A stretch of 64,000 bases of DNA, from contig JABSSW010000047.1 in NCBI GenBank assembly GCA_018902385.1, forward strand, positions 186,001 through 250,000, read 5' to 3'. Below are positions 1 through 64,000 of this stretch, in pieces; within the stretch, counting starts at the first letter, position 1, and each line of letters starts with the position of its first letter. The translations under genes were made by a program, and so were the position numbers. The notes beneath the pieces are model-generated. The model made no database searches, was not told the origin of the DNA, and saw nothing but the letters and a program-made list of their open reading frames with translations. The stretch is from Physcia stellaris (Eukaryota; Ascomycota; Lecanoromycetes; Caliciales; Physciaceae).

Positions 1-749
1 TTCTTTCTGTTCCCTCTCACAACTCTCCTCTCCCTAGCCTCTCTTTGCCTTGCTGCCCTCTTCCTCCAAGCCATAAATCTATCACGAGGATCAAACTCCC
101 TGACTTTGACACCTGCTCTTTCTGCTGCTCGCCCTATCGACCAATTGGCCTCCCGATACACATAACCATGACCGGTGACCATGTCCTGGTGCGGGGGTAT
201 CGCCTCCTTCTGCTTCTTTGCCTTCAACGCAACGTATGTCTTCTTGGCCTCTGCACCTTCTACAGGACTATCTTGCTCCGTGACCTCTTGCTCCACCGGA
301 GTGGGTGTAGAGGTAGACATCTCTCGCCCGACCAAGCCCAGTCTTCGTCTTCTGGGTGCGTGTGGAGATGTCGGTAGTTTCATGCCCCGTTCAAACACAA
401 CCCCGATATATTTTCGGTCAGGATGCTTGTGAGGATCTTTATAGTATGTGACGTATCCTTTCTGTGTCGCATATATCGTGTGATCGCGTCCCATGTCGCA
501 GTTTTCGCCTGGAAACCAGTGGGTACCTCGTTGGCGGAAGATGATGTTTCCAGGTACGACTAGCTCCGAAGCACCTTTCTTCGCACCAAGACGTTTGCCA
601 GGACCTTGCTTTGCGCCGTTCGCTCTGCCTTCAGTGGCGTGAGATGCATGACGGGTAAAAATAGGAGTGAGGAAGGGTGTGAGTGGTCTCAATTGGATGA
701 TTGAGGAGTGAATGAGAAACGAAGATAGACGAAGATGTGGAAGCGCCAT
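1..749 (-). CDS. mrpL27: Mitochondrial large-subunit ribosomal protein bL27m (3' end outside window)
   Basis: Structural protein of the mitochondrial 54S large ribosomal subunit, the fungal counterpart of bacterial L27 (yeast Mrp7/MRPL2 type). An ATG at 749 opens an uninterrupted frame that runs off the left edge, so about 249 residues are visible and the C-terminus is missing. The first ~35 residues are rich in Leu, Ser, Arg and lack acidic residues, as expected of a mitochondrial import presequence, and end near a Thr-Arg-His-Ala-Ser processing-like stretch. The L27 core follows: a Gly/Lys-rich GPGKRLGAKKG segment, then VPGNIIFRQRGTHWFPGENC and the Gly-Arg-Asp-His-Thr-Ile-Tyr-Ala motif. After the core is a long fungal-specific C-terminal extension that is Arg/Lys rich. 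The neighbour nmrA-like gene lies upstream on the same strand. Family assignment is secure; the stop is not seen. Confidence 0.93.
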   Translation of the reverse strand, partial: MALPHLRLSSFLIHSSIIQLRPLTPFLTPIFTRHASHATEGRANGAKQGPGKRLGAKKGASELVVPGNIIFRQRGTHWFPGENCDMGRDHTIYATQKGYVTYYKDPHKHPDRKYIGVVFERGMKLPTSPHAPRRRRLGLVGREMSTSTPTPVEQEVTEQDSPVEGAEAKKTYVALKAKKQKEAIPPHQDMVTGHGYVYREANWSIGRAAERAGVKVREFDPRDRFMAWRKRAARQREARERRVVRGNRK

Positions 750-1046
750 CTTGGAGTTGCAAGGCAGAGAGCTGCCGTGGCAGAGTCGAGAGTTTGGCTA
801 GCGGAGTGCGCGAAGTTATCGCAGTTAAAGACTTTTCCGTCGGATCAATATCAAAGAGACGTGAACAGAAGGAAAAGTGATGGTACATGGAAAGCTTGGA
901 GTGAGGTCTGCACCGTGTATTACAGCTAGTATGTTTGGTAATTTTAGTGTGGTATTCTCGAAGTGACCTCACCACAAAATCTCATATATCGCATTCATTC
1001 TCGCTTTCTATGGCTCGTAAGAGAAAGAAAGCTATCACCGCTGATA

Positions 1047-1979
1047 CTATAAACCTCTCAGATATTCCCTAGCGCCACAGAACCTCATACCTTTCCGCGC
1101 GTTGTATGTCTTTTCCATAGGCCACGCTACTCCCTTTCCTTCGGCAAAGACAGCTCTATACTTCTTCATGCCATTGTCCGGATCGCTCTTGAGCTCTTTG
1201 TCTAGCTGATCCACAGTTGCTAACTCCCTTCTGATCTCGCTACCTTTTTCTTTCTCGACATACTCCGCGATCTGTTCGTAGCTAGCAGTCTCTCCCGCAA
1301 TATGCACCAGACCCCCTACCTCCCCATCAACAAGCACCAGCTCCGCAACCGCCTTCCCAATATCTTGCGTCGTGGTAAACGTGATCTCATTCTCCCATGC
1401 ACCCAAGGCAATCACACTCCCTCTATCCTCACTGACGACCCCGAAAGCAGGCACAAACAGAAATGACAAAAACAGTCCCGTGGAAACAATCACCCACTTC
1501 GTTCGTTCCTGTGCCCGCAATAGGTCTCTCACGTCCAATTGCTCACTGAACAGATCCTGCGAGCTCCCTCGGCCGATGACGTCGTAGTCCATCCCGTACT
1601 GCCATGGGAAATAGCGATCGACTTCAGCAGCGAGGACAGCCTTGGCGAGTTTGAGCTGGGTACCAGTAGGGGATGTCATACCCGTGCAGCCGACGACGGT
1701 GGAGTATTTTGAGAAGATTTGGCTCAGATCGGCTTCGTTTCCATTGGTGATATCTGCTCGGACGACCGAGACGCCTCTTGACTGTAGGGACGGGACGAGA
1801 TCGCGCCGTGCTAGGGTGGCGGAGTCAGGATTGCCTACTGGGTCTGGTCGTAGCAGGATGGTAATGTTGCGGTCATTGCGCTTTGGGTGGTTGCACAGGG
1901 CGTTGATTACTTCGTTGCCTAATTCTCCGGCTCCTAGGACAAGGATCGACTTCTTGCGGGCGGAATCCGCCATTCTCAT
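1047..1979 (-). CDS. NmrA-like / isoflavone-reductase-like NAD(P)-binding protein
   Basis: Single-exon gene of 310 codons, a typical length for the NmrA/isoflavone reductase family of atypical short-chain dehydrogenases. Residues 12-21 form the beta-strand and glycine-rich loop ILVLGAGELG (GxGxxG) that binds NAD(P)(H), followed by a Rossmann order of strands. The segment around FPWQYGMDYDVIGRGS matches the position where these enzymes bind substrate, and a C-terminal half with VHIAGETASYEQIAEYVE resembles the NmrA substrate domain. The classical YxxxK catalytic pair of short-chain dehydrogenases is not evident, as in other NmrA-like proteins, so it may be a redox sensor or a reductase acting on an aromatic metabolite. 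Two ATGs (1979 and 1973) are equally possible starts. The substrate cannot be inferred. Confidence 0.85.
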   Translation of the reverse strand: MRMADSARKKSILVLGAGELGNEVINALCNHPKRNDRNITILLRPDPVGNPDSATLARRDLVPSLQSRGVSVVRADITNGNEADLSQIFSKYSTVVGCTGMTSPTGTQLKLAKAVLAAEVDRYFPWQYGMDYDVIGRGSSQDLFSEQLDVRDLLRAQERTKWVIVSTGLFLSFLFVPAFGVVSEDRGSVIALGAWENEITFTTTQDIGKAVAELVLVDGEVGGLVHIAGETASYEQIAEYVEKEKGSEIRRELATVDQLDKELKSDPDNGMKKYRAVFAEGKGVAWPMEKTYNARKGMRFCGAREYLRGL

Positions 1980-2471
1980 GTACTGGATTGAGAAATGATA
2001 CGGTTATTGGAAAGACGACGACAGAAGGAGAGTGAAATACAGCAGGGACGAAGAGCAGTTCGAGAAGACGAGATACCCACTGAGAATTATAAGTCGTTCT
2101 CACATCCTAAATCATTATTACCAGTACTACTCTCCAGTCTCCACTCGAATGAATTAGTAATTCAATCCAGCCTATCTCCGTCACCTCCTGGAAGCCATGA
2201 ATGCTGTGGGCTCATTTCAAACTATCTCGTGATCAAGGGTGCTACAGGCACAGTAAGAGGTCAAGTCTCCAAAACAGACGTGCCACCAACTACCATGAAC
2301 AAGAGTAACCCAATCCCAAAAACCAAAGTACATTTATCCGCGAAAAACCCCTAGTCCTAGCGCCCCACCCCAAACGCGCCAAGCATCACCACTTCACCTC
2401 AAGCTGTCCTCAACCTCCTCTCCTCAACTCTACCAAACCACACCCACCACCCCAACTCCAATCCCCCCAAA
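1980..2471. other. Divergent intergenic region (nmrA-like / lcl2)
   Basis: About 490 bp between two divergent genes and therefore probably a shared promoter region. It is mixed in composition with a C-rich stretch just before the lcl2 start. I see no repeat, RNA gene or conserved operator here. Confidence 0.5.
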
Positions 2472-2970
2472 ATGCCTGCCCATTTCGCCCTCTCCACGCT
2501 CCTCCCCTTCCTCCTCCTCCTCCTCCCCCGCTCATCCCCGCGCAATTCCAATTCTTCGAGCAAATGTTCCAACAACCCCAACAACAAGCCCAAGCGCAAC
2601 AAAACGTAGCCAGCGACTCAGTCTGGTATCAGCAGACTTATGATTCCGGTACCTATCCCTCCCCATCCCCCTCCCTCTCCCTCCCCTCCCCTCCCTTTCC
2701 CCTCCCCTACCATTCCTCCCCAGTAAAACCCGCCCCCAACCCTTCGCAAACAAGCTAACACCGGCGCGACTCTCAGCACACTGCACAAACTACCTCTGCC
2801 CCTCGACCCTCGCCTGCGTGCATTTCCCGCACCACTGCCCGTGCGCCTTCCCAAATCAGGAAGATAAAATCGAGCTGGGCGAGGGGAGCGCGGTTTGTGT
2901 TTCTAAGGGGGGGTATAAGGCTGGCGAGGCGGGGAGGAAGATTGAGCTTGCTAGGAAGGGGGTTTTGTAG
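2472..2970 (+). CDS. lcl2: Long chronological lifespan protein 2 (LCL2), one intron, apparent 1-base frameshift
   Basis: Small secretory-pathway protein of the fungal LCL2 family, linked in yeast to chronological lifespan and probably to ER-associated degradation. Exon 1 (2472-2648) begins with a hydrophobic Leu-rich signal peptide, followed by QFQFFEQMF and a Gln-rich stretch. A 128-bp intron (2649-2776) is pyrimidine-rich. Exon 2 (2777-2970) carries the diagnostic Cys-rich domain [19 protein letters not shown], then [18 protein letters not shown] and the conserved C-terminus RKIELARKG. The signal peptide and the mature region are in different frames: one extra base is needed in the C run near 2525-2529 to join them, and there is no GT for an intron. 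The spliced exons total 371 nt, one short of a whole number of codons. I read this as an assembly homopolymer error, less likely a true pseudogene. Confidence 0.85.
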
Positions 2971-3594
2971 GGTTTGAGGGAGGGGGGGGAGGGGAGGATG
3001 GGTGGAGGGGATTTGAGGGGGAGAGGAGAGGAGAGGAGAGGGGAAAGGTAGAGGAGGCTAGGGGGAGAGAAGAGGAGACGAGCAGCTCAAGAACCGCCAA
3101 AACCACAGGCGGAAGATCTGGAGCCACGAAACAGTCTGGATCCGCCACACGCCAGCTTTGTGAATAGCAGCGACACCCAAGACGCAGCGACTACCTTACA
3201 AGACGCACCAACAGACCCCCAAACCCAATTCACCCTCACCACCACCTACCTATCGAAAACAAACACTCACTCGGCAATATAATCCTATTCCGCGTCAAAA
3301 ACGAGGGGGGTGGGGGAAGGGGGGGAAGCACGCTTAGCTTTGAGCGACGATAGCAAGTGAGGGAGTCGAATCAGCGGGATTACATACAGCGATATTGATG
3401 CTCTGCCTACAATTAAGCCTGCTGTACAGTCTGGTATAGTAGATCCTCGTGAGCCGAGCAGAGCGGAGCAAAGGAAGGCAAGGGCAATAGAGCTTCCAAC
3501 CCAAGTCTCCGCATAAAAGCCAGTGAGCTCAGATACGCAATGCAAAGCAACGGGGCACGCCAAAACCCCCACTCGTGATTCCTCCTACATCCCC
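2971..3594. other. Convergent intergenic region with G/A-rich low-complexity DNA
   Basis: Between the ends of lcl2 and the CAF-1 gene. Positions 2980-3070 are almost pure purine with repeated gagag and ggggag units. The remainder is ordinary; no convincing reading frame or RNA gene was found. Confidence 0.5.
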
Positions 3595-6021
3595 TTAAGT
3601 ACAATACTCAGACTTGATAACCCAGCGCTTGTCGCCCTCGCGAGGCCCAACGCGCTCAGCCACTGCAGACAGTGTATCCGAGATAGCTCCCTTTGACTGC
3701 TTTGGAAACCTGGGTTTGAGCGGTTAGTTTCATGGTTTTAATCGGTACTTATGCGTGAATCTTAGTAGAAGATGAAAGAAACATACTTCTTCTTCAATTC
3801 CTCGACGATTCCGAGCTTGGTCGAGTCGCTGCCGGAAACGGCTTGCTTGAACTCTTCGAGTAGCTCTGTGGGGATGAATCGCTTGACCGTGACTGTCGGA
3901 AATAATAGAGTTAGCCTTCGAGTCTTTAGAGTGGACCTCACTGCAGATTCAATGCGCCTAGAATTCGTGCTTCTAATTAAGAACACGTGTAATAGGTCCA
4001 ATTAGCGCGGGAACACATACCTGGCTTTGCAGATTTGGCCGATATACCCTTACCACTTGAAGGCTTTTCGGTACCGTTACTGAGGGATGGAAGTTGTTGG
4101 TTGATGCCGTTGATGGTGTTGAGCGGCACACGTGGAGGGTTCATAGCAGTTCCCAGTGAAGCTGTCGGCTGAACTTCAGTCTCGGTCTGCCAATATGCCG
4201 TAGAGTAAGGATTGATTGGAAATCCTGGATTATCTGTGATAATTTGATAAGCCAGTCCAGATTCACTGCTTCTGGAAACCTTACCGTGAATCATTTCGAT
4301 CCTGTACTGATTCATATCGACTGATGGCTGAAGATCACCAACTGCTGTCCTGCTCTTCCCTCTCGAATCCTCCCAGCATATACCCGTTGATGTATGGTCT
4401 GTGTTGATGTTAATTAGAGTACGCTTCTTCACCTCTGTTACATCTTCGTCGACGACAAAGTCTTTCATATCTTCCTCATCTTCGTCCTCTTCAAGATCAT
4501 CCTCACCCTCCGAGTCCAAATCCTCACCCTCGCCGGGCGCTTCCCATTCCGCTTCAGAGTCGTAGTCATAGTCCAACGATGGCACAACACGTCCAAATGG
4601 ATTACGACCGAGTTTAGTAGCGCTCACGCCTCGAGGCAGCTTCGTACATGTGCCGATGTAAGGCGGACGTACATCTTCAACGAATTTAAGAGATTTCATA
4701 GGAATGGTTTTCAGCCGATCAAGAGGTGTTTGCGTTGATTTTGAATGTTGTGAAGTCGAGGTGGTGAGGTCGACAGGGTTGTAGGAAGTGCCTTGTATTT
4801 GGGCGACAACCTCTTTCACCGTCGGCAAGTGTCCTCGAGGATGACGCCGTGCTCCCACAGGTATATGGAGCAAGCCAGGTAGATCTGCGGGTAACTCTTT
4901 AGAAAGAAACTCGTTGGTTTCGTCTATGGCTGGATCAAGGCCTTGATCGAGCTTCCGACGAGCGTATTCAAGTCCTTCTTCGTCACGATCGAACCGATTC
5001 GAGCTTGCCAGGGTTGTGTGCGAGTGAAGGAAGAAGGCAGGAAAGAACTTCTCGTATTCGACAAAAGACTTTTGTGGAGGAGCAGATATCGACCGGTCTC
5101 TTGACCCCACCTCCAGGGCATGTGCAGAAGAGATGGAGCCGCGGCGACTACCCAATGGACTGGTTGCATCTCGGACGGGAGACCCCCTTGACTCTTGTTG
5201 GGATAATGCGGGTTGCTTGAAAAAGGCATTGAGCTTCAACTGGGACTGCTGGACATCAGTCACAGCCTAAGAATTCGATCCCAGGTACGTACCCTTTCTT
5301 TCTTGTTCTTCTCTTCCTCTCTTCTCTTCTTCTCTTCTTCTCTAGCTTTATCTTGCTCTTCTCTAGCTTTACGCTTCTCTTCCCTCTCGATTAGTACAGC
5401 TTTCCACTTTTGTTCTTTCTGTGCCTTTTCCTCAGCCCTCTCTCTATTTCTGAGCTGTCTTTCCTCTTCTTTGCGTGCCCTGATCTCGGCTCTTTGCCGT
5501 TGATCTTCTTCTCTTTCTGCTCTCTTAGCCTCTTTTTCGGCAAAGGTCAGCTTCAGTCTCTTTTGGGGGTTGGGATTTGGGATGTTGATGCCGGGAGGTT
5601 TGATTGGAGAAGCGTCCAACGTGGAAAGAGTAGAACTGCTGGGGGTTGGGGAAGCAATGCGAGCCATTTCGCGATTGTGACTAGAGCTTCCACTGGAGTC
5701 CGAAGCTGTATTCTGTTTCTGTGAGGAAAGATGGGTTAGTATATGATCTCTAGCAAATGTGGGACGATGGCACTAAGGCAACGATATTGGCTGCTGCAGA
5801 GATCATGTTGAAGAGCTTTTGAAATTGTCTCAACTTCCGGCATGATTCCATACCTGTGGTGTATTCTGCACAGATTGGAGCTCTTTGTGCACTCTCTCCT
5901 CCAGATCGGCAAGAATATCAAGGTCGGCATCAGCGTAGCTACGCTTACGAGGGCTTGGAGTAGCCATTGGTGGGTGGAAAACACTCATGGTCGTGGCAGG
6001 CATAGACATCTCGAGCCTCAT
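3595..6021 (-). CDS. rlf2: Chromatin assembly factor 1 large subunit (CAF-1 p150 / Cac1 / Rlf2)
   Basis: Histone H3-H4 chaperone subunit that delivers new histones to replicating DNA in the nucleus. Five exons on the minus strand: 5854-6021, 5293-5718, 4021-5248, 3787-3892 and 3595-3709. All junctions are GT-AG and in phase and give 680 residues. Order of parts: short N-terminus, then a long highly charged Lys/Glu/Arg coiled coil (the KER region, exon 2). Immediately after comes a PCNA-interacting motif QLKLNAFF at the start of exon 3. Next is the conserved middle domain (SFVEYEKFFPAFFLHSHTTLA), then an acidic Glu/Asp tract with STGICWEDS and INPYSTAYWQ. The C-terminus is a winged-helix-like region (VKRFIPTELLEEFKQAV, FPKQSKGAISDTLSAVAERV) for DNA binding. 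The first intron after the coiled coil is only 44 or 47 bp because the acceptor has two adjacent CAGs. I am confident of the identity. Confidence 0.93.
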
Positions 6022-6898
6022 CTATACATGTCAATCGAGGAAATCGACAAATGCTGAGAAAGTTTGGGGAAGGAGCGTCTTGATTGGGGATAAGGTTGTA
6101 GAGTTTCTAGACGCGTCGAAACGTCTTCGCGCCGCGCTAGTCCCATTTCGAATAAATGAGCAGTCTTAGCACCTCAGACTTCAGGCCAATAATAATATTT
6201 TTCTACGAATAATGTACGCATACATGTGAACATGTTCTGCAATCACACTCTGTGATGTTGAGTAATATAATTAAGAAGCTGTGTCGGAAATTCCCTTCTC
6301 AGCAAGCCTCATCACATTCTCCTGGTCGTTGATCACCCTCGATACGAGAAGCTGCTTACATGAACAAAAAGGTTTTGCTTCCTAATCAGTTAGACATTAT
6401 GGGAAGATGCAGATCTATGGAAACAATTCCTATGCTAGCTGTTCGGCCAAATGGTAAGGTATGTCACAACCTGGACAAAAATGCTGCAATAATGATTCTT
6501 TGAGCCAGAGCGAGGATGTCAAGGGCCACTTATTCTAGTATTGATGGGCGTGTGTTAATCATCAACTTACTTTCAAGTTCGATGGGATTCTTCAATGATC
6601 AGAGAGGCAAATCTGTGTTTTTATTTTCTCCTGATCAACGCTGTCATGGAAACTTCGCTCGATAAATCTGCGCTCAATGCATGCTATTCGAACCTGAAAA
6701 TACCTCAATCAGTATACTCGTGGTCACGCTAATTTTGAGCTTGAGAATCCAGAACTGTAAGTAGAAAGATACGAGATCAGTCGTCTCATCTTGGGATCGA
6801 CTGTGTTTGCTTCTCAGCTTCGTCATCAAACGCTTGTGCGCCATAGATCTGCATTCAGTGAGTATCCATGCACTGGCAAATGAGTATTCCAGAAATAT
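6022..6898. other. Intergenic region upstream of the CAF-1 gene
   Basis: About 880 bp with ordinary composition. It holds the CAF-1 promoter side and the 3' flank of the hypothetical gene at 6899. No supported gene, repeat or RNA. Confidence 0.45.
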
Positions 6899-7771
6899 CT
6901 ATGGTATCTTGCGACCATTGAAAAACGCTACCAGCGGATCCTCTTTCGATTTAGCATTTCGCCTAGATCCTTCACTCACCAACCGTTCCCCATCACGCTG
7001 CGACTTCGTTCTCTGCTCCAAGCCCAACATCCTCATCGCCTTAGTCGGCAGCTCCCGATCACTGGCATAAGAACCACCGCTCTTCTCCGAGCCCGCACTC
7101 GTAGCAGAGCTACTGCTCATAGCAGAGTTTCCGCTCATCTGCGAAGAAGCCGCACTGGCAATGGATTCATTCCTCGCTGCCGAAACATCGAACGTGACTT
7201 TCTTAGGGCCTGATTCCAAGGTGCGTGAGCGACGCCGAGGAGGTCCTGGCGGTCTAGACTCGGTGTCATTGTCGACGAGTCGTCGTAGGTTCTCTTCGAC
7301 CATGCGACGCCCCTCTATCAGATCATTTGCAAGATCCTTTTGGGCATTTACTTCTTCGTCATCGCTACTGTTCGCTTGATAGTACCCCGACGTCCGCTGT
7401 CCCTGCCAAGAATTGGATCGTTTATGGGTTAATCGAGGTGCCTCTCCGCCAAGCACCTTTTGCGCCTTACTCCCGCCTGTCGTTTGCTGTACCTTGGGTG
7501 ATGTATTTGGCAGTGCCGCTGCATGAGCGATCAAGGCGTTTGCTTTTTCGAGATAGGCGCGTTTGGTCGCACTTGGGTTGACGTGCGGGTCATCGTCGTC
7601 GGGGTTGGGTTCACTTAATCCCAAGGACTGGGTTTGGCGGATGCAGGCCAATAGCTGGTCTTTTGCGCGATAGAATAGGCTGTGCCATCCTTGAGGTTTG
7701 TTCGCAATTGCGTGAGCAAGAGCTTGTGAACTAACGAGAGCGGCAAGGAAGTCTTCTTCCGTGACGTCCAT
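6899..7771 (-). CDS. Hypothetical fungal protein, Ser-rich
   Basis: Intronless frame of 290 residues if started at the ATG at 7771 (MDVTEEDFLAALVSSQ). An upstream in-frame ATG at 7873 would add 34 residues, but the start at 7771 looks more natural because an acidic helical N-terminus begins there. The first ~80 residues look folded and helical, with GWHSLFYRAKDQLLACIRQTQSLGL and a second helix LEKANALIAHAAALP. The rest is low complexity, with a Ser/Ala run, an Arg-rich PPRRRSRT patch and KKVTFDV, which resembles a protein phosphatase 1 docking motif (K-V-x-F) in form. I do not recognise the family and assign no function. Confidence 0.6.
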   Translation of the reverse strand: MDVTEEDFLAALVSSQALAHAIANKPQGWHSLFYRAKDQLLACIRQTQSLGLSEPNPDDDDPHVNPSATKRAYLEKANALIAHAAALPNTSPKVQQTTGGSKAQKVLGGEAPRLTHKRSNSWQGQRTSGYYQANSSDDEEVNAQKDLANDLIEGRRMVEENLRRLVDNDTESRPPGPPRRRSRTLESGPKKVTFDVSAARNESIASAASSQMSGNSAMSSSSATSAGSEKSGGSYASDRELPTKAMRMLGLEQRTKSQRDGERLVSEGSRRNAKSKEDPLVAFFNGRKIP

Positions 7772-8752
7772 TATTGTTCTGAAACACTGAGTGGGATACG
7801 GGTCCACGTGGAGGCCACGTCGGCGGTAAGGTACCAAGGCTGTCAAATCCTGTTCTCGCAAGCGGGGCAACATCTCTTACCTTTTCCGGGCTAGAACTAC
7901 CTTAACTCCGGGTATCCTCCTAGCGGGCGCTAGGCTTCCTCTAGCCCAAACAAAGCATTAAGATACTGCCCCACCAGGGCATAGAATAGATTGACTGCTC
8001 CTCTTCTTGCAGCGTACATGGTCGTTGTATGATGTGTCTGATGTATCCAGATGTGTCCTAAGAAGACGGATCCCCGATCACGATACTGGGAAAGCCTCGA
8101 ATGCCATTTAACCCTAGACATCTGGATCAATCCTATGAGTACTCATCTGAAAGCCCAGCGAAAAAAAGAGAGCACTTCCCTGCATTGTCAAATTCTTGGA
8201 TTTCGCTGCATAGGTGTCAGGAATCCACCACGCTATGTTGACCATCAACAGAGCGTACTTCCGCAAGAAAAGAGGTCTGCAAGTCGAAGAATCAATGTCG
8301 GCGATCAACCAAATTACGGTTATAGGGAAGCAATATTGATGCTGAAGCGATTCTGTAGGCCATATGCTGAGTGTGGAGATGTTCTCAAGGCTGCCGCCGA
8401 GATCTCAATGTCTGGCAACAACAGTATTTCCGATGTGCAGCTGCGTACTGCGGTAGTTAATCGTTCTGAAATTAGCCCGGCACCCATTGAATGGGAATAC
8501 GTGGCGTGTGATAGCCGGTGTGATGACGAGTGGTGAGTAGGAGCCTGAATTATCTTGCCTCGATCGTGCGAGTCTAGGAGTAGATTACATTTGGTCATCA
8601 TTAGCCCTTTGCCGCCTTCATGAGGTTCGAAGAAGTTCCGTGAACGATGAGCCGTAGGCGAAGCGCAGTCTATCGAAGCGTGAACCCATTTTTGCCGTCG
8701 TCCCATCCGTGAACGAAATTTGGAGGAAGAGAATCCAGCTAAAGTTTGTTGT
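7772..8752. other. Intergenic region without a supported gene
   Basis: About 980 bp. A 161-codon open frame on + (8051-8536) overlaps another on - and neither resembles a known protein, so I do not call a gene. The 5' leader of the 6899-7771 gene and the 3' flank of the regulator gene lie here. Confidence 0.4.
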
Positions 8753-10838
8753 TCACCAGCGTATGACTTCGTGGATGCTCTCCACTGACTCGCTTTGCCG
8801 GCATCCAGAACGAATGTAGGAAAAATCTCCCTTTCTCTCCGACTTATCGAACCTAACATTGAGACCGTGGATCCGAGCCCAGTTAGGCACGTCGTGGAAT
8901 GAGGTCACGTTGCCAACAGCACCTTCTTCAATCTCGACAATTCGTTCGGCAACCCTAGCAGCCACGGCACTGTCCCAGATGCCCTCTTGTCGATTGACTT
9001 TCTTGAGTAGCGTGATTGCTCTCCGACGTAAGATGGGATCACGATATTTATGCGCAACCGCGTATAGAGGCCCAACCAGCGACATATCGAGTGAAAACTC
9101 CACCCCTCGTTGACCGAGAGGCCCTCTGGTTCTTTCATCCAGAGTGAGTAGAGACTCGGCAAATTGGACGATATCTTCACCGTCCTGAGGGTAAAGGTCC
9201 CAGATTGTATCATCCGCATACACAGTGGAGAAGTCGTGTCTTAAATGCATCAAACATAAGCGATGATTGATCTTTAATGCCCAAGCTGCTTGCTGAGCCC
9301 TCGGAGTGAGCTTTGTGGCTGGGTTTCGTAAGAAGGCTTCAAGTGCAGTGTCCCATTTTCCGGATTGACTGAACCAGAATCTTCGATGCGTCTCAGCGTC
9401 TGGCACTTCCGGAGTATTGATGTTGATGACGTCTTTGAAGAATTTCACGAAGCCGTTCGTGTGGAATTCCAGGCTATTTCGGGCCTCGTCCAAAGAGCTG
9501 AACTCCTCAGGTATGTCAAGGTTGAAGCCAAGTGGTGAATTATTTGGATTCTCCTGAAGTCCCAGCAACATTGGTATGTTGCCTACGAGCTGCCCCAAGG
9601 TGGATTTATCAGATAACCGACGCCAAGGAGATTAACAAAGACTGAGCTTACCTGATTTACTTGCGCATCTAAACGGTTAAACTGTACCAGAAGATTCTTC
9701 TTCGGGATGTACGGGAATGAAATGAGATCCTTCTCAGGGGAGCCGTCTGCAGCACCTTCGGCCTTGATGCTTTCTTCGAGAATTCGGACACCGCTCATGA
9801 TGTGCGATATCGAGGACCCAATGTGCCCTCTCAATGTCTAACCTCGTGAGCCATATTTCCAAGATACGATGTACGCATTGAACGAACCTCGAAGCATGCA
9901 AAAAGGATGCAGGCAATAAGGCAGACATCGAGTGACCGTGAGTCCTTGGACGCCGACCGTTTGATTACATGATTAATGGCTTTTGTATATTGTTGTAGTG
10001 CGAGCCCACCATGGTCCGTGTCGAGGTTTGACGCAAACACTGTTCTATCTCCTGCCTCAAAGCGCTCATGCAGCGACCCTAGAGCGATGATAGCATGCCG
10101 TAGGGCAGGTTCCTGAAAAGTGGTCTGAAGCACCAATCTTTCCCAGATGTCAGACCCAAAGAAACCGCAAAGTCCAGGGACTGTTCGAGTACGGAAGAAG
10201 TGGAAAGTGCGCTTTTCTTGTTCGTCGAACTCGATAGTCAAAGGTGAGCTCATCAACAGTCTTGCAATGGGAACCTTCTTGTTCGGATGGACCACGGCCA
10301 CAGCGGATTCTGGTTTCGGCGTTGCGGATGTAGTTCGGCTCCGGATGTCGTCTGGGTTTTGATAGCCATCGCACTTTCGACCTGTACTTGTGCACCGAAC
10401 GCAGGCGGGCTTGTTCTCATCGCATTTGATGCGGCGGACTAAAGAGATCCAACCATATCAGTACTTGAAACGGGAACTGGGCAGAGTTTGGATAGTACTT
10501 CTGTCATCCTAGTCAGCCTATATGTCAAGGGTTTTATGTGATAGCATAAAGCTATCATGTTTACGAGGCAAAGTTTCAAAGAGTAGCCGGTTGATAGGTG
10601 GAAGCAGCTGACGCGCTTAGAGTACCGTAGGCCTGGAACATGACATGTGTTTCTCGGCATCAATTCAGTAGAGCGATGCATCATGAGCATGTTGGCCGCA
10701 TGCCCAGAGCCAATGGCAATCTCGAATAGATGATGAAGAGGTAGTAGTGGGGTGCGATACTTACTTGCACGTTATGCATCCGGCACGCGTCTTGGGCTTA
10801 CATGCTCTAACACGCTTGCTCTTGGAATCAACTGGCAT
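8753..10838 (-). CDS. Zn2Cys6 (Gal4-type) fungal transcription factor
   Basis: Nuclear DNA-binding regulator. Exons read: 10765-10838 (MPVDSKSKRVRACKPKTRAG then Cys-Ile-Thr-Cys-Lys), 9888-10438, 9652-9837 and 8753-9589. The zinc cluster is split by the first intron. The second exon supplies RRIKCDENKPACVRC and GRKCDGY, giving the C-x6-C-x5-12-C-x2-C-x6-C second half of the Zn2Cys6 cluster. The later exons encode the fungal-specific regulator domain (LRHAIIALGSLHERFEAG, then LIACILFACFE, joined to TLRGHIGSSISHIMSGVRILEE). The two downstream introns are 50 and 62 bp and join in phase. The first intron is unusually long (about 325 bp), and its canonical GT and AG do not keep the frame across the cluster. 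The target genes are unknown; it is not next to an obvious metabolic cluster. Confidence 0.85.
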
Positions 10839-12048
10839 TGGTGGAGATTACTGAGCCTCTAATGCTACCGAGGTGTGCAATAACGAAAGGTTATGCGCGC
10901 ACGGGGATAGAGATCCCGAAGGATCTGATTGTTTATACGGGCTAAGGGTACGAGTTTCGAAGTGAAAAACTGCCAGGAGCAAGTGTGTATTGGAAGTGAC
11001 GTCTGCTTTTAGCCATCAAGAGCTACTACCACTCGAGTAAAGAAATGCTCGTGCTTTGATCGGACATGGTCGCCATATGTTACTCGCTGTATCGGCGCTT
11101 CGGACAAGAGTGCACCTTGCGGCATGATGCTGTCGCGGCTTGCTGTGCTTGATGCATGTCTGCCTTGAGGCTGAGATGGAAATGAGGTTCAAAAAGGGTT
11201 TACGAGCGGACCAATGAGAGCGTTGGTCGCTTTTAATTCGGTCGCAATTTCGCTCGCACTTTCTTACTCTGTTATTGCCAAGTCCCTGTAATTGCTAACG
11301 GTTTTAGATCTTAATTCAATTGATTGAATGCTGATAAGATTCAATCGAACCAATCAAATTTCCAATTGCTGTTGGATCTGCGACTAAAACACAGCCTGGT
11401 GGGACCGTCACCGCAGGCCTCACCACTTCAAACTACTTTACTCGTAGTTTCTGTTGCTGACACTGCCCAGTACCAACGCGGCTCCTGCGCCTGTTTATGT
11501 TCAGATGAAAGCTGACCGTGTCCTCATTTGGCCTGCTTGATGTCGTTTCACGTTGATCTACGAGGTAAACGCTTTCCCAGTCAGGCTTTTCGCTTCGCTC
11601 TACGGGACCACAGCACCTTGGCGCATCCTTCCACAACACCAACGCATTCTGTCTCCGTTTCGACTGGTTTGATCCTCGGTTGGCCAGCTTGTGCCATTCT
11701 CCCTCCACTTGCTCCTTACCCCAAGTGATCCTCCTTCTCAGACTATGTACACAGCTTTGACGGTCCTTGCTTTGCGGGAGGCAGGGTGCAAGCCACCAGG
11801 ATCTCAGGCCTCCAACATGACACCGTCGTAGGAATGACATATATGACCAACCCTCTCCCCGTTCTCCCCCCTTTCTCGAGTCTATAGTAATCATATTCTG
11901 GTAATATCGATTTTCCGCGCCTCTTTGTCAATTTTCTTTGTCCATTTCCCTACCATTCTCATAGCTAGCCTCTACTGCTCTCTTCCTATTGTACTGTTTC
12001 CTTACTATTGTTTCCATCGTGCAATCAGCACGATAACCCACCGCCAAC
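10839..12048. other. Divergent intergenic region (regulator / RTA1 gene)
   Basis: About 1.2 kb holding both promoters. The last ~130 bp before the RTA1-like start are C/T-rich, as often seen in fungal core promoters and leaders. Short open frames around 11.4-11.9 kb on both strands have no recognisable product. No repeat was seen. Confidence 0.5.
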
Positions 12049-13143
12049 ATGACAGTCCACAACGCGACCCATCCGCACTGCGACGTGCCCTACAACGACG
12101 ATGGCTCCGTCTGGAACTTCTGCCCCAACATCACGGCCGCCTACATCTTCACCGTGCTCTTCATCCTCACGCTGATCGGGCACATCGCGCAGGGCATCAT
12201 CCACAAAAAAGGCTACAGCTGGGTCGTCGCCATGTCCGCGCTCTGGCAATCCGGCGCCTACATCTTCCGGGTAATCAGCATCAAAAACCCGACCTCCAAA
12301 GGTCCCTACATGATCTACTTCATCCTCCTCCTCGTCGCCCCGCTCTGGATCAACGCGTACATCTACATGGTCTTCGGCCGGATGATCTTCAACTTCACGC
12401 CCGACGCGCGGCTGGCGAAGATCAAAGCCTGGCGCTTCGGGCTCTACTTCGTGCTGCTGGACATCTTCGCCTTCCTGATCCAACTCTGGGGAGCGGGCAG
12501 CGCGTCGCAGCCAGACCTCGACAAGGACAAGATTCTGCGCGGCATCCACATCTACATGGGCGGCATCGGGGTGCAGCAGCTCTTCGTCTTCGCCTTCACC
12601 TTCCTCGTCGCCAAATTCCACCTCCAGCTGCTGCGCACACCGTCCTCGACACAAAAGCGGCGCGCGCTCACAATCCTCTGCGCCGTCTACTTCGTCCTCG
12701 CGGCCATCACCGTGCGCATCATCTTCCGCCTAATCGAATACGCGCAAGGCTTCGAGAGCACCATCCCCCGCAAGGAAGTCTACCAGTACTGCCTCGACTC
12801 CCTACCGATGCTGCTCGCGCTGCTACTCCTCAACGCCGTGCACCCGGGCCGCATCATGCCCGGCCCGCAAAGCGACTTCCCGCCGCGCAGCCAGCGCAAG
12901 AATTGGAGCGGTCATCAGGGCAAGGATGGCTTGTTGCCTGGCGCGGGCAATATGGGCAGCTATGTACCTATGGGTAGTCTGAGTGGCCGCTCCAGTCCTG
13001 AGCATAGCGATAGCTATGGGGCTTCCCAGGCGAACTTTGCACGGCAGCCGCAGCCGGCGTATCCGGCTGGGACGCCGTATGGGCAGGTGCAGGGGTGGGG
13101 CGCGGGGGAGGCGGAGAGGTATGGGCAGAGGGGGAGGTTTTGA
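12049..13143 (+). CDS. RTA1-like integral membrane protein (lipid-translocating exporter family)
   Basis: Intronless gene of 364 residues. The RTA1 family comprises fungal seven-helix plasma or vacuolar membrane proteins (Rta1, Rsb1, Rtm1) tied to export of sphingoid bases and resistance to membrane-active compounds. Here a short N-terminus with an N-glycosylation sequon is followed by seven hydrophobic segments, beginning at about residues 30, 60, 85, 125, 165, 205 and 250. They include the family-typical PLWINAYIYMVFGRMI and the QLWGAGSAS stretch after helix 4. The C-terminal ~90 residues are hydrophilic, Ser/Gly/Gln rich and likely cytosolic. The reading frame is strongly GC-biased, so long open frames also appear in other frames; these are shadows. 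The substrate is unknown. Confidence 0.9.
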   Translation: MTVHNATHPHCDVPYNDDGSVWNFCPNITAAYIFTVLFILTLIGHIAQGIIHKKGYSWVVAMSALWQSGAYIFRVISIKNPTSKGPYMIYFILLLVAPLWINAYIYMVFGRMIFNFTPDARLAKIKAWRFGLYFVLLDIFAFLIQLWGAGSASQPDLDKDKILRGIHIYMGGIGVQQLFVFAFTFLVAKFHLQLLRTPSSTQKRRALTILCAVYFVLAAITVRIIFRLIEYAQGFESTIPRKEVYQYCLDSLPMLLALLLLNAVHPGRIMPGPQSDFPPRSQRKNWSGHQGKDGLLPGAGNMGSYVPMGSLSGRSSPEHSDSYGASQANFARQPQPAYPAGTPYGQVQGWGAGEAERYGQRGRF

Positions 13144-14053
13144 GGCTAGAAATGGGGATTGCTTGGAGATATCCAGTCACTAGGAAAATGGAAGGTGTCG
13201 ACACGGCGGGAGTAGCGAAGTAAGGCATGACGTTGCCACAGGATCCGAAACTGCATTTGCGAGGCGTTTCTGGTATGGCACGATAGATACTTAAGGAAGA
13301 TATAGGAAATGAAGCATGACTCGAATAATAATTCTTTTCCATATCTTTCGACCCAACTCGTCGCTCTAACTCAGTTTCTACCTCTCTTTCCCGCCCCACC
13401 CTCATCTCCGCATAAACCCTCATTTCGATCTCGTTTCCCATACCCTGCATTGTCTCATCCCATCATTTCTCATCATTAGCCTCACTCACTTCGCATTCCG
13501 CAAACTTCTCGATGCCTACGCTACCTCATTGCCAATGATCACATTCTGAGATGGGACGGGATACAGGTTTGTAATCCAGTGTGGAGGTTTGGGAGTCGTT
13601 CTCTGGGCTGGGGAATTCGGCAATGGGGTGCTCGGTAGTGGGATAGTTGTTCATAGAGGAAAGGTGGGGAGGGCTTAGCTTGGGGGTATGGGCGTTGTGT
13701 TTTGAGAGCTGACAGAGAAGACGAAAGAGGAAATGGGGTTGGAGTTTGGGAGAATACCAGAGTTTGTCATCTTGTTGTTGGGGAAGGGCTGACGGAGGTC
13801 GAGGGATGCTTAGTGTGTTATAAAGGGCCTGAAGCGGCCTGGACAGATTGGTACTTGGTTGATAGCCACGATTGGATTTCGTTTAGTCTAACTAGCTACT
13901 TGGGTTGTGAAGCCTATGTGTAGCCGGTAGGACTGCGAAGCTAGAAGGCTGCAGTAGAGCATGATAAGAGAGAAGAAATGTTTCGCCGCCGCCGAGATCG
14001 TTGCTAGTAGAGTGGTCTTGCGATCCTCCTAGTAGTTCCAGCCCAAGGCCCGA
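13144..14053. other. Convergent intergenic region
   Basis: About 900 bp between the 3' ends of the RTA1-like and Hsp70-like genes. A 73-codon frame at 13702-13923 is not convincing. No repeat or RNA gene seen. Confidence 0.45.
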
Positions 14054-16723
14054 TCAGACGTACTCAGCAGCAACTGGACCGTAATTAACGCCATTGTAGA
14101 TAAGCTCATACTTGGTGTAGGCGCTGTAGTACGTGATTTCAATCTCGTAGTCGAGTTGGTAGTAAAGTTTTTGGTCTGCTCCAAACCTGGTAGGGAAGTA
14201 GGAGGTAGGAATCCGACGGAAATCGGCGATAACGTTGACCACTGTGGCGACGCTATCTGAGTAGAATATCAGCCTAAACGCGCCCTACCTATTAAGCAAG
14301 CGTTCCCTCAGCACTTACTATTCTTGATCATTGGCGCGCCCAGGTTATGGATATCAGCATTGACCAGGATAGGATTGGTGATATTGGAGGGCGGCCCATT
14401 CGATAATAGTGTTTGGATATAGTAACTTAAGCGTTTTGGCTTGTTTTCTTCGACGGTTTCGCCCTTGGGAAAGATTCAATTATAGTAATCAAATCAACAT
14501 GACGACTGAACTTACCTTAGAAATGAACCAATCCATAGTATTGATCATGAACTGGCCATCAAATTTCGAGAAGAATCTGCAGGGAGGCTGCATCAGTACT
14601 TGCATCCATAGAAAATGGCTGAAACAACTCTGAAAGATTGCACATACCGCCTGTTTTGAATGCGAAAGTGTTGGGCAGGGTCGAAGATCTTAGAGCTGTA
14701 TATTCCATAATGCTTGCGAGCACATCGACCACTCACGTGTACTCGTGCAAATGACGCATTTGTAGAAGCAAGCCCCTTCATCAAAGCGCCGCGAACGACT
14801 GCCGTCCATCTATAATTTGATCAGCTCTCACGAAAGGCACCAATAGCGTTGAAGGATCTTACCCGTTGGGAGACTGCATGACTTCAACTCCACTTGGTGC
14901 AACGGCCTGCCGGACGCTATCGCGAAGGAACACGTTCTGCCCGAACCCCCCAACGAGCAGAACAGCCTTGATTGGAGATTTGGTGACAGCTATTTGACCC
15001 ATGATAAGGGCTATCACCTCCTTCACGACAGGCTATTGGAAAGCATTAAGTTAGCATCATCATGTTAGAAATTCCGTGTGGTGTGACGTTGAACGACCAC
15101 CAACACTAAGCATGCCAGTAGAGACTTTTTTGGTGAATGTACCGCAGATGGCTCACCTCAAAGATAGTGCGGACATCAGATCCATTCAAGCGAAAGCGTC
15201 CACGGCGTATATCACGAGAGACATCATCTCTCAGTCCAGGTACTGTGACACAGGATCAATTTCCGTCTGGGTTGACCAGGGATTGCTTTCCTAACTTACC
15301 AGGTATCTGATATTCTTCGCCGGCGACACCACTGAAAGATCTCTTGACCTGGGTTGAACTTGTAAGTATTAGAGAAAAGTCTTATTTAAGCCATGACCCA
15401 CAGTCATCTCGAATCGCTTCATAGCCTGTAAGACTTGGTCAGCTATTTGTATGATTGTTTGAATAGCATAGGTCATAGTATTACCTCCTCCATCACATCA
15501 TCGTCCCAATTAGGATCTCGGCTAAGCTTGTCCTTTAGGAATTTCTGAAAGATACGATTGAGGAAAGTGGACCCGCAGCTAGAACCACTGCCTGGGGCTG
15601 CCTCAATGATCTGTAACATTGGCTTGAGGGCCTTGACTTTGTAGGAGATGAGATCTACAGTGCCCCCTCCTGCGTCGCAAAGCACAAAAGTATCACCAAC
15701 TTTGATATTGTGGGGATCCATTGCATCTACATATCAAAGTCAGTATGGCTGCCCAATCTCGGATTTATGTTAAATTGCTAAGCACATCGCAGGACTATGC
15801 TGTATCGGCAGTGTGCCTTCATATTCTCACATGGGCTGGCGTGGCGTACAGAGGTAGTAAAACTCAACTCCTTGTACGCCACCCTTTACCAGCTCATGGG
15901 GGATGGAAGCTTTGAAAACAGGGGAGGATGCGTAAGAACTTACCCAAGGCGTACATTGCGGCCGCCTCCGGCTCTGAGATGATGTGGAGAGCAGATCCAG
16001 TGCCCATACCAGCTTTTTCAGCACATGATCGGGTCTTCGCTTGCGCGAGATCGGACCAAACGGCTGGAGTAGTGATGACAAACTCAATCGGCGTCGAAGC
16101 CATTGCACTTTCCGGAAGCTTGAATCGCAGAACCTGCTCGGCATGCTTCCTCAAGGCCGTCAAATAATCAGTCACCAGCTTCTCCACGTCGTGATTGTAG
16201 TCAGGTGGTGCTGCGTTACGGTCAGGATAGTCGCGTGCCAAAGCCGATGAAGCGCCGCTGCAATGTGCTGGATCCAGGCCGAGTTTGAACCACTGGTGGC
16301 GCTGGCCGTAATCGCCGATCTGAAAGCCCCATTTGTAGTTTTCACCCGAATACTGAAGCTCCCTAAATGGTTTAAAGATGGTCAGCGTCGCTCTTCGGGA
16401 ATTCAGTCAATCTAGCAGTTACTTACGTCGGAACTTTGTCACTGGTCGCTCCTTCAAGCCCACCAGAGGTTGCATCTGGCCACTGTATGACCGGGGTCTG
16501 AATCTCGGGCTAATGGGAGGACGACGTGTCAGCTGATTTGTCATGCTACGAGGATATGCCTTGATGAAGTAATTACCTTGCGGGTTTGAGCCCAAGCCAT
16601 GCCAGAGTAAGTCGTACCACTTAAAGACACGATTTAGCATCGAACAAGACCAAGGAAGCTTTGAGGATTATGTATGTATGCTTACAAGTCCACAGCCATT
16701 ATGATCTTGCGATCTTGCTCCAT
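14054..16723 (-). CDS. Hsp70-like ATPase (HSPA12-type), 13 exons
   Basis: Actin/Hsp70-fold ATPase of the divergent fungal Hsp70-like group related to HSPA12, not a canonical chaperone. Exons, all GT-AG and in phase: 16686-16723, 16577-16619, 16427-16509, 15944-16362, 15485-15726, 15402-15425, 15300-15348, 15157-15242, 14863-15032, 14648-14809, 14516-14576, 14319-14463 and 14054-14256. They give 574 residues. Motifs: phosphate-1 loop DFGTTYSG at residues ~11-18 (split by intron 1), connect-1 region EFVITTPAVWSDLAQAKTR, ISEPEAAAMYALG, phosphate-2 VLCDAGGGTVDL and adenosine motif VLLVGGFGQN. The C-terminus lacks the canonical Hsp70 substrate-binding domain and the EEVD tail. Twelve introns in a 1.7-kb coding region is dense for this kind of gene. 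It is likely cytosolic; the partner is unknown. Confidence 0.9.
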
Positions 16724-17288
16724 CGTTGGATAAGTTGTGGTGGCTGAGTGTTTGCTAGTAGATAGATGATGTATCTTAGGTGCAATGTCGAGTGTTGAAG
16801 CTCACACTAAGAGAAAAAGCCACCTTAGCAGTCGTCTGCTCCGAAGGCAATATGAGCGCTTACCTGATGATGTCGCTGTCAGCACACCCTAGCATGCCTT
16901 TCTAATGTGTGTCGGAAGAAGAAAGAAAGCTGATGAGGCCCCGCTGAAAGAAAGTCGGATGTCGGAATGAGCCGGCGTACGGCGAAATTTAAGCGAAGAC
17001 ACCGGGAGCTTCACTTCGTAATCTGATCAAGCGTCTCCTAATTCCATTCCAAGCCGAGTAATTGAACTTTTACCTCAGTACTTTAGCACCATCACATTGA
17101 TGATGTCACTTCAGACCCAGAAGTGATGATTACTTTCCACAAATCAAGCGAGGCACTCTGATATCTTAAACATCTTTGCGAAATATTCAGCCAAACAAGC
17201 TGCTTTCAGAGTGAAGGACCTCCTACTTTATCCTAGACCGACTGACAGCTATCATAGTCCATCACTGAGACTACATTCGGGTACGAAA
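16724..17288. other. Divergent intergenic region (Hsp70-like / coiled-coil gene)
   Basis: About 565 bp, ordinary composition, probably both promoters. No repeats seen. Confidence 0.4.
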
Positions 17289-18495
17289 ATGAGTCTATCG
17301 TTCCTTGTCAGAGGTGGTGGAGGTAGAGATGATAAAGATCGAGACCTCCCGGAGCTCCAGAGACGTTACTCGTCACTGCTGAAAGCCTCTGATGAAAGTA
17401 AGATTGAACATGACCGGGCGATAGCCTCAAAAATACAAGATATGAGAGATCTTTCGGTCCTACGTGAAAGGGATATGGCCCAACAAGAACGAATCACGGT
17501 ACTTGAGAAAGAGCTACAAGCCTGCAAAGATGATCTATTCCGAGTGCAACCTATTGGCCATCTTCCGGACTCGACCATTACTCGTCGTTTCGGTGACCTG
17601 GATGATCTAATCTGCGTCTGGATTGATGGTGAAATCTCACTCTTCATGGACGAGTGGCAACCAAAAACTCCAGGCGCTGAACCTAAGTTGTTCCACCATA
17701 ACGGGCACTCCGATATGAAGGCTTTTTTAAGACGATATCCTGAAATGGGCGGAGAGTACGTCGTTCGCTTTACTGTGCACTACGTGCTTCAGAAAGATTT
17801 ATTCGGTGACGAAATTTGGTTATTTGGTTTGGCTACGTATGACATGGACTTGCTCAAATTGATTGAGCAAGGGATGGCCGAGTTGGACCCTCCAAGGGGT
17901 AAGGAGTTTGGTCTCGTTGATAGCATAATTCCGATGAAACTGATTTCTATTAGAACCAGCAACAATCCGAGCCTGGCGATCCGAAACGCTTGCTGCTTTG
18001 GCGAAGACATCCCGATTCCCTGCCGCAGTCGGCAAAGGAAAAATCATACTTACCAACCGAATATACGACGCTCTGTGCAAGGTATTCCCCATCATCAGTG
18101 GCCGACAGAGCTCTTTAGAAACACTCTATCACAAGATCATCACCCCGGCTGTAGAGCTCGCAATTACCATGCAGACTTCCGCTACATCCTACCGTTTTGA
18201 GCCGCGATTATCCCGTAACTCATTATTTAAGCGCGTTGCTGTACCCAAAACACATCTTGGTCACTATCGCATGATAGACGCAGCTACAGGGAAGACGTTG
18301 AAGCTAGATAGTCCAATAACACCGAACAAGGACGGGGACATTGGCGACGAGATCATGGTTGTGACACCAGGCTTGTTACGCCGCGACGCTGAAAAGATGG
18401 TGCCGTTGATGCCCGAGAACGTTTTGGTAGAGCTGTATGAACCTTTAGGTCGCCGTCGTGGTGCAACCGCTGAGCTTGAGGATCGAATGGAATAG
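17289..18495 (+). CDS. Hypothetical protein with N-terminal coiled coil
   Basis: Two exons, 17289-17898 and 17954-18495, joined by a clean 55-bp intron (GTAAGG ... TATTAG) in phase, giving 383 residues. The ATG at 17289 is the first in frame; the open frame extends 5' but without an ATG. Residues ~15-85 form a charged heptad-like coiled coil (LPELQRRYSSLLKASDESK up to ITVLEKELQACKDDLF). Next come TITRRFGDLDDLICVWIDGE and a globular-looking region up to the end, rich in Leu/Ile with no catalytic signature. This layout resembles many uncharacterised filamentous-fungal proteins that carry a coiled coil followed by a conserved helical domain. I do not recognise a named family and give no function. 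There is no obvious functional link to its neighbours. Confidence 0.75.
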
Positions 18496-19354
18496 TGGGA
18501 AGCGTAAGGTAGCGGGCGGTGGCTGACTTGCTTCTTCACAAATACATACAACGGCATTGCATGCTAGATTTCACTGCAAGGATGGGAAGCGGCAATTTGA
18601 GAAGTTGATGATGATGGAAGGCACAAGGAGGTTACGTATTAAGGTATCAGCTACCTATCTTAGCATTATTATTATTCTGAGCTAGTCCGATCGGCAATGA
18701 AATAGCTCGCTTTATCTAGGTGGTGGCACCAGCTTCTATGATACTACTTACCTTTCATGGATATCTGTAAAAATTGACTGTATATGCTCACACGACAACT
18801 TGACTGCATTGAAAATCGTCGAAATTGTCTGATATAGCATGCCGGCTAAAGCAATGGCCGAAGTCTGTATGACAGGTCGCGCAGAGACAAAAATACTGGC
18901 CATCAACCAGGGAGGTGAAATGGAGCTTGTTAGTCCGATCGAGGCAAGTACATTGTTACCGAAGAAGGAAACTCTTTCTGCTAAATCTGCTTCAACATCA
19001 AAATCGTATTAAGTAAACGATTTCACATGTATGTTCCATATTGATGTGCCAGCAGTCTACGGGCGAAAGGAGGCTTTAGGTGAAAGAAGAAAATGACCTC
19101 TAGCTCCCCTCTACCGAACCGTGGCCTGGTGACGACGACCAGAAATACTTTGTTGCGTCTTCTGCTGAAAGAAGAGCTGATCAGCAATGCATACTTCCGA
19201 ATGACGCTCCGAGTATGCGATGGACGTCATAATCACATAATCTGAGCGTCAGAGCCCCTCACTCTTCAGAAGATCGGATCAACTGTAGAGCTATCAAACC
19301 TTTAAGGACTGCTTCTTCCACGACTGGGATACTCCTACAATACATACTCTGAAC
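18496..19354. other. Intergenic region
   Basis: About 860 bp separating two + strand genes. Composition is ordinary, with no supported gene or repeat. The final ~100 bp are the likely leader of the hydrolase gene. Confidence 0.4.
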
Positions 19355-20341
19355 ATGGCACCCTCCACCTCCACGGTCCCCGCCTCTACCCACCACCAAG
19401 TTTGGCTGCAGCGTTCCAATCCCGAAATCCGCCTCCACTATATTGAATGCCTACCAATAGCCTCCTCCAAGCCTCTGGGTACCATACTCCTCATCCATGG
19501 CTTCCCAGAAAGCTCATACCAATTCCGCAAAGTCATTCCTCCATTTACCTCTGCTGGCTACCGCGTCCTAGCTCCCGACTACCGCGGCGCAGGTTACAGC
19601 TCCAAGCCACCGTCTGGTTACACGAAGAAGGACATCGCTACGGACCTACACACTTTACTCAATGAACATCTGGGCATCAAGGAGAAGGTTCATCTGGTCG
19701 GCCACGACATTGGGGGGATGATCACACATGCCTATTGTGCCCTCTTTCCGGAGAGCGTGGAGAGCGTAGTTTGGGGCGAATGCCCTCTCCCTGGCTCCAC
19801 TGTGTATGAGAACACCAAGCACAGCCTCACGCTTTGGCATTTCGACTTCCACTCTGTGCCTGATATCTCGGTACAGCTGGTTCAGGGCAAAGAAAGGATG
19901 TATATCAAGCATTTCTATGATCGTCTTGCGCAGAATCCAGCGGTGTTTACAAATGCGGACTTGGACTTTTATGAGGCGCAATATGCCATGCCTGGCGCGC
20001 TGAGAGCGGGATTTTCGACTTACGCTTCCTTTGAAGAAGACGCCGAACATAATCGACAGTGGCGGCAAGAGAACGGGAAGATTAAAGTGCGCTCCATGGT
20101 ATTGAGTGGAGCCGGAAGCTTCATCGCTGAAGAGGCGGAGAACATGGGCGCTGAATTCTACGAGGATACCAGGCACGTAGCAGTTGAAGGCTCTGGTCAT
20201 TGGATTGCCGAGGAACAGCCGGAGCGCTTTGTAGAGGAGGTACTAGGATTCATCGAGGGGAAGAAGAGAGATGCCAAAGATCTACCGCATCATGGTGGGC
20301 CGGAGCGAGTCAGTATCGAGGATGTCGTCGCGACGAACTAG
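19355..20341 (+). CDS. Alpha/beta hydrolase, soluble epoxide hydrolase-like
   Basis: Intronless, 328 residues, the usual size for the soluble epoxide hydrolase / haloalkane dehalogenase branch of the alpha/beta hydrolase fold. Oxyanion-hole motif HGFP is at residues 48-51. The PDYRGAGYS segment at ~74-82 follows. The nucleophile elbow GHDIGG at ~117-121 uses Asp118 rather than Ser, which separates epoxide hydrolases and dehalogenases from esterases. The general-base His is in GSGHWIAEEQPERF near residue 282, and the cap domain lies between ~145 and 240. The acid residue would be in the ~250-262 segment (SGAGSFIAEE), where a Glu is available. It probably opens an epoxide or acts on a related electrophile in the cytosol. 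The natural substrate cannot be told, and the upstream and downstream genes do not suggest a cluster. Confidence 0.88.
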   Translation: MAPSTSTVPASTHHQVWLQRSNPEIRLHYIECLPIASSKPLGTILLIHGFPESSYQFRKVIPPFTSAGYRVLAPDYRGAGYSSKPPSGYTKKDIATDLHTLLNEHLGIKEKVHLVGHDIGGMITHAYCALFPESVESVVWGECPLPGSTVYENTKHSLTLWHFDFHSVPDISVQLVQGKERMYIKHFYDRLAQNPAVFTNADLDFYEAQYAMPGALRAGFSTYASFEEDAEHNRQWRQENGKIKVRSMVLSGAGSFIAEEAENMGAEFYEDTRHVAVEGSGHWIAEEQPERFVEEVLGFIEGKKRDAKDLPHHGGPERVSIEDVVATN

Positions 20342-20734
20342 TGTGGAAGAAGGTGGAATATGTTGGGAACGTACAGTCGGAGCTTGGCATTTACGTCAAC
20401 AATACTTCGCAGAAGTCTATATACATCTCTATAGACCACCTCCATGATTGAAGCTCTTCACAACGGTCAGCGTCCTGGTTTCTCTTACACCATGTTCGGA
20501 TGAAGCTTCCTCTTAAGGAAATGTTATTAATAGACCCTTTACCCCGGATCTGCAATTTAGCGTAGCCGCAATCTGTCACAGGACTGCAAGGTTACGTAAT
20601 TTTTACCGTCCTTTTCTCCGACTCAACGAAAACTCTCTCAACCATTGATTTAATTACACCATGCTTCTGCAATTCTTTCTCCCGGATATTCGAGTTTGAC
20701 CTCATTCCTCGCTCTTCCAAACACATCCTGAACC
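20342..20734. other. Intergenic region
   Basis: Nearly 400 bp between two co-directional genes; contains the 3' end of the hydrolase transcript and the promoter of the PQ-loop gene. Nothing else supported. Confidence 0.4.
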
Positions 20735-22069
20735 ATGGTGTCGCCAACAGGAGGTCTCAACCTCGATCTAGAAGCCCTCAGCGGCATATGCGGGTACGTC
20801 AAGATATCCCATCCAAACTCCCCATTCTCTCAAGACGACACTGACTCCGTCACCAGTTCAATTTCAATAGCCTGTTGGATCGTAGTATTCACGCCTCAAA
20901 TCCTCGAAAACTTCCGCCGCCACTCCGCCTCCGGCCTTTCCCTCCTCTTCATCATCGTCTGGCTCCTGGGCGACATCTTCAACATTCTCGGCGCCGTACT
21001 CCAAGGCGTGCTCCCCACCATGACCATTCTCGCCGTGTACTACACCTTTGCTGATATTGTGCTGTTGGGACAATGCTTCTACTATAGGGGCTGGAGACTG
21101 AGTGATCTACTCAAAGAAGACAGCGGGGCGCCCGGCGCAGATCAAGAAGCAGGAGAGGAAGAGGATGACGAGGAAGATACACCACTACTTCAGAGACGCG
21201 ATCCGCCCACACCACCCCGACACCTCACCCCGGCGGACACAGACCGGCGCCGACTAAGTAACAGCTCTCTTTCCTCCTTCCACGAACACCTCCGCAACAT
21301 AGACCCCGCGCGCCTCTCCCCAGCAACACCCCTCCGGCCGCCAAAGAAAGCAAGCGACATCCCGCCCTCCCACTCCGAAATCCACAAGCAATCCTCCCCG
21401 CTCATGGCCCTCCTCTACAACACCAGCGCGCTCCTCCTCGTCTGCGCAGCCGGCGTGCTCGGGTGGTGGCTCTCAGAGCGAAGTACCCAGCCGCACTACC
21501 CTCACTCCCACCCCCATCCCCACCACACGCCCTCCCCTCCCCAACCCTCAGCCCTGCACACCTCAAAAACAAAAACGAGCATCCACATGGACCCCCTCGG
21601 CCAAGTCTTCGGCTACCTCTGCGCAGCACTCTACCTCGCCTCGCGCATACCCCAGCTCCTCCTCAACCACCGCCGCAAAAGCACAGAGGGCGTCTCCGTC
21701 CTCTTTTTCCTCTTCGCCTGCGTCGGGAACTTGACTTACGTCCTCTCCATCTGCGCTTACGAGCCTACTTGCGCGAGGATCGCGCATGTTGCTTTGAGTG
21801 AGGTGGGTGGTGGGGGTGGCGGTGGTGGTGGGGGCGGGGTGGGAGGTGGCTGGGTGGGAGATGGTGCTGGGGGTTGCGAAAAGGGGGAATGGACCGCTGA
21901 GTACGCGCGCTATATCCTTGTTAATACGAGCTGGCTGATTGGGAGTGGGGGCACGCTGGTGCTGGATTTGCTTATCTTTGGGCAGTTTTGGATGTACAGG
22001 GGCGCAGGGCTGAGGGGGTGGATTCTTGATGGATGGAGCAAGTATATAAGAGATCGGAGTGGTAGATAA
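20735..22069 (+). CDS. PQ-loop repeat membrane protein (Ypq1/Rtc2-like vacuolar amino-acid transporter)
   Basis: Seven-helix lysosomal/vacuolar transporter of the PQ-loop family; yeast Ypq1-3 move cationic amino acids across the vacuolar membrane. Exons 20735-20793 and 20857-22069 join to 423 residues. The 63-bp intron (GTACGT ... CACCAG) keeps the frame open if retained. PQ motif 1 is WIVVFTPQILENFRRHSASG, followed by helices up to YYRGW. A hydrophilic loop of ~120 residues rich in Asp/Glu, Pro and Ser follows. PQ motif 2 is SRIPQLLLNHRRKSTEG, followed by three more helices. A Gly run (21799-21865) sits in the loop after VALSEV and contains 11 successive Gly codons. Splicing restores the LSGICGSISIACW junction expected for the first helix, which supports the intron. 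Function by family; substrate not proven. Confidence 0.88.
   Translation: MVSPTGGLNLDLEALSGICGYVKISHPNSPFSQDDTDSVTSSISIACWIVVFTPQILENFRRHSASGLSLLFIIVWLLGDIFNILGAVLQGVLPTMTILAVYYTFADIVLLGQCFYYRGWRLSDLLKEDSGAPGADQEAGEEEDDEEDTPLLQRRDPPTPPRHLTPADTDRRRLSNSSLSSFHEHLRNIDPARLSPATPLRPPKKASDIPPSHSEIHKQSSPLMALLYNTSALLLVCAAGVLGWWLSERSTQPHYPHSHPHPHHTPSPPQPSALHTSKTKTSIHMDPLGQVFGYLCAALYLASRIPQLLLNHRRKSTEGVSVLFFLFACVGNLTYVLSICAYEPTCARIAHVALSEVGGGGGGGGGGGVGGGWVGDGAGGCEKGEWTAEYARYILVNTSWLIGSGGTLVLDLLIFGQFWMYRGAGLRGWILDGWSKYIRDRSGR
21799..21865 (+). repeat. Poly-Gly codon tract inside the PQ-loop gene
   Basis: G-rich low-complexity run of ggt/ggg/ggc codons encoding eleven consecutive Gly plus flanking Gly/Val/Trp. 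It lies in a loop between membrane helices, so length change would be tolerated. Confidence 0.8.
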
Positions 22070-22844
22070 AAGTTGAGGGGGAGGGAGAAAATAAAAGTGA
22101 ATAGGCGTCGAAAAATGGGGGAGTTGATTGGATTCTCTGTATTTTGTGGGCTCGGGGAAAAGTCATACGCATTTTCGGGGACGGTGTTTGGGAAAAGTTT
22201 TTGGGCCAGAAAAATGTGGCATTCGCATTCGCATCTCAGTTTCAAGTCCGTTCTGGAGAGTGAGGGGGTATATATCGCTCATATACATACGTAAAACGAT
22301 AGGTGAAGGGGGTTGTATATACGGGACAGCCGGAAATAAAAGCTTTGCATCCATTCTATTCGGTACCTGTTTTTCCTCTTTGTGTATCCATGATAGGTAT
22401 TATACAAGCCCCCCTACCTACCTTCCTTCGCATCGAATCAGGGGAAGTAGGAAACAAGGCGACCACGACACGATGGGGTAAGGTAAAGCCAGCTTCAAGA
22501 GAGCCGAGAGACGGGGTACTTTGTCTCCAATTCCAACTTACTTGATTTCCATCGTCAGAGGTTTATACGGTAAGGCAGCGTGTGCGATAACCACCCATAA
22601 ACCCCTTGTCGAGAGTCTTGGTACTGTTATCAAGTTACTGCCAGAAACAAGCATTGATTGGTAGGAGATACTTGTAGATGATATGGCAGACTGCTAAGGG
22701 AGAGCTAAAGTAGAACATGCTAGTCAGATGCAGACAACCTCCGCTGCCCTTTCTTTCTTCCATCGAGTCTCGATGCTCATCGACAAGGTCCCAAAACCCA
22801 AGGGCAGCTAGTAAGCTCGGATAGAGGATGCTAAAGCCACGTAC
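22070..22844. other. Convergent intergenic region
   Basis: About 775 bp between the 3' ends of the PQ-loop and auxilin-like genes. Short open frames only; no repeat or RNA gene recognised. Confidence 0.4.
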
Positions 22845-25779
22845 TCAGAGCCCATTCTCCCGCCGAAACCCATCCCACGCCTCATTCAGCGCCGCGAACA
22901 CGGCCGCACTGATCATCCTCTGCTCCGTCGAAGCGTTAGTCGGTAACTAGGTAATCCCAGCATCAGCACACCAACCCCATGTCCCGCATCAACCATCAAC
23001 AATCAACAATCAACAATCAACAATCACCAGTCACCAGTCAACAAGAATAGAAAGGAAAAAGAAACACACCTTATCAGGATGCACCTTCGCAATCCCCTTC
23101 ATATAAACGACCTTGACCCTCCCCGGCGCAATCAACTCCCCCATCCCAACCCCCTTCCACCCAGCCTCAGCCCAAAGCACAGACTCCAAACTCGCCAACA
23201 GCGCCCTCAGATTCCCCTCCTTGCCCGCGCGCCACGCCTGCACGCGCTCGCCGACGCGATCCGACAGCGCGAATTTTTCGTCGTCCACGCGCTCGGCTTC
23301 GAGGTTCGCGGCCCGGAGGCGGGATACCGCTTCCGTGGACTGCGTGGTCGATGTCCCTGACAAAGCGTCGAGGGCAGATTGTCTGGGGACGGGTTTCGGA
23401 GGCGGGCGTTTCGGTGCTGGGGTGGTCGATTTGGGCTTGGAGGGGTTCGCGGCTTTCTCGCACCGGTTGCGGCCTGCTATGCTCGTTGCTCCGCCTACGT
23501 TGGCTTCGACGCACGTTCGCCACACGGCTGCGGCTTCCGACCAGCGCTCGAGCTGCTCGAGGGCTTCGGCGTGCCGCGTCATGGCTTTGCCCCAGAAAAG
23601 CGACATTTCTTTGGAACCTTCGGAGCCGAGATCGATGGTTTCCGACGCGCCGCGGGAGGGTCCGATTAAGGCCAGAGCGGCGGTTGCGTCTGCGATGGAA
23701 GCTTTGGGGTCGCCTGTCTTGGAATGGGAGAGGGCTCGGTTGGTGAGGATTGGGATTGTGAGGGGGTGGGCTGAGGGGAGGGCGGAAAGGGCGGAGCTGT
23801 AGTGCGTTGTTGCGAGACCGTAGTCGCCGCGCTTGAAAGCTTCGGAGCCTTGGAGTCGAGATGCGTTGGAGGTTTGGAGTACAGTGGGGGATATCGGAGG
23901 AATATTGCGTTTGGGAGCTGGTGGACGGACTGGAGGGGAGGGTCGTGATGTGGTTTGAGGTGTTGATTGCTTGGAAGTTGAGAGTGGTTTCGATGGCTGT
24001 TGGGGTTTTGAGAGAGGTCTAGATGATTCGAAAAGCAGATCAGGTTCGGGGAAGGAGGTTTTGGTGTGGCCTTTTTCCGGCGTGCGGGACTGACATACGC
24101 TTCGGATGACTGCTCCTCGAGAATTTGCCTGTCTAGTCTTGCCTTTGGATTATTATGCTGTTGCTGCGTGAATCGAGGCGGCCGCTGCTCTTGGGTTTTC
24201 ATTCCAAGACGGGTAGCTGGGGATTGCTCTCTTGACGATCCATCGTTCCAATTTGGCACTTGAGGCTTGGGTCGTACGGCAGGCTTTCGAATTGGACGTG
24301 CATCTCGACTTTCAAGCATCAGTGCCTCATCCGTCACGTCTGGTGTGAGTACCGGCTTATCGACGCTAGAGTTATCACCACGGGTGTCATGCTGTGTTTG
24401 GCTACCCCTTCGCCGTGATCCAGATTTCCGGCTTTCTGTCTCTGGCTTTGCCTCTCTCATCCATTTGGGTTGATTGGTGTCGCTGTCAGAATTCAATTCC
24501 GATACAGCTTGATTGAGTTTCATCGTTCCGGTCTTCCACAAGGAGTTGGCTGTCTTAAAAAGATTGTTTCCAATTTCGGTTGCTATTTTAGCTGGATCTT
24601 TCTCGCCGTTCACAGGAGATCTACTGTTCTGGCGACGTACGTCTTGCCTTTGACCATTTTGCCGCTCAGTAGATGTGACTTCATTTCTAGATGCACTGCT
24701 CCGCCTGCGTCCTGCCACAGCTTGTGGTGTGAATCTCTGCTTTGGCTGAGAAGCTTGGCTTTGCCGCGACTCCTGATGAGCTTGGTTGAGCAGCCAGCCA
24801 ACGGCCGCCTGAACGTCGGTGCCCGATTCTGTGCTCTCGAGTGCTTCCCTTGACTTTGTGATTGAAAAGCCCATGTCGACCAGCTCTGCCATAGCTTTGT
24901 CTTGAGGATGAGACACTGTATCGGGTTGAGATTCCTTTGTTGGCTTGTTTGAAGGCTGTGACGAGAACTCCGAGACAGGACGCCCAAGGAGACCTAATAT
25001 ATCGTCTTCTTCATTTTTAACAGGGCCTGACCTACTTGTACTTCGATTTTGGCTCACTTTAGCAACAGACATTCCCAGCCCAAAGGGATCATCATCCAGG
25101 TCATCTTCCTCCACAGGGCGCGGTTCTTGGTAGTTCAAGCCAGAAGAAGAGCTAGGCTGTATACTTGATCTGACAATCGCCGCTGGCTTAGGGTCTTGCG
25201 ACACCGATCTGGAGCCATTGGTCGAAACTGTGAAGCCTGACAACAAATCTTCCTCCTTATTCGTGACAGTGTTTTTTGGGGCCTGGGCCGGCACGTTGAT
25301 ACCAGCAAAAGGCTTATTGATAGTCGCGGAGAGTCTGTGACCACCATACTCTGCTGTGGCTGTATAGCGGGGTGGTGCCGGGATATTGGGGGTTGTCCTT
25401 CCACTACCGAGAGCTTCCAGAAAGGCTCCATCTTGATCTCCGACGGGCGTATCGGTTCTAGGACCTAGCCCTTTCTGTCTTTGAAGTCGTTCTTCTTCCA
25501 ATTTCTTTTGCTGCTCCTGCAATGATAGATTTTGGTTCGGATTTGGAGCATTAAATGACACCAGGTCTGCAAAACTGTCATTGGCGGGAGTGGAGCTGTT
25601 ACTCCTTGGAGCGCTGATAGTTGGGGGCTTTGGCGACACGGAAGCTGGCAAAAAAGCCGGAGTTGATCTTCCAGAGATTGGGGAGTAGGGCGCAATGTAG
25701 GGTAGTAGTTGGCGTTCGTGTTCTTCAGGCCAGATGTTGGCTTGGATGTGTTCCAGTCCAAGCCTGCAAGGTCGTCCAT
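22845..25779 (-). CDS. swa2: Auxilin-like clathrin uncoating factor (Swa2-type: UBA, TPR, J domain), two apparent 1-base frameshifts
   Basis: Cochaperone that recruits Hsp70 to strip clathrin coats from vesicles in the cytosol. Start ATG at 25779 (MDDLAGLDW, typical of fungal orthologs). Exon 1 is 23070-25779 and exon 2 is 22845-22946, joined in phase across an intron containing a (caacaat)n microsatellite. Order: Ser/Pro-rich clathrin-binding N-terminus with DDPFGL-like acidic motifs, and a UBA domain (AMAELVDMGFSITKSREALES to VGWLLNQA). Then a long disordered linker, TPR helices (GSEAFKRGDYGLATTHYSSAL and TNRALSHSKTGDPKASIADATAAL), and a C-terminal J domain with the HPDK motif exactly at the splice junction. 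Frame changes are needed twice: at the C run near 25680-25683 and at one near 24048. Each lacks one base and neither has intron signals. The exons total two bases short of whole codons. Most likely assembly errors. Confidence 0.9.
22985..23042 (+). repeat. Microsatellite, caacaat-type 7-mer, in the last swa2 intron
   Basis: Four or more tandem copies of a seven-base unit (aatcaac phase) followed by a degenerate caccagt pair. It lies within the 22947-23069 intron of the auxilin-like gene. Confidence 0.8.
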
Positions 25780-27269
25780 CTTTCAGTTGCTTGTGTTCAG
25801 CGGATGTCCACAATATCAGTATAGATCAGCCGTGGTAACATTATGTGAAAGCAGCGAAGTGATCACTGGACTACTTCAACTGCTCCTACCCTCGTACCTA
25901 TTTCGGCGAGGAATGCCAAGAGATATATGTCACCAGCCACCGCACGCCACAGCAAAGGCTTGGCGTCGAGAAGCTATTGGGCAGATTGGAATTGAATGAA
26001 GTCAGATAGAACATATCAGCGTCTATGATACTCTCCAGTTCTAATGTAGCTTCCGACGTCACCTGCCTTCCGGGGACTGCGGAAGATGGTGTTTACCGTC
26101 ATCTCATCATCTGTCCCGACAGTCGCAAGTGTCCTGATGAGGAAACTCATTACCGTTGCACAAAATTATTAACAATTGCCGTGATGATCACGTAGGAATA
26201 TCCCCCACGTCTGAATGCAAATAAGTCAAGTTAGCGAGCTGCAGATAATAGAAACTTTCGTATCCCTGATGTTCTCCTTTTCGACGAATACCAATACGCC
26301 AAGAGAAAGTAAAAGCCCCACGATTGAGTTCGTCGATTATCCCGACGTTCCGCAGCCGATGGGACGGTTAGAGTAGTGGGTAGTGGCGGGCCCAAAGCAG
26401 TGGAGTCGAGACAGGAGTAAGAAGTGATTGGTGGTCATCAATCCTTCACCCGTCTCGACTCTGAACAGATCAGGAATACTTGATCGCTCACGTTGTTTTT
26501 CCACCTGATAGTCGGCTATCAAACCTATCATGCAGTGGTCGAAGAAGCTATCCACTACTCGAGACTTGAGAGAGCCCGACTCCCCAGCATTGCGACCATC
26601 AAGAGACGGTATGTACTTAGGCCATAACAAGCTTCCCTCCTGCGCCGTGCATTAGTGACCACCGTTATCAATGTCAACCAAGGTTCGGCAAGGCGGCCGT
26701 GACAAATCATGGTGGGATTCCAATATTGTTATGAGACCATTGGTAGATATCCGATATGTCTTTGAGCTGCAGCGACACAGCGAGTCTCATGGTAAGCCAA
26801 TGAAGCCTCTTGTGCTCTGAGCGGGTGAGATATCCCCGAGAGGCTTTCCACGGGTTGGCGAGACGGGATTCCTCCACGCACTTGACTAAATTAATTCGCC
26901 TTCCCGCCGTTTAGCCTCCGAGTGCACCATGTGTTTTGATTTCCGGTCCAGTGAAAAGGTTGGGACGCCGCAGTGGGTAAAGGGGACCCCTGTGTTACCA
27001 TTCCGGGTACCTTGCAGATTTGCCTCGCCGGCCCAACCCTTCAGAGACTGAGCGTTTTTTCGCCGTTGAACAAAAAGGCGTGGGCATCCGAGCGCTGAGT
27101 CTCTCAGTGCTCATTGTTCCCTCTCTCCAGGAATCTGGGAGTGAAAGTACCGCTATCATTGTGTTGACGGATCGCTGTTGGTGGCATTGGACGTTAGATC
27201 TGCACCCCACGCGCAAAGGTGCATGATTCGAGTCGCCCCCACCACTCCCAACAACTCGGTTACCACGTC
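25780..27269. other. Divergent intergenic region (swa2 / URC4)
   Basis: About 1.5 kb, the largest gene-free stretch outside the transposon block. Several short frames exist, none with recognisable protein content. Composition is ordinary. It would carry both promoters. Confidence 0.45.
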
Positions 27270-28924
27270 ATGGGCCTGTTCAATCGGAAAAGCACAGGCA
27301 GAATAAAGACCAATAATGGAGACTCGAGCAGTGTGGCCAACAGCGCAAGCTCGCTCAAATCCCCTCTTTCCAAAGGCAACACCAACGGCTTCTCTTTCGC
27401 TTCGGCTTCTATGGCCGACATTACCCTCCCAGGACCTCCAGATCCTGCCCTAGACCCAGCTGCTTACCTACGGAGTATCTACGCTGTGAGACAGCGATCG
27501 AGGTACATCATCGTCAACGCAAAACGAGATCAGCTATCCCACTTTGATGTCGACTTCGGCAAATGGAAGGAGACAGCAGCTTATGTAGTCTCCATCATCA
27601 AGGTCTGCCAATACTGTACCCTGTACCTGAGGAGCTTGAACTGATATTTCTACAACAGCGAGACTATGCACCCGACTACCACAAAATTCCTCCACATGGC
27701 CGATGGCAGCACTTCGAAGCTGGAGGTCGACCCCGCGTAGATCAACTACTCGCCGCATGGCCCTCCTCGGTCGATAACCAGGAGCGAGCACGCCGGTTAA
27801 TAGACTTGTTCCTCGTCTCAGTATTGCTGGATGCTGGTGCAGGCACGAGGTGGTCTTACAAATCTAAAGAGTCTGGTAAGGTCTACAAGAGGAGTGAAGG
27901 TCTAGCCATAGCGAGTTTGGAGATGTTCAAGGCTGGCTATTTCAGTAGTGACTCGCATGAACCTTGTCAGGTTGACAGCGCAGGTCTGAAGAAGCTCACT
28001 ACACAACAACTAGGCAAAGGATTACAAGTCTCCGAGGCGAACCCAATCATGGGTCTTGAGGGAAGAGCCAGTCTACTATATAAACTTGGGGACGCCTTGC
28101 AGAATAAGGCCCTCTTTGGACTGAATGGTCGACCAGGCCATATGTTAGGTATGTGGCGCTTCGAACAGATATATGAGGGCAGTGTTGACGTTTCTCAGAC
28201 TACCTTCTTTCCCACCCATCCACCCAAGCTTCTTCCGTGCCCATCATTACCGTGCCCACTCTCTGGGCCGTGCTCATCAACGGTCTTGCTAGTATCTGGC
28301 CGGCATCACGGACACAAATTGACGGAGTAGCCATTGGCGACGCCTGGCCTTGCTCGTCAATGCCGGCCTCACCTCCCGGTCAGCCATGGGAGAACATTGT
28401 ACCCTTTCACAAATTAACCCAATGGCTATGCTACTCGCTTATGGTGCCTATGACGAAGCTATTGAACATTCAGTTTGCAGGCACTGAACTTCTGACTGGG
28501 TTACCGGAATATCGAAACGGGGGGCTTTTCGTTGACACTGGATTACTGACACTTAAGGAACACGACAAAGAGAGAGGTATAGCGGCTTTCAAGAACAATG
28601 CGATGGTCAAAGGGCAACCGAGTATGGAGGTCGTCCCCCTGTTCACTACAGATGACGACGTGATTGTGGAGTGGCGCGCGGTCACTGTAGGATTGTTAGA
28701 TGACTTGCTGGTCGAAGTCAACAGGCTACTTGGCCTTCAGGATCCAAACATGTTGACGTTGGCGCAGATGCTCGAGGCAGGGAGCTGGAAGGTAAAAGCT
28801 CAAATGGTGGCCTAATTGCAACAAGGCTAACAGTCGTCAGGGTGGTCGAGAACTTGCAGAAGTTTCAAGACCGAATACCAAGGAGCCGCCCATCATGATT
28901 TTATCCGATGGTACTGTTTTGTAG
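27270..28924 (+). CDS. urc4: URC4, uracil catabolism protein 4 (DUF1688 family)
   Basis: Protein of the URC pyrimidine-degradation pathway, in which some fungi use uracil or uridine as nitrogen source; the exact reaction of Urc4 is not settled. Four exons, 27270-27602, 27659-28148, 28199-28791 and 28841-28924, all with GT-AG ends and in phase, give 499 residues, the normal length for DUF1688. Conserved stretches visible: DPAAYLRSIYAVRQRS, the GRWQHFEAGGRPRVDQLL block, GLEGRASLLYKLGDAL, and the C-terminal VPFHKLTQWLCYSLMVP with GLPEYRNGGLFVDTG. The last exon adds the family-typical tail GGRELAEVSRP to MILSDGTVL. The start at 27270 (MGLFNRKS) is the first ATG in frame. URC1 (the GTP-cyclohydrolase-like partner), clustered with URC4 in some yeasts, is not in this window. 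Confidence 0.92.
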
Positions 28925-29681
28925 GGCTTCATGCTTCTTCAATTTGGGAATGTTTCCGTCAATGAACATCAGCAACTCTTTTTATTTGGAGGTACGCCCA
29001 TCGACCATGGCTGATCATTAGAAACAGCTCTAGGACTAGATCTCTTCTTGTTGACACTAGGGAACTTACTGCGAAGGTTACGATATCGCATGCATTGGTC
29101 ATGGACGAGAATATGGGAACAGGATCGGGGTGGGCATTTGCGTTTTTTGGAAGCATGAAGCCTCGCTTTCATTTCCATGAGGTGTAAATATTACTTCAAG
29201 CATTTCATTGATTTTATTGTATGTATGAAGTAAATACTGGGATTTTGATGCCTTCATGCAACTGCAATTCCCAGGTTTGGCTAAAAGTAAACGGTGTTTC
29301 TGGGGTTTGAAACATCTTGAACGATCTGAACCTGATTTATTGCAGAAGTCGCCGTCGAAAACGCCACGCAAGGCCCTACTTTGAGTATCCATTGGTTGGG
29401 TGTTTTCGATCAAGCAAGATGTCTTGGCGTCTTGGCGTCGTTTGAATGCGTCGGCCCGCTTTTCGACAATTCTCCAACCAATTTCGGTGGTGACAGGTAC
29501 CTTCTCAGGGAATATATCTGATATTCTCAGCGCAGGTACTACGATTTTGGAAGCTCGATAGACGTGGAAAGAGAGGTGTAATCGCAGAGCATTTCCCTGA
29601 AGCACACCATGAATTGTTGAGACTTGAGAGAAGCTAAATCCACCCCGTTGACCATTTGCAAAATCGCTTCGACCAACGGTG
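28925..29681. other. Intergenic region
   Basis: About 760 bp between co-directional URC4 and gtr1. A long minus-strand frame here runs into gtr1 antisense and is a shadow. No supported feature. Confidence 0.4.
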
Positions 29682-30790
29682 ATGGAGAAATTCAAGCAAA
29701 AGACTGAAAAGAAGAAGGTCCTGCTTATGGGCCGAAGCGGAGCCGGCAAATCGTCGATGAGAAGCATCATATTCAGTAATTACGTTGCCAAAGATGTCCG
29801 ACGCTTACCTACCACTATGGGAGTCGAAAGCAGTTCCTTCAAATTCCTTGGTAATTTGATGCTCAATATTTGGGATTGTGGGGGTAAAGCTCGGAATCTA
29901 CCAACTTCTCTTACCGATGTTGATTGTTATCTAGGCAAGGTGCCTACGTTGAAAGCTATCTCCACGACCCAGCAGAACGGACCAGAGTCTTCACTGGCGT
30001 CGGTGTGTTGATCTATGTCTTTGATGTCGAGTCACGGGAGTTTGATACCGAGGACCGGAATGCAAGAGATCTCGTGACATATTCCGCCATCGTCAAAGCA
30101 TTAGCGGAGAATTCACCTCAAGCTCGCGTCTTCGCTTTGGTGCATAAGATGGATCTTGTACAAGCGGACTTCAGGGAGCAAGTGCTCAAAGACAAGACAT
30201 CTGCTATCCGGGAGCGTAGTGGTCGATTTCAGCGTACGATTCACACTTACGGTACAAGTATCTGGGATCAGACGCTTTACAAGGCTTGGGGCATGATAGT
30301 CCACAGCCTGATCCCGAACCTGGATGTCATAGAAGGTATACTGTCCGACTTGGCAGATATCACTGAAGCAGAAGAGATCATTCTCTTTGAGAGGACTACC
30401 TTTCTTACAGTCACTTCGGTGAAGTCTAAAGTTGGGGGAAAGAATCCATATGAAGATCGGTTTGAGAGATTATCAAACATCATTAAAACGTTCAAGAGCT
30501 CCATAGCGTACGCCTCCTTCTGCGATCATCAATTGAATCTGTACTGACGTAGATATAGAACATTTACTGGCTCTTCAACGTCATCACATCAATTTGGCGA
30601 ATTTTACATCAAGACAACACGCTTCAATTTAATCATTGCTATGTTAACAAACAACACTTATGCACTAATAGCGCTACCGCCTGGAGAGGCAGAGCTGCAA
30701 TGTACCAGGCTTAATCTTTTCTCGGCAAGAGACCAATTCGCGCAACTTGCGGGATTCTCGGATGATGGGCGCAAAACAGTGGATGGTTAA
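29682..30790 (+). CDS. gtr1: Rag-family GTPase Gtr1 (EGO/Ragulator-TORC1), apparent 1-base frameshift at exon 1/2
   Basis: Small GTPase of the vacuolar EGO complex; with Gtr2 it signals amino-acid sufficiency to TORC1. Exons 29682-29883, 29935-30507 and 30559-30790. P-loop [15 protein letters not shown] near residues 16-30 (the Ser-Met after GKS is typical of Gtr1/RagA), switch region with TTMGVESS, and the G3 motif WDCGG ending exon 1. Guanine-specificity motif HKMDLV is in exon 2. The C-terminal roadblock-like dimerisation domain ends with [27 protein letters not shown]. Intron 3 (30508-30558) joins in phase. Across intron 1 the family-expected [12 protein letters not shown] needs one more G: exon 1 ends in a run of five G overlapping the donor, and the exons sum to one base short. 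I treat this as an assembly undercall. ATG at 29682; a GTG just before is not the start. Confidence 0.9.
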
Positions 30791-31468
30791 GGACTCGCAG
30801 TGCATTATATTGCATTGATCATCTCGCGACGACGTTACTGGATTATCGCAAATGAAAGCCATCATCTGCGTTTGGCTAGGACGAACAGAAGAACAATGAG
30901 AGAAAGCCACCAAATACATCGTCGCCCTTGGAGGGATCCATCAAAGCAGTGACCTCCTTTACCGTCTTGGGTCCAAACTCATACCAAATCACTCATCTCG
31001 AGTCTTGTGAGAAGCATCGAAGTGGGTTGGCTCAAGAGCAATACTAATACTTCAGTGATCCCTACCAATGCCTAGGTCGGCTTCCCAATGGTACTTCACA
31101 GCTCCTGCAGTTGCCAGTATCGCTATCGTCGCCTACCCCTAGCGTCCGGGGTCAAGTGTGTCTTGACTTGCTGTATTCAGGTCAATATATGTACGGCAGT
31201 AAAGTTTAGCGTCAGCTAAGCTGTAGTGACCATATGTTCAAAGCTTCCTGACCGAAGCTATATCAAATAAGAAGCTTATAAGACGAGTGACTCATCCATA
31301 AATGCTTCGGAACGGGGAGTTTACAGGACTGAGATGACCTTAACTTCAGTATATATATCTGGATACATACAGTTCGGAGAATCGAAGTGCCGAACGAAAC
31401 GCTCCCTAGGGCTATCGCTATCAGGCGAGCTTGACGCATATGAACCCCCAGCTTTTCACACGAAGTTC
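30791..31468. other. Convergent intergenic region
   Basis: About 680 bp, ordinary composition, with no supported gene or repeat. Lies between gtr1 and the minus-strand hypothetical gene. Confidence 0.4.
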
Positions 31469-32212
31469 CTATGCTATCCCATGAAAGGAATTCACCCCAG
31501 CCATCTCTACGACTTCTCCGAATCCAGCCATCGCTTCATCCTCCTCTCCACTGATCATCGCATCGCCAGAACCCGCAACGGAATAGTAATTTTGCGGTGG
31601 ATCCCATTCCACAGCCAAGCGCGGTGGCAATGTCGTCGCCTCAAAAGCTCGCGGCCCCAACTCCGCGGTTTCAAGAAATAGACCCGATGCTGGACCCTTA
31701 GATTCAGGTACTCGCGCTACCTCCGGAGGCGAAGCTGAGCTACAGAAATGAGAAAGTTGCTGCTGAGCTTGCGGCATATCCACAAGCTCATACGGACTCT
31801 CATCAACCACTCGAGTCACCCACACCCCATCTACCAGCTCCGATACAGTCCTCGGCTTGCAGATGCCCGCTTGGGCCTGCTGCTGTGCGACTCTCTGGTA
31901 CTGCCCGTATCGTTGCCCGGCGGCCGCATATTGAGCCTGGGAAACCCGCGCCTCTCTCAGGCCCTGAGAGACCTGTTGTGGCCGGTAAGAAGAGTGCTGG
32001 CGCGATGAGTAATCTGGGAACTGTTGCGCCTGTTGCATCTGTTGCATCCGTGCTAGTTTGCGCACACCGCACGGGCGCTGCGCGGGGAATCTGAGGGGCG
32101 GTTTCTCATCTCGGGCGCCTTCCACGTTCGAATTGCGCAGTATCGGTACGTGGCTCGGGGTTCGTCCAAGCTTCGGCGCGTAAATTTCTATGCTCTTGCC
32201 CTGTACTTGCAT
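31469..32212 (-). CDS. Hypothetical Gln/Ser-rich protein next to the transposon block
   Basis: Open frame of about 247 residues from the ATG at 32212 (the frame continues five codons further 5' without ATG). The N-terminal part is Arg/Pro rich (RTPSHVPILRNSN, FPAQRPCGVRKLAR), followed by a Gln/Ala/Tyr-rich stretch (MQQMQQAQQ to YGQYQRVAQQQAQAG). A more ordered segment follows (RTVSELVDGVWVTRVVDESPYELVDMPQ), then an acidic C-terminus. An additional 5' exon upstream (up to about 32421) is possible, because another open frame ends at a GT-containing position there, but I cannot prove the splice. I do not recognise the family. Codon composition is like the flanking genes and unlike the adjacent AT-rich DNA, so it belongs to the host part of the window. 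Confidence 0.5.
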   Translation of the reverse strand: MQVQGKSIEIYAPKLGRTPSHVPILRNSNVEGARDEKPPLRFPAQRPCGVRKLARMQQMQQAQQFPDYSSRQHSSYRPQQVSQGLREARVSQAQYAAAGQRYGQYQRVAQQQAQAGICKPRTVSELVDGVWVTRVVDESPYELVDMPQAQQQLSHFCSSASPPEVARVPESKGPASGLFLETAELGPRAFEATTLPPRLAVEWDPPQNYYSVAGSGDAMISGEEDEAMAGFGEVVEMAGVNSFHGIA

Positions 32213-32614
32213 CTCTCCGACTCTCACGATGAATACTTTTGGTTACTGGTCGAATCGGTCTCTCGAAAGACAAGATGTCTAATCGCTTGGATCGAATAAT
32301 ACTCTTGGTCTCCGTGGAGGACGAAAATCAATCTTTCTTGCACTGCGGCAATTTGCGATTTGGAATACACCCAAGAAGACCAAATAAACCTGATCATCGA
32401 CCTACACAAAACACATCTCAATTAAACGGATCGCTTCGTGATCTCTTTTCCGGCCGCACTAGATTACCAATACTAGAAGAAATGAGCTGGGGATTTTGCA
32501 GCATATATCGAACTCAAGAAGGGGCAGTGCAATTGTCGTCCGAGAGTCTGGATGGTTCGGGAAAAGCGTCTAGGGTTGAGGCTGATGTGCTTACCTCCGT
32601 GCCTCCCAAAAGGA

Positions 32615-32800
32615 GTACACTCGGGTGCAGAAAGCTGTAGAATCCTTGGCATCGAAAAGTTTTAATTTTCCCTCTCCCCCGCGAACATCATGAAGCTCCA
32701 ATTTTGTCAAGGAAGCCATTATCCGCACGTGCGATCCGTATTTGCACGTGCCAAGACTCCCCGGATCGCGCTTTCGGTAAGGCAGAATCCTGAACATCTT
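32615..32800. repeat. Left inverted end of the MULE, not mutated
   Basis: Outer part 32615-32680 matches 60490-60554 in reverse. The subterminal part 32697-32800 (containing CCGCACGTGCGATCCG) matches the mutated right copy at about 60160-60260. Base composition is normal here and turns AT-rich from about 32830. Confidence 0.8.
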
Positions 32801-33548
32801 ATCTTACATCTTTCGATCTTTGAAGACATCGAATCTTCATTTTTTTCATCTTCTTCATTTACTGCTTTACAAGTCTTGCAAATGACGACGTTTTTCATAG
32901 CGATCAATGCGTTTTTCATTGTTAACGAATATGAATTTTTCACGTCGTTGAACGCGTTGTTGTCGTCTTTTTTGAAAAAAACATGATTTTTCAATCAGAT
33001 GATCATTGCAAAAATCAATAAAATCGTCAAATCATTCGATTACGTTCTCGTTACAAAAACTTTCGAAAATCGTTTTTGAAAGTGAAAAATAAAATTACTT
33101 TACAATGCAATAAAAGAAAAAAGTTTCGCAATAAAAAAAATTCACAAATCAAATTTGAAATCGAATTCAAACGTGTTCAATGTTTTTTCAAAATCAATTT
33201 GCGACTTGACGAAAATATTAACATGTGAAATTTTATCGAAATTCTGAATGACGAACATAATCATGTTGACGATATTGAAAAATTCATGTTTATACACGTT
33301 CGAATCGTCATGATTGACGAAATTAAAAAAATATCAAATTCAAATTCGATATTTTCGTTACATTTTCAGAAATTTTCATTTTCATTCAAAAAAAATACGA
33401 TCACGATTCGAATAATTCGTTGCTCGAAATACAAAATATTTTCAATTACATAACGAAATTGAAAATTCAACGTTTGAACAATAAAATTTTCATTCAAATT
33501 TTCAATTTGAAATTACAAAATGATTTTGATTGATTCGTTAAAATTGAA

Positions 33549-33824
33549 TTGAATTTCGAATCACAAAAAATGAAACTTTTATTTTTTTGCAACAAATCAT
33601 CGAAAAAAATGTTGTTACATAATGAAAAAATTTTCATCGTGAATTGTATTTACAAAACGAATCGTTATCACATGTTTTTGATTGTATTTACAGAAATCAT
33701 TTGCTTGAACATTTTTTTTTATGTCGACATGTGTTTCATGAAGAAAAAAAAAACGAAAAATTATTGTCGATTTATTCGATTCATTAAGAAATTGTATCAA
33801 AAATTGAACATATTTTTATTTTAA
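33549..33824 (+). pseudogene. MULE transposase fragment (catalytic region)
   Basis: 91-codon open frame in mutated DNA. The segment IFIVNCIYKTNRYHMFLIVFT followed by ICLNIFFYVDMCFM and an FIKKLY helix has the order seen in MULE/FAR1-type transposases after their first catalytic Asp (normally within DCTYKTN). Here that residue is Asn. The gene is inactive and is split further downstream by the inserted LTR elements. Confidence 0.6.
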
Positions 33825-33909
33825 ATTTGATTGTCGAATGAAAAATCAAATATTTTTATTGCAATTGCTAAAAAAATTTCGTTTTCGATTTTACATTTTT
33901 TATGTTGTT

Positions 33910-34104
33910 TGTGAAATGTCATGCATTGATATGATATTAATACATAATTACACGAAAATATCGAAATGAAAAACAAATACATGAAAATTTGCAAAAACAT
34001 ATGTAAAAAATTTGATCATAAACGAATTTCGATTTTGTCATTCGATGTGATAAAATAAAAATGTTAATTTTGTCAAATGTTGAATTCGATACACGTTCGT
34101 CACA
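33910..34104. repeat. LTR of element A, left copy
   Basis: 195 bp, TGTGAAATG ... CGTCACA. Direct repeat of 51792-51985 with the duplication TTGTT just outside. Confidence 0.92.
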
Positions 34105-37100
34105 TTATTTTTCGTTTTTTTTCAGTTTCGTTTCGAAACGATTAATTATTTTTTTCATTTTTCTTATCGATCGACGATTCGAAAAATATCGTTGATTAAA
34201 ACGTGAATAATTGAACGAATCATTGCGAAAACTGAAATGATCGAAACAAATGCAACAAACGTGATCTGAAATCGAAAATCGAAAATTCGACGAAAACGAA
34301 AACAAAAACGTAAATCGAAATCATGCGAATGAAAATCTTGATGAAAATTTTGATTGCAACGAAATGTAAAAAATGTTTGATTTTTTGTATGACGAAAAGA
34401 TCGATTTTTTTGACAGAACAGAACGAATCGTTTTCGCAAACGTAAATTGTTGAAAACTTTTCGAATTCGAATTTTTCAAATTTTGATTAATCGATGCTTT
34501 CTGATTGATTGCAAACATGAAATAGAAAATTATTCGTGATTGATACATAAAAAAAAACGTGATTGACGAAATAAACGAATGTCGAAACTTTGCGAAAACG
34601 CAAAAATTTTTTGATATTGACGCAAATCAAATGATTTAAATTTTTCACGAAACATGTGAATCAAATCATCGATAATGAAATAAGATTTCTGATATTTTGA
34701 TACAAATGTTCGAAAAAATCAAATCGAAAATGTAAATGAACAATTGATTGATAGTTTTTCATCGATTTTGATATGATATTGAATGTCGCAATAAAAAATG
34801 CGAACATTTTGATGATATTGAATCAAATATCGATGTAAATGTTGCAAAGAAAATAAACGAAACAAGCGAAACAAATGAAATTGACTTTTTCATGAATTTG
34901 AATATGATTTTCGATGTAAAAGCTCGAAAATTCGAATCTTTTGATGTAATAAATGATGTATGTGAAAAATAAACGTGTAGAAAAAAAAAATCGAAATTCG
35001 TTGATAATTCAAATATTTGATTTTGATCGACGAAATTTTGTTGCGAAATGAAATTCGCAATGTTCGATTCAATTGTCTGTTACAAATTATGATTGAAACA
35101 TGTACGAAAACATATTTTTGTTGAATTTGATAAAATTTAAAATAGTGTAAAAAATCGAAAATTCGAACTTTTGAATGTAATGAAAATTTTGCAACATCAG
35201 ACGAATTATACGATAAGACGAACAATTTCGTCATGTTTGTAAAATTTTCGCAACAACGTTTAATGCATTGATATTTACGTATATGCGAAAATTGATATGT
35301 ACATTGCATTCAACAAAACATGAATGTAATGAATTTTCTGAAAAATGATCAATTCATACAATTTTTTACGAATAATTTCGACGATCATTAGTAAACAAAC
35401 AACGTGTCAACATTTTTGAAAATTTTTGAAAATTTTAAATCGATTATATCATGAAACAAACAATTTCATTGTATTAACAAAATTCGCGTAACAACGATTA
35501 ACGCATCGATATTTGAACGCATGCGATAATCGATGTGTACGATTCATTCAATAAAACGTGTATGCAAAACATTTTTCATGAAAATGTTTCGTGATTGAAT
35601 ATTCGAACATTTTATTTTTCGTTTTTTTTCAATTTCGTTTCGAAACGACAAATTCAATATTGACACGATCAATGATCGAAATGACTTGTTGATAAACGTT
35701 AATACAATTCATTTTTACAACGAAAATGATCGAAACGAATGCGAAAACAAAAAGAAAAATCGAAAAAAAACGAAAAAGTATGAAAATGAAAAAAAAAATC
35801 TCGTCAAGAAATTTCAAATGAATGCAAAAAACATCAAACATTTTGTATAATAAATTGACAAATTTTTCAAACAAGTTTTTGCTAAAAACAATGCGAATTG
35901 ATTTCGCAAACATGTGTTGTTTTGAAATTTTCGATTTTGAATTTTTCGAAATTTGACTAATTGACGATTTCTGACTGATTATAAACTTGAAATAAACGAT
36001 GATTTGCATTTGATTTGAAAATGTTCGAAAAAATACGTTGTTTTGATTCTGAAATAAATCTTTTTTTCTGAATTTCTCATTGAACATTTCGAACAAATTT
36101 TCGATAATGAGATGAGATTTGATCGAACGAAATTGACGAATATCGAAATTTTGTTGAAAAAAACGACGATTATGATGTTTTCGCAAATCGAATGATTTAA
36201 ACTTTTTCGCAAACATGCGACTCAAATTATTCGCAATCAGATAAAATTTCTGAATGTAAAATTCTTGATGTTTTCGAACTGAAATATGCGATGAAATAAA
36301 TGAAAAAATGAAAAAACAAATGACGTTTGCGCTTTTCATCGATTTTGAATTAATTTTGTATATCGTAATGAAGAAATTCGAATGCGTTGATGCGAAAACT
36401 GATTTGAAAACTATTGAAAATCAGAATTTCTGACTTTTTGATGTTGCAAAAAAAATAAGAAATTTTTGCGAAACAGACGAAACAAACGAACAAACGATTG
36501 TTGATTTCTTTGCGATTTTGCATGTAAATTCGAATGTCGAAATTCGAAAATCAAAATTTTTGACAAATTTTCGAACATGATGTTGTCGTATATGTTCGTG
36601 AAACTTGTTATTGAAATTGAAAATCTGATTGCATCGTCGACATGTTGTTGATTTTTTCGTTGATTTTGTCGTTTTTTCGATTTCGCATACGAAATTGATT
36701 GCATTGATAAAAAAATGAAAATTTTTGACGAATCGATCAATAACTTTTTCAATTTCTGTTTGTTTTTGAGTTTTTTGTTTCGTTGAAATGCACGACGAGC
36801 GAATTGTTGTTTCAATCTATGACGTAATGTTTCATGACATGAAGAAAATTCGAAATAATGTTTTTTGATTGAAAAAACATCGATTCGACAAATAAAACAA
36901 TTTCTTTTGAAAATGATAACAATTGAATTCTTTTGAGTTTCGCATATTGACTTGACTGTATCGATTGAAAAAAATGAACAGAATTTTGAAAATTTCTGAA
37001 CAGAATTTTCTTGATGTTCTGATTGAAACGTTTGAAAAAATGATGATTTCGACAAAATAATTGAACATTGAATTGATATGTTTTTCATCAATTTTGATAC

Positions 37101-37265
37101 AATTTCTGATGCATTAGACGCGAAAAACGAATTTTTCGATAAAGTGACTGTTTCGAAAATCATGATAAAGTCGAATTTCTGCTTTGATGTTGTCGAAAAA
37201 ATGTCAAATTTTTGCGAAATTTGCAAAACAAACGTTTCAATAACTGCTGATTTTTTCATCGTTTC

Positions 37266-37564
37266 TGTAAGATTCGTAAAATAATGACATCAAAAATGTA
37301 TAACAGAAAACAAAATAGTTTTTAAACTAATAATTGCAAAACTAATTGTCTTGCAAACTTTCATATATATAAACAATTAATTTGTTGAATTGTACGAATT
37401 CGCAAACTTTCGCGCATGAATATTCATGCGATATTCGAAATGTGAATTTTGTTAATTGCAAATCGAAATTGTTCGTTTCGCGATGTAATCGATTTGATGT
37501 TTCGAATCTGCTTGACGAAATTCGATTCGCATTGCTTGCAAATCTGAATTCTGAATTTCTTATA
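37266..37564 (-). repeat. LTR of old element B, 3' copy (mutated)
   Basis: 299 bp, exactly the length of the fresh LTR, reverse orientation. TGTAAG start on the + strand, end TTCTTATA. Confidence 0.88.
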
Positions 37565-38875
37565 CGCGATTTCTTTTTAACATCGAAATTTTTTGAAATG
37601 ACAATGTTCGATTCGATCAATTGTTGAAATCGTATGAATTTGTGTTTATATATTGCATTCATGAACTGTATTCATGAAACTTGAAAAATCGTTGTGATCG
37701 CGATTTTCGCATCGAATTTTATGACTTGAAAAATCACTGTGATCGTGATTTTCGCATTCGAAATATTTTATCATTTTTTTCGATTTCTAATCAATTTGCG
37801 TTAAAAATTTGAAAATCATTTTCGTGAATGATTCAAAAAAAGCATGATTTGATAATTCGACTGTTTGCTGTTTTCAAAATCGAAAGTTTGATTTCGTACA
37901 ATTCACAATTTTCGTCTGATGACTGACAATTAATTGATGACAGTGAAATTTGAATTTGAATCAATATTTTTCTTTTTATCTTTTTGCTTTCTATATCGAA
38001 ATCGATGAATTGACGAAAATGATTTGAATGCGAAAAACATCGTATGATTTTTTATTAATGAAATAATCGCGATCGCATTGAATGTATCAAATTTCGATTT
38101 TTTGCATTTCATTTTACATTCACAATATTCAACGTTCAATTAAATCGAACAACAATTTCTGAAAATGATTTTGACACGATTCAACTTTTCATGCGTCGTC
38201 AATTTTAAACAATAAACAACACAAAATTAATGACATGAAATCGTGATGTTGAATTATTGAATCAATTGTTTTTTCGAATGAATTGCATTTATAAAACACG
38301 TTCAACTTTGAACGCGTCATGATATTGAATGCAAAATGTGTTATTGAATCAAATACGTTTTCGCTGTATGATTTGATCGTTATTTGATTGTTTATTCATG
38401 ACTGTAAAACGCAAATCGCGTCACGATGTTCGCATGATTACTCGTAATCAATTGCTTTATCAAAAAAAATTGCATTTACGAAACGTTTGCACGCGTCATG
38501 ATATTAAATTGCTTTCGAATCGATTGTATCATCAAAAAGATTGTATTGTCGTGCTATTGATTTTCAAATACGTTTTCGCTGTACGATTTGTTTGAGACTT
38601 GATCACTTATTCGTGATTATAAAATGACGTCGTAATGTTGACATGACTATTCAAATCAATTGTTTTATCAATTGAATTGCATTTACAAAACGTTGCACGC
38701 GTCACGATATCGATGACTGTTCGAATCAATTGTATCGTCAAAAAGATTGCATTTACAAATCGTCGATCAATCGCGTCGCGATGTTGATTTTCAAATACGT
38801 TTTTGTTGTACAATTTGTTTTTGATCAATGATTTTTTTGTCAATGTCGATGTCTTATAAGTTGATACGTGAATTT

Positions 38876-39174
38876 TGTAAGGAACTCAGGGTCCAAGGCC
38901 TGCAGGAAGTGCGGGCCGGATCCCGACTGCCAAGGATCCAGGCCAAGCAGGTTCGAAACACCAACCCACGAGACGGCCAGTTTCACCATACTAGCCACTC
39001 GGCACCCATATCGCATATCGGCTAGATACTCATGCGCAGGGGCTCAGGGGTTCGTACCATTGAACAGACAGAACGAGTATATACTGCGAGGCCTGCAAGG
39101 CAATTAGTTCAGCAGTTATTAGTCTAGTCATGTTATTGTCTCTGCTATACATCTCTGGTGCCATGCCCCTTACA
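38876..39174 (+). repeat. 5' LTR of fresh element B
   Basis: 299 bp, starts TGTAAGGAACTC and ends CCCCTTACA, so the ends form the inverted TGTAAG/CTTACA. Preceded by AATTT. Confidence 0.95.
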
Positions 39175-39479
39175 TTCTAATAACTACAATAACCATTAGG
39201 TTAGCACCACTCGTGTATAGCTACAGTAAGCATCTACAGCGGCTGGACGTGTAATCATGACCTCAGAGTTCGATCTGGACGAGAAACTCCGCCTGAGCGA
39301 GGAATACGTTCTTCGGAAGTTGAGACGAACACCAGACCGAGAATGAAGAGTCTACAGCATACAGCTAAGTATCGCAATCCAGGCTGATTGTACTGCCCTA
39401 CTACCACGCATTGTTCAGCCTAGGGAGCGAGCACGAGCTTGAAGAGCTACAAGACAGAGCTGCAAGAGCAAGCTACCTC

Positions 39480-39845
39480 CGTACAATGACAAGCCTACAC
39501 ACGTGGCTTCAACCATTCGATCTTGCTCATGTCTCCAACGACAAGCGCCAATCGTTCCAAGCCCTCGGTTACATACAGCAGTAACGGCAGGCCAAGAACG
39601 CCAAGACGATTGGAATAGCCTGCGCAGCTTGCCGGAGCACCCATACAGAATAGACCTTATACACCCAGCACAACGAGAAGTCTACAACTACAGCGAGTAG
39701 CTTCAGTCATTCGGCCTCATTGGCATCTCCAGCGACAAGCGCCAATCGTTCCAAGTCCTCCGGCTACCCATAGCAGTAACCACAGGCCAAGAACGTCAAG
39801 ACGATTGGAAAAGCCTGCGCAGCTTGCCAGAGCACCCACGCGAAA
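39480..39845 (+). repeat. Tandem pair of ~225-bp units inside fresh element B
   Basis: Two similar units (about 39497-39625 and 39711-39840), each with the shared segments gacaagcgccaatcgttcca and agacgattgga, then agcctgcgcagcttgcc. Diverged duplicates, so the duplication predates this insertion. Confidence 0.8.
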
Positions 39846-40599
39846 TGAATCCTTCATATTCTATACTCGAGCCATCAAGGAACAACTCGAGAGCAACGGC
39901 TTCGGCCGTCCTGCTTCCCCTGCAGGATATCAAGACATTCTCAAGAATTGGTCAAACGGTGGCTTCAATAGAAGCATAGCAGGAGCACGTGGCTGGGTCT
40001 TGCCTGAATACAATGATATTCAAGGCCGAGACGGCGGTAGGAAACCCACGTTAAATAAGGCTAACAGGGAACCAGTCAAGGTCCTCGCATTGATGACGCT
40101 TCGGCTATAGCCAAATGCGGATGTGATAAGCAGGACTGTACCTGAAGTCATACAAGAGGCCCATACTGGTCAATAAGGAAGATGTTGACTCTGCAGGAGT
40201 TGACTCTGAAGACGAGCAATAATTGGCCCAATTTGCCACCTCCGGGCAAGTCCACATCGCATAGTGGAAGCCCCAATAAGCAATAAGCAATAGCAGCAAT
40301 GGACCCTACATGACGAGCTCTGCTGGCATTGCCACCAAGCGTTGTCGCAAGAAGCCGTGCATGGCTGATTGCAATAGAAAGGTCAGTCTGAAAGTGTAAT
40401 AGCTTACTGAACTCGAGCAGTTTCGCTCTAGGTTCCTAGCCACGAGGCTGCAGTCTTAAACAGCAATCAATTCAGGCCATTGACGTCTGCTTCGTACGAG
40501 TATAAATCTCGAACAAGGACAGTCGCCTATGCCTCTAGGAGTTGGTCTAAATCAGCCGATTTCGTGAAACTGCTCTGGACGTAACAGCAAGGCCAAGGT

Positions 40600-41990
40600 G
40601 AATATATCGGTCAAATCCGGTCTTGGCACCCTTCAATGCAACACCTCCTCTCCACCATAAGCCGTATCAAGCACACGGAGCAGGAAGAACCCGTCGGTTC
40701 TATTATCTATAGCACGTACAGGACCTTCGATGTATTCGTACGAGTACTCCGTAGCGAGAATACGACTCCACATGGGGCGCAGCCCGCGCAATGAGCCCGT
40801 ATTGGCCCAGCTCTACCGGAGATCGAAGGCATATGCCAGACTGTCAATAGAAAGCATACGAATCATGGACCTGACGGACATGCAATCTGCTCGCTGAGCA
40901 TGCAATAGGCCTGAAAGGGCCTGAAAGGGCATGCGTTATGTCCAGCGGGCCCGCAATGAGTCACGATATGCAATAGGCTCGAAGCTGAGCAAGAAATCAC
41001 CTCATGGCCCTATTTACTCTTTTATCGAATGATGGCTAACAGTACTGAGGATTTACTTGAACGAATATCTGAAGAACAGCCCTACCGGGTATGAAGCCGA
41101 ATAAGGAGGCGCCAATCCACCATCTCGTCAGACGAACAGCCCGGCGAAGGCCTCAATTCTATTGCTTCGCCCATAGGGGTTATTTGGTCATTACAGCCCG
41201 GCGAAGACCGCAATCTGGATAGATCATAGTCCATACAACAGGCTCCGCGTCGAGCAAGTGACGAGCACAAGCGACGTCAGAACAAGATATACCGCTCGGC
41301 GAAGGCGTCAATAATATCATTCGACTGCCCGGCGAAGGCTCACCGTCTATACGAGGTCATATGGATGCCGCATGCAACAGGCTTCGCACAGAGCAAGCAG
41401 GCTACGGCAGGCGGCAAGATATAAGGATAAAACGGCGTTAGAACAAGCTGTTGAGTACATCGTTCTACCTCTTGTCTCGCTGATTCGCCTGCACAATAGG
41501 TTCCTGCAGAACGCCTCGATCCATACGTTATAGTATATTCAGACAATACGGTCATATAGTCTATAGTATAGACTTCTTGGGCTCGTCTCCCCGATGGGTG
41601 CGCAGACACGGGAGCAGGAATAGCTTCGTCGTCTCCTCAATGGGTGTGCAGATGCAGCGAAATGGATTGCTATACGAGCAATAGCAGCAATGAGCCCGAT
41701 ATGACAGACTCTGCTGGCGTTATCATCAATTGATTTCGCGAGACGGCATGAATGCAGCAGGGTCGAGATGAATACATCGACCAAATCCGGTCTTGGCATT
41801 CTTCAATGCAAATCTCTCCGCCATAAACCGTTTCAAGCACATCGAGCCGGAAGAATCAGTTGGTTCTATCACCTATAATCAGGATACGCCCTTTGTTGTA
41901 TTCGTACGAATACCCGATAGCGAGAATACGGCTCAGCATGAAGCGCACCTTGAACAATGGGCTCGTATAGGTTTAGCTCTACTGGAGATC
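40600..41990 (+). repeat. Duplicated ~230-bp block inside fresh element B
   Basis: Copies at about 40605-40840 and 41770-42005 share tcaaatccggtcttggca, tattcgtacga and agcgagaatacg. The old mutated copy of the element has a counterpart at 47.9-48.1 kb that fits the first of the two. Confidence 0.75.
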
Positions 41991-42979
41991 ATAGCATTCT
42001 ATTCTGGCCATAGTATCATCGAAACCTCAGCAAGCGCAATAGGCGACCCGATAGAGAGGTCACTGAGGGAGAGAGTTCAGGAGCAATCGTCAGTCTGGCG
42101 TTTTGCGACGGTCTCTGCAGACGTCTCGATCAATTCGAGTCTGCTAGACGCGGAGGTCATGGTTATAATGGTCCTCCAAGTCATTTCGGTGTGACCCAAG
42201 CAGGGATGCAGAAGTCAAGCCATAGAGGAGTTATAGATCCTTCAGGAGGCTCCTGACAACTGAAGCAAGTACCTCGTGTTCGAGTGAGCTTCAAGTCAAA
42301 TCAATAGGAAGATTATGTATCCTGCGGGTGATCTTCAAAGGGGAGTTATAGATTCTTCGGAAGACTTCTGACAACGAGAAACTAGTCCTTCGGGTGATCT
42401 CGTTAAAGCAAGCGGAGAGGACAGTCCTTCGGGTGATCTCCTTGCTGCTCTCGGTTGTGCACCAGACGTGGTCGCCGATGAGTATGGTCTGGTAATGCGC
42501 GAATCCTCGAGTCTGACCAATGGGTGGCTGAGCAGGAGCATATCCACGAACCTGAAGTAAAAGAAGGCATTGACGGCGGCTCCCAAGCTCATACATAGAT
42601 AGATGACTTGGTCCGCTCATTGCCGTAAGTCCAATGTGCAGTTGTGAGGCAGGAAATAGCTACTCCTGATGGTCACGCTCGCATTGGCGATAGTAGACGA
42701 AGTTGGGAGTTTAGCATGCAATTGCTTTACGTGCCATCAAGTCTTAATAAGAGGGGCGTCGACAATAAAGACAACCCCTGGCCGAGCATCTCGATGAAGG
42801 CATCTTGGAGCCAATACGGAAGTATTGTAGGCCGAACAGAAGTTATAGAAGGGGACGTCGCCAATAAAGACAACTCCTGGCCAGGCCTCGGTGTGGAACG
42901 CACCTGGCCGAGCGCTTTGGTGAGAGGCACTTCAGAGCATATGTTGGCCTAATAAAGCAAGCGAGCGAGGTGGTCCATT

Positions 42980-43330
42980 GGACACCGAGCACGATTCGAG
43001 TATGCAAGCACGGTCGCAAATTGCGAGATACGAGTCATTGCAGGCATCTCGGCAGGACCTGAGCATGTCCATAAGAGTCGAAAACGCTACAAAGTCAGGA
43101 ACTGCGAGGTATGGACCGTTTGTCAAGGCACCTCGTCAGGACTCAAGTATACTCTTACATGTAATGCGACAAGAAGTCGGAAGCGAGATATAGGCCAATT
43201 GTCAAGGCATCTCGTCCGGACTGAAGCATACGAATAGAAGTCATATCCTAGCATGTGCGCTGTATCATAGAGTGCAAGATATAGGGCCGCTGTAGGCATC
43301 TTGACAGGACCTAGGCATGCAAGCATGGAT
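42980..43330 (+). repeat. Degenerate ~100-bp tandem repeats inside fresh element B
   Basis: Four successive units each containing gcgaga/gcgagg-tat, then tcaaggcatctcg or a variant, and ggac(c)t-rich ends. A similar periodic stretch is visible in the mutated old copy at about 45.65-45.99 kb. Confidence 0.65.
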
Positions 43331-44935
43331 CAGAGAACTGCGAGCAAGCAACTCATAAGTTATACGATAAGCTATCGTCCCAATCCAACGAGCATTGACA
43401 TGGGCTAACTTTATATGAGTTTCATAGCAAATATCCAGAGAGTAAAGCAGAACTGTGCATCCCAAGGTGGTGATCATAAAGGATCTCGCACGCGGCACAG
43501 CTTCATGGCTTTTCCTCATTATATAAGACACAATAGGCAATTGATTGTCATGACAGGGCTGCCTACAGGGCATGCATAAACAAAATAAGTCAGACTTGCA
43601 GGCAAACGTGCGAGAGTCGCAGTACTGCTAAATATCCGCACGCACAATGACGTCTTCCGTGTCTCGCTTCGGGACGAAGTTATAGCTAAATGGGGGGAGA
43701 GAGCTCCGCTAGAACAGACATCTAGAACCCATGCATCAGCTACAGGACATTGGCATTGACGAAGAAACAGATATAGCCAAGTCGCGGACAAGCCGTGCAA
43801 CAGATCCAGGTCAAGCCATATAGCAAGAACGTACCTGAAGGCCGATAGCACGGCAGATTGCGTCTCCCTGGCGATAGGATTGAGCTCCCCCTGGCGATAC
43901 GATTGAGCGATACGATTGAGCGATACGATCGAGCGATACAATTGACTCGAATAGTCTTGCATCAAGTATCATGACGCGCCCAAGCGTTCTGTAGGTGCAT
44001 TCCTTTTGATAGAGTAATTGACTCGAATAGTCATGCCAGTATCGTGGCGCGATAGGCGTCCTATAGTCATGAATAAGCAGACAAGTCTCGGACAAGCCGT
44101 ATAGCGAGAAGATATCTGAAGGCCAATAGCACGGCGAATACAGTCTTCTGATGATACAACCGACTCGAGAGCAGTTCAGTATCATAGCGCGTTCGATCCT
44201 GAGCGCGCTCAACAGGTATAATCCCTTTAACAGAGCAACTGACTTGAACAGTCATGTCAAGTATCATAGCATCACGGCCGCATGCCACCAACTCTGTGCT
44301 GCTTACTGCCTGGGGCTTACGGCGCATGGAGGGCTGAACCGTGCCAGAAACACCTCCAGAGGCTGCTGCCCGGTCTAACTGAGCGTTGAGTATCTAGGCG
44401 AGGTAGGGGTAGAAAATCGAGGAGGTTTTCGAAGCCTGGTGTATCGAATGCGGTCGCGTCTATTCGGCGCCTTTTGCGCTTAACCACCCCCCCCAAGCAA
44501 CTCATCGATTCAGCATAGGGAGTAGGGAGAATAGGAGGTAAAGAAGGACTCGGATTCGGTCTCCCTGTCACTCAATCAGCTGTTACGTCACCAGATCGGG
44601 AGCTGTGGATGGTACGAAATCAGGCTCTCGATCTTGGAAGCAGCAGGCATGGGAGCCACCAGACCATGCTTTTCCTGAGTCACCCACGAAGGTGGTTTTC
44701 AGGTTTTTAATGCAGGCTGGTATGGATCGAGTAGGATGATAGCAGGTGCGGAGGTCACGGCCACAGTGGTCCTCCAAGCCATAGCATTTCAGGGTGCGGA
44801 GGTCGCGATCACAGCGGTCCTCCAAGCCCCACCACGGATACAGCATACGGATACACAAGCCTATGGACCTCTGCCGCAGAGCATACGAAGAATACTGGTC
44901 ACCTCAAGGGGCTTCGGTGCTTAGGAGGGGGCGCG

Positions 44936-45234
44936 TGTAAGGAACTCAGGGTCCAAGGCCTGCAGGAAGTGCGGGCCGGATCCCGACTGCCAAGGATCCA
45001 GGCCAAGCAGGTTCGAAACACCAACCCACGAGACGGCCAGTTTCACCATACTAGCCACTCGGCACCCATATCGCATATCGGCTAGATACTCATGCGCAGG
45101 GGCTCAGGGGTTCGTACCATTGAACAGACAGAACGAGTATATACTGCGAGGCCTGCAAGGCAATTAGTTCAGCAGTTATTAGTCTAGTCATGTTATTGTC
45201 TCTGCTATACATCTCTGGTGCCATGCCCCTTACA
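44936..45234 (+). repeat. 3' LTR of fresh element B
   Basis: 299 bp, identical to the 5' LTR over its full length by eye, followed by the duplication AATTT. Confidence 0.95.
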
Positions 45235-47039
45235 AATTTAGCGAAGTTTTAACGAAATTTTCTTTTTTCTTTTAATTATAATTTCGTCAAAAAGCAAAAC
45301 GACGTTTGAATATAACTATACGATAAGTTCATTTTTTGAATATCTTGATGTTTTATGTTTTGATTGCTTTGATGAATCATGCATTGCAAATCGTTTTGTC
45401 ATAAACAATCAATTGTTCGTCAATTGTGCTTTGCATGATCAAAAAAATCATGAAATTGTGTTGTGTGCGAAATTTTCTGCGATCATCTGCACATTTCATG
45501 CTTTACTTTTCGATAATTTGCTATAAAATTCACGTAAAGTCAATTCATATTAATTTTCGTTGAATTGAAACGATAATTTATCGTGTGATTTTGAACGAAA
45601 TGTTTGTTTGCAATTTTCTGATTCATGCTTCATGTTTAAATTCTGTCGAAATGTTTGAATGATTCATATCTCGCAATTTTTGATTCAAATTTCGTCGAAA
45701 TGTTTGCAATGATTTATATTTCGCAATTTATGATCGTGTTTGCATGTTCGTGATTTGACTTTTTCGTATGTTATAGTTCGAACGAATTGTTTTGACAATT
45801 GATTTATATTTCGCTTTCGATTTCTTGTTGCATATTAAGAATTTATGACGAAATGTTTTGTTTTTTTGCAATTGACGCATGTTTCGTCGTTTTTTTTCAA
45901 TATTTGTTTTCATGTTCAAATTTTGTCGAAATGTTTGCAACGATTCGTATTTCGCAATTTGCGATCGTGTTTGCATGCAAAAATCGTGTTCGATATTCTG
46001 ATGAATCATCTCGCTCGTTTGCTTTTTGATCACATATGTTTTGAAATGTTTTTCATCAAAATGTTCGATCAAAGATTGTCTGTATTGTCGACGTTTTCTT
46101 TATAACTTTATTCGATTTACAATACGTTCGTATTAATTTTGAAATGTTTTTCATCAAAATGTTCGATCAAAAGTTGCTTCACACGAATGACGTTTTTTCT
46201 TATTAAGATTTGATGACACGTAAAGCAATTGTATGTTAAATTTTCAATTTTGTTTATTTTTGTCAATGCGAACGTGATTATATCAAAAGTAATTAATTTT
46301 TATTTCACAATTGCACACGAAACTTGCGACAATGAACGAATCGACTCGACAAATTGTCAACGATTTTATCGTTTTATGTTTATTTTATTTCAAATTCTTG
46401 ATATGTTTTTGTTCAATCATTCATTGATCAAACTCGAAAATTCGCGCATTATCAATATTATTATATTCATCGACGATCACGTCTGATGCACAATCGAAAA
46501 CAACAAAAAAATCATTCGAAGAATTGTTCTTTTCTTTTTAACGAGATTTTTCGAAAAATTAATTTCTCGTTGTCAAAAATCTTCCGAAAAATCTATAATT
46601 TTTCTTTGAAAATCATTCGAAAAATACATAATTTTCAAATTTGATTTTTGTATCGTTGTTTGAATCGCATCGAAATGATTTGAAAAATCACTGTAATCGT
46701 GATCTTTTCATTTAACAAATTCGAATTGATCGATTTGTTTGCAAAAATCGTCGCAAAACGTCAAATTAACGATTGCTTTTGAATTTTTTTTTTCAATGAT
46801 TTCATTTTTTATCGAATCGTGCTTTTTGAAATTTCGATGATGTTATGATCAAAGTCTTTTGTGAATTTGTCGTATTGTTGACATTATGACTTATTGTTTT
46901 GTTCTGAACGTCGATTTTCACACGAACGATTTAATCGAATCGAATTATTGCACAATAAATGCTTTCAAAAATGCGTTTCGTCGACGTTGAAAAGTTTGAT
47001 TGTTTCGACAATTGTTCTATTTTTCGTATGAAACTTTGT

Positions 47040-47175
47040 ATAACGATTCATTTTGCTGCATTTGCACATTCATCGAAAAAACGACGAAATTATTTTTGTT
47101 TTCGTGTTTGCACATTCATCGAAAAGACGACGAAATTACTTTTGCTTTCGTGTTTGCACATTCATCGAAAAAACG
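47040..47175 (+). repeat. Three tandem ~48-bp units in old element B
   Basis: Unit begins tgcacattcatcgaaaa and repeats at about 47057, 47107 and 47154. The fresh element has the unmutated equivalent on the other strand at 41.57-41.66 kb with two units. Confidence 0.8.
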
Positions 47176-49340
47176 AATCTGTAAAATTTATATTATGATT
47201 CGTGAAATGTATAACTTTTGTTCGAATATATTGTAACTTATAAATTTAAACGTTTCGTCAAAAATCTATTGTGCAAACGAATCAACGAAACAAAAACAAA
47301 ATGATGTATTGAACAATCTGCTTCAACGTCGTTTTGCGTAATACTTTGTTTTGTGCGAAACATGTCGCATGTCTTAATCATATGAAAATTCGTAATTGCG
47401 AAACTCGTTGTTCGTGCGCAATCATACGATTTGTATAATACAAATTACGAATCTTCGTCGAACGATATTGATCAAACTGTAAATTGATGTCTTGTACGAA
47501 ATGACAAAACTGAAAAGATTTGATGAAACAATATTCGATGCTTGTACAGCATGTTTTCTGAATCGATTTCAAATTCGATAAAACTGTTTTTCGAATGTTT
47601 GTTCATGTATACATTCAACATGTTAATCATCTTTCGATAAAGAAAAATAAATAAAACGATGAAATGATTTCTTGTTCAATTGCAAATTTTATTGCATGCT
47701 CATGATCTATTGCATGTTCATGATTCATTGCGAATTCGTCAAACATTTCGCATGTTCGTCAAATCTGTTGCGTGTTTCATCGAACGATTTGTATGTTCGT
47801 TGAATTCAAAATTCGTCAAATTCATGATTCGAAAACTCGCGAACTTTATTGTCGATATTTTTGCATATGTTTTGATTTTCGATAGAATTGAATTTATACG
47901 AACTCATTGTTCAAATTGCATTTTATGTGAAATCGTATTTTCGTTACGATGTATTCGTACGAATACATCGAAAATTCTGTTCTGATTGTGAATAATAAAA
48001 TCGATTGATTTTTTCGATTCGATGTGCTCGATACGATTTATGATGAAGAAATTTGAATTAAAAAATGTCAAAATCGAATTTTGATCGATATATTCATTTT
48101 GATTTTGTTGCATTCAAAGCAATTTCACGAAATCGATTGATTCAAATCAACTTTTAGAAACTTTTTTTCAAAAAGCGTTTGCAATTGTTTTAATTCAAAA
48201 ATGTTACTCGTACGAAATAAACGTCATAAATTCGAATTGACTGTCGTTTAAAATTGCAGTTTCGTGATTAAAAATTTGAAGCGAAACTGTTCAAATTCAG
48301 CGAAACATCACTTTTCAAATCGATTTTTTTATTGCAATCAATCATGCAAAGTTTTTTGCGACAACGCTTGATGATAATGTCAACAAAACTCGTCGCGAAA
48401 AGCTCATTGATGTTATTGCTTATTGTTTATTGCTTATTGAGTAATTCACTATACGATTTGCTCGAAAATGATCAATTGATTCAATTGTTGAATAATTCAA
48501 TGATTGTTTTTTTTTTGATCAGTTCTTGCAAAATCAACATTTTCGTTGTTGAAACGTCGTTCATACAATGTATTTTGATTGACTTCTTGTTAATCTTATC
48601 GAACGTGAATTTCTTATCGTTTTTTTGATTTGAAATTGTATTGCATTCGTATAAATTTTCGAACGTGTGTTTTTATCAAAATCGTCATATGATTTTTGAC
48701 GAAAACATTCTGTCACGTTTTTGTTGAAATCGTCGTTTCATCAATTATTGACGATGTTGTTCGTATTCTGACTCTTGATATTTTGCAAAGAAAACAAAAC
48801 GATCGAAATCGTTATTTTCGCGTTGTTTTTCGATGATTTGAATGTAAAAAATTCATTTTGCATGAATGTTTGACAAATTGCGCAAACTTTTTCAATTGTT
48901 TTGAAATTTTTGATTTATGATTATTGTTATGAATAGTCGAAAACTTGAAACGATTGACGCATATCGATGAAAACAACACGAAATCGAATGATAGAAGACT
49001 TGATATAAAATTTTTATTGCATCGAAATAATCTGTTTTTGAAACTTTGTTTTCGAAACTTTTTCATATAGTTTTTCGAACTCGTGTTTGTTTTTTAAATT
49101 GAACAATACGTGATAATATGACAATACAATCAGTCTGAATTGCGATATTTAATTGTATGTTGTAAACTTTTCGTTTTCGATTTGTCGTTCGTTTCAATTT
49201 TTGATGTCTGACGAGCGAGTTTCTCGTTCAATTCGAATTTCGAAAACGTAACACGCGTTCAGTCGTTAAAAACACTCAATCGCTTGATTGCTAACTATAC
49301 ACGAATGATGTTAATTTGATGATTATGATAATTATTAGAA

Positions 49341-49639
49341 TGTAAAACTCGTAAAATAATGACATCAAAGATGTATAACAAAAAACAGAATAATTTCTAA
49401 ACTAATAATTGCAAAATTAATTGTCTTGCAAATCTTCATATATATAAACAATTAATCTGTTGAATTGTACGAATTCGCAAATTATCGCGCATGAATATTC
49501 ATGCGATATTCGAAATGTGAATTCTGTTAATTGCAAATCGAAACTGTTCGTTTCGCGATGTAATCGATTTGATGTTTCGAATTTGCTTGACGAAATTCGA
49601 CTCGCACTGTTTGCAAATTTGAATTTTGAATTTCTTACA
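49341..49639 (-). repeat. LTR of old element B, 5' copy (mutated)
   Basis: 299 bp partner of 37266-37564, starting TGTAAA on the + strand and ending TTCTTACA. Confidence 0.88.
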
Positions 49640-51791
49640 ATTTCGCATATTGATTTGATTGTATCGATTGAAAAAAACGAACAATTGATCGATTTTTTGA
49701 CATGTTGTTCGCGCACGTGTTCGCGAAATTTTTTCTTAAAATTGAAATTTGAATTGCAACGCATGCAGATGATTTTTGCAATTTTGATTTTCGCAAATGA
49801 AATATTTGCGAAATCGATTCGTAACGTATCAATTCATTCATTTAGCGATGTTGATTTCATGATTGTTTGTTTATCGAATCAAATATCGAAAACAAAATTT
49901 CAAAAACAAATGAACAATAACATAAACAAATTTGATTTTCGATATAAATGTTGACATTGTTGAAAATGTTGCAAAAATTTCGCGAATTCGCCGAAACGTC
50001 GATTTTCACATGTAAAAATTGAATCGAAAATTTCGATATTTTGAATTGTTGATGTTGATTTTGTTGTTTTTTCTGTTTTCAATTTTTTCGATTTGACTCG
50101 TTTAGCGTTTTTGATTGCGTTGAATTTGATTTTTTTCGCGATTTTCAAAATATTGAATTTTTGTCGTTTTCGAACAGCAAACGAAATAAATATTGCTGAT
50201 TTCTCGACGAATTCGTTCGTATATTTTTCAAGAAATTGCAAAACGAATTCGTATGTTTGTTGATTTTGAACATCACATGATGAATATTGTAAACGATGTG
50301 AATTTCAAATTTCGTAATGTAATTGACATCATTGACAACGATTCATTTTTTGTTGTTTTTGCGAAGCGAATGAAATAAACGAAATAATCGAATTGATTCA
50401 ATCTGAATTTGTTGAGTTTTTCAAGATTTGACACGTTGATTTCGATGCAAAAATTGAAAAAAACGAATTATTGTTTTGTTTGAAAAGAAATGCATTCGTC
50501 AAAATTATATCGAATTCGTGAAATTTCGCAATTTCAGTTCGTTTTCGAATTTTTCGTTTTTGTTGTTTTGAAATCATCGTTCATGCGAAAAAAAAAAAAC
50601 GATTTGTTAAGAAATGAAATACGTTTTCGAATTGATTTTTCGACGTTGAAGATGATTCGAATATTGAATACTGAAAAAAAATTTTGCAAAATTGAAATGA
50701 TGTTGTTTTTATCGCAAAAATTGAAAATAAAAATCAATTTGCTAAACAAACAAATGTGATTTCAGAATATTTTCAAACAAGAAAGATGATGTGAATATCG
50801 AATTCAAACGTTGATCAAGATTTGAACAATCTTTTTGATCGATACTGAAATTATCGTTGAAATCAGAAAATATGATCGATCGATAAAAAAAACAAATATG
50901 TTTTGAAAATGTTTTCGAAAAAGATAAATGATTTCGATATTGAGATAACGTGAATATTGAAAATCTCTAAACTCGAAATGATATCGACTTTTTGACGTGA
51001 TATCGAGTTCATCGAATGAATGAAAGAAAAACACGAATTTAATAAATCGATGAATATGTTTTTGAGCTGATTTTCAAACAAAGAAAATAGTTTCGATGTT
51101 GATGTGTTGAATCGAAATATGTGAACTTTTTGACTTGATATCTGAGTCGATTTCGAAATTTTCTGATTGAGTATTGAAATTATCGAGCAGATAGAAGAGA
51201 ACGATCGAGTTGCTGATAAAATAAATAAAATTCTGAAAAATTCTCGAAAAAGATAGATGATTCGAGTTCGACTGAAAAGATGAAAGTTTTATCGATAATT
51301 TCTGATCTTTGATCAGATATTTTCGAAAATTTCTGACATGATGTTTTCGTGATGTAGAGAATTTCGTTGACTTGATGATTTAGATTTGATTTGTTGATAT
51401 GTAATGATTATGAAATCAATGACGAAAAAGACGTCGTTGTTTTCGCTACTGTCAATGATCATAAATTTCGACGTTTTATTCAGTTCGTCGCTTCGATCGA
51501 TAACAAAACAATTTCGTTTTCGCTAAAACATCGAAATGACTTTTTCGTGAAAATTCACACTCGAAATTGTTGTTTTCTTTATGAGTGATTTGCGTGAAAT
51601 AAAATTTCGTTGCTTTCATTCAAATCGTTTAGATTTTTGATTTCACGTGAGCAGAATTACGTCGTTCTCGCTAGCACGTCTAGAATTTAATGAGTGACGT
51701 TTTAGATTTTCGCGTTTGTTTGAGATTTTGTTTATTGAATAAATTGTCGTATTTCGAACAACTTGAAAAAATTAAAATGATTTCGATATAA

Positions 51792-51985
51792 TGTGAAATG
51801 TCATGCATTGATATGATATTAATACATAATTACACGAAAATATCGAAATGAAAAACAAATACATGAAAATTTGCAAAAACATATGTAAAAAATTTGATCA
51901 TAAACGAATTTCGATTCTGTCATTCGATGTGATAAGATAAAAATGTTAATTTTGTCAGATGTTGAATTCGATGCACGCTCGTCAC
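51792..51985. repeat. LTR of element A, right copy
   Basis: 194 bp partner of the left LTR, same orientation, followed by TTGTT. Confidence 0.92.
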
Positions 51986-52326
51986 ATTGTTAACATTTAA
52001 AACAAAACGTATTAATCAATTGTCACAAGCATTTTCGAAATCGTACGAATTTCAAAAAATTGTAACATCAATTTTTCGACGATAAAAAGATCGAATTATC
52101 AATCATCGAACATTTTCAACAATTATTGTATGCAACAACAAAAAAAAAGATGAAAAAAACTTGATAAAAAATTCAACGCATTTACGAATCAATCAACGTC
52201 GCAATATTTCGATATTTGAACACGAAAATTTTATCGAAAAAACATAAATGATGTAAAACATGAATCGACGAATATTTTCATTTTGACAATCACATCATTT
52301 CTCGTGAAAAAAACAATAACGTTATT

Positions 52327-52992
52327 TTGAAAACAACATTACGTAATTTTCAAAACGATTTTGATATCGTTGTTAAACGAATTTTTGATATTTGCGATCG
52401 TCAACGATTTGAATACAATCGTGTTTTAATTTACGTTCGTCAGAATTTTTCTGATCGTTTCAATAAAATCATATTTCGAAATTTTCGAATTTTGATATCA
52501 TCATTTGCACTCATTAAAATCAAAAAACAATACGATATATTGTTGAATGTTCGCGATAACAACGTCGAATTGTTTTTTTGTTCAAAACGATTTCAAAACA
52601 TCATGAATTTGCTTTGCGTTCACATCATTCAAAAACGTATAATCGATGTTAACAATGAAAAAATTTTAAAATTCAACGACGTTAATTTTCATTGACGACT
52701 TTACAAATCGATACGTCATTTCGTTGAATCAATAAAATTCGTGAAAATTGAAATTACAATGAAAAAAATGTTTACACATGATTCATTACTCGATATACAG
52801 AATTCGAAAAAAATCAAAAACAAAAATCGTTCAAAACATGCATTTAATCGATCGAAAACAATTATTGATCAAAATCGTTTTGAACAACGTTTTCGAACGA
52901 TGAAACAATTTACACAACGAAATTTTTCGATTTTCGAATATGCGCAATTCATTGATTTCACAATTGACGAAAATATCATGAATCGTGCTTGA
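52327..52992 (+). pseudogene. MULE transposase C-terminal fragment with SWIM-like zinc finger
   Basis: Two adjacent open frames (52327-52695 and 52741-52992). The first has ELFFCSKRFQNIMNLLCVHI, which fits the SWIM zinc-finger spacing CxC-n-CxH with its second Cys replaced by Lys or lost. The second is Lys/Arg/Asn rich, like the tail of these proteins. The tail resumes beyond the Gypsy insertion at about 59703-59916, which is Asn/Ser/Thr rich. Mutated and inactive. Confidence 0.55.
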
Positions 52993-53210
52993 ATAAACGT
53001 ATTATTGACTAGTTAGACGAAGACAATAAGTCTGCAGAAGCAAGTAGATACAAAATGATGAAATTGTAAACAATGTGCGAGCGTCAAGTCTCAAATCACG
53101 CTAATCTCGTCAGAAAATTAAAGCATAATTCGATTCAGACATATTTGTTTAATCATTTATCATATCAATTATCTATTTGTCAAATCTATTTGTCAAACAT
53201 GTTCGTAACA
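52974..53210 (-). repeat. 3' LTR of Gypsy element C
   Basis: 237 bp, TATCATGAATCG ... TCGTAACA on the + strand, with GAAAA immediately before. Confidence 0.9.
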
Positions 53211-56200
53211 TTATTTCTTTTTTTTCGCGAGCGTCGTTTCGACGATTCGTTGTTGTTTCGAAATTTGAAAACGTTGTTGAGAATTTTGTGAAAAATTTTG
53301 TTAATCAATTCGTATGACGACAGAATTCAAAAATTTCACGATCATCATTTTTCATTTTTCAGTGTTTTATTGTCATCTCAACGTTCGATAAAATTTGACG
53401 ACAGTTTCTGAAAATGTTTTTGACACGATTCAACTTTTTATGCGATGTAAGTTCTGATTGTAAATAACATCGAAATGATAATAAAAACTGAATTGTTGAA
53501 TAAAGATCGTGAAATCAAAAACGAATGAATGAACATTGAATTCGTGATTTCAGATGTTAATTGAAAATAGTTTCGATTAATGTCAACATGACGATTTTTT
53601 TTCGAAAACGACGACGATTCGTTGAGAAATCTGAATCGTTGACGACGATTTGAAATATTGAAATCAACGTTTTGAACGATTTTGAATTTGTTGTCGTGAA
53701 ATGATTACGATGAAAATCGTTTATCATATCGCGAACATTATCGAATTTTTCGTTGTCGATGTAATATCACGTTCGATCATGAAATCAGTTCGATCAATTG
53801 ACACGATATTGAAAACGATTGTAATGATATCGAAATTTCAAAATATCGTTCATTTTTCATTCGAAATTTTCGTTGACTATGACGAAATCAAACGATTCAT
53901 TGATTTGATTTTCGAATGAATCACGAAAATTTTTGCGCAAAAATCAACAATGAAACACATCGTAAATACGCATGATTTCAAACAATTCGAGTCGATAAAA
54001 ATTGCTCATACGTTGTAATATTTTGTAAAGATTTAGTTTTTTGTCATCGAATTTGTCAAACGATTTGATCGTTTTGATGTTTCGTCGATCGAGAAAAACG
54101 AAATTTTTTTCGACATAATTTACGATTTTTCGATGTTTGTTGATTTGAATTGTCATACGTTTTTGAATCATTTTTGCATAATTTCGTACGTAATTGAAAA
54201 TATTTTGTATCGTGTCGATGATATTTTTTGCTTTGACGATCAAAAGTCGTTTTTTCGTTGTAACATACGAAATAAAATTTGATGAGAAACTCATACGAAA
54301 ATGAAATTTCTTATTGATGAAAAATGATAATAATTTTGTTGTTGCAAATATCGCGTTGTTGTTTGCAAATTCGATCATGAACAATCAAACGTTTCAATCG
54401 TTTTGTATGTAATTGCAATATTGTCGCAATTGTTTTTCGATATTTTGATTGATTTTTTCGATTTGTTCATCGATTTCTGAATGAAAAACGATGAAAAATT
54501 TACATTTGATGTCGAGAATTTTGCAAAATGCTTGTCAAACGAATGATATGAATTGAGATTTTCGATTTGACGTTATAGAAAAAAATAATTCATGCGTACG
54601 AAACACGTAATTGATAAATATTTTGATCGTGATTTTCGCATTTGTATTTTCATCGTTGACGATGCAAAACACGTAATGACGTTTTTTATTAAATTTGTCG
54701 ATTATCGTGCAAATGACGTTATGATCGTGAGCGTCGAACAATTCGATAATAAAATTCATGAATATGTCGATTCAACGTTGCAAAGAAATGATCAAAAAAA
54801 TGAATAAATCATTTTTTCGATTTTTGAAAATTTTCGTACGTTGACATTCATGACAATTGCGTACGTATCGACGAACGAATTTGCGCATGTTGAATCAATA
54901 ATAATCGCGACGTATAAAATTTTTTATACGATTGAAATTTGAATGTTTCGAAATCGAAAATTCATGAATTTCTTTGAAAAAATCAACGAGTAAAAAAACG
55001 TCGACAAGCATTCATAGTCGATTATTTCGATATAAAACATCGTTTTTTTCATTGCAGTTTCGTAAGTCGACGTCGTTCATTGATGTGAAATTTTGTTCGA
55101 TGATTTCACGATATGTCGTGCAATCATCGTCAATTTTATTGACAATCAAAATTCGTTCGTAAATAGATTCGTCAGATTTTATCGCGTGAATTTCGAGTCG
55201 TTTTGAAATGAACAATATTTGTTCTCGATATTGATGTCGCTCATCAATTTCGTCTTTGAATCGAAAATCAAACATACGAATCAAAACATTTGTTTTAACG
55301 TTTTGAGTTTCGAATTGAAACTGAATGACAATGTTGAATTTCGAAAAAATTTCTGTTCAACGAATTTGACGAAAAGTGAATTTTTTTGACGTTATGAAAA
55401 TTTTCAATCTTTTGTGATCGATGAAGATTTTGATCGATTTTTCAATGTTTTCGAATTCAAAACGTCAATGTTCTAAACAGCGAATAATGACTAGTAACTT
55501 TTTGTCATAAATTTCGTAATTGCATTCGATTGAAATCATGTTGCGACTGTAAAAAGCAACGAGATGCAACACTTTTTCGTCGTCATATTGAGATAATATT
55601 TTTGCATTGACGTAATCAAAAAAGTCGATTTTCAAAATGACTTGTTTTGTTCGATCGTAATGTCGTAATATGAGAATTTTCGTCATCGTTTTCTTGAAAA
55701 GATTGAAGACTTTTTCGACTTTTTCAGTTCATTCGAAATTCACAAATTTCTTGATCATTCGAGTGAAAATTCGAACTTTTTTCGAAAAGTCACGAATGAA
55801 TCGTCTGTAGAAATTGACGAAATTCACAAAAATCTGTATTTTTTTCAAATTCGTAAAACGTTTTCAATTGACAATGATTTTTATTTTTTTCGAATTTATG
55901 CGAAAATCATTTATCGATAATATGACGTTCAAAAATGTCATTTTTTTTTTGAAAAACTCGCACTTCTCAATATTCACTTGTAATTCGATTTTTTTGAATC
56001 TTTTCAACATTTTACGAACGTGAACGATGTGCTTTTTTTTGAATTTGCTGTAAATGAGAATATCATTTAAATAGATTTGACAAAAATCGTTCAAAAAGTT
56101 GAATAACAAATCGTTCATGTAATGTTGTCAATTCGCGAATTCGTTGATCAATTCGAAAAATAAAACTCGATATTTGTATGATTTCATGAAAATAACGAAC

Positions 56201-59200
56201 GTGATGAGTTTTTCACTTTTTTCATTCATTCGAAATTTGTTGAAAATCGATATAATATTCAGCTTGATCAGATATTTGCAATCTTGCATTTTGATTAGAA
56301 TTTTTTCGATCAAAAGAATGAAATATCGATTGCGTTTCGTGATGTGATTAAATCGTCGATAATTCACACACAAACGTAATTGATCGTTCGATTTGATTGC
56401 AAATAAAACGAACGAAACGTATGCAATTTGATTGAATACGATAAAATTCTTTTGAAAATTATTTTTCAGATATTTTTTGAGTTTTTGAAATTTGAGTTCG
56501 AACAAAAAATATATTTTGTTTCGAGACAATGAATTGCTATCGCTTAGAAATTCGATTTTGTGATCGTAAAATCGATGCGATAACAATTCAATTGTTTTTT
56601 GAAAATCGAATATTTTTGACAAATATCTGAAATACTTGAATATTTTTTTCATTATGCGTTCAAAAATCGATTTGATTTGTTCATGTTTCAAAATTTCTTT
56701 GATCATGACAGCAATTTTCAACGATTCAGAATTTGTTCGCAATGTTTTGAGCGCGAAATCGATTTGATTGATCGTAATGAAAAAATATTGTATTTTTTGC
56801 TTTTTATTTTTGAAATCGACGAATAAACAGAAAAAAATTGCATCAATCATCGCGATATTCATTGAATCATTTGAGTTCAATTTCGATAATGAAAGAATTT
56901 CGAATTGTTGTTTTTTGATTTTTCAACGTTTGTTGCGTTGTCTTTTCAAATTTTTTTTTTTGATGAATGTCGTTTTCGTAATTGTTGTGATATCAATTTT
57001 TGAATCATTTGATTCGATAATTGACGATTCGTTATCGTCATCGACGTTCGAATGAATTGAACATTCGAAACATTTCGAATCGAATACATCTGACTCGTTC
57101 TCAACTGTGAGAAATAAAAACGTGATTTTGAAACGAAATAAAATGATATATCGAGATTTTATTATCGTTATATGTTTCGAATTGTTTTTTTGCGATAACA
57201 CGATATCACGACGTCAATTAAATACATTTCATCGACGATTTGATTTGAGAGTTTTCAAACGTCGAATTTGAACAATTTGATTGAATATATTGTCATGATG
57301 ATTGCATTTGAACGATTTGAAAATCAATTTATCGTAAATCATGTTCAATATGATTTTATGTTTGTTCATTCACGATTTTTTTAAAATTATCGAATGATTA
57401 TTCAAATCGATGATTAACAAAAAAGCGATCAATTCGAAATGCAATTTTATCGTTAATTTAGAATATATGACGTGAATTATTGAAAAAATTTGACGATCGT
57501 CGAATTCAATCAATGATTTCGATTTTAATAAAAATACGAATTTCATGTTCAACATGTTGCATACAAATTGCGCGATTTTTTTATCAATGAATGCATAATC
57601 AATTGCATCAATGTTTATTAAAGTTTCTAGTTTATGTCTATTATCGTTGAATGATAACGTACAATTGATGATTAAAAATCGCTTGATGAAAAAATCAAAC
57701 AAATCATCGTTGTGAATAAAGAAAATTTTTAAACATTCATCAATCGCGTTTTTGATATGAATTGTTAATTTTTCGAATCAAAATCATTTGACTCGACGAC
57801 TAAATTCATGTACGATATTTGCATTTTGTGTCAATGACGTTTTTGATGTTTGTGATCGTTCGAACATTTTTTTCAAACGTGATTCAATTCGTCACATGTG
57901 AAACATTTGTTCGTGACGATCAGTTTGTCGATCATCGAATCACGAATCTTGATTTCAACGTTGAAATGTAAATGAACTGTAAATTTCACGAAAAAAATCG
58001 AGATGACAAATTTCGTAAAAAGCATCGAAATCGAGACGACAAAAATTGATTTGAATTGAAACAATTCAAAACGTTGTTGACGTGTCGCGATTTTTTTTTT
58101 TCGAAAATTCGATTGTCGATTGTATATTTGTTGCAAAATGATTCGAATTTCATCGAGCGTGATAAATTCACGTGAATATACATTCATCGTTTTTTTCAAA
58201 TTTCAGAAAATTTTGTTCATCAATTTCTCGATTTTGATGATTTCGTTATAGTCAATTGAATTGCTAAAACGAAGAAAAATGAAATAAAAAAACTGAAAAT
58301 TTTGAGTATTCATGATCAATGCTCGAAATTGATTACGCATATTGCGTTTGAAATCAAAATTTTCGTAAATAATGTTCAAGAATTTCAACATCATATGTCA
58401 GATTTTGAAATGATTCATATCAATATCACGAATCGATTGTATGTGATCATCGACATCATTTTCAATTCAATCAATCACAATAGTGATCGCGATCATGTTC
58501 GTGTCGTAATGATCAACGTTGATCGTCATTTTATCGTGTATTTTTGTTTTTCAAACACGTCAAATGAATTTTACTTCATCGATGAATTTAAAAAAATCTG
58601 AATGTGTTTTGAAACGTCGTTTGTTTTTTTGAGAAAAATTAATTACGTTGATTTCATCGTCGTTTTTTTCATCGTCGACGTCAAAATTTCGTGCACGATC
58701 GCGAGTTTTGATCAACAAAACGTCGTGATTTTTTTTCAAAAAAATGTAATTTTTTTGCTTGATCAGAAGTAAATCACGTTGTTTTTCGTATTCGTTTTTC
58801 AAAATGTTCAATTTTCGACGAATTTCATTTAATTCGACATTCGTATTGATCAGTTCGTCACGATCGACGTTGACAATATTGTACAAGTTTTGATATTGAG
58901 TCAAAACGTTCAAATAATTGTCACGATCGATGCGTAATCGATCAAATTTCTTTAAAAAATCGACGATTTTATGATTGATTCATCACTTCAACTGATCGAT
59001 GATGACGATATTCAGAAAATGAATGATTTTTTCATTTTTCATTTTTATGAAATCGATCGTTGATACAAATCGACGACGTTTGAATTGATCAACGAAATTC
59101 TCGTCAGAAAAATTGTCGTTAATTTCATGCAACATACGATTCACGTTGACGCGTAACGTTTTGAAACGTTGTTTCATCGAAATAGAAAATTCGAAAAAAG

Positions 59201-59460
59201 TTGTTTCGTGATGACTTCGAGCCATAACTGAAAATGAAAAATTGAAGATGATAAAAAAAAAAAAAAAAAAAATCGAATCAATTTTCGTCTTTTATCGTCG
59301 AAAATTTCGTCGTTGTCTCGTCAGAAAAATTTTCAAATCATTTGTTTGATCAGCAAAATTTTTCGTCGTTTGTCTCGTCAAAAGAATTTGATCGATTTGA
59401 AATTTTATTTTTGAACGTTCGCGTATCTCGACGAGCGATAAAAATGAAAATTTATTGTAA

Positions 59461-59697
59461 TATCATGAATCGTGCTTGAATAAACGTATTATTGATTAGC
59501 TAAACGAAAACAATAAGTTTGCAAAAACAAATAGATACAAAATGATGAAATTGTAAACAATGTGCGAACGTCAAATTTCAAATCACGTTAATTTCGTCAG
59601 AAAATTAAAACATAATTCGATTCAGACATATTTGTCTAATCATTTATCATATCAACTATTTATTTGTCAGATTTATCTGTCAGACATGCTCGTAACA
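59461..59697 (-). repeat. 5' LTR of Gypsy element C
   Basis: 237 bp partner of 52974-53210, followed by GAAAA. Confidence 0.9.
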
Positions 59698-60159
59698 GAA
59701 AACGAAATTCAAATGTTTTTTAATCAATCGTTTTCTAATCAATACACGATTATGTCATTTTTTTCAAATCAATTTTACAACATGTTTACAACTCAATATT
59801 CGAACGAATTCACAAATTCAACGATGATTTCGACGACGTTTTCAACAATCGATCGCAAACGAACAAATAACAACAACATTATGAATAATATCAAACGAAC
59901 AAAGAAAACGAACTAAAAACTGATATGAAAAGCGAAAAATCGACGAAAAGAAAAAAATGTGCAAATCGTCGATTTGCGATCAAAAAAATTTCTGATTGAT
60001 CGAACAAAATCAAATAAATCAAATGAACGAAAATTTTCATACAAAATTCGATGACGTCACGATCAAATGTATGTAAAAATTAAAACATCAATGTTTGTTT
60101 GCAAAATGATCGAAAAACGAACATTTGATTTTCATACATTGATTCGAACATATCGAATT

Positions 60160-60554
60160 TTAAAAATATTCAAAGTTTTGTCTTATCGAAAACGCGATTC
60201 GAAAAATCTTGACACGTGCAAATACGAATCGCACGTGCGAATAATGATTTTCTTTGTCAAAACAAATATTTTTGTTTCAAAATATGAATTTCAATACATA
60301 TGTTGCAATTCTGATAACATAACGCTTTAAATGTATGAAAATTGACATATTGTTGATCGAATTATAATTCATTGAAAACACAACGTTCGACGGTTCGGGA
60401 AGAAATTTGAGATACAACAATTTAAGCTCATTTAGCGTTGTGTAGTGCAACTTGGTCGCAGAATTCCCTAACAAAAAGCGGGAATTACTGGGGAGGGGGA
60501 AAGTCAAAATTTTTCGATGCCAAGGATTCTACAGCTTTCTGCACCCGAGTGTAC
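60160..60554. repeat. Right inverted end of the MULE, subterminal part mutated
   Basis: The outer 65 bp (60490-60554) are unmutated. The subterminal copy at 60160-60260 is AT-shifted relative to the left end. Spacing between the two blocks is about 230 bp here against about 20 bp on the left, so the two ends are not the same length. Confidence 0.75.
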
Positions 60555-61959
60555 CCGTGCAGCTTACCTACTCTCCTACTGTACTCGTACGAGTCGTTCA
60601 ACGAAGATACATTTAGCTCAATCCGAGAATTTTTGTGCAAATGTACGCGCGAACTCCGATCCGCCGATCTTCTTGCTCTTTTTCTGCCTTTCCCTGGGAT
60701 CACGTCTCTGCGTCTAACGTAGGTATACAGAAAGATTTAGGCTTTTCACCTTCGAATATCGCAGCCAATTCCTTGAAACGGCTTTGATATTCGGCGGTAC
60801 CACTTACTACTAACTTCGAGTATGGTGCTAAGAGTGTCCAAAAAGAAGAAGAAATAAGATAAAATACTTTACGACAGAAGCCGAACCTTTGATCGCAGGG
60901 TTTCGGCTATGATCAACCCTCAGCTTCATGGTCCGTCACTCTGAGATATATGATAGCGGCATGGCGGTTGCTGAATGTGTAAAACGTTCATGAAACAAGT
61001 TGTTTTTATCAGATCGATCTTTCTTCTTCCCGATTTCGTTTGTTCGTTCCCTTATCCCTCGGCTCAACCTCTCATCCTCTCATCCCTCATCTCATCCTCT
61101 CATCCCCTCCTCCCTTCCCCCTCCTCCCATCCCCATCCCCTCCTCCCAATCCCAACCCATCCCCAACACAACCCCTTCACCACCTCAACTCCACCCTTCC
61201 CTCAAGCACCAGAAACCCCTACCTCCATAGACAGCCCCCTTCCCTCTCCCCCATCTTCCCCCATTTCCCCCTCCCAACAGAGGCCCCCTTCCCCCTCCCA
61301 TCACCCTCCCTTTCCCTACCCTATCTTAGTGTCTATAAATACTCCACCCCACGCTACCCACCAACGGTTTTCCATCATTTGTTTATTGCTGGTGATGAGA
61401 GGGGAAGAATGATGGGAGAGGAGGGAGGGGAGGGGAGGGGAGGGTGGAACGGCTGTTGGGTGGGATGAGCTGTCCGTGAGAGATCCATTTCCTTCTTTTT
61501 GAGGAGGAATGGAAGAACGATTTAGAAAACGGGAATGGTTGCAGGGAGGAGAGGGAGGTGGTTCGGTGGCTATCCAGACGTAATCGGAAGAGTTTTTTGT
61601 GAGGGGGGTTTTTCTTTGTTGGGGATGAGCGGATATTGTGCGTGGATTGATGGATGGATGGAAGCCGTTTCGACTTTTTCAGGTTCGGGTTACATGCATT
61701 GGGGGGTAGGAGGACGGGTACTGGTACTGAAGACTGAGAAGCATGACTTCGGGGAGAATAGAAATAGTCAAGGAAGGGAAAGAAAGAGTGAGACTCGAGT
61801 CGGCTTCTTACGACCGTTTTATCAGAATGCATGCGATGATGGCAAACCATACCCAAACCCCCAGTCCAACAACCACCATCAGGGCAAAGCCCCCCTCCCC
61901 CAAGCGTCAAAAAGCCCCCAAAATTAACGCGACCTCAAAAAGCAGGCTCATAATCGTCC
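60555..61959. other. Intergenic region with pyrimidine-rich tract
   Basis: About 1.4 kb between the transposon block and the 3' end of the nitronate monooxygenase. 61060-61320 is nearly all C and T on + (repeated catcc, ctcct, ccccat), and 61410-61450 is purine-rich (gggaggggagggg). A perfect 12-bp palindrome actcgtacgagt lies at about 60583. Long frames here are low-complexity artefacts; I support no gene. Confidence 0.5.
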
Positions 61960-63441
61960 TCACAACCTGCTCTTCCCAACGCCCCAAATCTCGGCCTGGG
62001 GATTATTCATATTCGCCTCGACTTCGCTGGAAGGAGGTTCGGATGATCGGTCACTTGTTATGAGGGAGTGAGTGTTCCGGATTGTTTCCTCGGCTTCTTT
62101 CTCGATGCGGGTGATGAGCGCGGCGCAGGTGGGGATGTCGTGGATGAGACCTATTACTTGGCCTGCTGTCCAGACCTGGGGGATGCAGATGTTAGCGTCC
62201 ATTATTTGGTTGATTAGGGACTTGTCCTCTAATGAGTTTGTGTGCCGTGGAGAAGTGTTTCTTCGCTGGATTTTAAGGTTTCCAGTTGCTGGGCTTGTCG
62301 TTGGTGATTATATGCATACGAACAGGACTTTGGAGTCAGTTGTTTCCCCAAGTCGGCTTATCAATGGTCCACAACGATTTGGCACTCGCTTTTGTCCGCG
62401 GCGAGTAAAGTAGATTGGATGGACTCACCCCATAATTATCATCTCCATTCAGGAACACCTCCCGACCTCTCTTCCCACTCACATACGGCGCCACCTCTTC
62501 GAACTTCCCCGTCGCACTCTCCCTCTCCACCTGCACCGCCTTCATCGCAGGCTCGTTTTTGAATAATCGGGACGTATTCTTCCACCTCCTCAGCACTAGC
62601 TCTGTATCCGTCTCCTGCGCCTTGACAATCGTCTCTTTGATATTCTGATGTATCGGCGCCTCAACCGTACACATAAACCTGGTGCCCATATTAATACCCT
62701 CGGCCCCCAAGCTCAGTGCAGCCGCCAATCCCTGCCCGTCCGCGAACCCGCCAGACGCGATGAACGGCACTTTCAAACTCTGCCTCGCTCTACTCAACAG
62801 TATGAAGTTGGTGATATCAGACTCCCCGACATGGCCCGCGCACTCAAAGCCGTCGATAGACAGAAAGTCCACACCGAGCTTGATGGCCGACTGCGCGTGC
62901 CGGATGGTGGTGCATTTGTGTAGTATGGTGCACTTGGCCGCTTTCAATTGTTTGATGACGGGACCAGGGGAGTTACCGGCTGTTTCGACAATCGTGACGC
63001 CTTCGTCGATGATAGCTTGAGCGTAGGCGTGGTAATCGGGAGGAACGAGGGCAGGAAGGAGGGTCAGGTTCACGCCGAAGGGATTATGGGTCATGGTTCT
63101 GCATTTGCGGATTTCTTTGCGGAGAGCGTCGGGGGAAGGTTGTGTGAGAGCAGTTAGCTGTGACATTGATTAGCTCCACGACTTGGACTGGGCGTGAAAA
63201 GCGGCCTACGATACCGAGTCCTCCAGCGTTGCTGACTGCACTTGCTAGTTCTGCGTATCCGACCCTGGCGTCCAATTGTCAGTTGAGGCAGCGGGGAAAC
63301 AGCGGCGCTTGCTCGTCATACCATTGCATTCCACCTTGCACGACTGGTACTGTGATAGATGTCAGTCGTCGTCAAGACAGGCTTGGACTGGAAAGTACCC
63401 CGAATCCCAAGCTGCCTTGTCAAAGCGGTGTTGAAAGGCAT
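61960..63441 (-). CDS. Nitronate monooxygenase (2-nitropropane dioxygenase family), five exons
   Basis: FMN-dependent TIM-barrel oxygenase that breaks down alkyl nitronates such as propionate 3-nitronate. Exons 63399-63441, 63322-63349 (only 28 nt), 63210-63264, 62429-63157 and 61960-62175 join in phase to 356 residues. Motifs in order: MPFNTALTRQLGIR, VPVVQGGMQW (FMN site strand 1), NAGGLGILTALTQPSPDALR across an intron, and KPFGVNLTLLP-type NPFGVNLTLLPALVP. Then HKCTTIRHAQSAIKLGVDFLSIDGFECAGHVGE with the family's flavin/catalytic His in GHVGE, PFIASGGFADGQGLAAALSLGAEGINMGTRF (phosphate-binding loop), and VWTAGQVIGLIHDIPTC at the C-terminus. Length is typical. Confidence in the family is high; the physiological substrate is inferred from the family only. 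Confidence 0.93.
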
Positions 63442-64000
63442 GATGACCGGGATGTGAGCAGGATGACTGAGTAGCTCTTGCTTTGGAAGGAAGCAGATAA
63501 GAAGGGCCGAAGCGCAAGAGCGGTGTCTGGAGTTCTACATGCTGAAGGTATGATGTGTTGGAGAGGATTCATCAGCTGCAAATACCACTGGCACGCATGG
63601 GATATTGCCGAGGTCCAGACTTCAAGGACATAATTCCTTAAGTCCGTAAGTACCTACGGGTACGGAGTACACGCCGATGGACATATTGAGAGACGAACGC
63701 TAGATTGAGGTCTGAAGGCTATGGACAAGGACCATTTGCTCTAAGCTATATCACATCACCTGGGTCTAATACCCCTTTCCATATCCATCCCTTCATCAAG
63801 TAGCGACATTGGGTATCAGCAGTAAAAGCGTATCAAACCGAAACGTAATATACAAAATTTCTGCAGGATCCAAGGTCATTTGCCTTGTCCGCAACAGTGT
63901 GGAGTCAGACTAAGTCCAACTTTCCACTTCAGTCCTCAAAGTTCTCATTTGATCTGCACTAGAGGTCGTCCATCGTGGGATCACGCTGGAGGAGTGCCGC
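63442..64000. other. Upstream region of the nitronate monooxygenase gene
   Basis: About 560 bp to the window edge. Probably promoter and part of the next intergenic region; no gene, repeat or RNA recognised. Confidence 0.4.

Follow-up and report, generated by a model that had tools for sequence, protein, structure and literature searches.

Near-complete loss of CpC and partial loss of CpT in a transposon nest of Physcia stellaris suggests a RIP-like process with inverted dinucleotide order

The published order of RIP targets in Neurospora crassa is CpA>CpT>CpG>CpC, and in Trichoderma reesei CpA and CpG come first and CpC last, as given in the excerpts of one source (PMC5496416). CpT is reported as the dominant target in some alignments (PMC2621366, PMC7882544), and CpT-signature RIP is described for Magnaporthe, Botrytis, Sclerotinia, Colletotrichum truncatum, Anisogramma and the N. 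crassa Tad1, where the passages cited have CpA changes alongside those at CpT, with an elevated TpA/ApT wherever a value is reported (PMC4352252, PMC6180176, PMC10998396). Partial precedents for CpC are the depletion of CpC/GpG in Stagonospora nodorum repeats (PMC2621366) and the CpC to TpT double changes of Monilinia (PMC8959702), in both of which, by the same excerpts, classical change of CpA to TpA predominates and CpC does not come first. In Monacrosporium haptotylum, according to the passages cited, CpA is not decreased in repeats and another dinucleotide preference was proposed, with TpA/ApT raised to 1.12 (PMC3828140). The excerpts on the Dim2-dependent mitotic mutation of Zymoseptoria tritici tie it to a DNA methyltransferase and place the mutation at CpA, with methylation ordered CG>CA>CC and nearly absent at CT (PMC8016269), and those on Microbotryum, Tuber and the rusts give CpG as the target (PMC4352252). 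Finally, a survey published in 2025 concluded from 1,239 fungal genomes that a preference for CpA is common to RIP-like defences (PMC12543289).

The locus described here, a transposon nest in Physcia stellaris, appears to work like RIP with this published CpA-first, CpC-last order inverted. As in RID-dependent RIP of N. crassa, C:G is changed to T:A on both strands of repeats, densely and leaving AT-rich relics; unlike in N. crassa, CpC is lost ahead of CpT, CpA and CpG remain at background, TpA is not enriched and the stops in a decayed pol frame are TGA only. C-to-T change in duplicated DNA is shared with T. reesei, the CpT target with the CpT-signature systems, CpC/GpG depletion with S. nodorum and repeat-linked C-to-T change with Z. 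tritici. In contrast to the CpT-signature systems, CpA is untouched here and CpC dominates; TpA/ApT is 0.26-0.41 (ten of the 1-kb windows) against the raised value of M. haptotylum; and CpG, the target in Microbotryum, Tuber and rusts, which share transposon-linked C-to-T change, is kept. Among the literature matches listed (for example the best 30 of 96 and the best 30 of 3,371) none describes CpC-first RIP, with Clutterbuck 2011 and PMC9409882 outside that scope; the listing entry of the latter, a Coccidioides review, has 'CpC dinucleotides' once and 'repeat-induced' once. Priority of a CpC-first finding is thus not proved.

The window is a 64,000-nt stretch of the forward strand (GCA_018902385.1, contig JABSSW010000047.1, positions 186,001-250,000), and all counts come from this one 64-kb window. 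A sequence-only reading had placed RIP-like decay at 32830-60400, with CpC and CpT lost and CpA and CpG kept. Context-specific C-to-T decay in AT-rich DNA is confirmed and is stronger than that reading had it, but the interval holds only in part: decay occupies a left stretch at 32800-38875 (GC 0.22-0.30 in 500-bp windows over 33001-38500) and a right stretch at 45235-60360 (GC 0.26-0.31 in 500-bp windows over 45501-60000), neither assigned a strand, and is absent from 38876-45234, an unaffected element of 50% GC. The edges of decay lie at about 32800 on the left and at 60360-60400 on the right. CC/GG density falls from about 124/kb to 0-0.2/kb in the AT-rich parts (32.8-38.9 and 45.2-60.4 kb). 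It is zero in 32800-33149 and in all 11 windows of 33001-38500, only three CC/GG remain in 46000-60150 (at 46584, 49991 and 59222), and 37 of 40 500-bp windows (starts 33001-38001 and 45501-59501) have none, with one each in the other three. CT/AG density falls from about 135/kb to 12-37/kb, while CA/TG and CG stay at flank density. The dinucleotide odds ratios are CpC 0.010, CpT/ApG 0.329, CpA 1.27, CpG 2.98 and TpA 0.39 in 46000-60400, versus CpC 0.98, CpT/ApG 1.08, CpA 1.07, CpG 0.88 and TpA 0.72 in the flank at 1-32696, so that CpA/TpG is not depleted. The absolute densities of CpA/TpG, CpG and TpA show no loss and no gain, lying within the range of the genes and the unaffected element, and TpA is, as had been claimed, without enrichment. 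Flanking genes retain CC/GG, and the genes within the window are spared. Decay sits in LTR elements inside an inverted-repeat frame and also covers about 1.1 kb between the left edge and element C, about 1 kb between elements C and D and about 0.7 kb between element D and the right edge; such inter-element DNA is possibly, not certainly, repeated and may be single copy.

The unaffected element, A (38876-45234; +, the strand of the A-to-B alignment and not of a known transcript), is an LTR element with 299-bp LTRs that are 100% identical, TG..CA ends and a 5-bp target duplication, AATTT. It is unmutated, its ORFs reach no more than 163 aa, and it is apparently a recent insertion. Element A splits element B, a member of its family that is older, decayed and inverted relative to it (37266-49639, minus strand; LTRs at 37266-37564 and 49341-49639) and whose target duplication, GTTTC/ATTTC, differs solely by G to A at a G preceded by A. 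Counts were restricted to columns in which the next base is shared and local identity, scored with C-to-T and G-to-A as matching, is 85% or more. In these, with A as the unmutated reference, C-to-T change is found at 158/159 CpC, 300/379 CpT, 27/330 CpA and 24/286 CpG. The reverse background is 18/321 at CpA and 20/282 at CpG, leaving no significant excess (Fisher p 0.22 and 0.64); CpA loss, slightly above background, reaches 8/49 at ACA. Unfiltered counts are 473/538, 521/682, 118/667 and 125/576 for CpC, CpT, CpA and CpG, and transitions fall on both strands (C>T 554 and G>A 698 versus T>C 108 and A>G 125 in reverse). BLAST segments independently give 177/178 for CpC, while a second MAFFT setting returned counts identical to the first and is no independent check. 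Both CpC and CpT are lost, as claimed, but to differing degrees, above 99% and about 79% respectively. Grouped by the 5′ base, CpT loss ranges over 75-83%, and grouped by the +2 base over 68-86%, with the low at CTT (65/95); by strand it is 138/157 versus 162/222, a difference that the reading proposed below does not explain. In a strand-run (tract) test the CpT retained in this alignment did not cluster (p 0.86 and 0.47 for adjacent concordance).

A further comparison is offered by the inverted repeats that frame the nest. The left outer repeat (32615-32800, plus strand), a putative MULE end by the earlier reading, is unmutated, as is the right outer repeat (60490-60554, minus strand), 94% identical to 32615-32679. 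The right inner repeat (60113-60262, minus strand) is the mutated partner of about 32702-32844. Over the 143 bp of this inner pair, which holds 15 further mismatches, and with the left copy as reference, 12/12 CpC, 8/11 CpT, 4/14 CpA and 2/21 CpG show C-to-T change; CpC and CpT changes dominate as described, but CpA and CpG are not fully retained. Both outcomes that the earlier reading had named as refuting it failed to appear: in both alignments C-to-T change falls in CpC and CpT and not in CpA, and CpA/TpG is undepleted, which supports the proposed cytosine-mutating process of CpC (CpY) preference.

The remaining elements bear on tempo. Element B is nested within element C, a decayed LTR element (33910-51986, no strand assigned; LTRs at 33910-34104 and 51792-51986; duplication TTGTT), and the decayed Ty3/gypsy-like element D lies at 52974-59697 on the minus strand (LTRs at 52974-53210 and 59461-59697; duplication GAAAA). 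Over three LTR pairs, 731 bp in all, there are 45 CpT differences versus 3 non-CpY changes; CpT is kept in both copies at 10 sites, CpA differs at 2/107 and CpG at 0/66, and there is one transversion. In the LTRs of B a presumed ancestral CCT has become CTT in one copy and TCT in the other, so that CC was lost independently after insertion, and at least some of its loss took place in situ. Of the CC/GG expected by extrapolation from flank density, about 2628, only 3 survive, equivalent to about 6.8 hits per CpC site; other substitutions come to about 0.002 per site per LTR lineage (from 3 changes in 731 bp), and the ratio of the two is about 3300. Judged from these copies, CpY mutation appears fast relative to other substitutions, a measure that sets no clock in generations. 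The decayed pol frame of D (53947-57777, minus strand; matches to RT, RNase H and integrase H2C2) shows no sign of a frame break across its 1277 codons and holds 15 in-frame stops, 15/15 of them TGA, with no TAA, TAG or TGG, while each of the remaining five frames has 19-35 TAA. In the integrase piece three of five stops lie opposite Trp and two opposite Tyr of Ty3; one stop in the RNase H piece lies opposite Phe instead of Trp, the Ty3 match there being weak. These domains were found only with larger pieces carrying X at the stops; ten single open ORFs gave one Pfam match below 0.001, a Tf2-1-like SH3 (2.7e-5), under Pfam's own cut-off. An Rfam search of the DNA returned no match at gathering scores.

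The expectation that a TpA/ApT index would miss the region was borne out: none of 38 half-overlapping 1-kb windows passes either of two published threshold pairs (TpA/ApT raised, (CpA+TpG)/(ApC+GpT) lowered), as excerpted (PMC2621366, PMC7882544). Composition was also modelled, with one random run for each model. Conversion of CpC at 0.9999, CpT at 0.8, and CpA and CpG at 0 gives a GC of 0.283, where the sequence has 0.282, and its divergence is 0.002, versus 0.44 for a Neurospora-like rule and 0.78 for a CpA+CpG rule; CpC-only, CpA-type, CpG-type and context-free models fitted more poorly, the rates of all alternatives having been assumed by us.

We propose that a RIP-like defence of an ascomycete hypermutated new transposons at CpC and CpT, which we consider probable, and that a RID/Masc1- or DIM-2-type methyltransferase with altered preference is the likely agent. 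The window itself shows the direction of change, its context, its strand symmetry and, within these limits, its confinement to the transposon nest; together they describe a fast, strand-symmetric C-to-T mutator that reads the 3′ base. Freshly inserted elements in a presumably filamentous ascomycete host would be recognised by homology before meiosis, and a C5-cytosine methyltransferase of changed target preference would then read the base 3′ of its target C. On either strand it would turn C into T at all CpC and at about 80% of CpT, sparing CpA and CpG. The CpA preference of RIP is not seen, CpA being at background and CpC almost gone. As element A is unmutated despite its two identical 299-bp LTRs, the process may no longer operate, or may require repeats longer than these.

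Other explanations fit less well. Slow decay, in which DIM-2-like methylation of CpC and CpT in heterochromatin is followed by spontaneous deamination of 5-methylcytosine with no active mutator, draws some support from the reported CpT preference of N. crassa DIM-2 in excerpted sources (PMC13297926, PMC8016269). The spreading of heterochromatin could also account for the decayed inter-element DNA. Ordinary 5-methylcytosine deamination, however, raises rates by tens of times, and the ratio estimated above, together with the apparently unbroken pol frame of D, makes this course unlikely. CpG methylation decay (CpG loss, TpG/CpA gain) was rejected, CG being 49-64/kb in decayed parts versus 51-57/kb in genes and element A. 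A cytosine deaminase other than a methyltransferase, with a 3′-pyrimidine preference (AID/APOBEC-, Tad- or DddA-like) and acting on both repeat strands, is chemically compatible with near-complete CpC conversion on both strands, but its known members read the 5′ neighbour (CC for APOBEC3G, WRC for AID, TC for DddA). Here CCA became TCA at 73/96 aligned sites, CTA being outside its six commonest outcomes, and CCG became TCG at 57/67; on the former, APOBEC3G-like editing of the 3′ C of CC (CCA to CTA) was rejected. CpT loss, moreover, holds regardless of the 5′ base. We regard a deaminase as quite improbable and, because the 3′ base decides, favour the RIP variant of the two possibilities, RIP variant or other deaminase, that the sequence-only reading had left side by side.

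Readings that dispense with a mutator are contradicted by the copy alignments and have hardly any likelihood. The dipyrimidine contexts of ultraviolet damage are superficially similar, but an ultraviolet signature would include TpC loss, and TCA and TCG are instead raised in decayed DNA to 1.88x and 2.06x the flank. Editing of retroelement cDNA would suit a block made up mostly of LTR elements, but not changes on both strands, in inter-element sequence and at a base of a target duplication, which lies outside the element; foreign DNA naturally low in CpC is at odds with an unmutated family member in the same place.

The RIP-like reading would place in this fungal lineage a repeat-targeted mutator complementary to classical RIP, taking CpC fully, CpT mostly and CpA and CpG not at all through a re-tuned methyltransferase, and so far unseen, a view that we hold somewhat more readily than its opposite. 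If true, it may have been overlooked because surveys seek TpA gain with CpA loss and because alignments of decayed copies show only CpT once CpC is saturated. The decayed block contradicts a shared CpA preference as a rule, and the usual indices call this heavily mutated region clean, which argues for adding (CpC+GpG)/(TpC+GpA), an index defined earlier in RIPCAL as excerpted (PMC2621366), to RIP surveys. As the process spares CAA, CAG and CGA codons and has produced no stop but TGA in the one pol frame examined, decay of this kind would be mostly missense and frames would stay open. Finally, the locus offers a testable system for how RID/DIM-2-type enzymes may choose their dinucleotide.

We propose that a process converting C to T at CpC and CpT (together CpY) has acted on the AT-rich transposon nest of this window, whose two decayed parts (32800-38875 and 45235-60360, the decayed block) are separated by an island formed by the LTR element A. 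GC content in 500-bp windows is 0.22-0.31 from 33001 to 38500 and from 45501 to 60000, and near 50% in the island. The flanks are genes of about 50% GC, with Pfam matches in 8 of the 10 ORFs scanned (among them RTA1, CAF-1 subunit A dimerisation domain, NmrA, DUF1688 and nitronate monooxygenase), a content that we find compatible with a filamentous ascomycete. The left genes hold CC/GG at 124/kb, the right genes at 155/kb and the island at 112/kb, but six decayed parts hold just 0-0.2/kb each, and CT/AG is down to 12-37/kb there against 127-142/kb in genes and island, while CA/TG (127-139 versus 130-137/kb) and CG (49-64 versus 51-57/kb) stay near flank density, bearing out the sequence-only reading. 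Its observation that TpA is not visibly enriched (45-54/kb decayed versus 40-57/kb elsewhere) and its expectation that a standard TpA/ApT index would probably miss the block also held, the standard RIP thresholds calling 0 of 38 half-overlapping 1-kb windows. TCA and TCG rise to 1.88 and 2.06 times flank density, as predicted by a CC-to-TC change, and with decay TGG falls from 18.8 to 0.02/kb and TGA climbs from 18.6 to 34.9/kb. The sole three CC/GG within 46000-60150, at 46584, 49991 and 59222, may be later mutations.

Alignment of unmutated A with element B, a decayed, inverted copy of its family, identifies the mutated cytosines. Counting both strands in well-aligned columns whose next base is common to both copies, C-to-T changes affect 158/159 CpC, 300/379 CpT, 27/330 CpA and 24/286 CpG; the last two are not significantly above the reverse background of C in B and T in A (18/321 and 20/282; p 0.22 and 0.64). 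Without filters the counts are 473/538, 521/682, 118/667 and 125/576, and BLAST segments, some overlapping, give 177/178, 374/474, 37/437 and 31/359. CCA became TCA at 73 of 96 sites and CCG became TCG at 57 of 67, so the 3' base is the one read by the mutator; CpT loss is 75-83% across 5' bases and 68-86% across +2 bases. It is unequal between the element strands (138/157 versus 162/222). Simulating decay from A, with one random run per model over a grid of CpA 0-0.2, CpG 0-0.2, CpT 0.6-0.9 and CpC 0.99 or 0.9999, the best point was CpC 0.9999, CpT 0.8, CpA 0 and CpG 0, which yields a GC of 0.283 (0.282 in the block) and a dinucleotide divergence of 0.002, against 0.39 for unmutated A, and its CpT value matches that of the alignment. 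Five alternative rules, at rates that we assumed, fit about 90 to 390 times worse.

The nest was resolved from LTRs and 5-bp target duplications. Element C (33910-51986, TTGTT) encloses B (37266-49639, GTTTC/ATTTC), which encloses A (38876-45234, perfect AATTT, identical LTRs), and the Ty3/gypsy-like D (52974-59697, GAAAA) adjoins them. The two copies of B's duplication differ at one base, a G-to-A change at ApG, where A precedes; on the opposite side, a G preceded by C is kept. A has no ORF above 163 aa and its single scanned ORF no Pfam match; it looks non-autonomous. The minus strand codes for similar Cys/His-rich motifs, CRRCNQIFNFNNKFHEHIRQHH and CMRCNSNFNFKKKFREHVREQH, at 36424-36816 and 49420-49833, on either side of the B insertion and mostly or wholly within C; the latter, the one of the two regions scanned, weakly matches zf-C2H2_12 (E 0.071). 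B also holds tandem copies of a 46-bp unit at 47061-47198. Outer inverted repeats (32615-32800 and 60113-60554) enclose the entire nest. Between the repeat pair, where CpC and CpT had been read as lost and CpA and CpG as retained, the former stands (12/12 and 8/11 changed) and the latter only in part, 4/14 CpA and 2/21 CpG having also changed, beside 15 other mismatches.

Decay reaches about 1.1 kb past C and 0.7 kb past D, into DNA that may itself be repeated or may have decayed by spill-over. On the left, CC/GG ends abruptly at 32800, and 32800-32899 has zero CC/GG yet 12 CT/AG in its 100 bp, a normal density that drops beyond about 32899; this fits CpC mutating before CpT, although this DNA may simply have been CT-rich from the outset. 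On the right, decay stops at 60360-60400. On both sides its limit falls about 150-195 bp inside the outer repeats (32615-32800, 60360-60554), not at their tips.

Over 731 bp, comparing the two LTRs of each of B, C and D shows 45 CpT-type transitions, 2 of CpA type, 1 with a mixed C/T next base and 1 transversion, with a difference at 0 of 66 CpG sites. At 37358 the B pair reads AACTTT versus AATCTT, which we read as an ancestral CCT whose second C mutated in one LTR (CTT) and whose first C mutated in its partner (TCT), and CC was thus lost in situ after insertion. We estimate about 6.8 hits per CpC site, versus about 0.002 substitutions per LTR lineage at other sites, a roughly 3300-fold ratio whose numerator takes the expected CC/GG from flank density and whose denominator comes from 3 changes. 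The D pol frame (1277 codons) carries 15 TGA and 0 TAA, TAG or TGG, and the other five frames have 19-35 TAA and 2-6 TAG each. Pieces of the pol frame score above the Pfam cut-offs for reverse transcriptase, RNase H and integrase H2C2 families; five stops of the integrase piece align to Ty3 at Trp (3) and Tyr (2), and one in the RNase H piece lies opposite Phe in a weak match.

Neither the CpA preference nor the TpA gain of classical RIP was found when tested in the block, which places the process outside classical RIP as so defined. CpC is reported last in the RIP orders of N. crassa and T. reesei (PMC5496416), whereas here CpC changed at 158/159 sites and CpA at 27/330. CpT signatures in other fungi are described as accompanying CpA (PMC4352252), CpC loss has been noted alongside dominant CpA loss (PMC2621366, PMC8959702), and a survey of 1,239 genomes concluded that CpA preference is shared (PMC12543289). 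In action the process works like RIP, being dense, strand-symmetric, fast relative to other substitutions and, within this 64-kb window, confined to the transposon nest. Since N. crassa DIM-2 reportedly favours CpT for methylation (PMC13297926), a DIM-2- or RID-type enzyme with a pyrimidine preference would be a plausible candidate.
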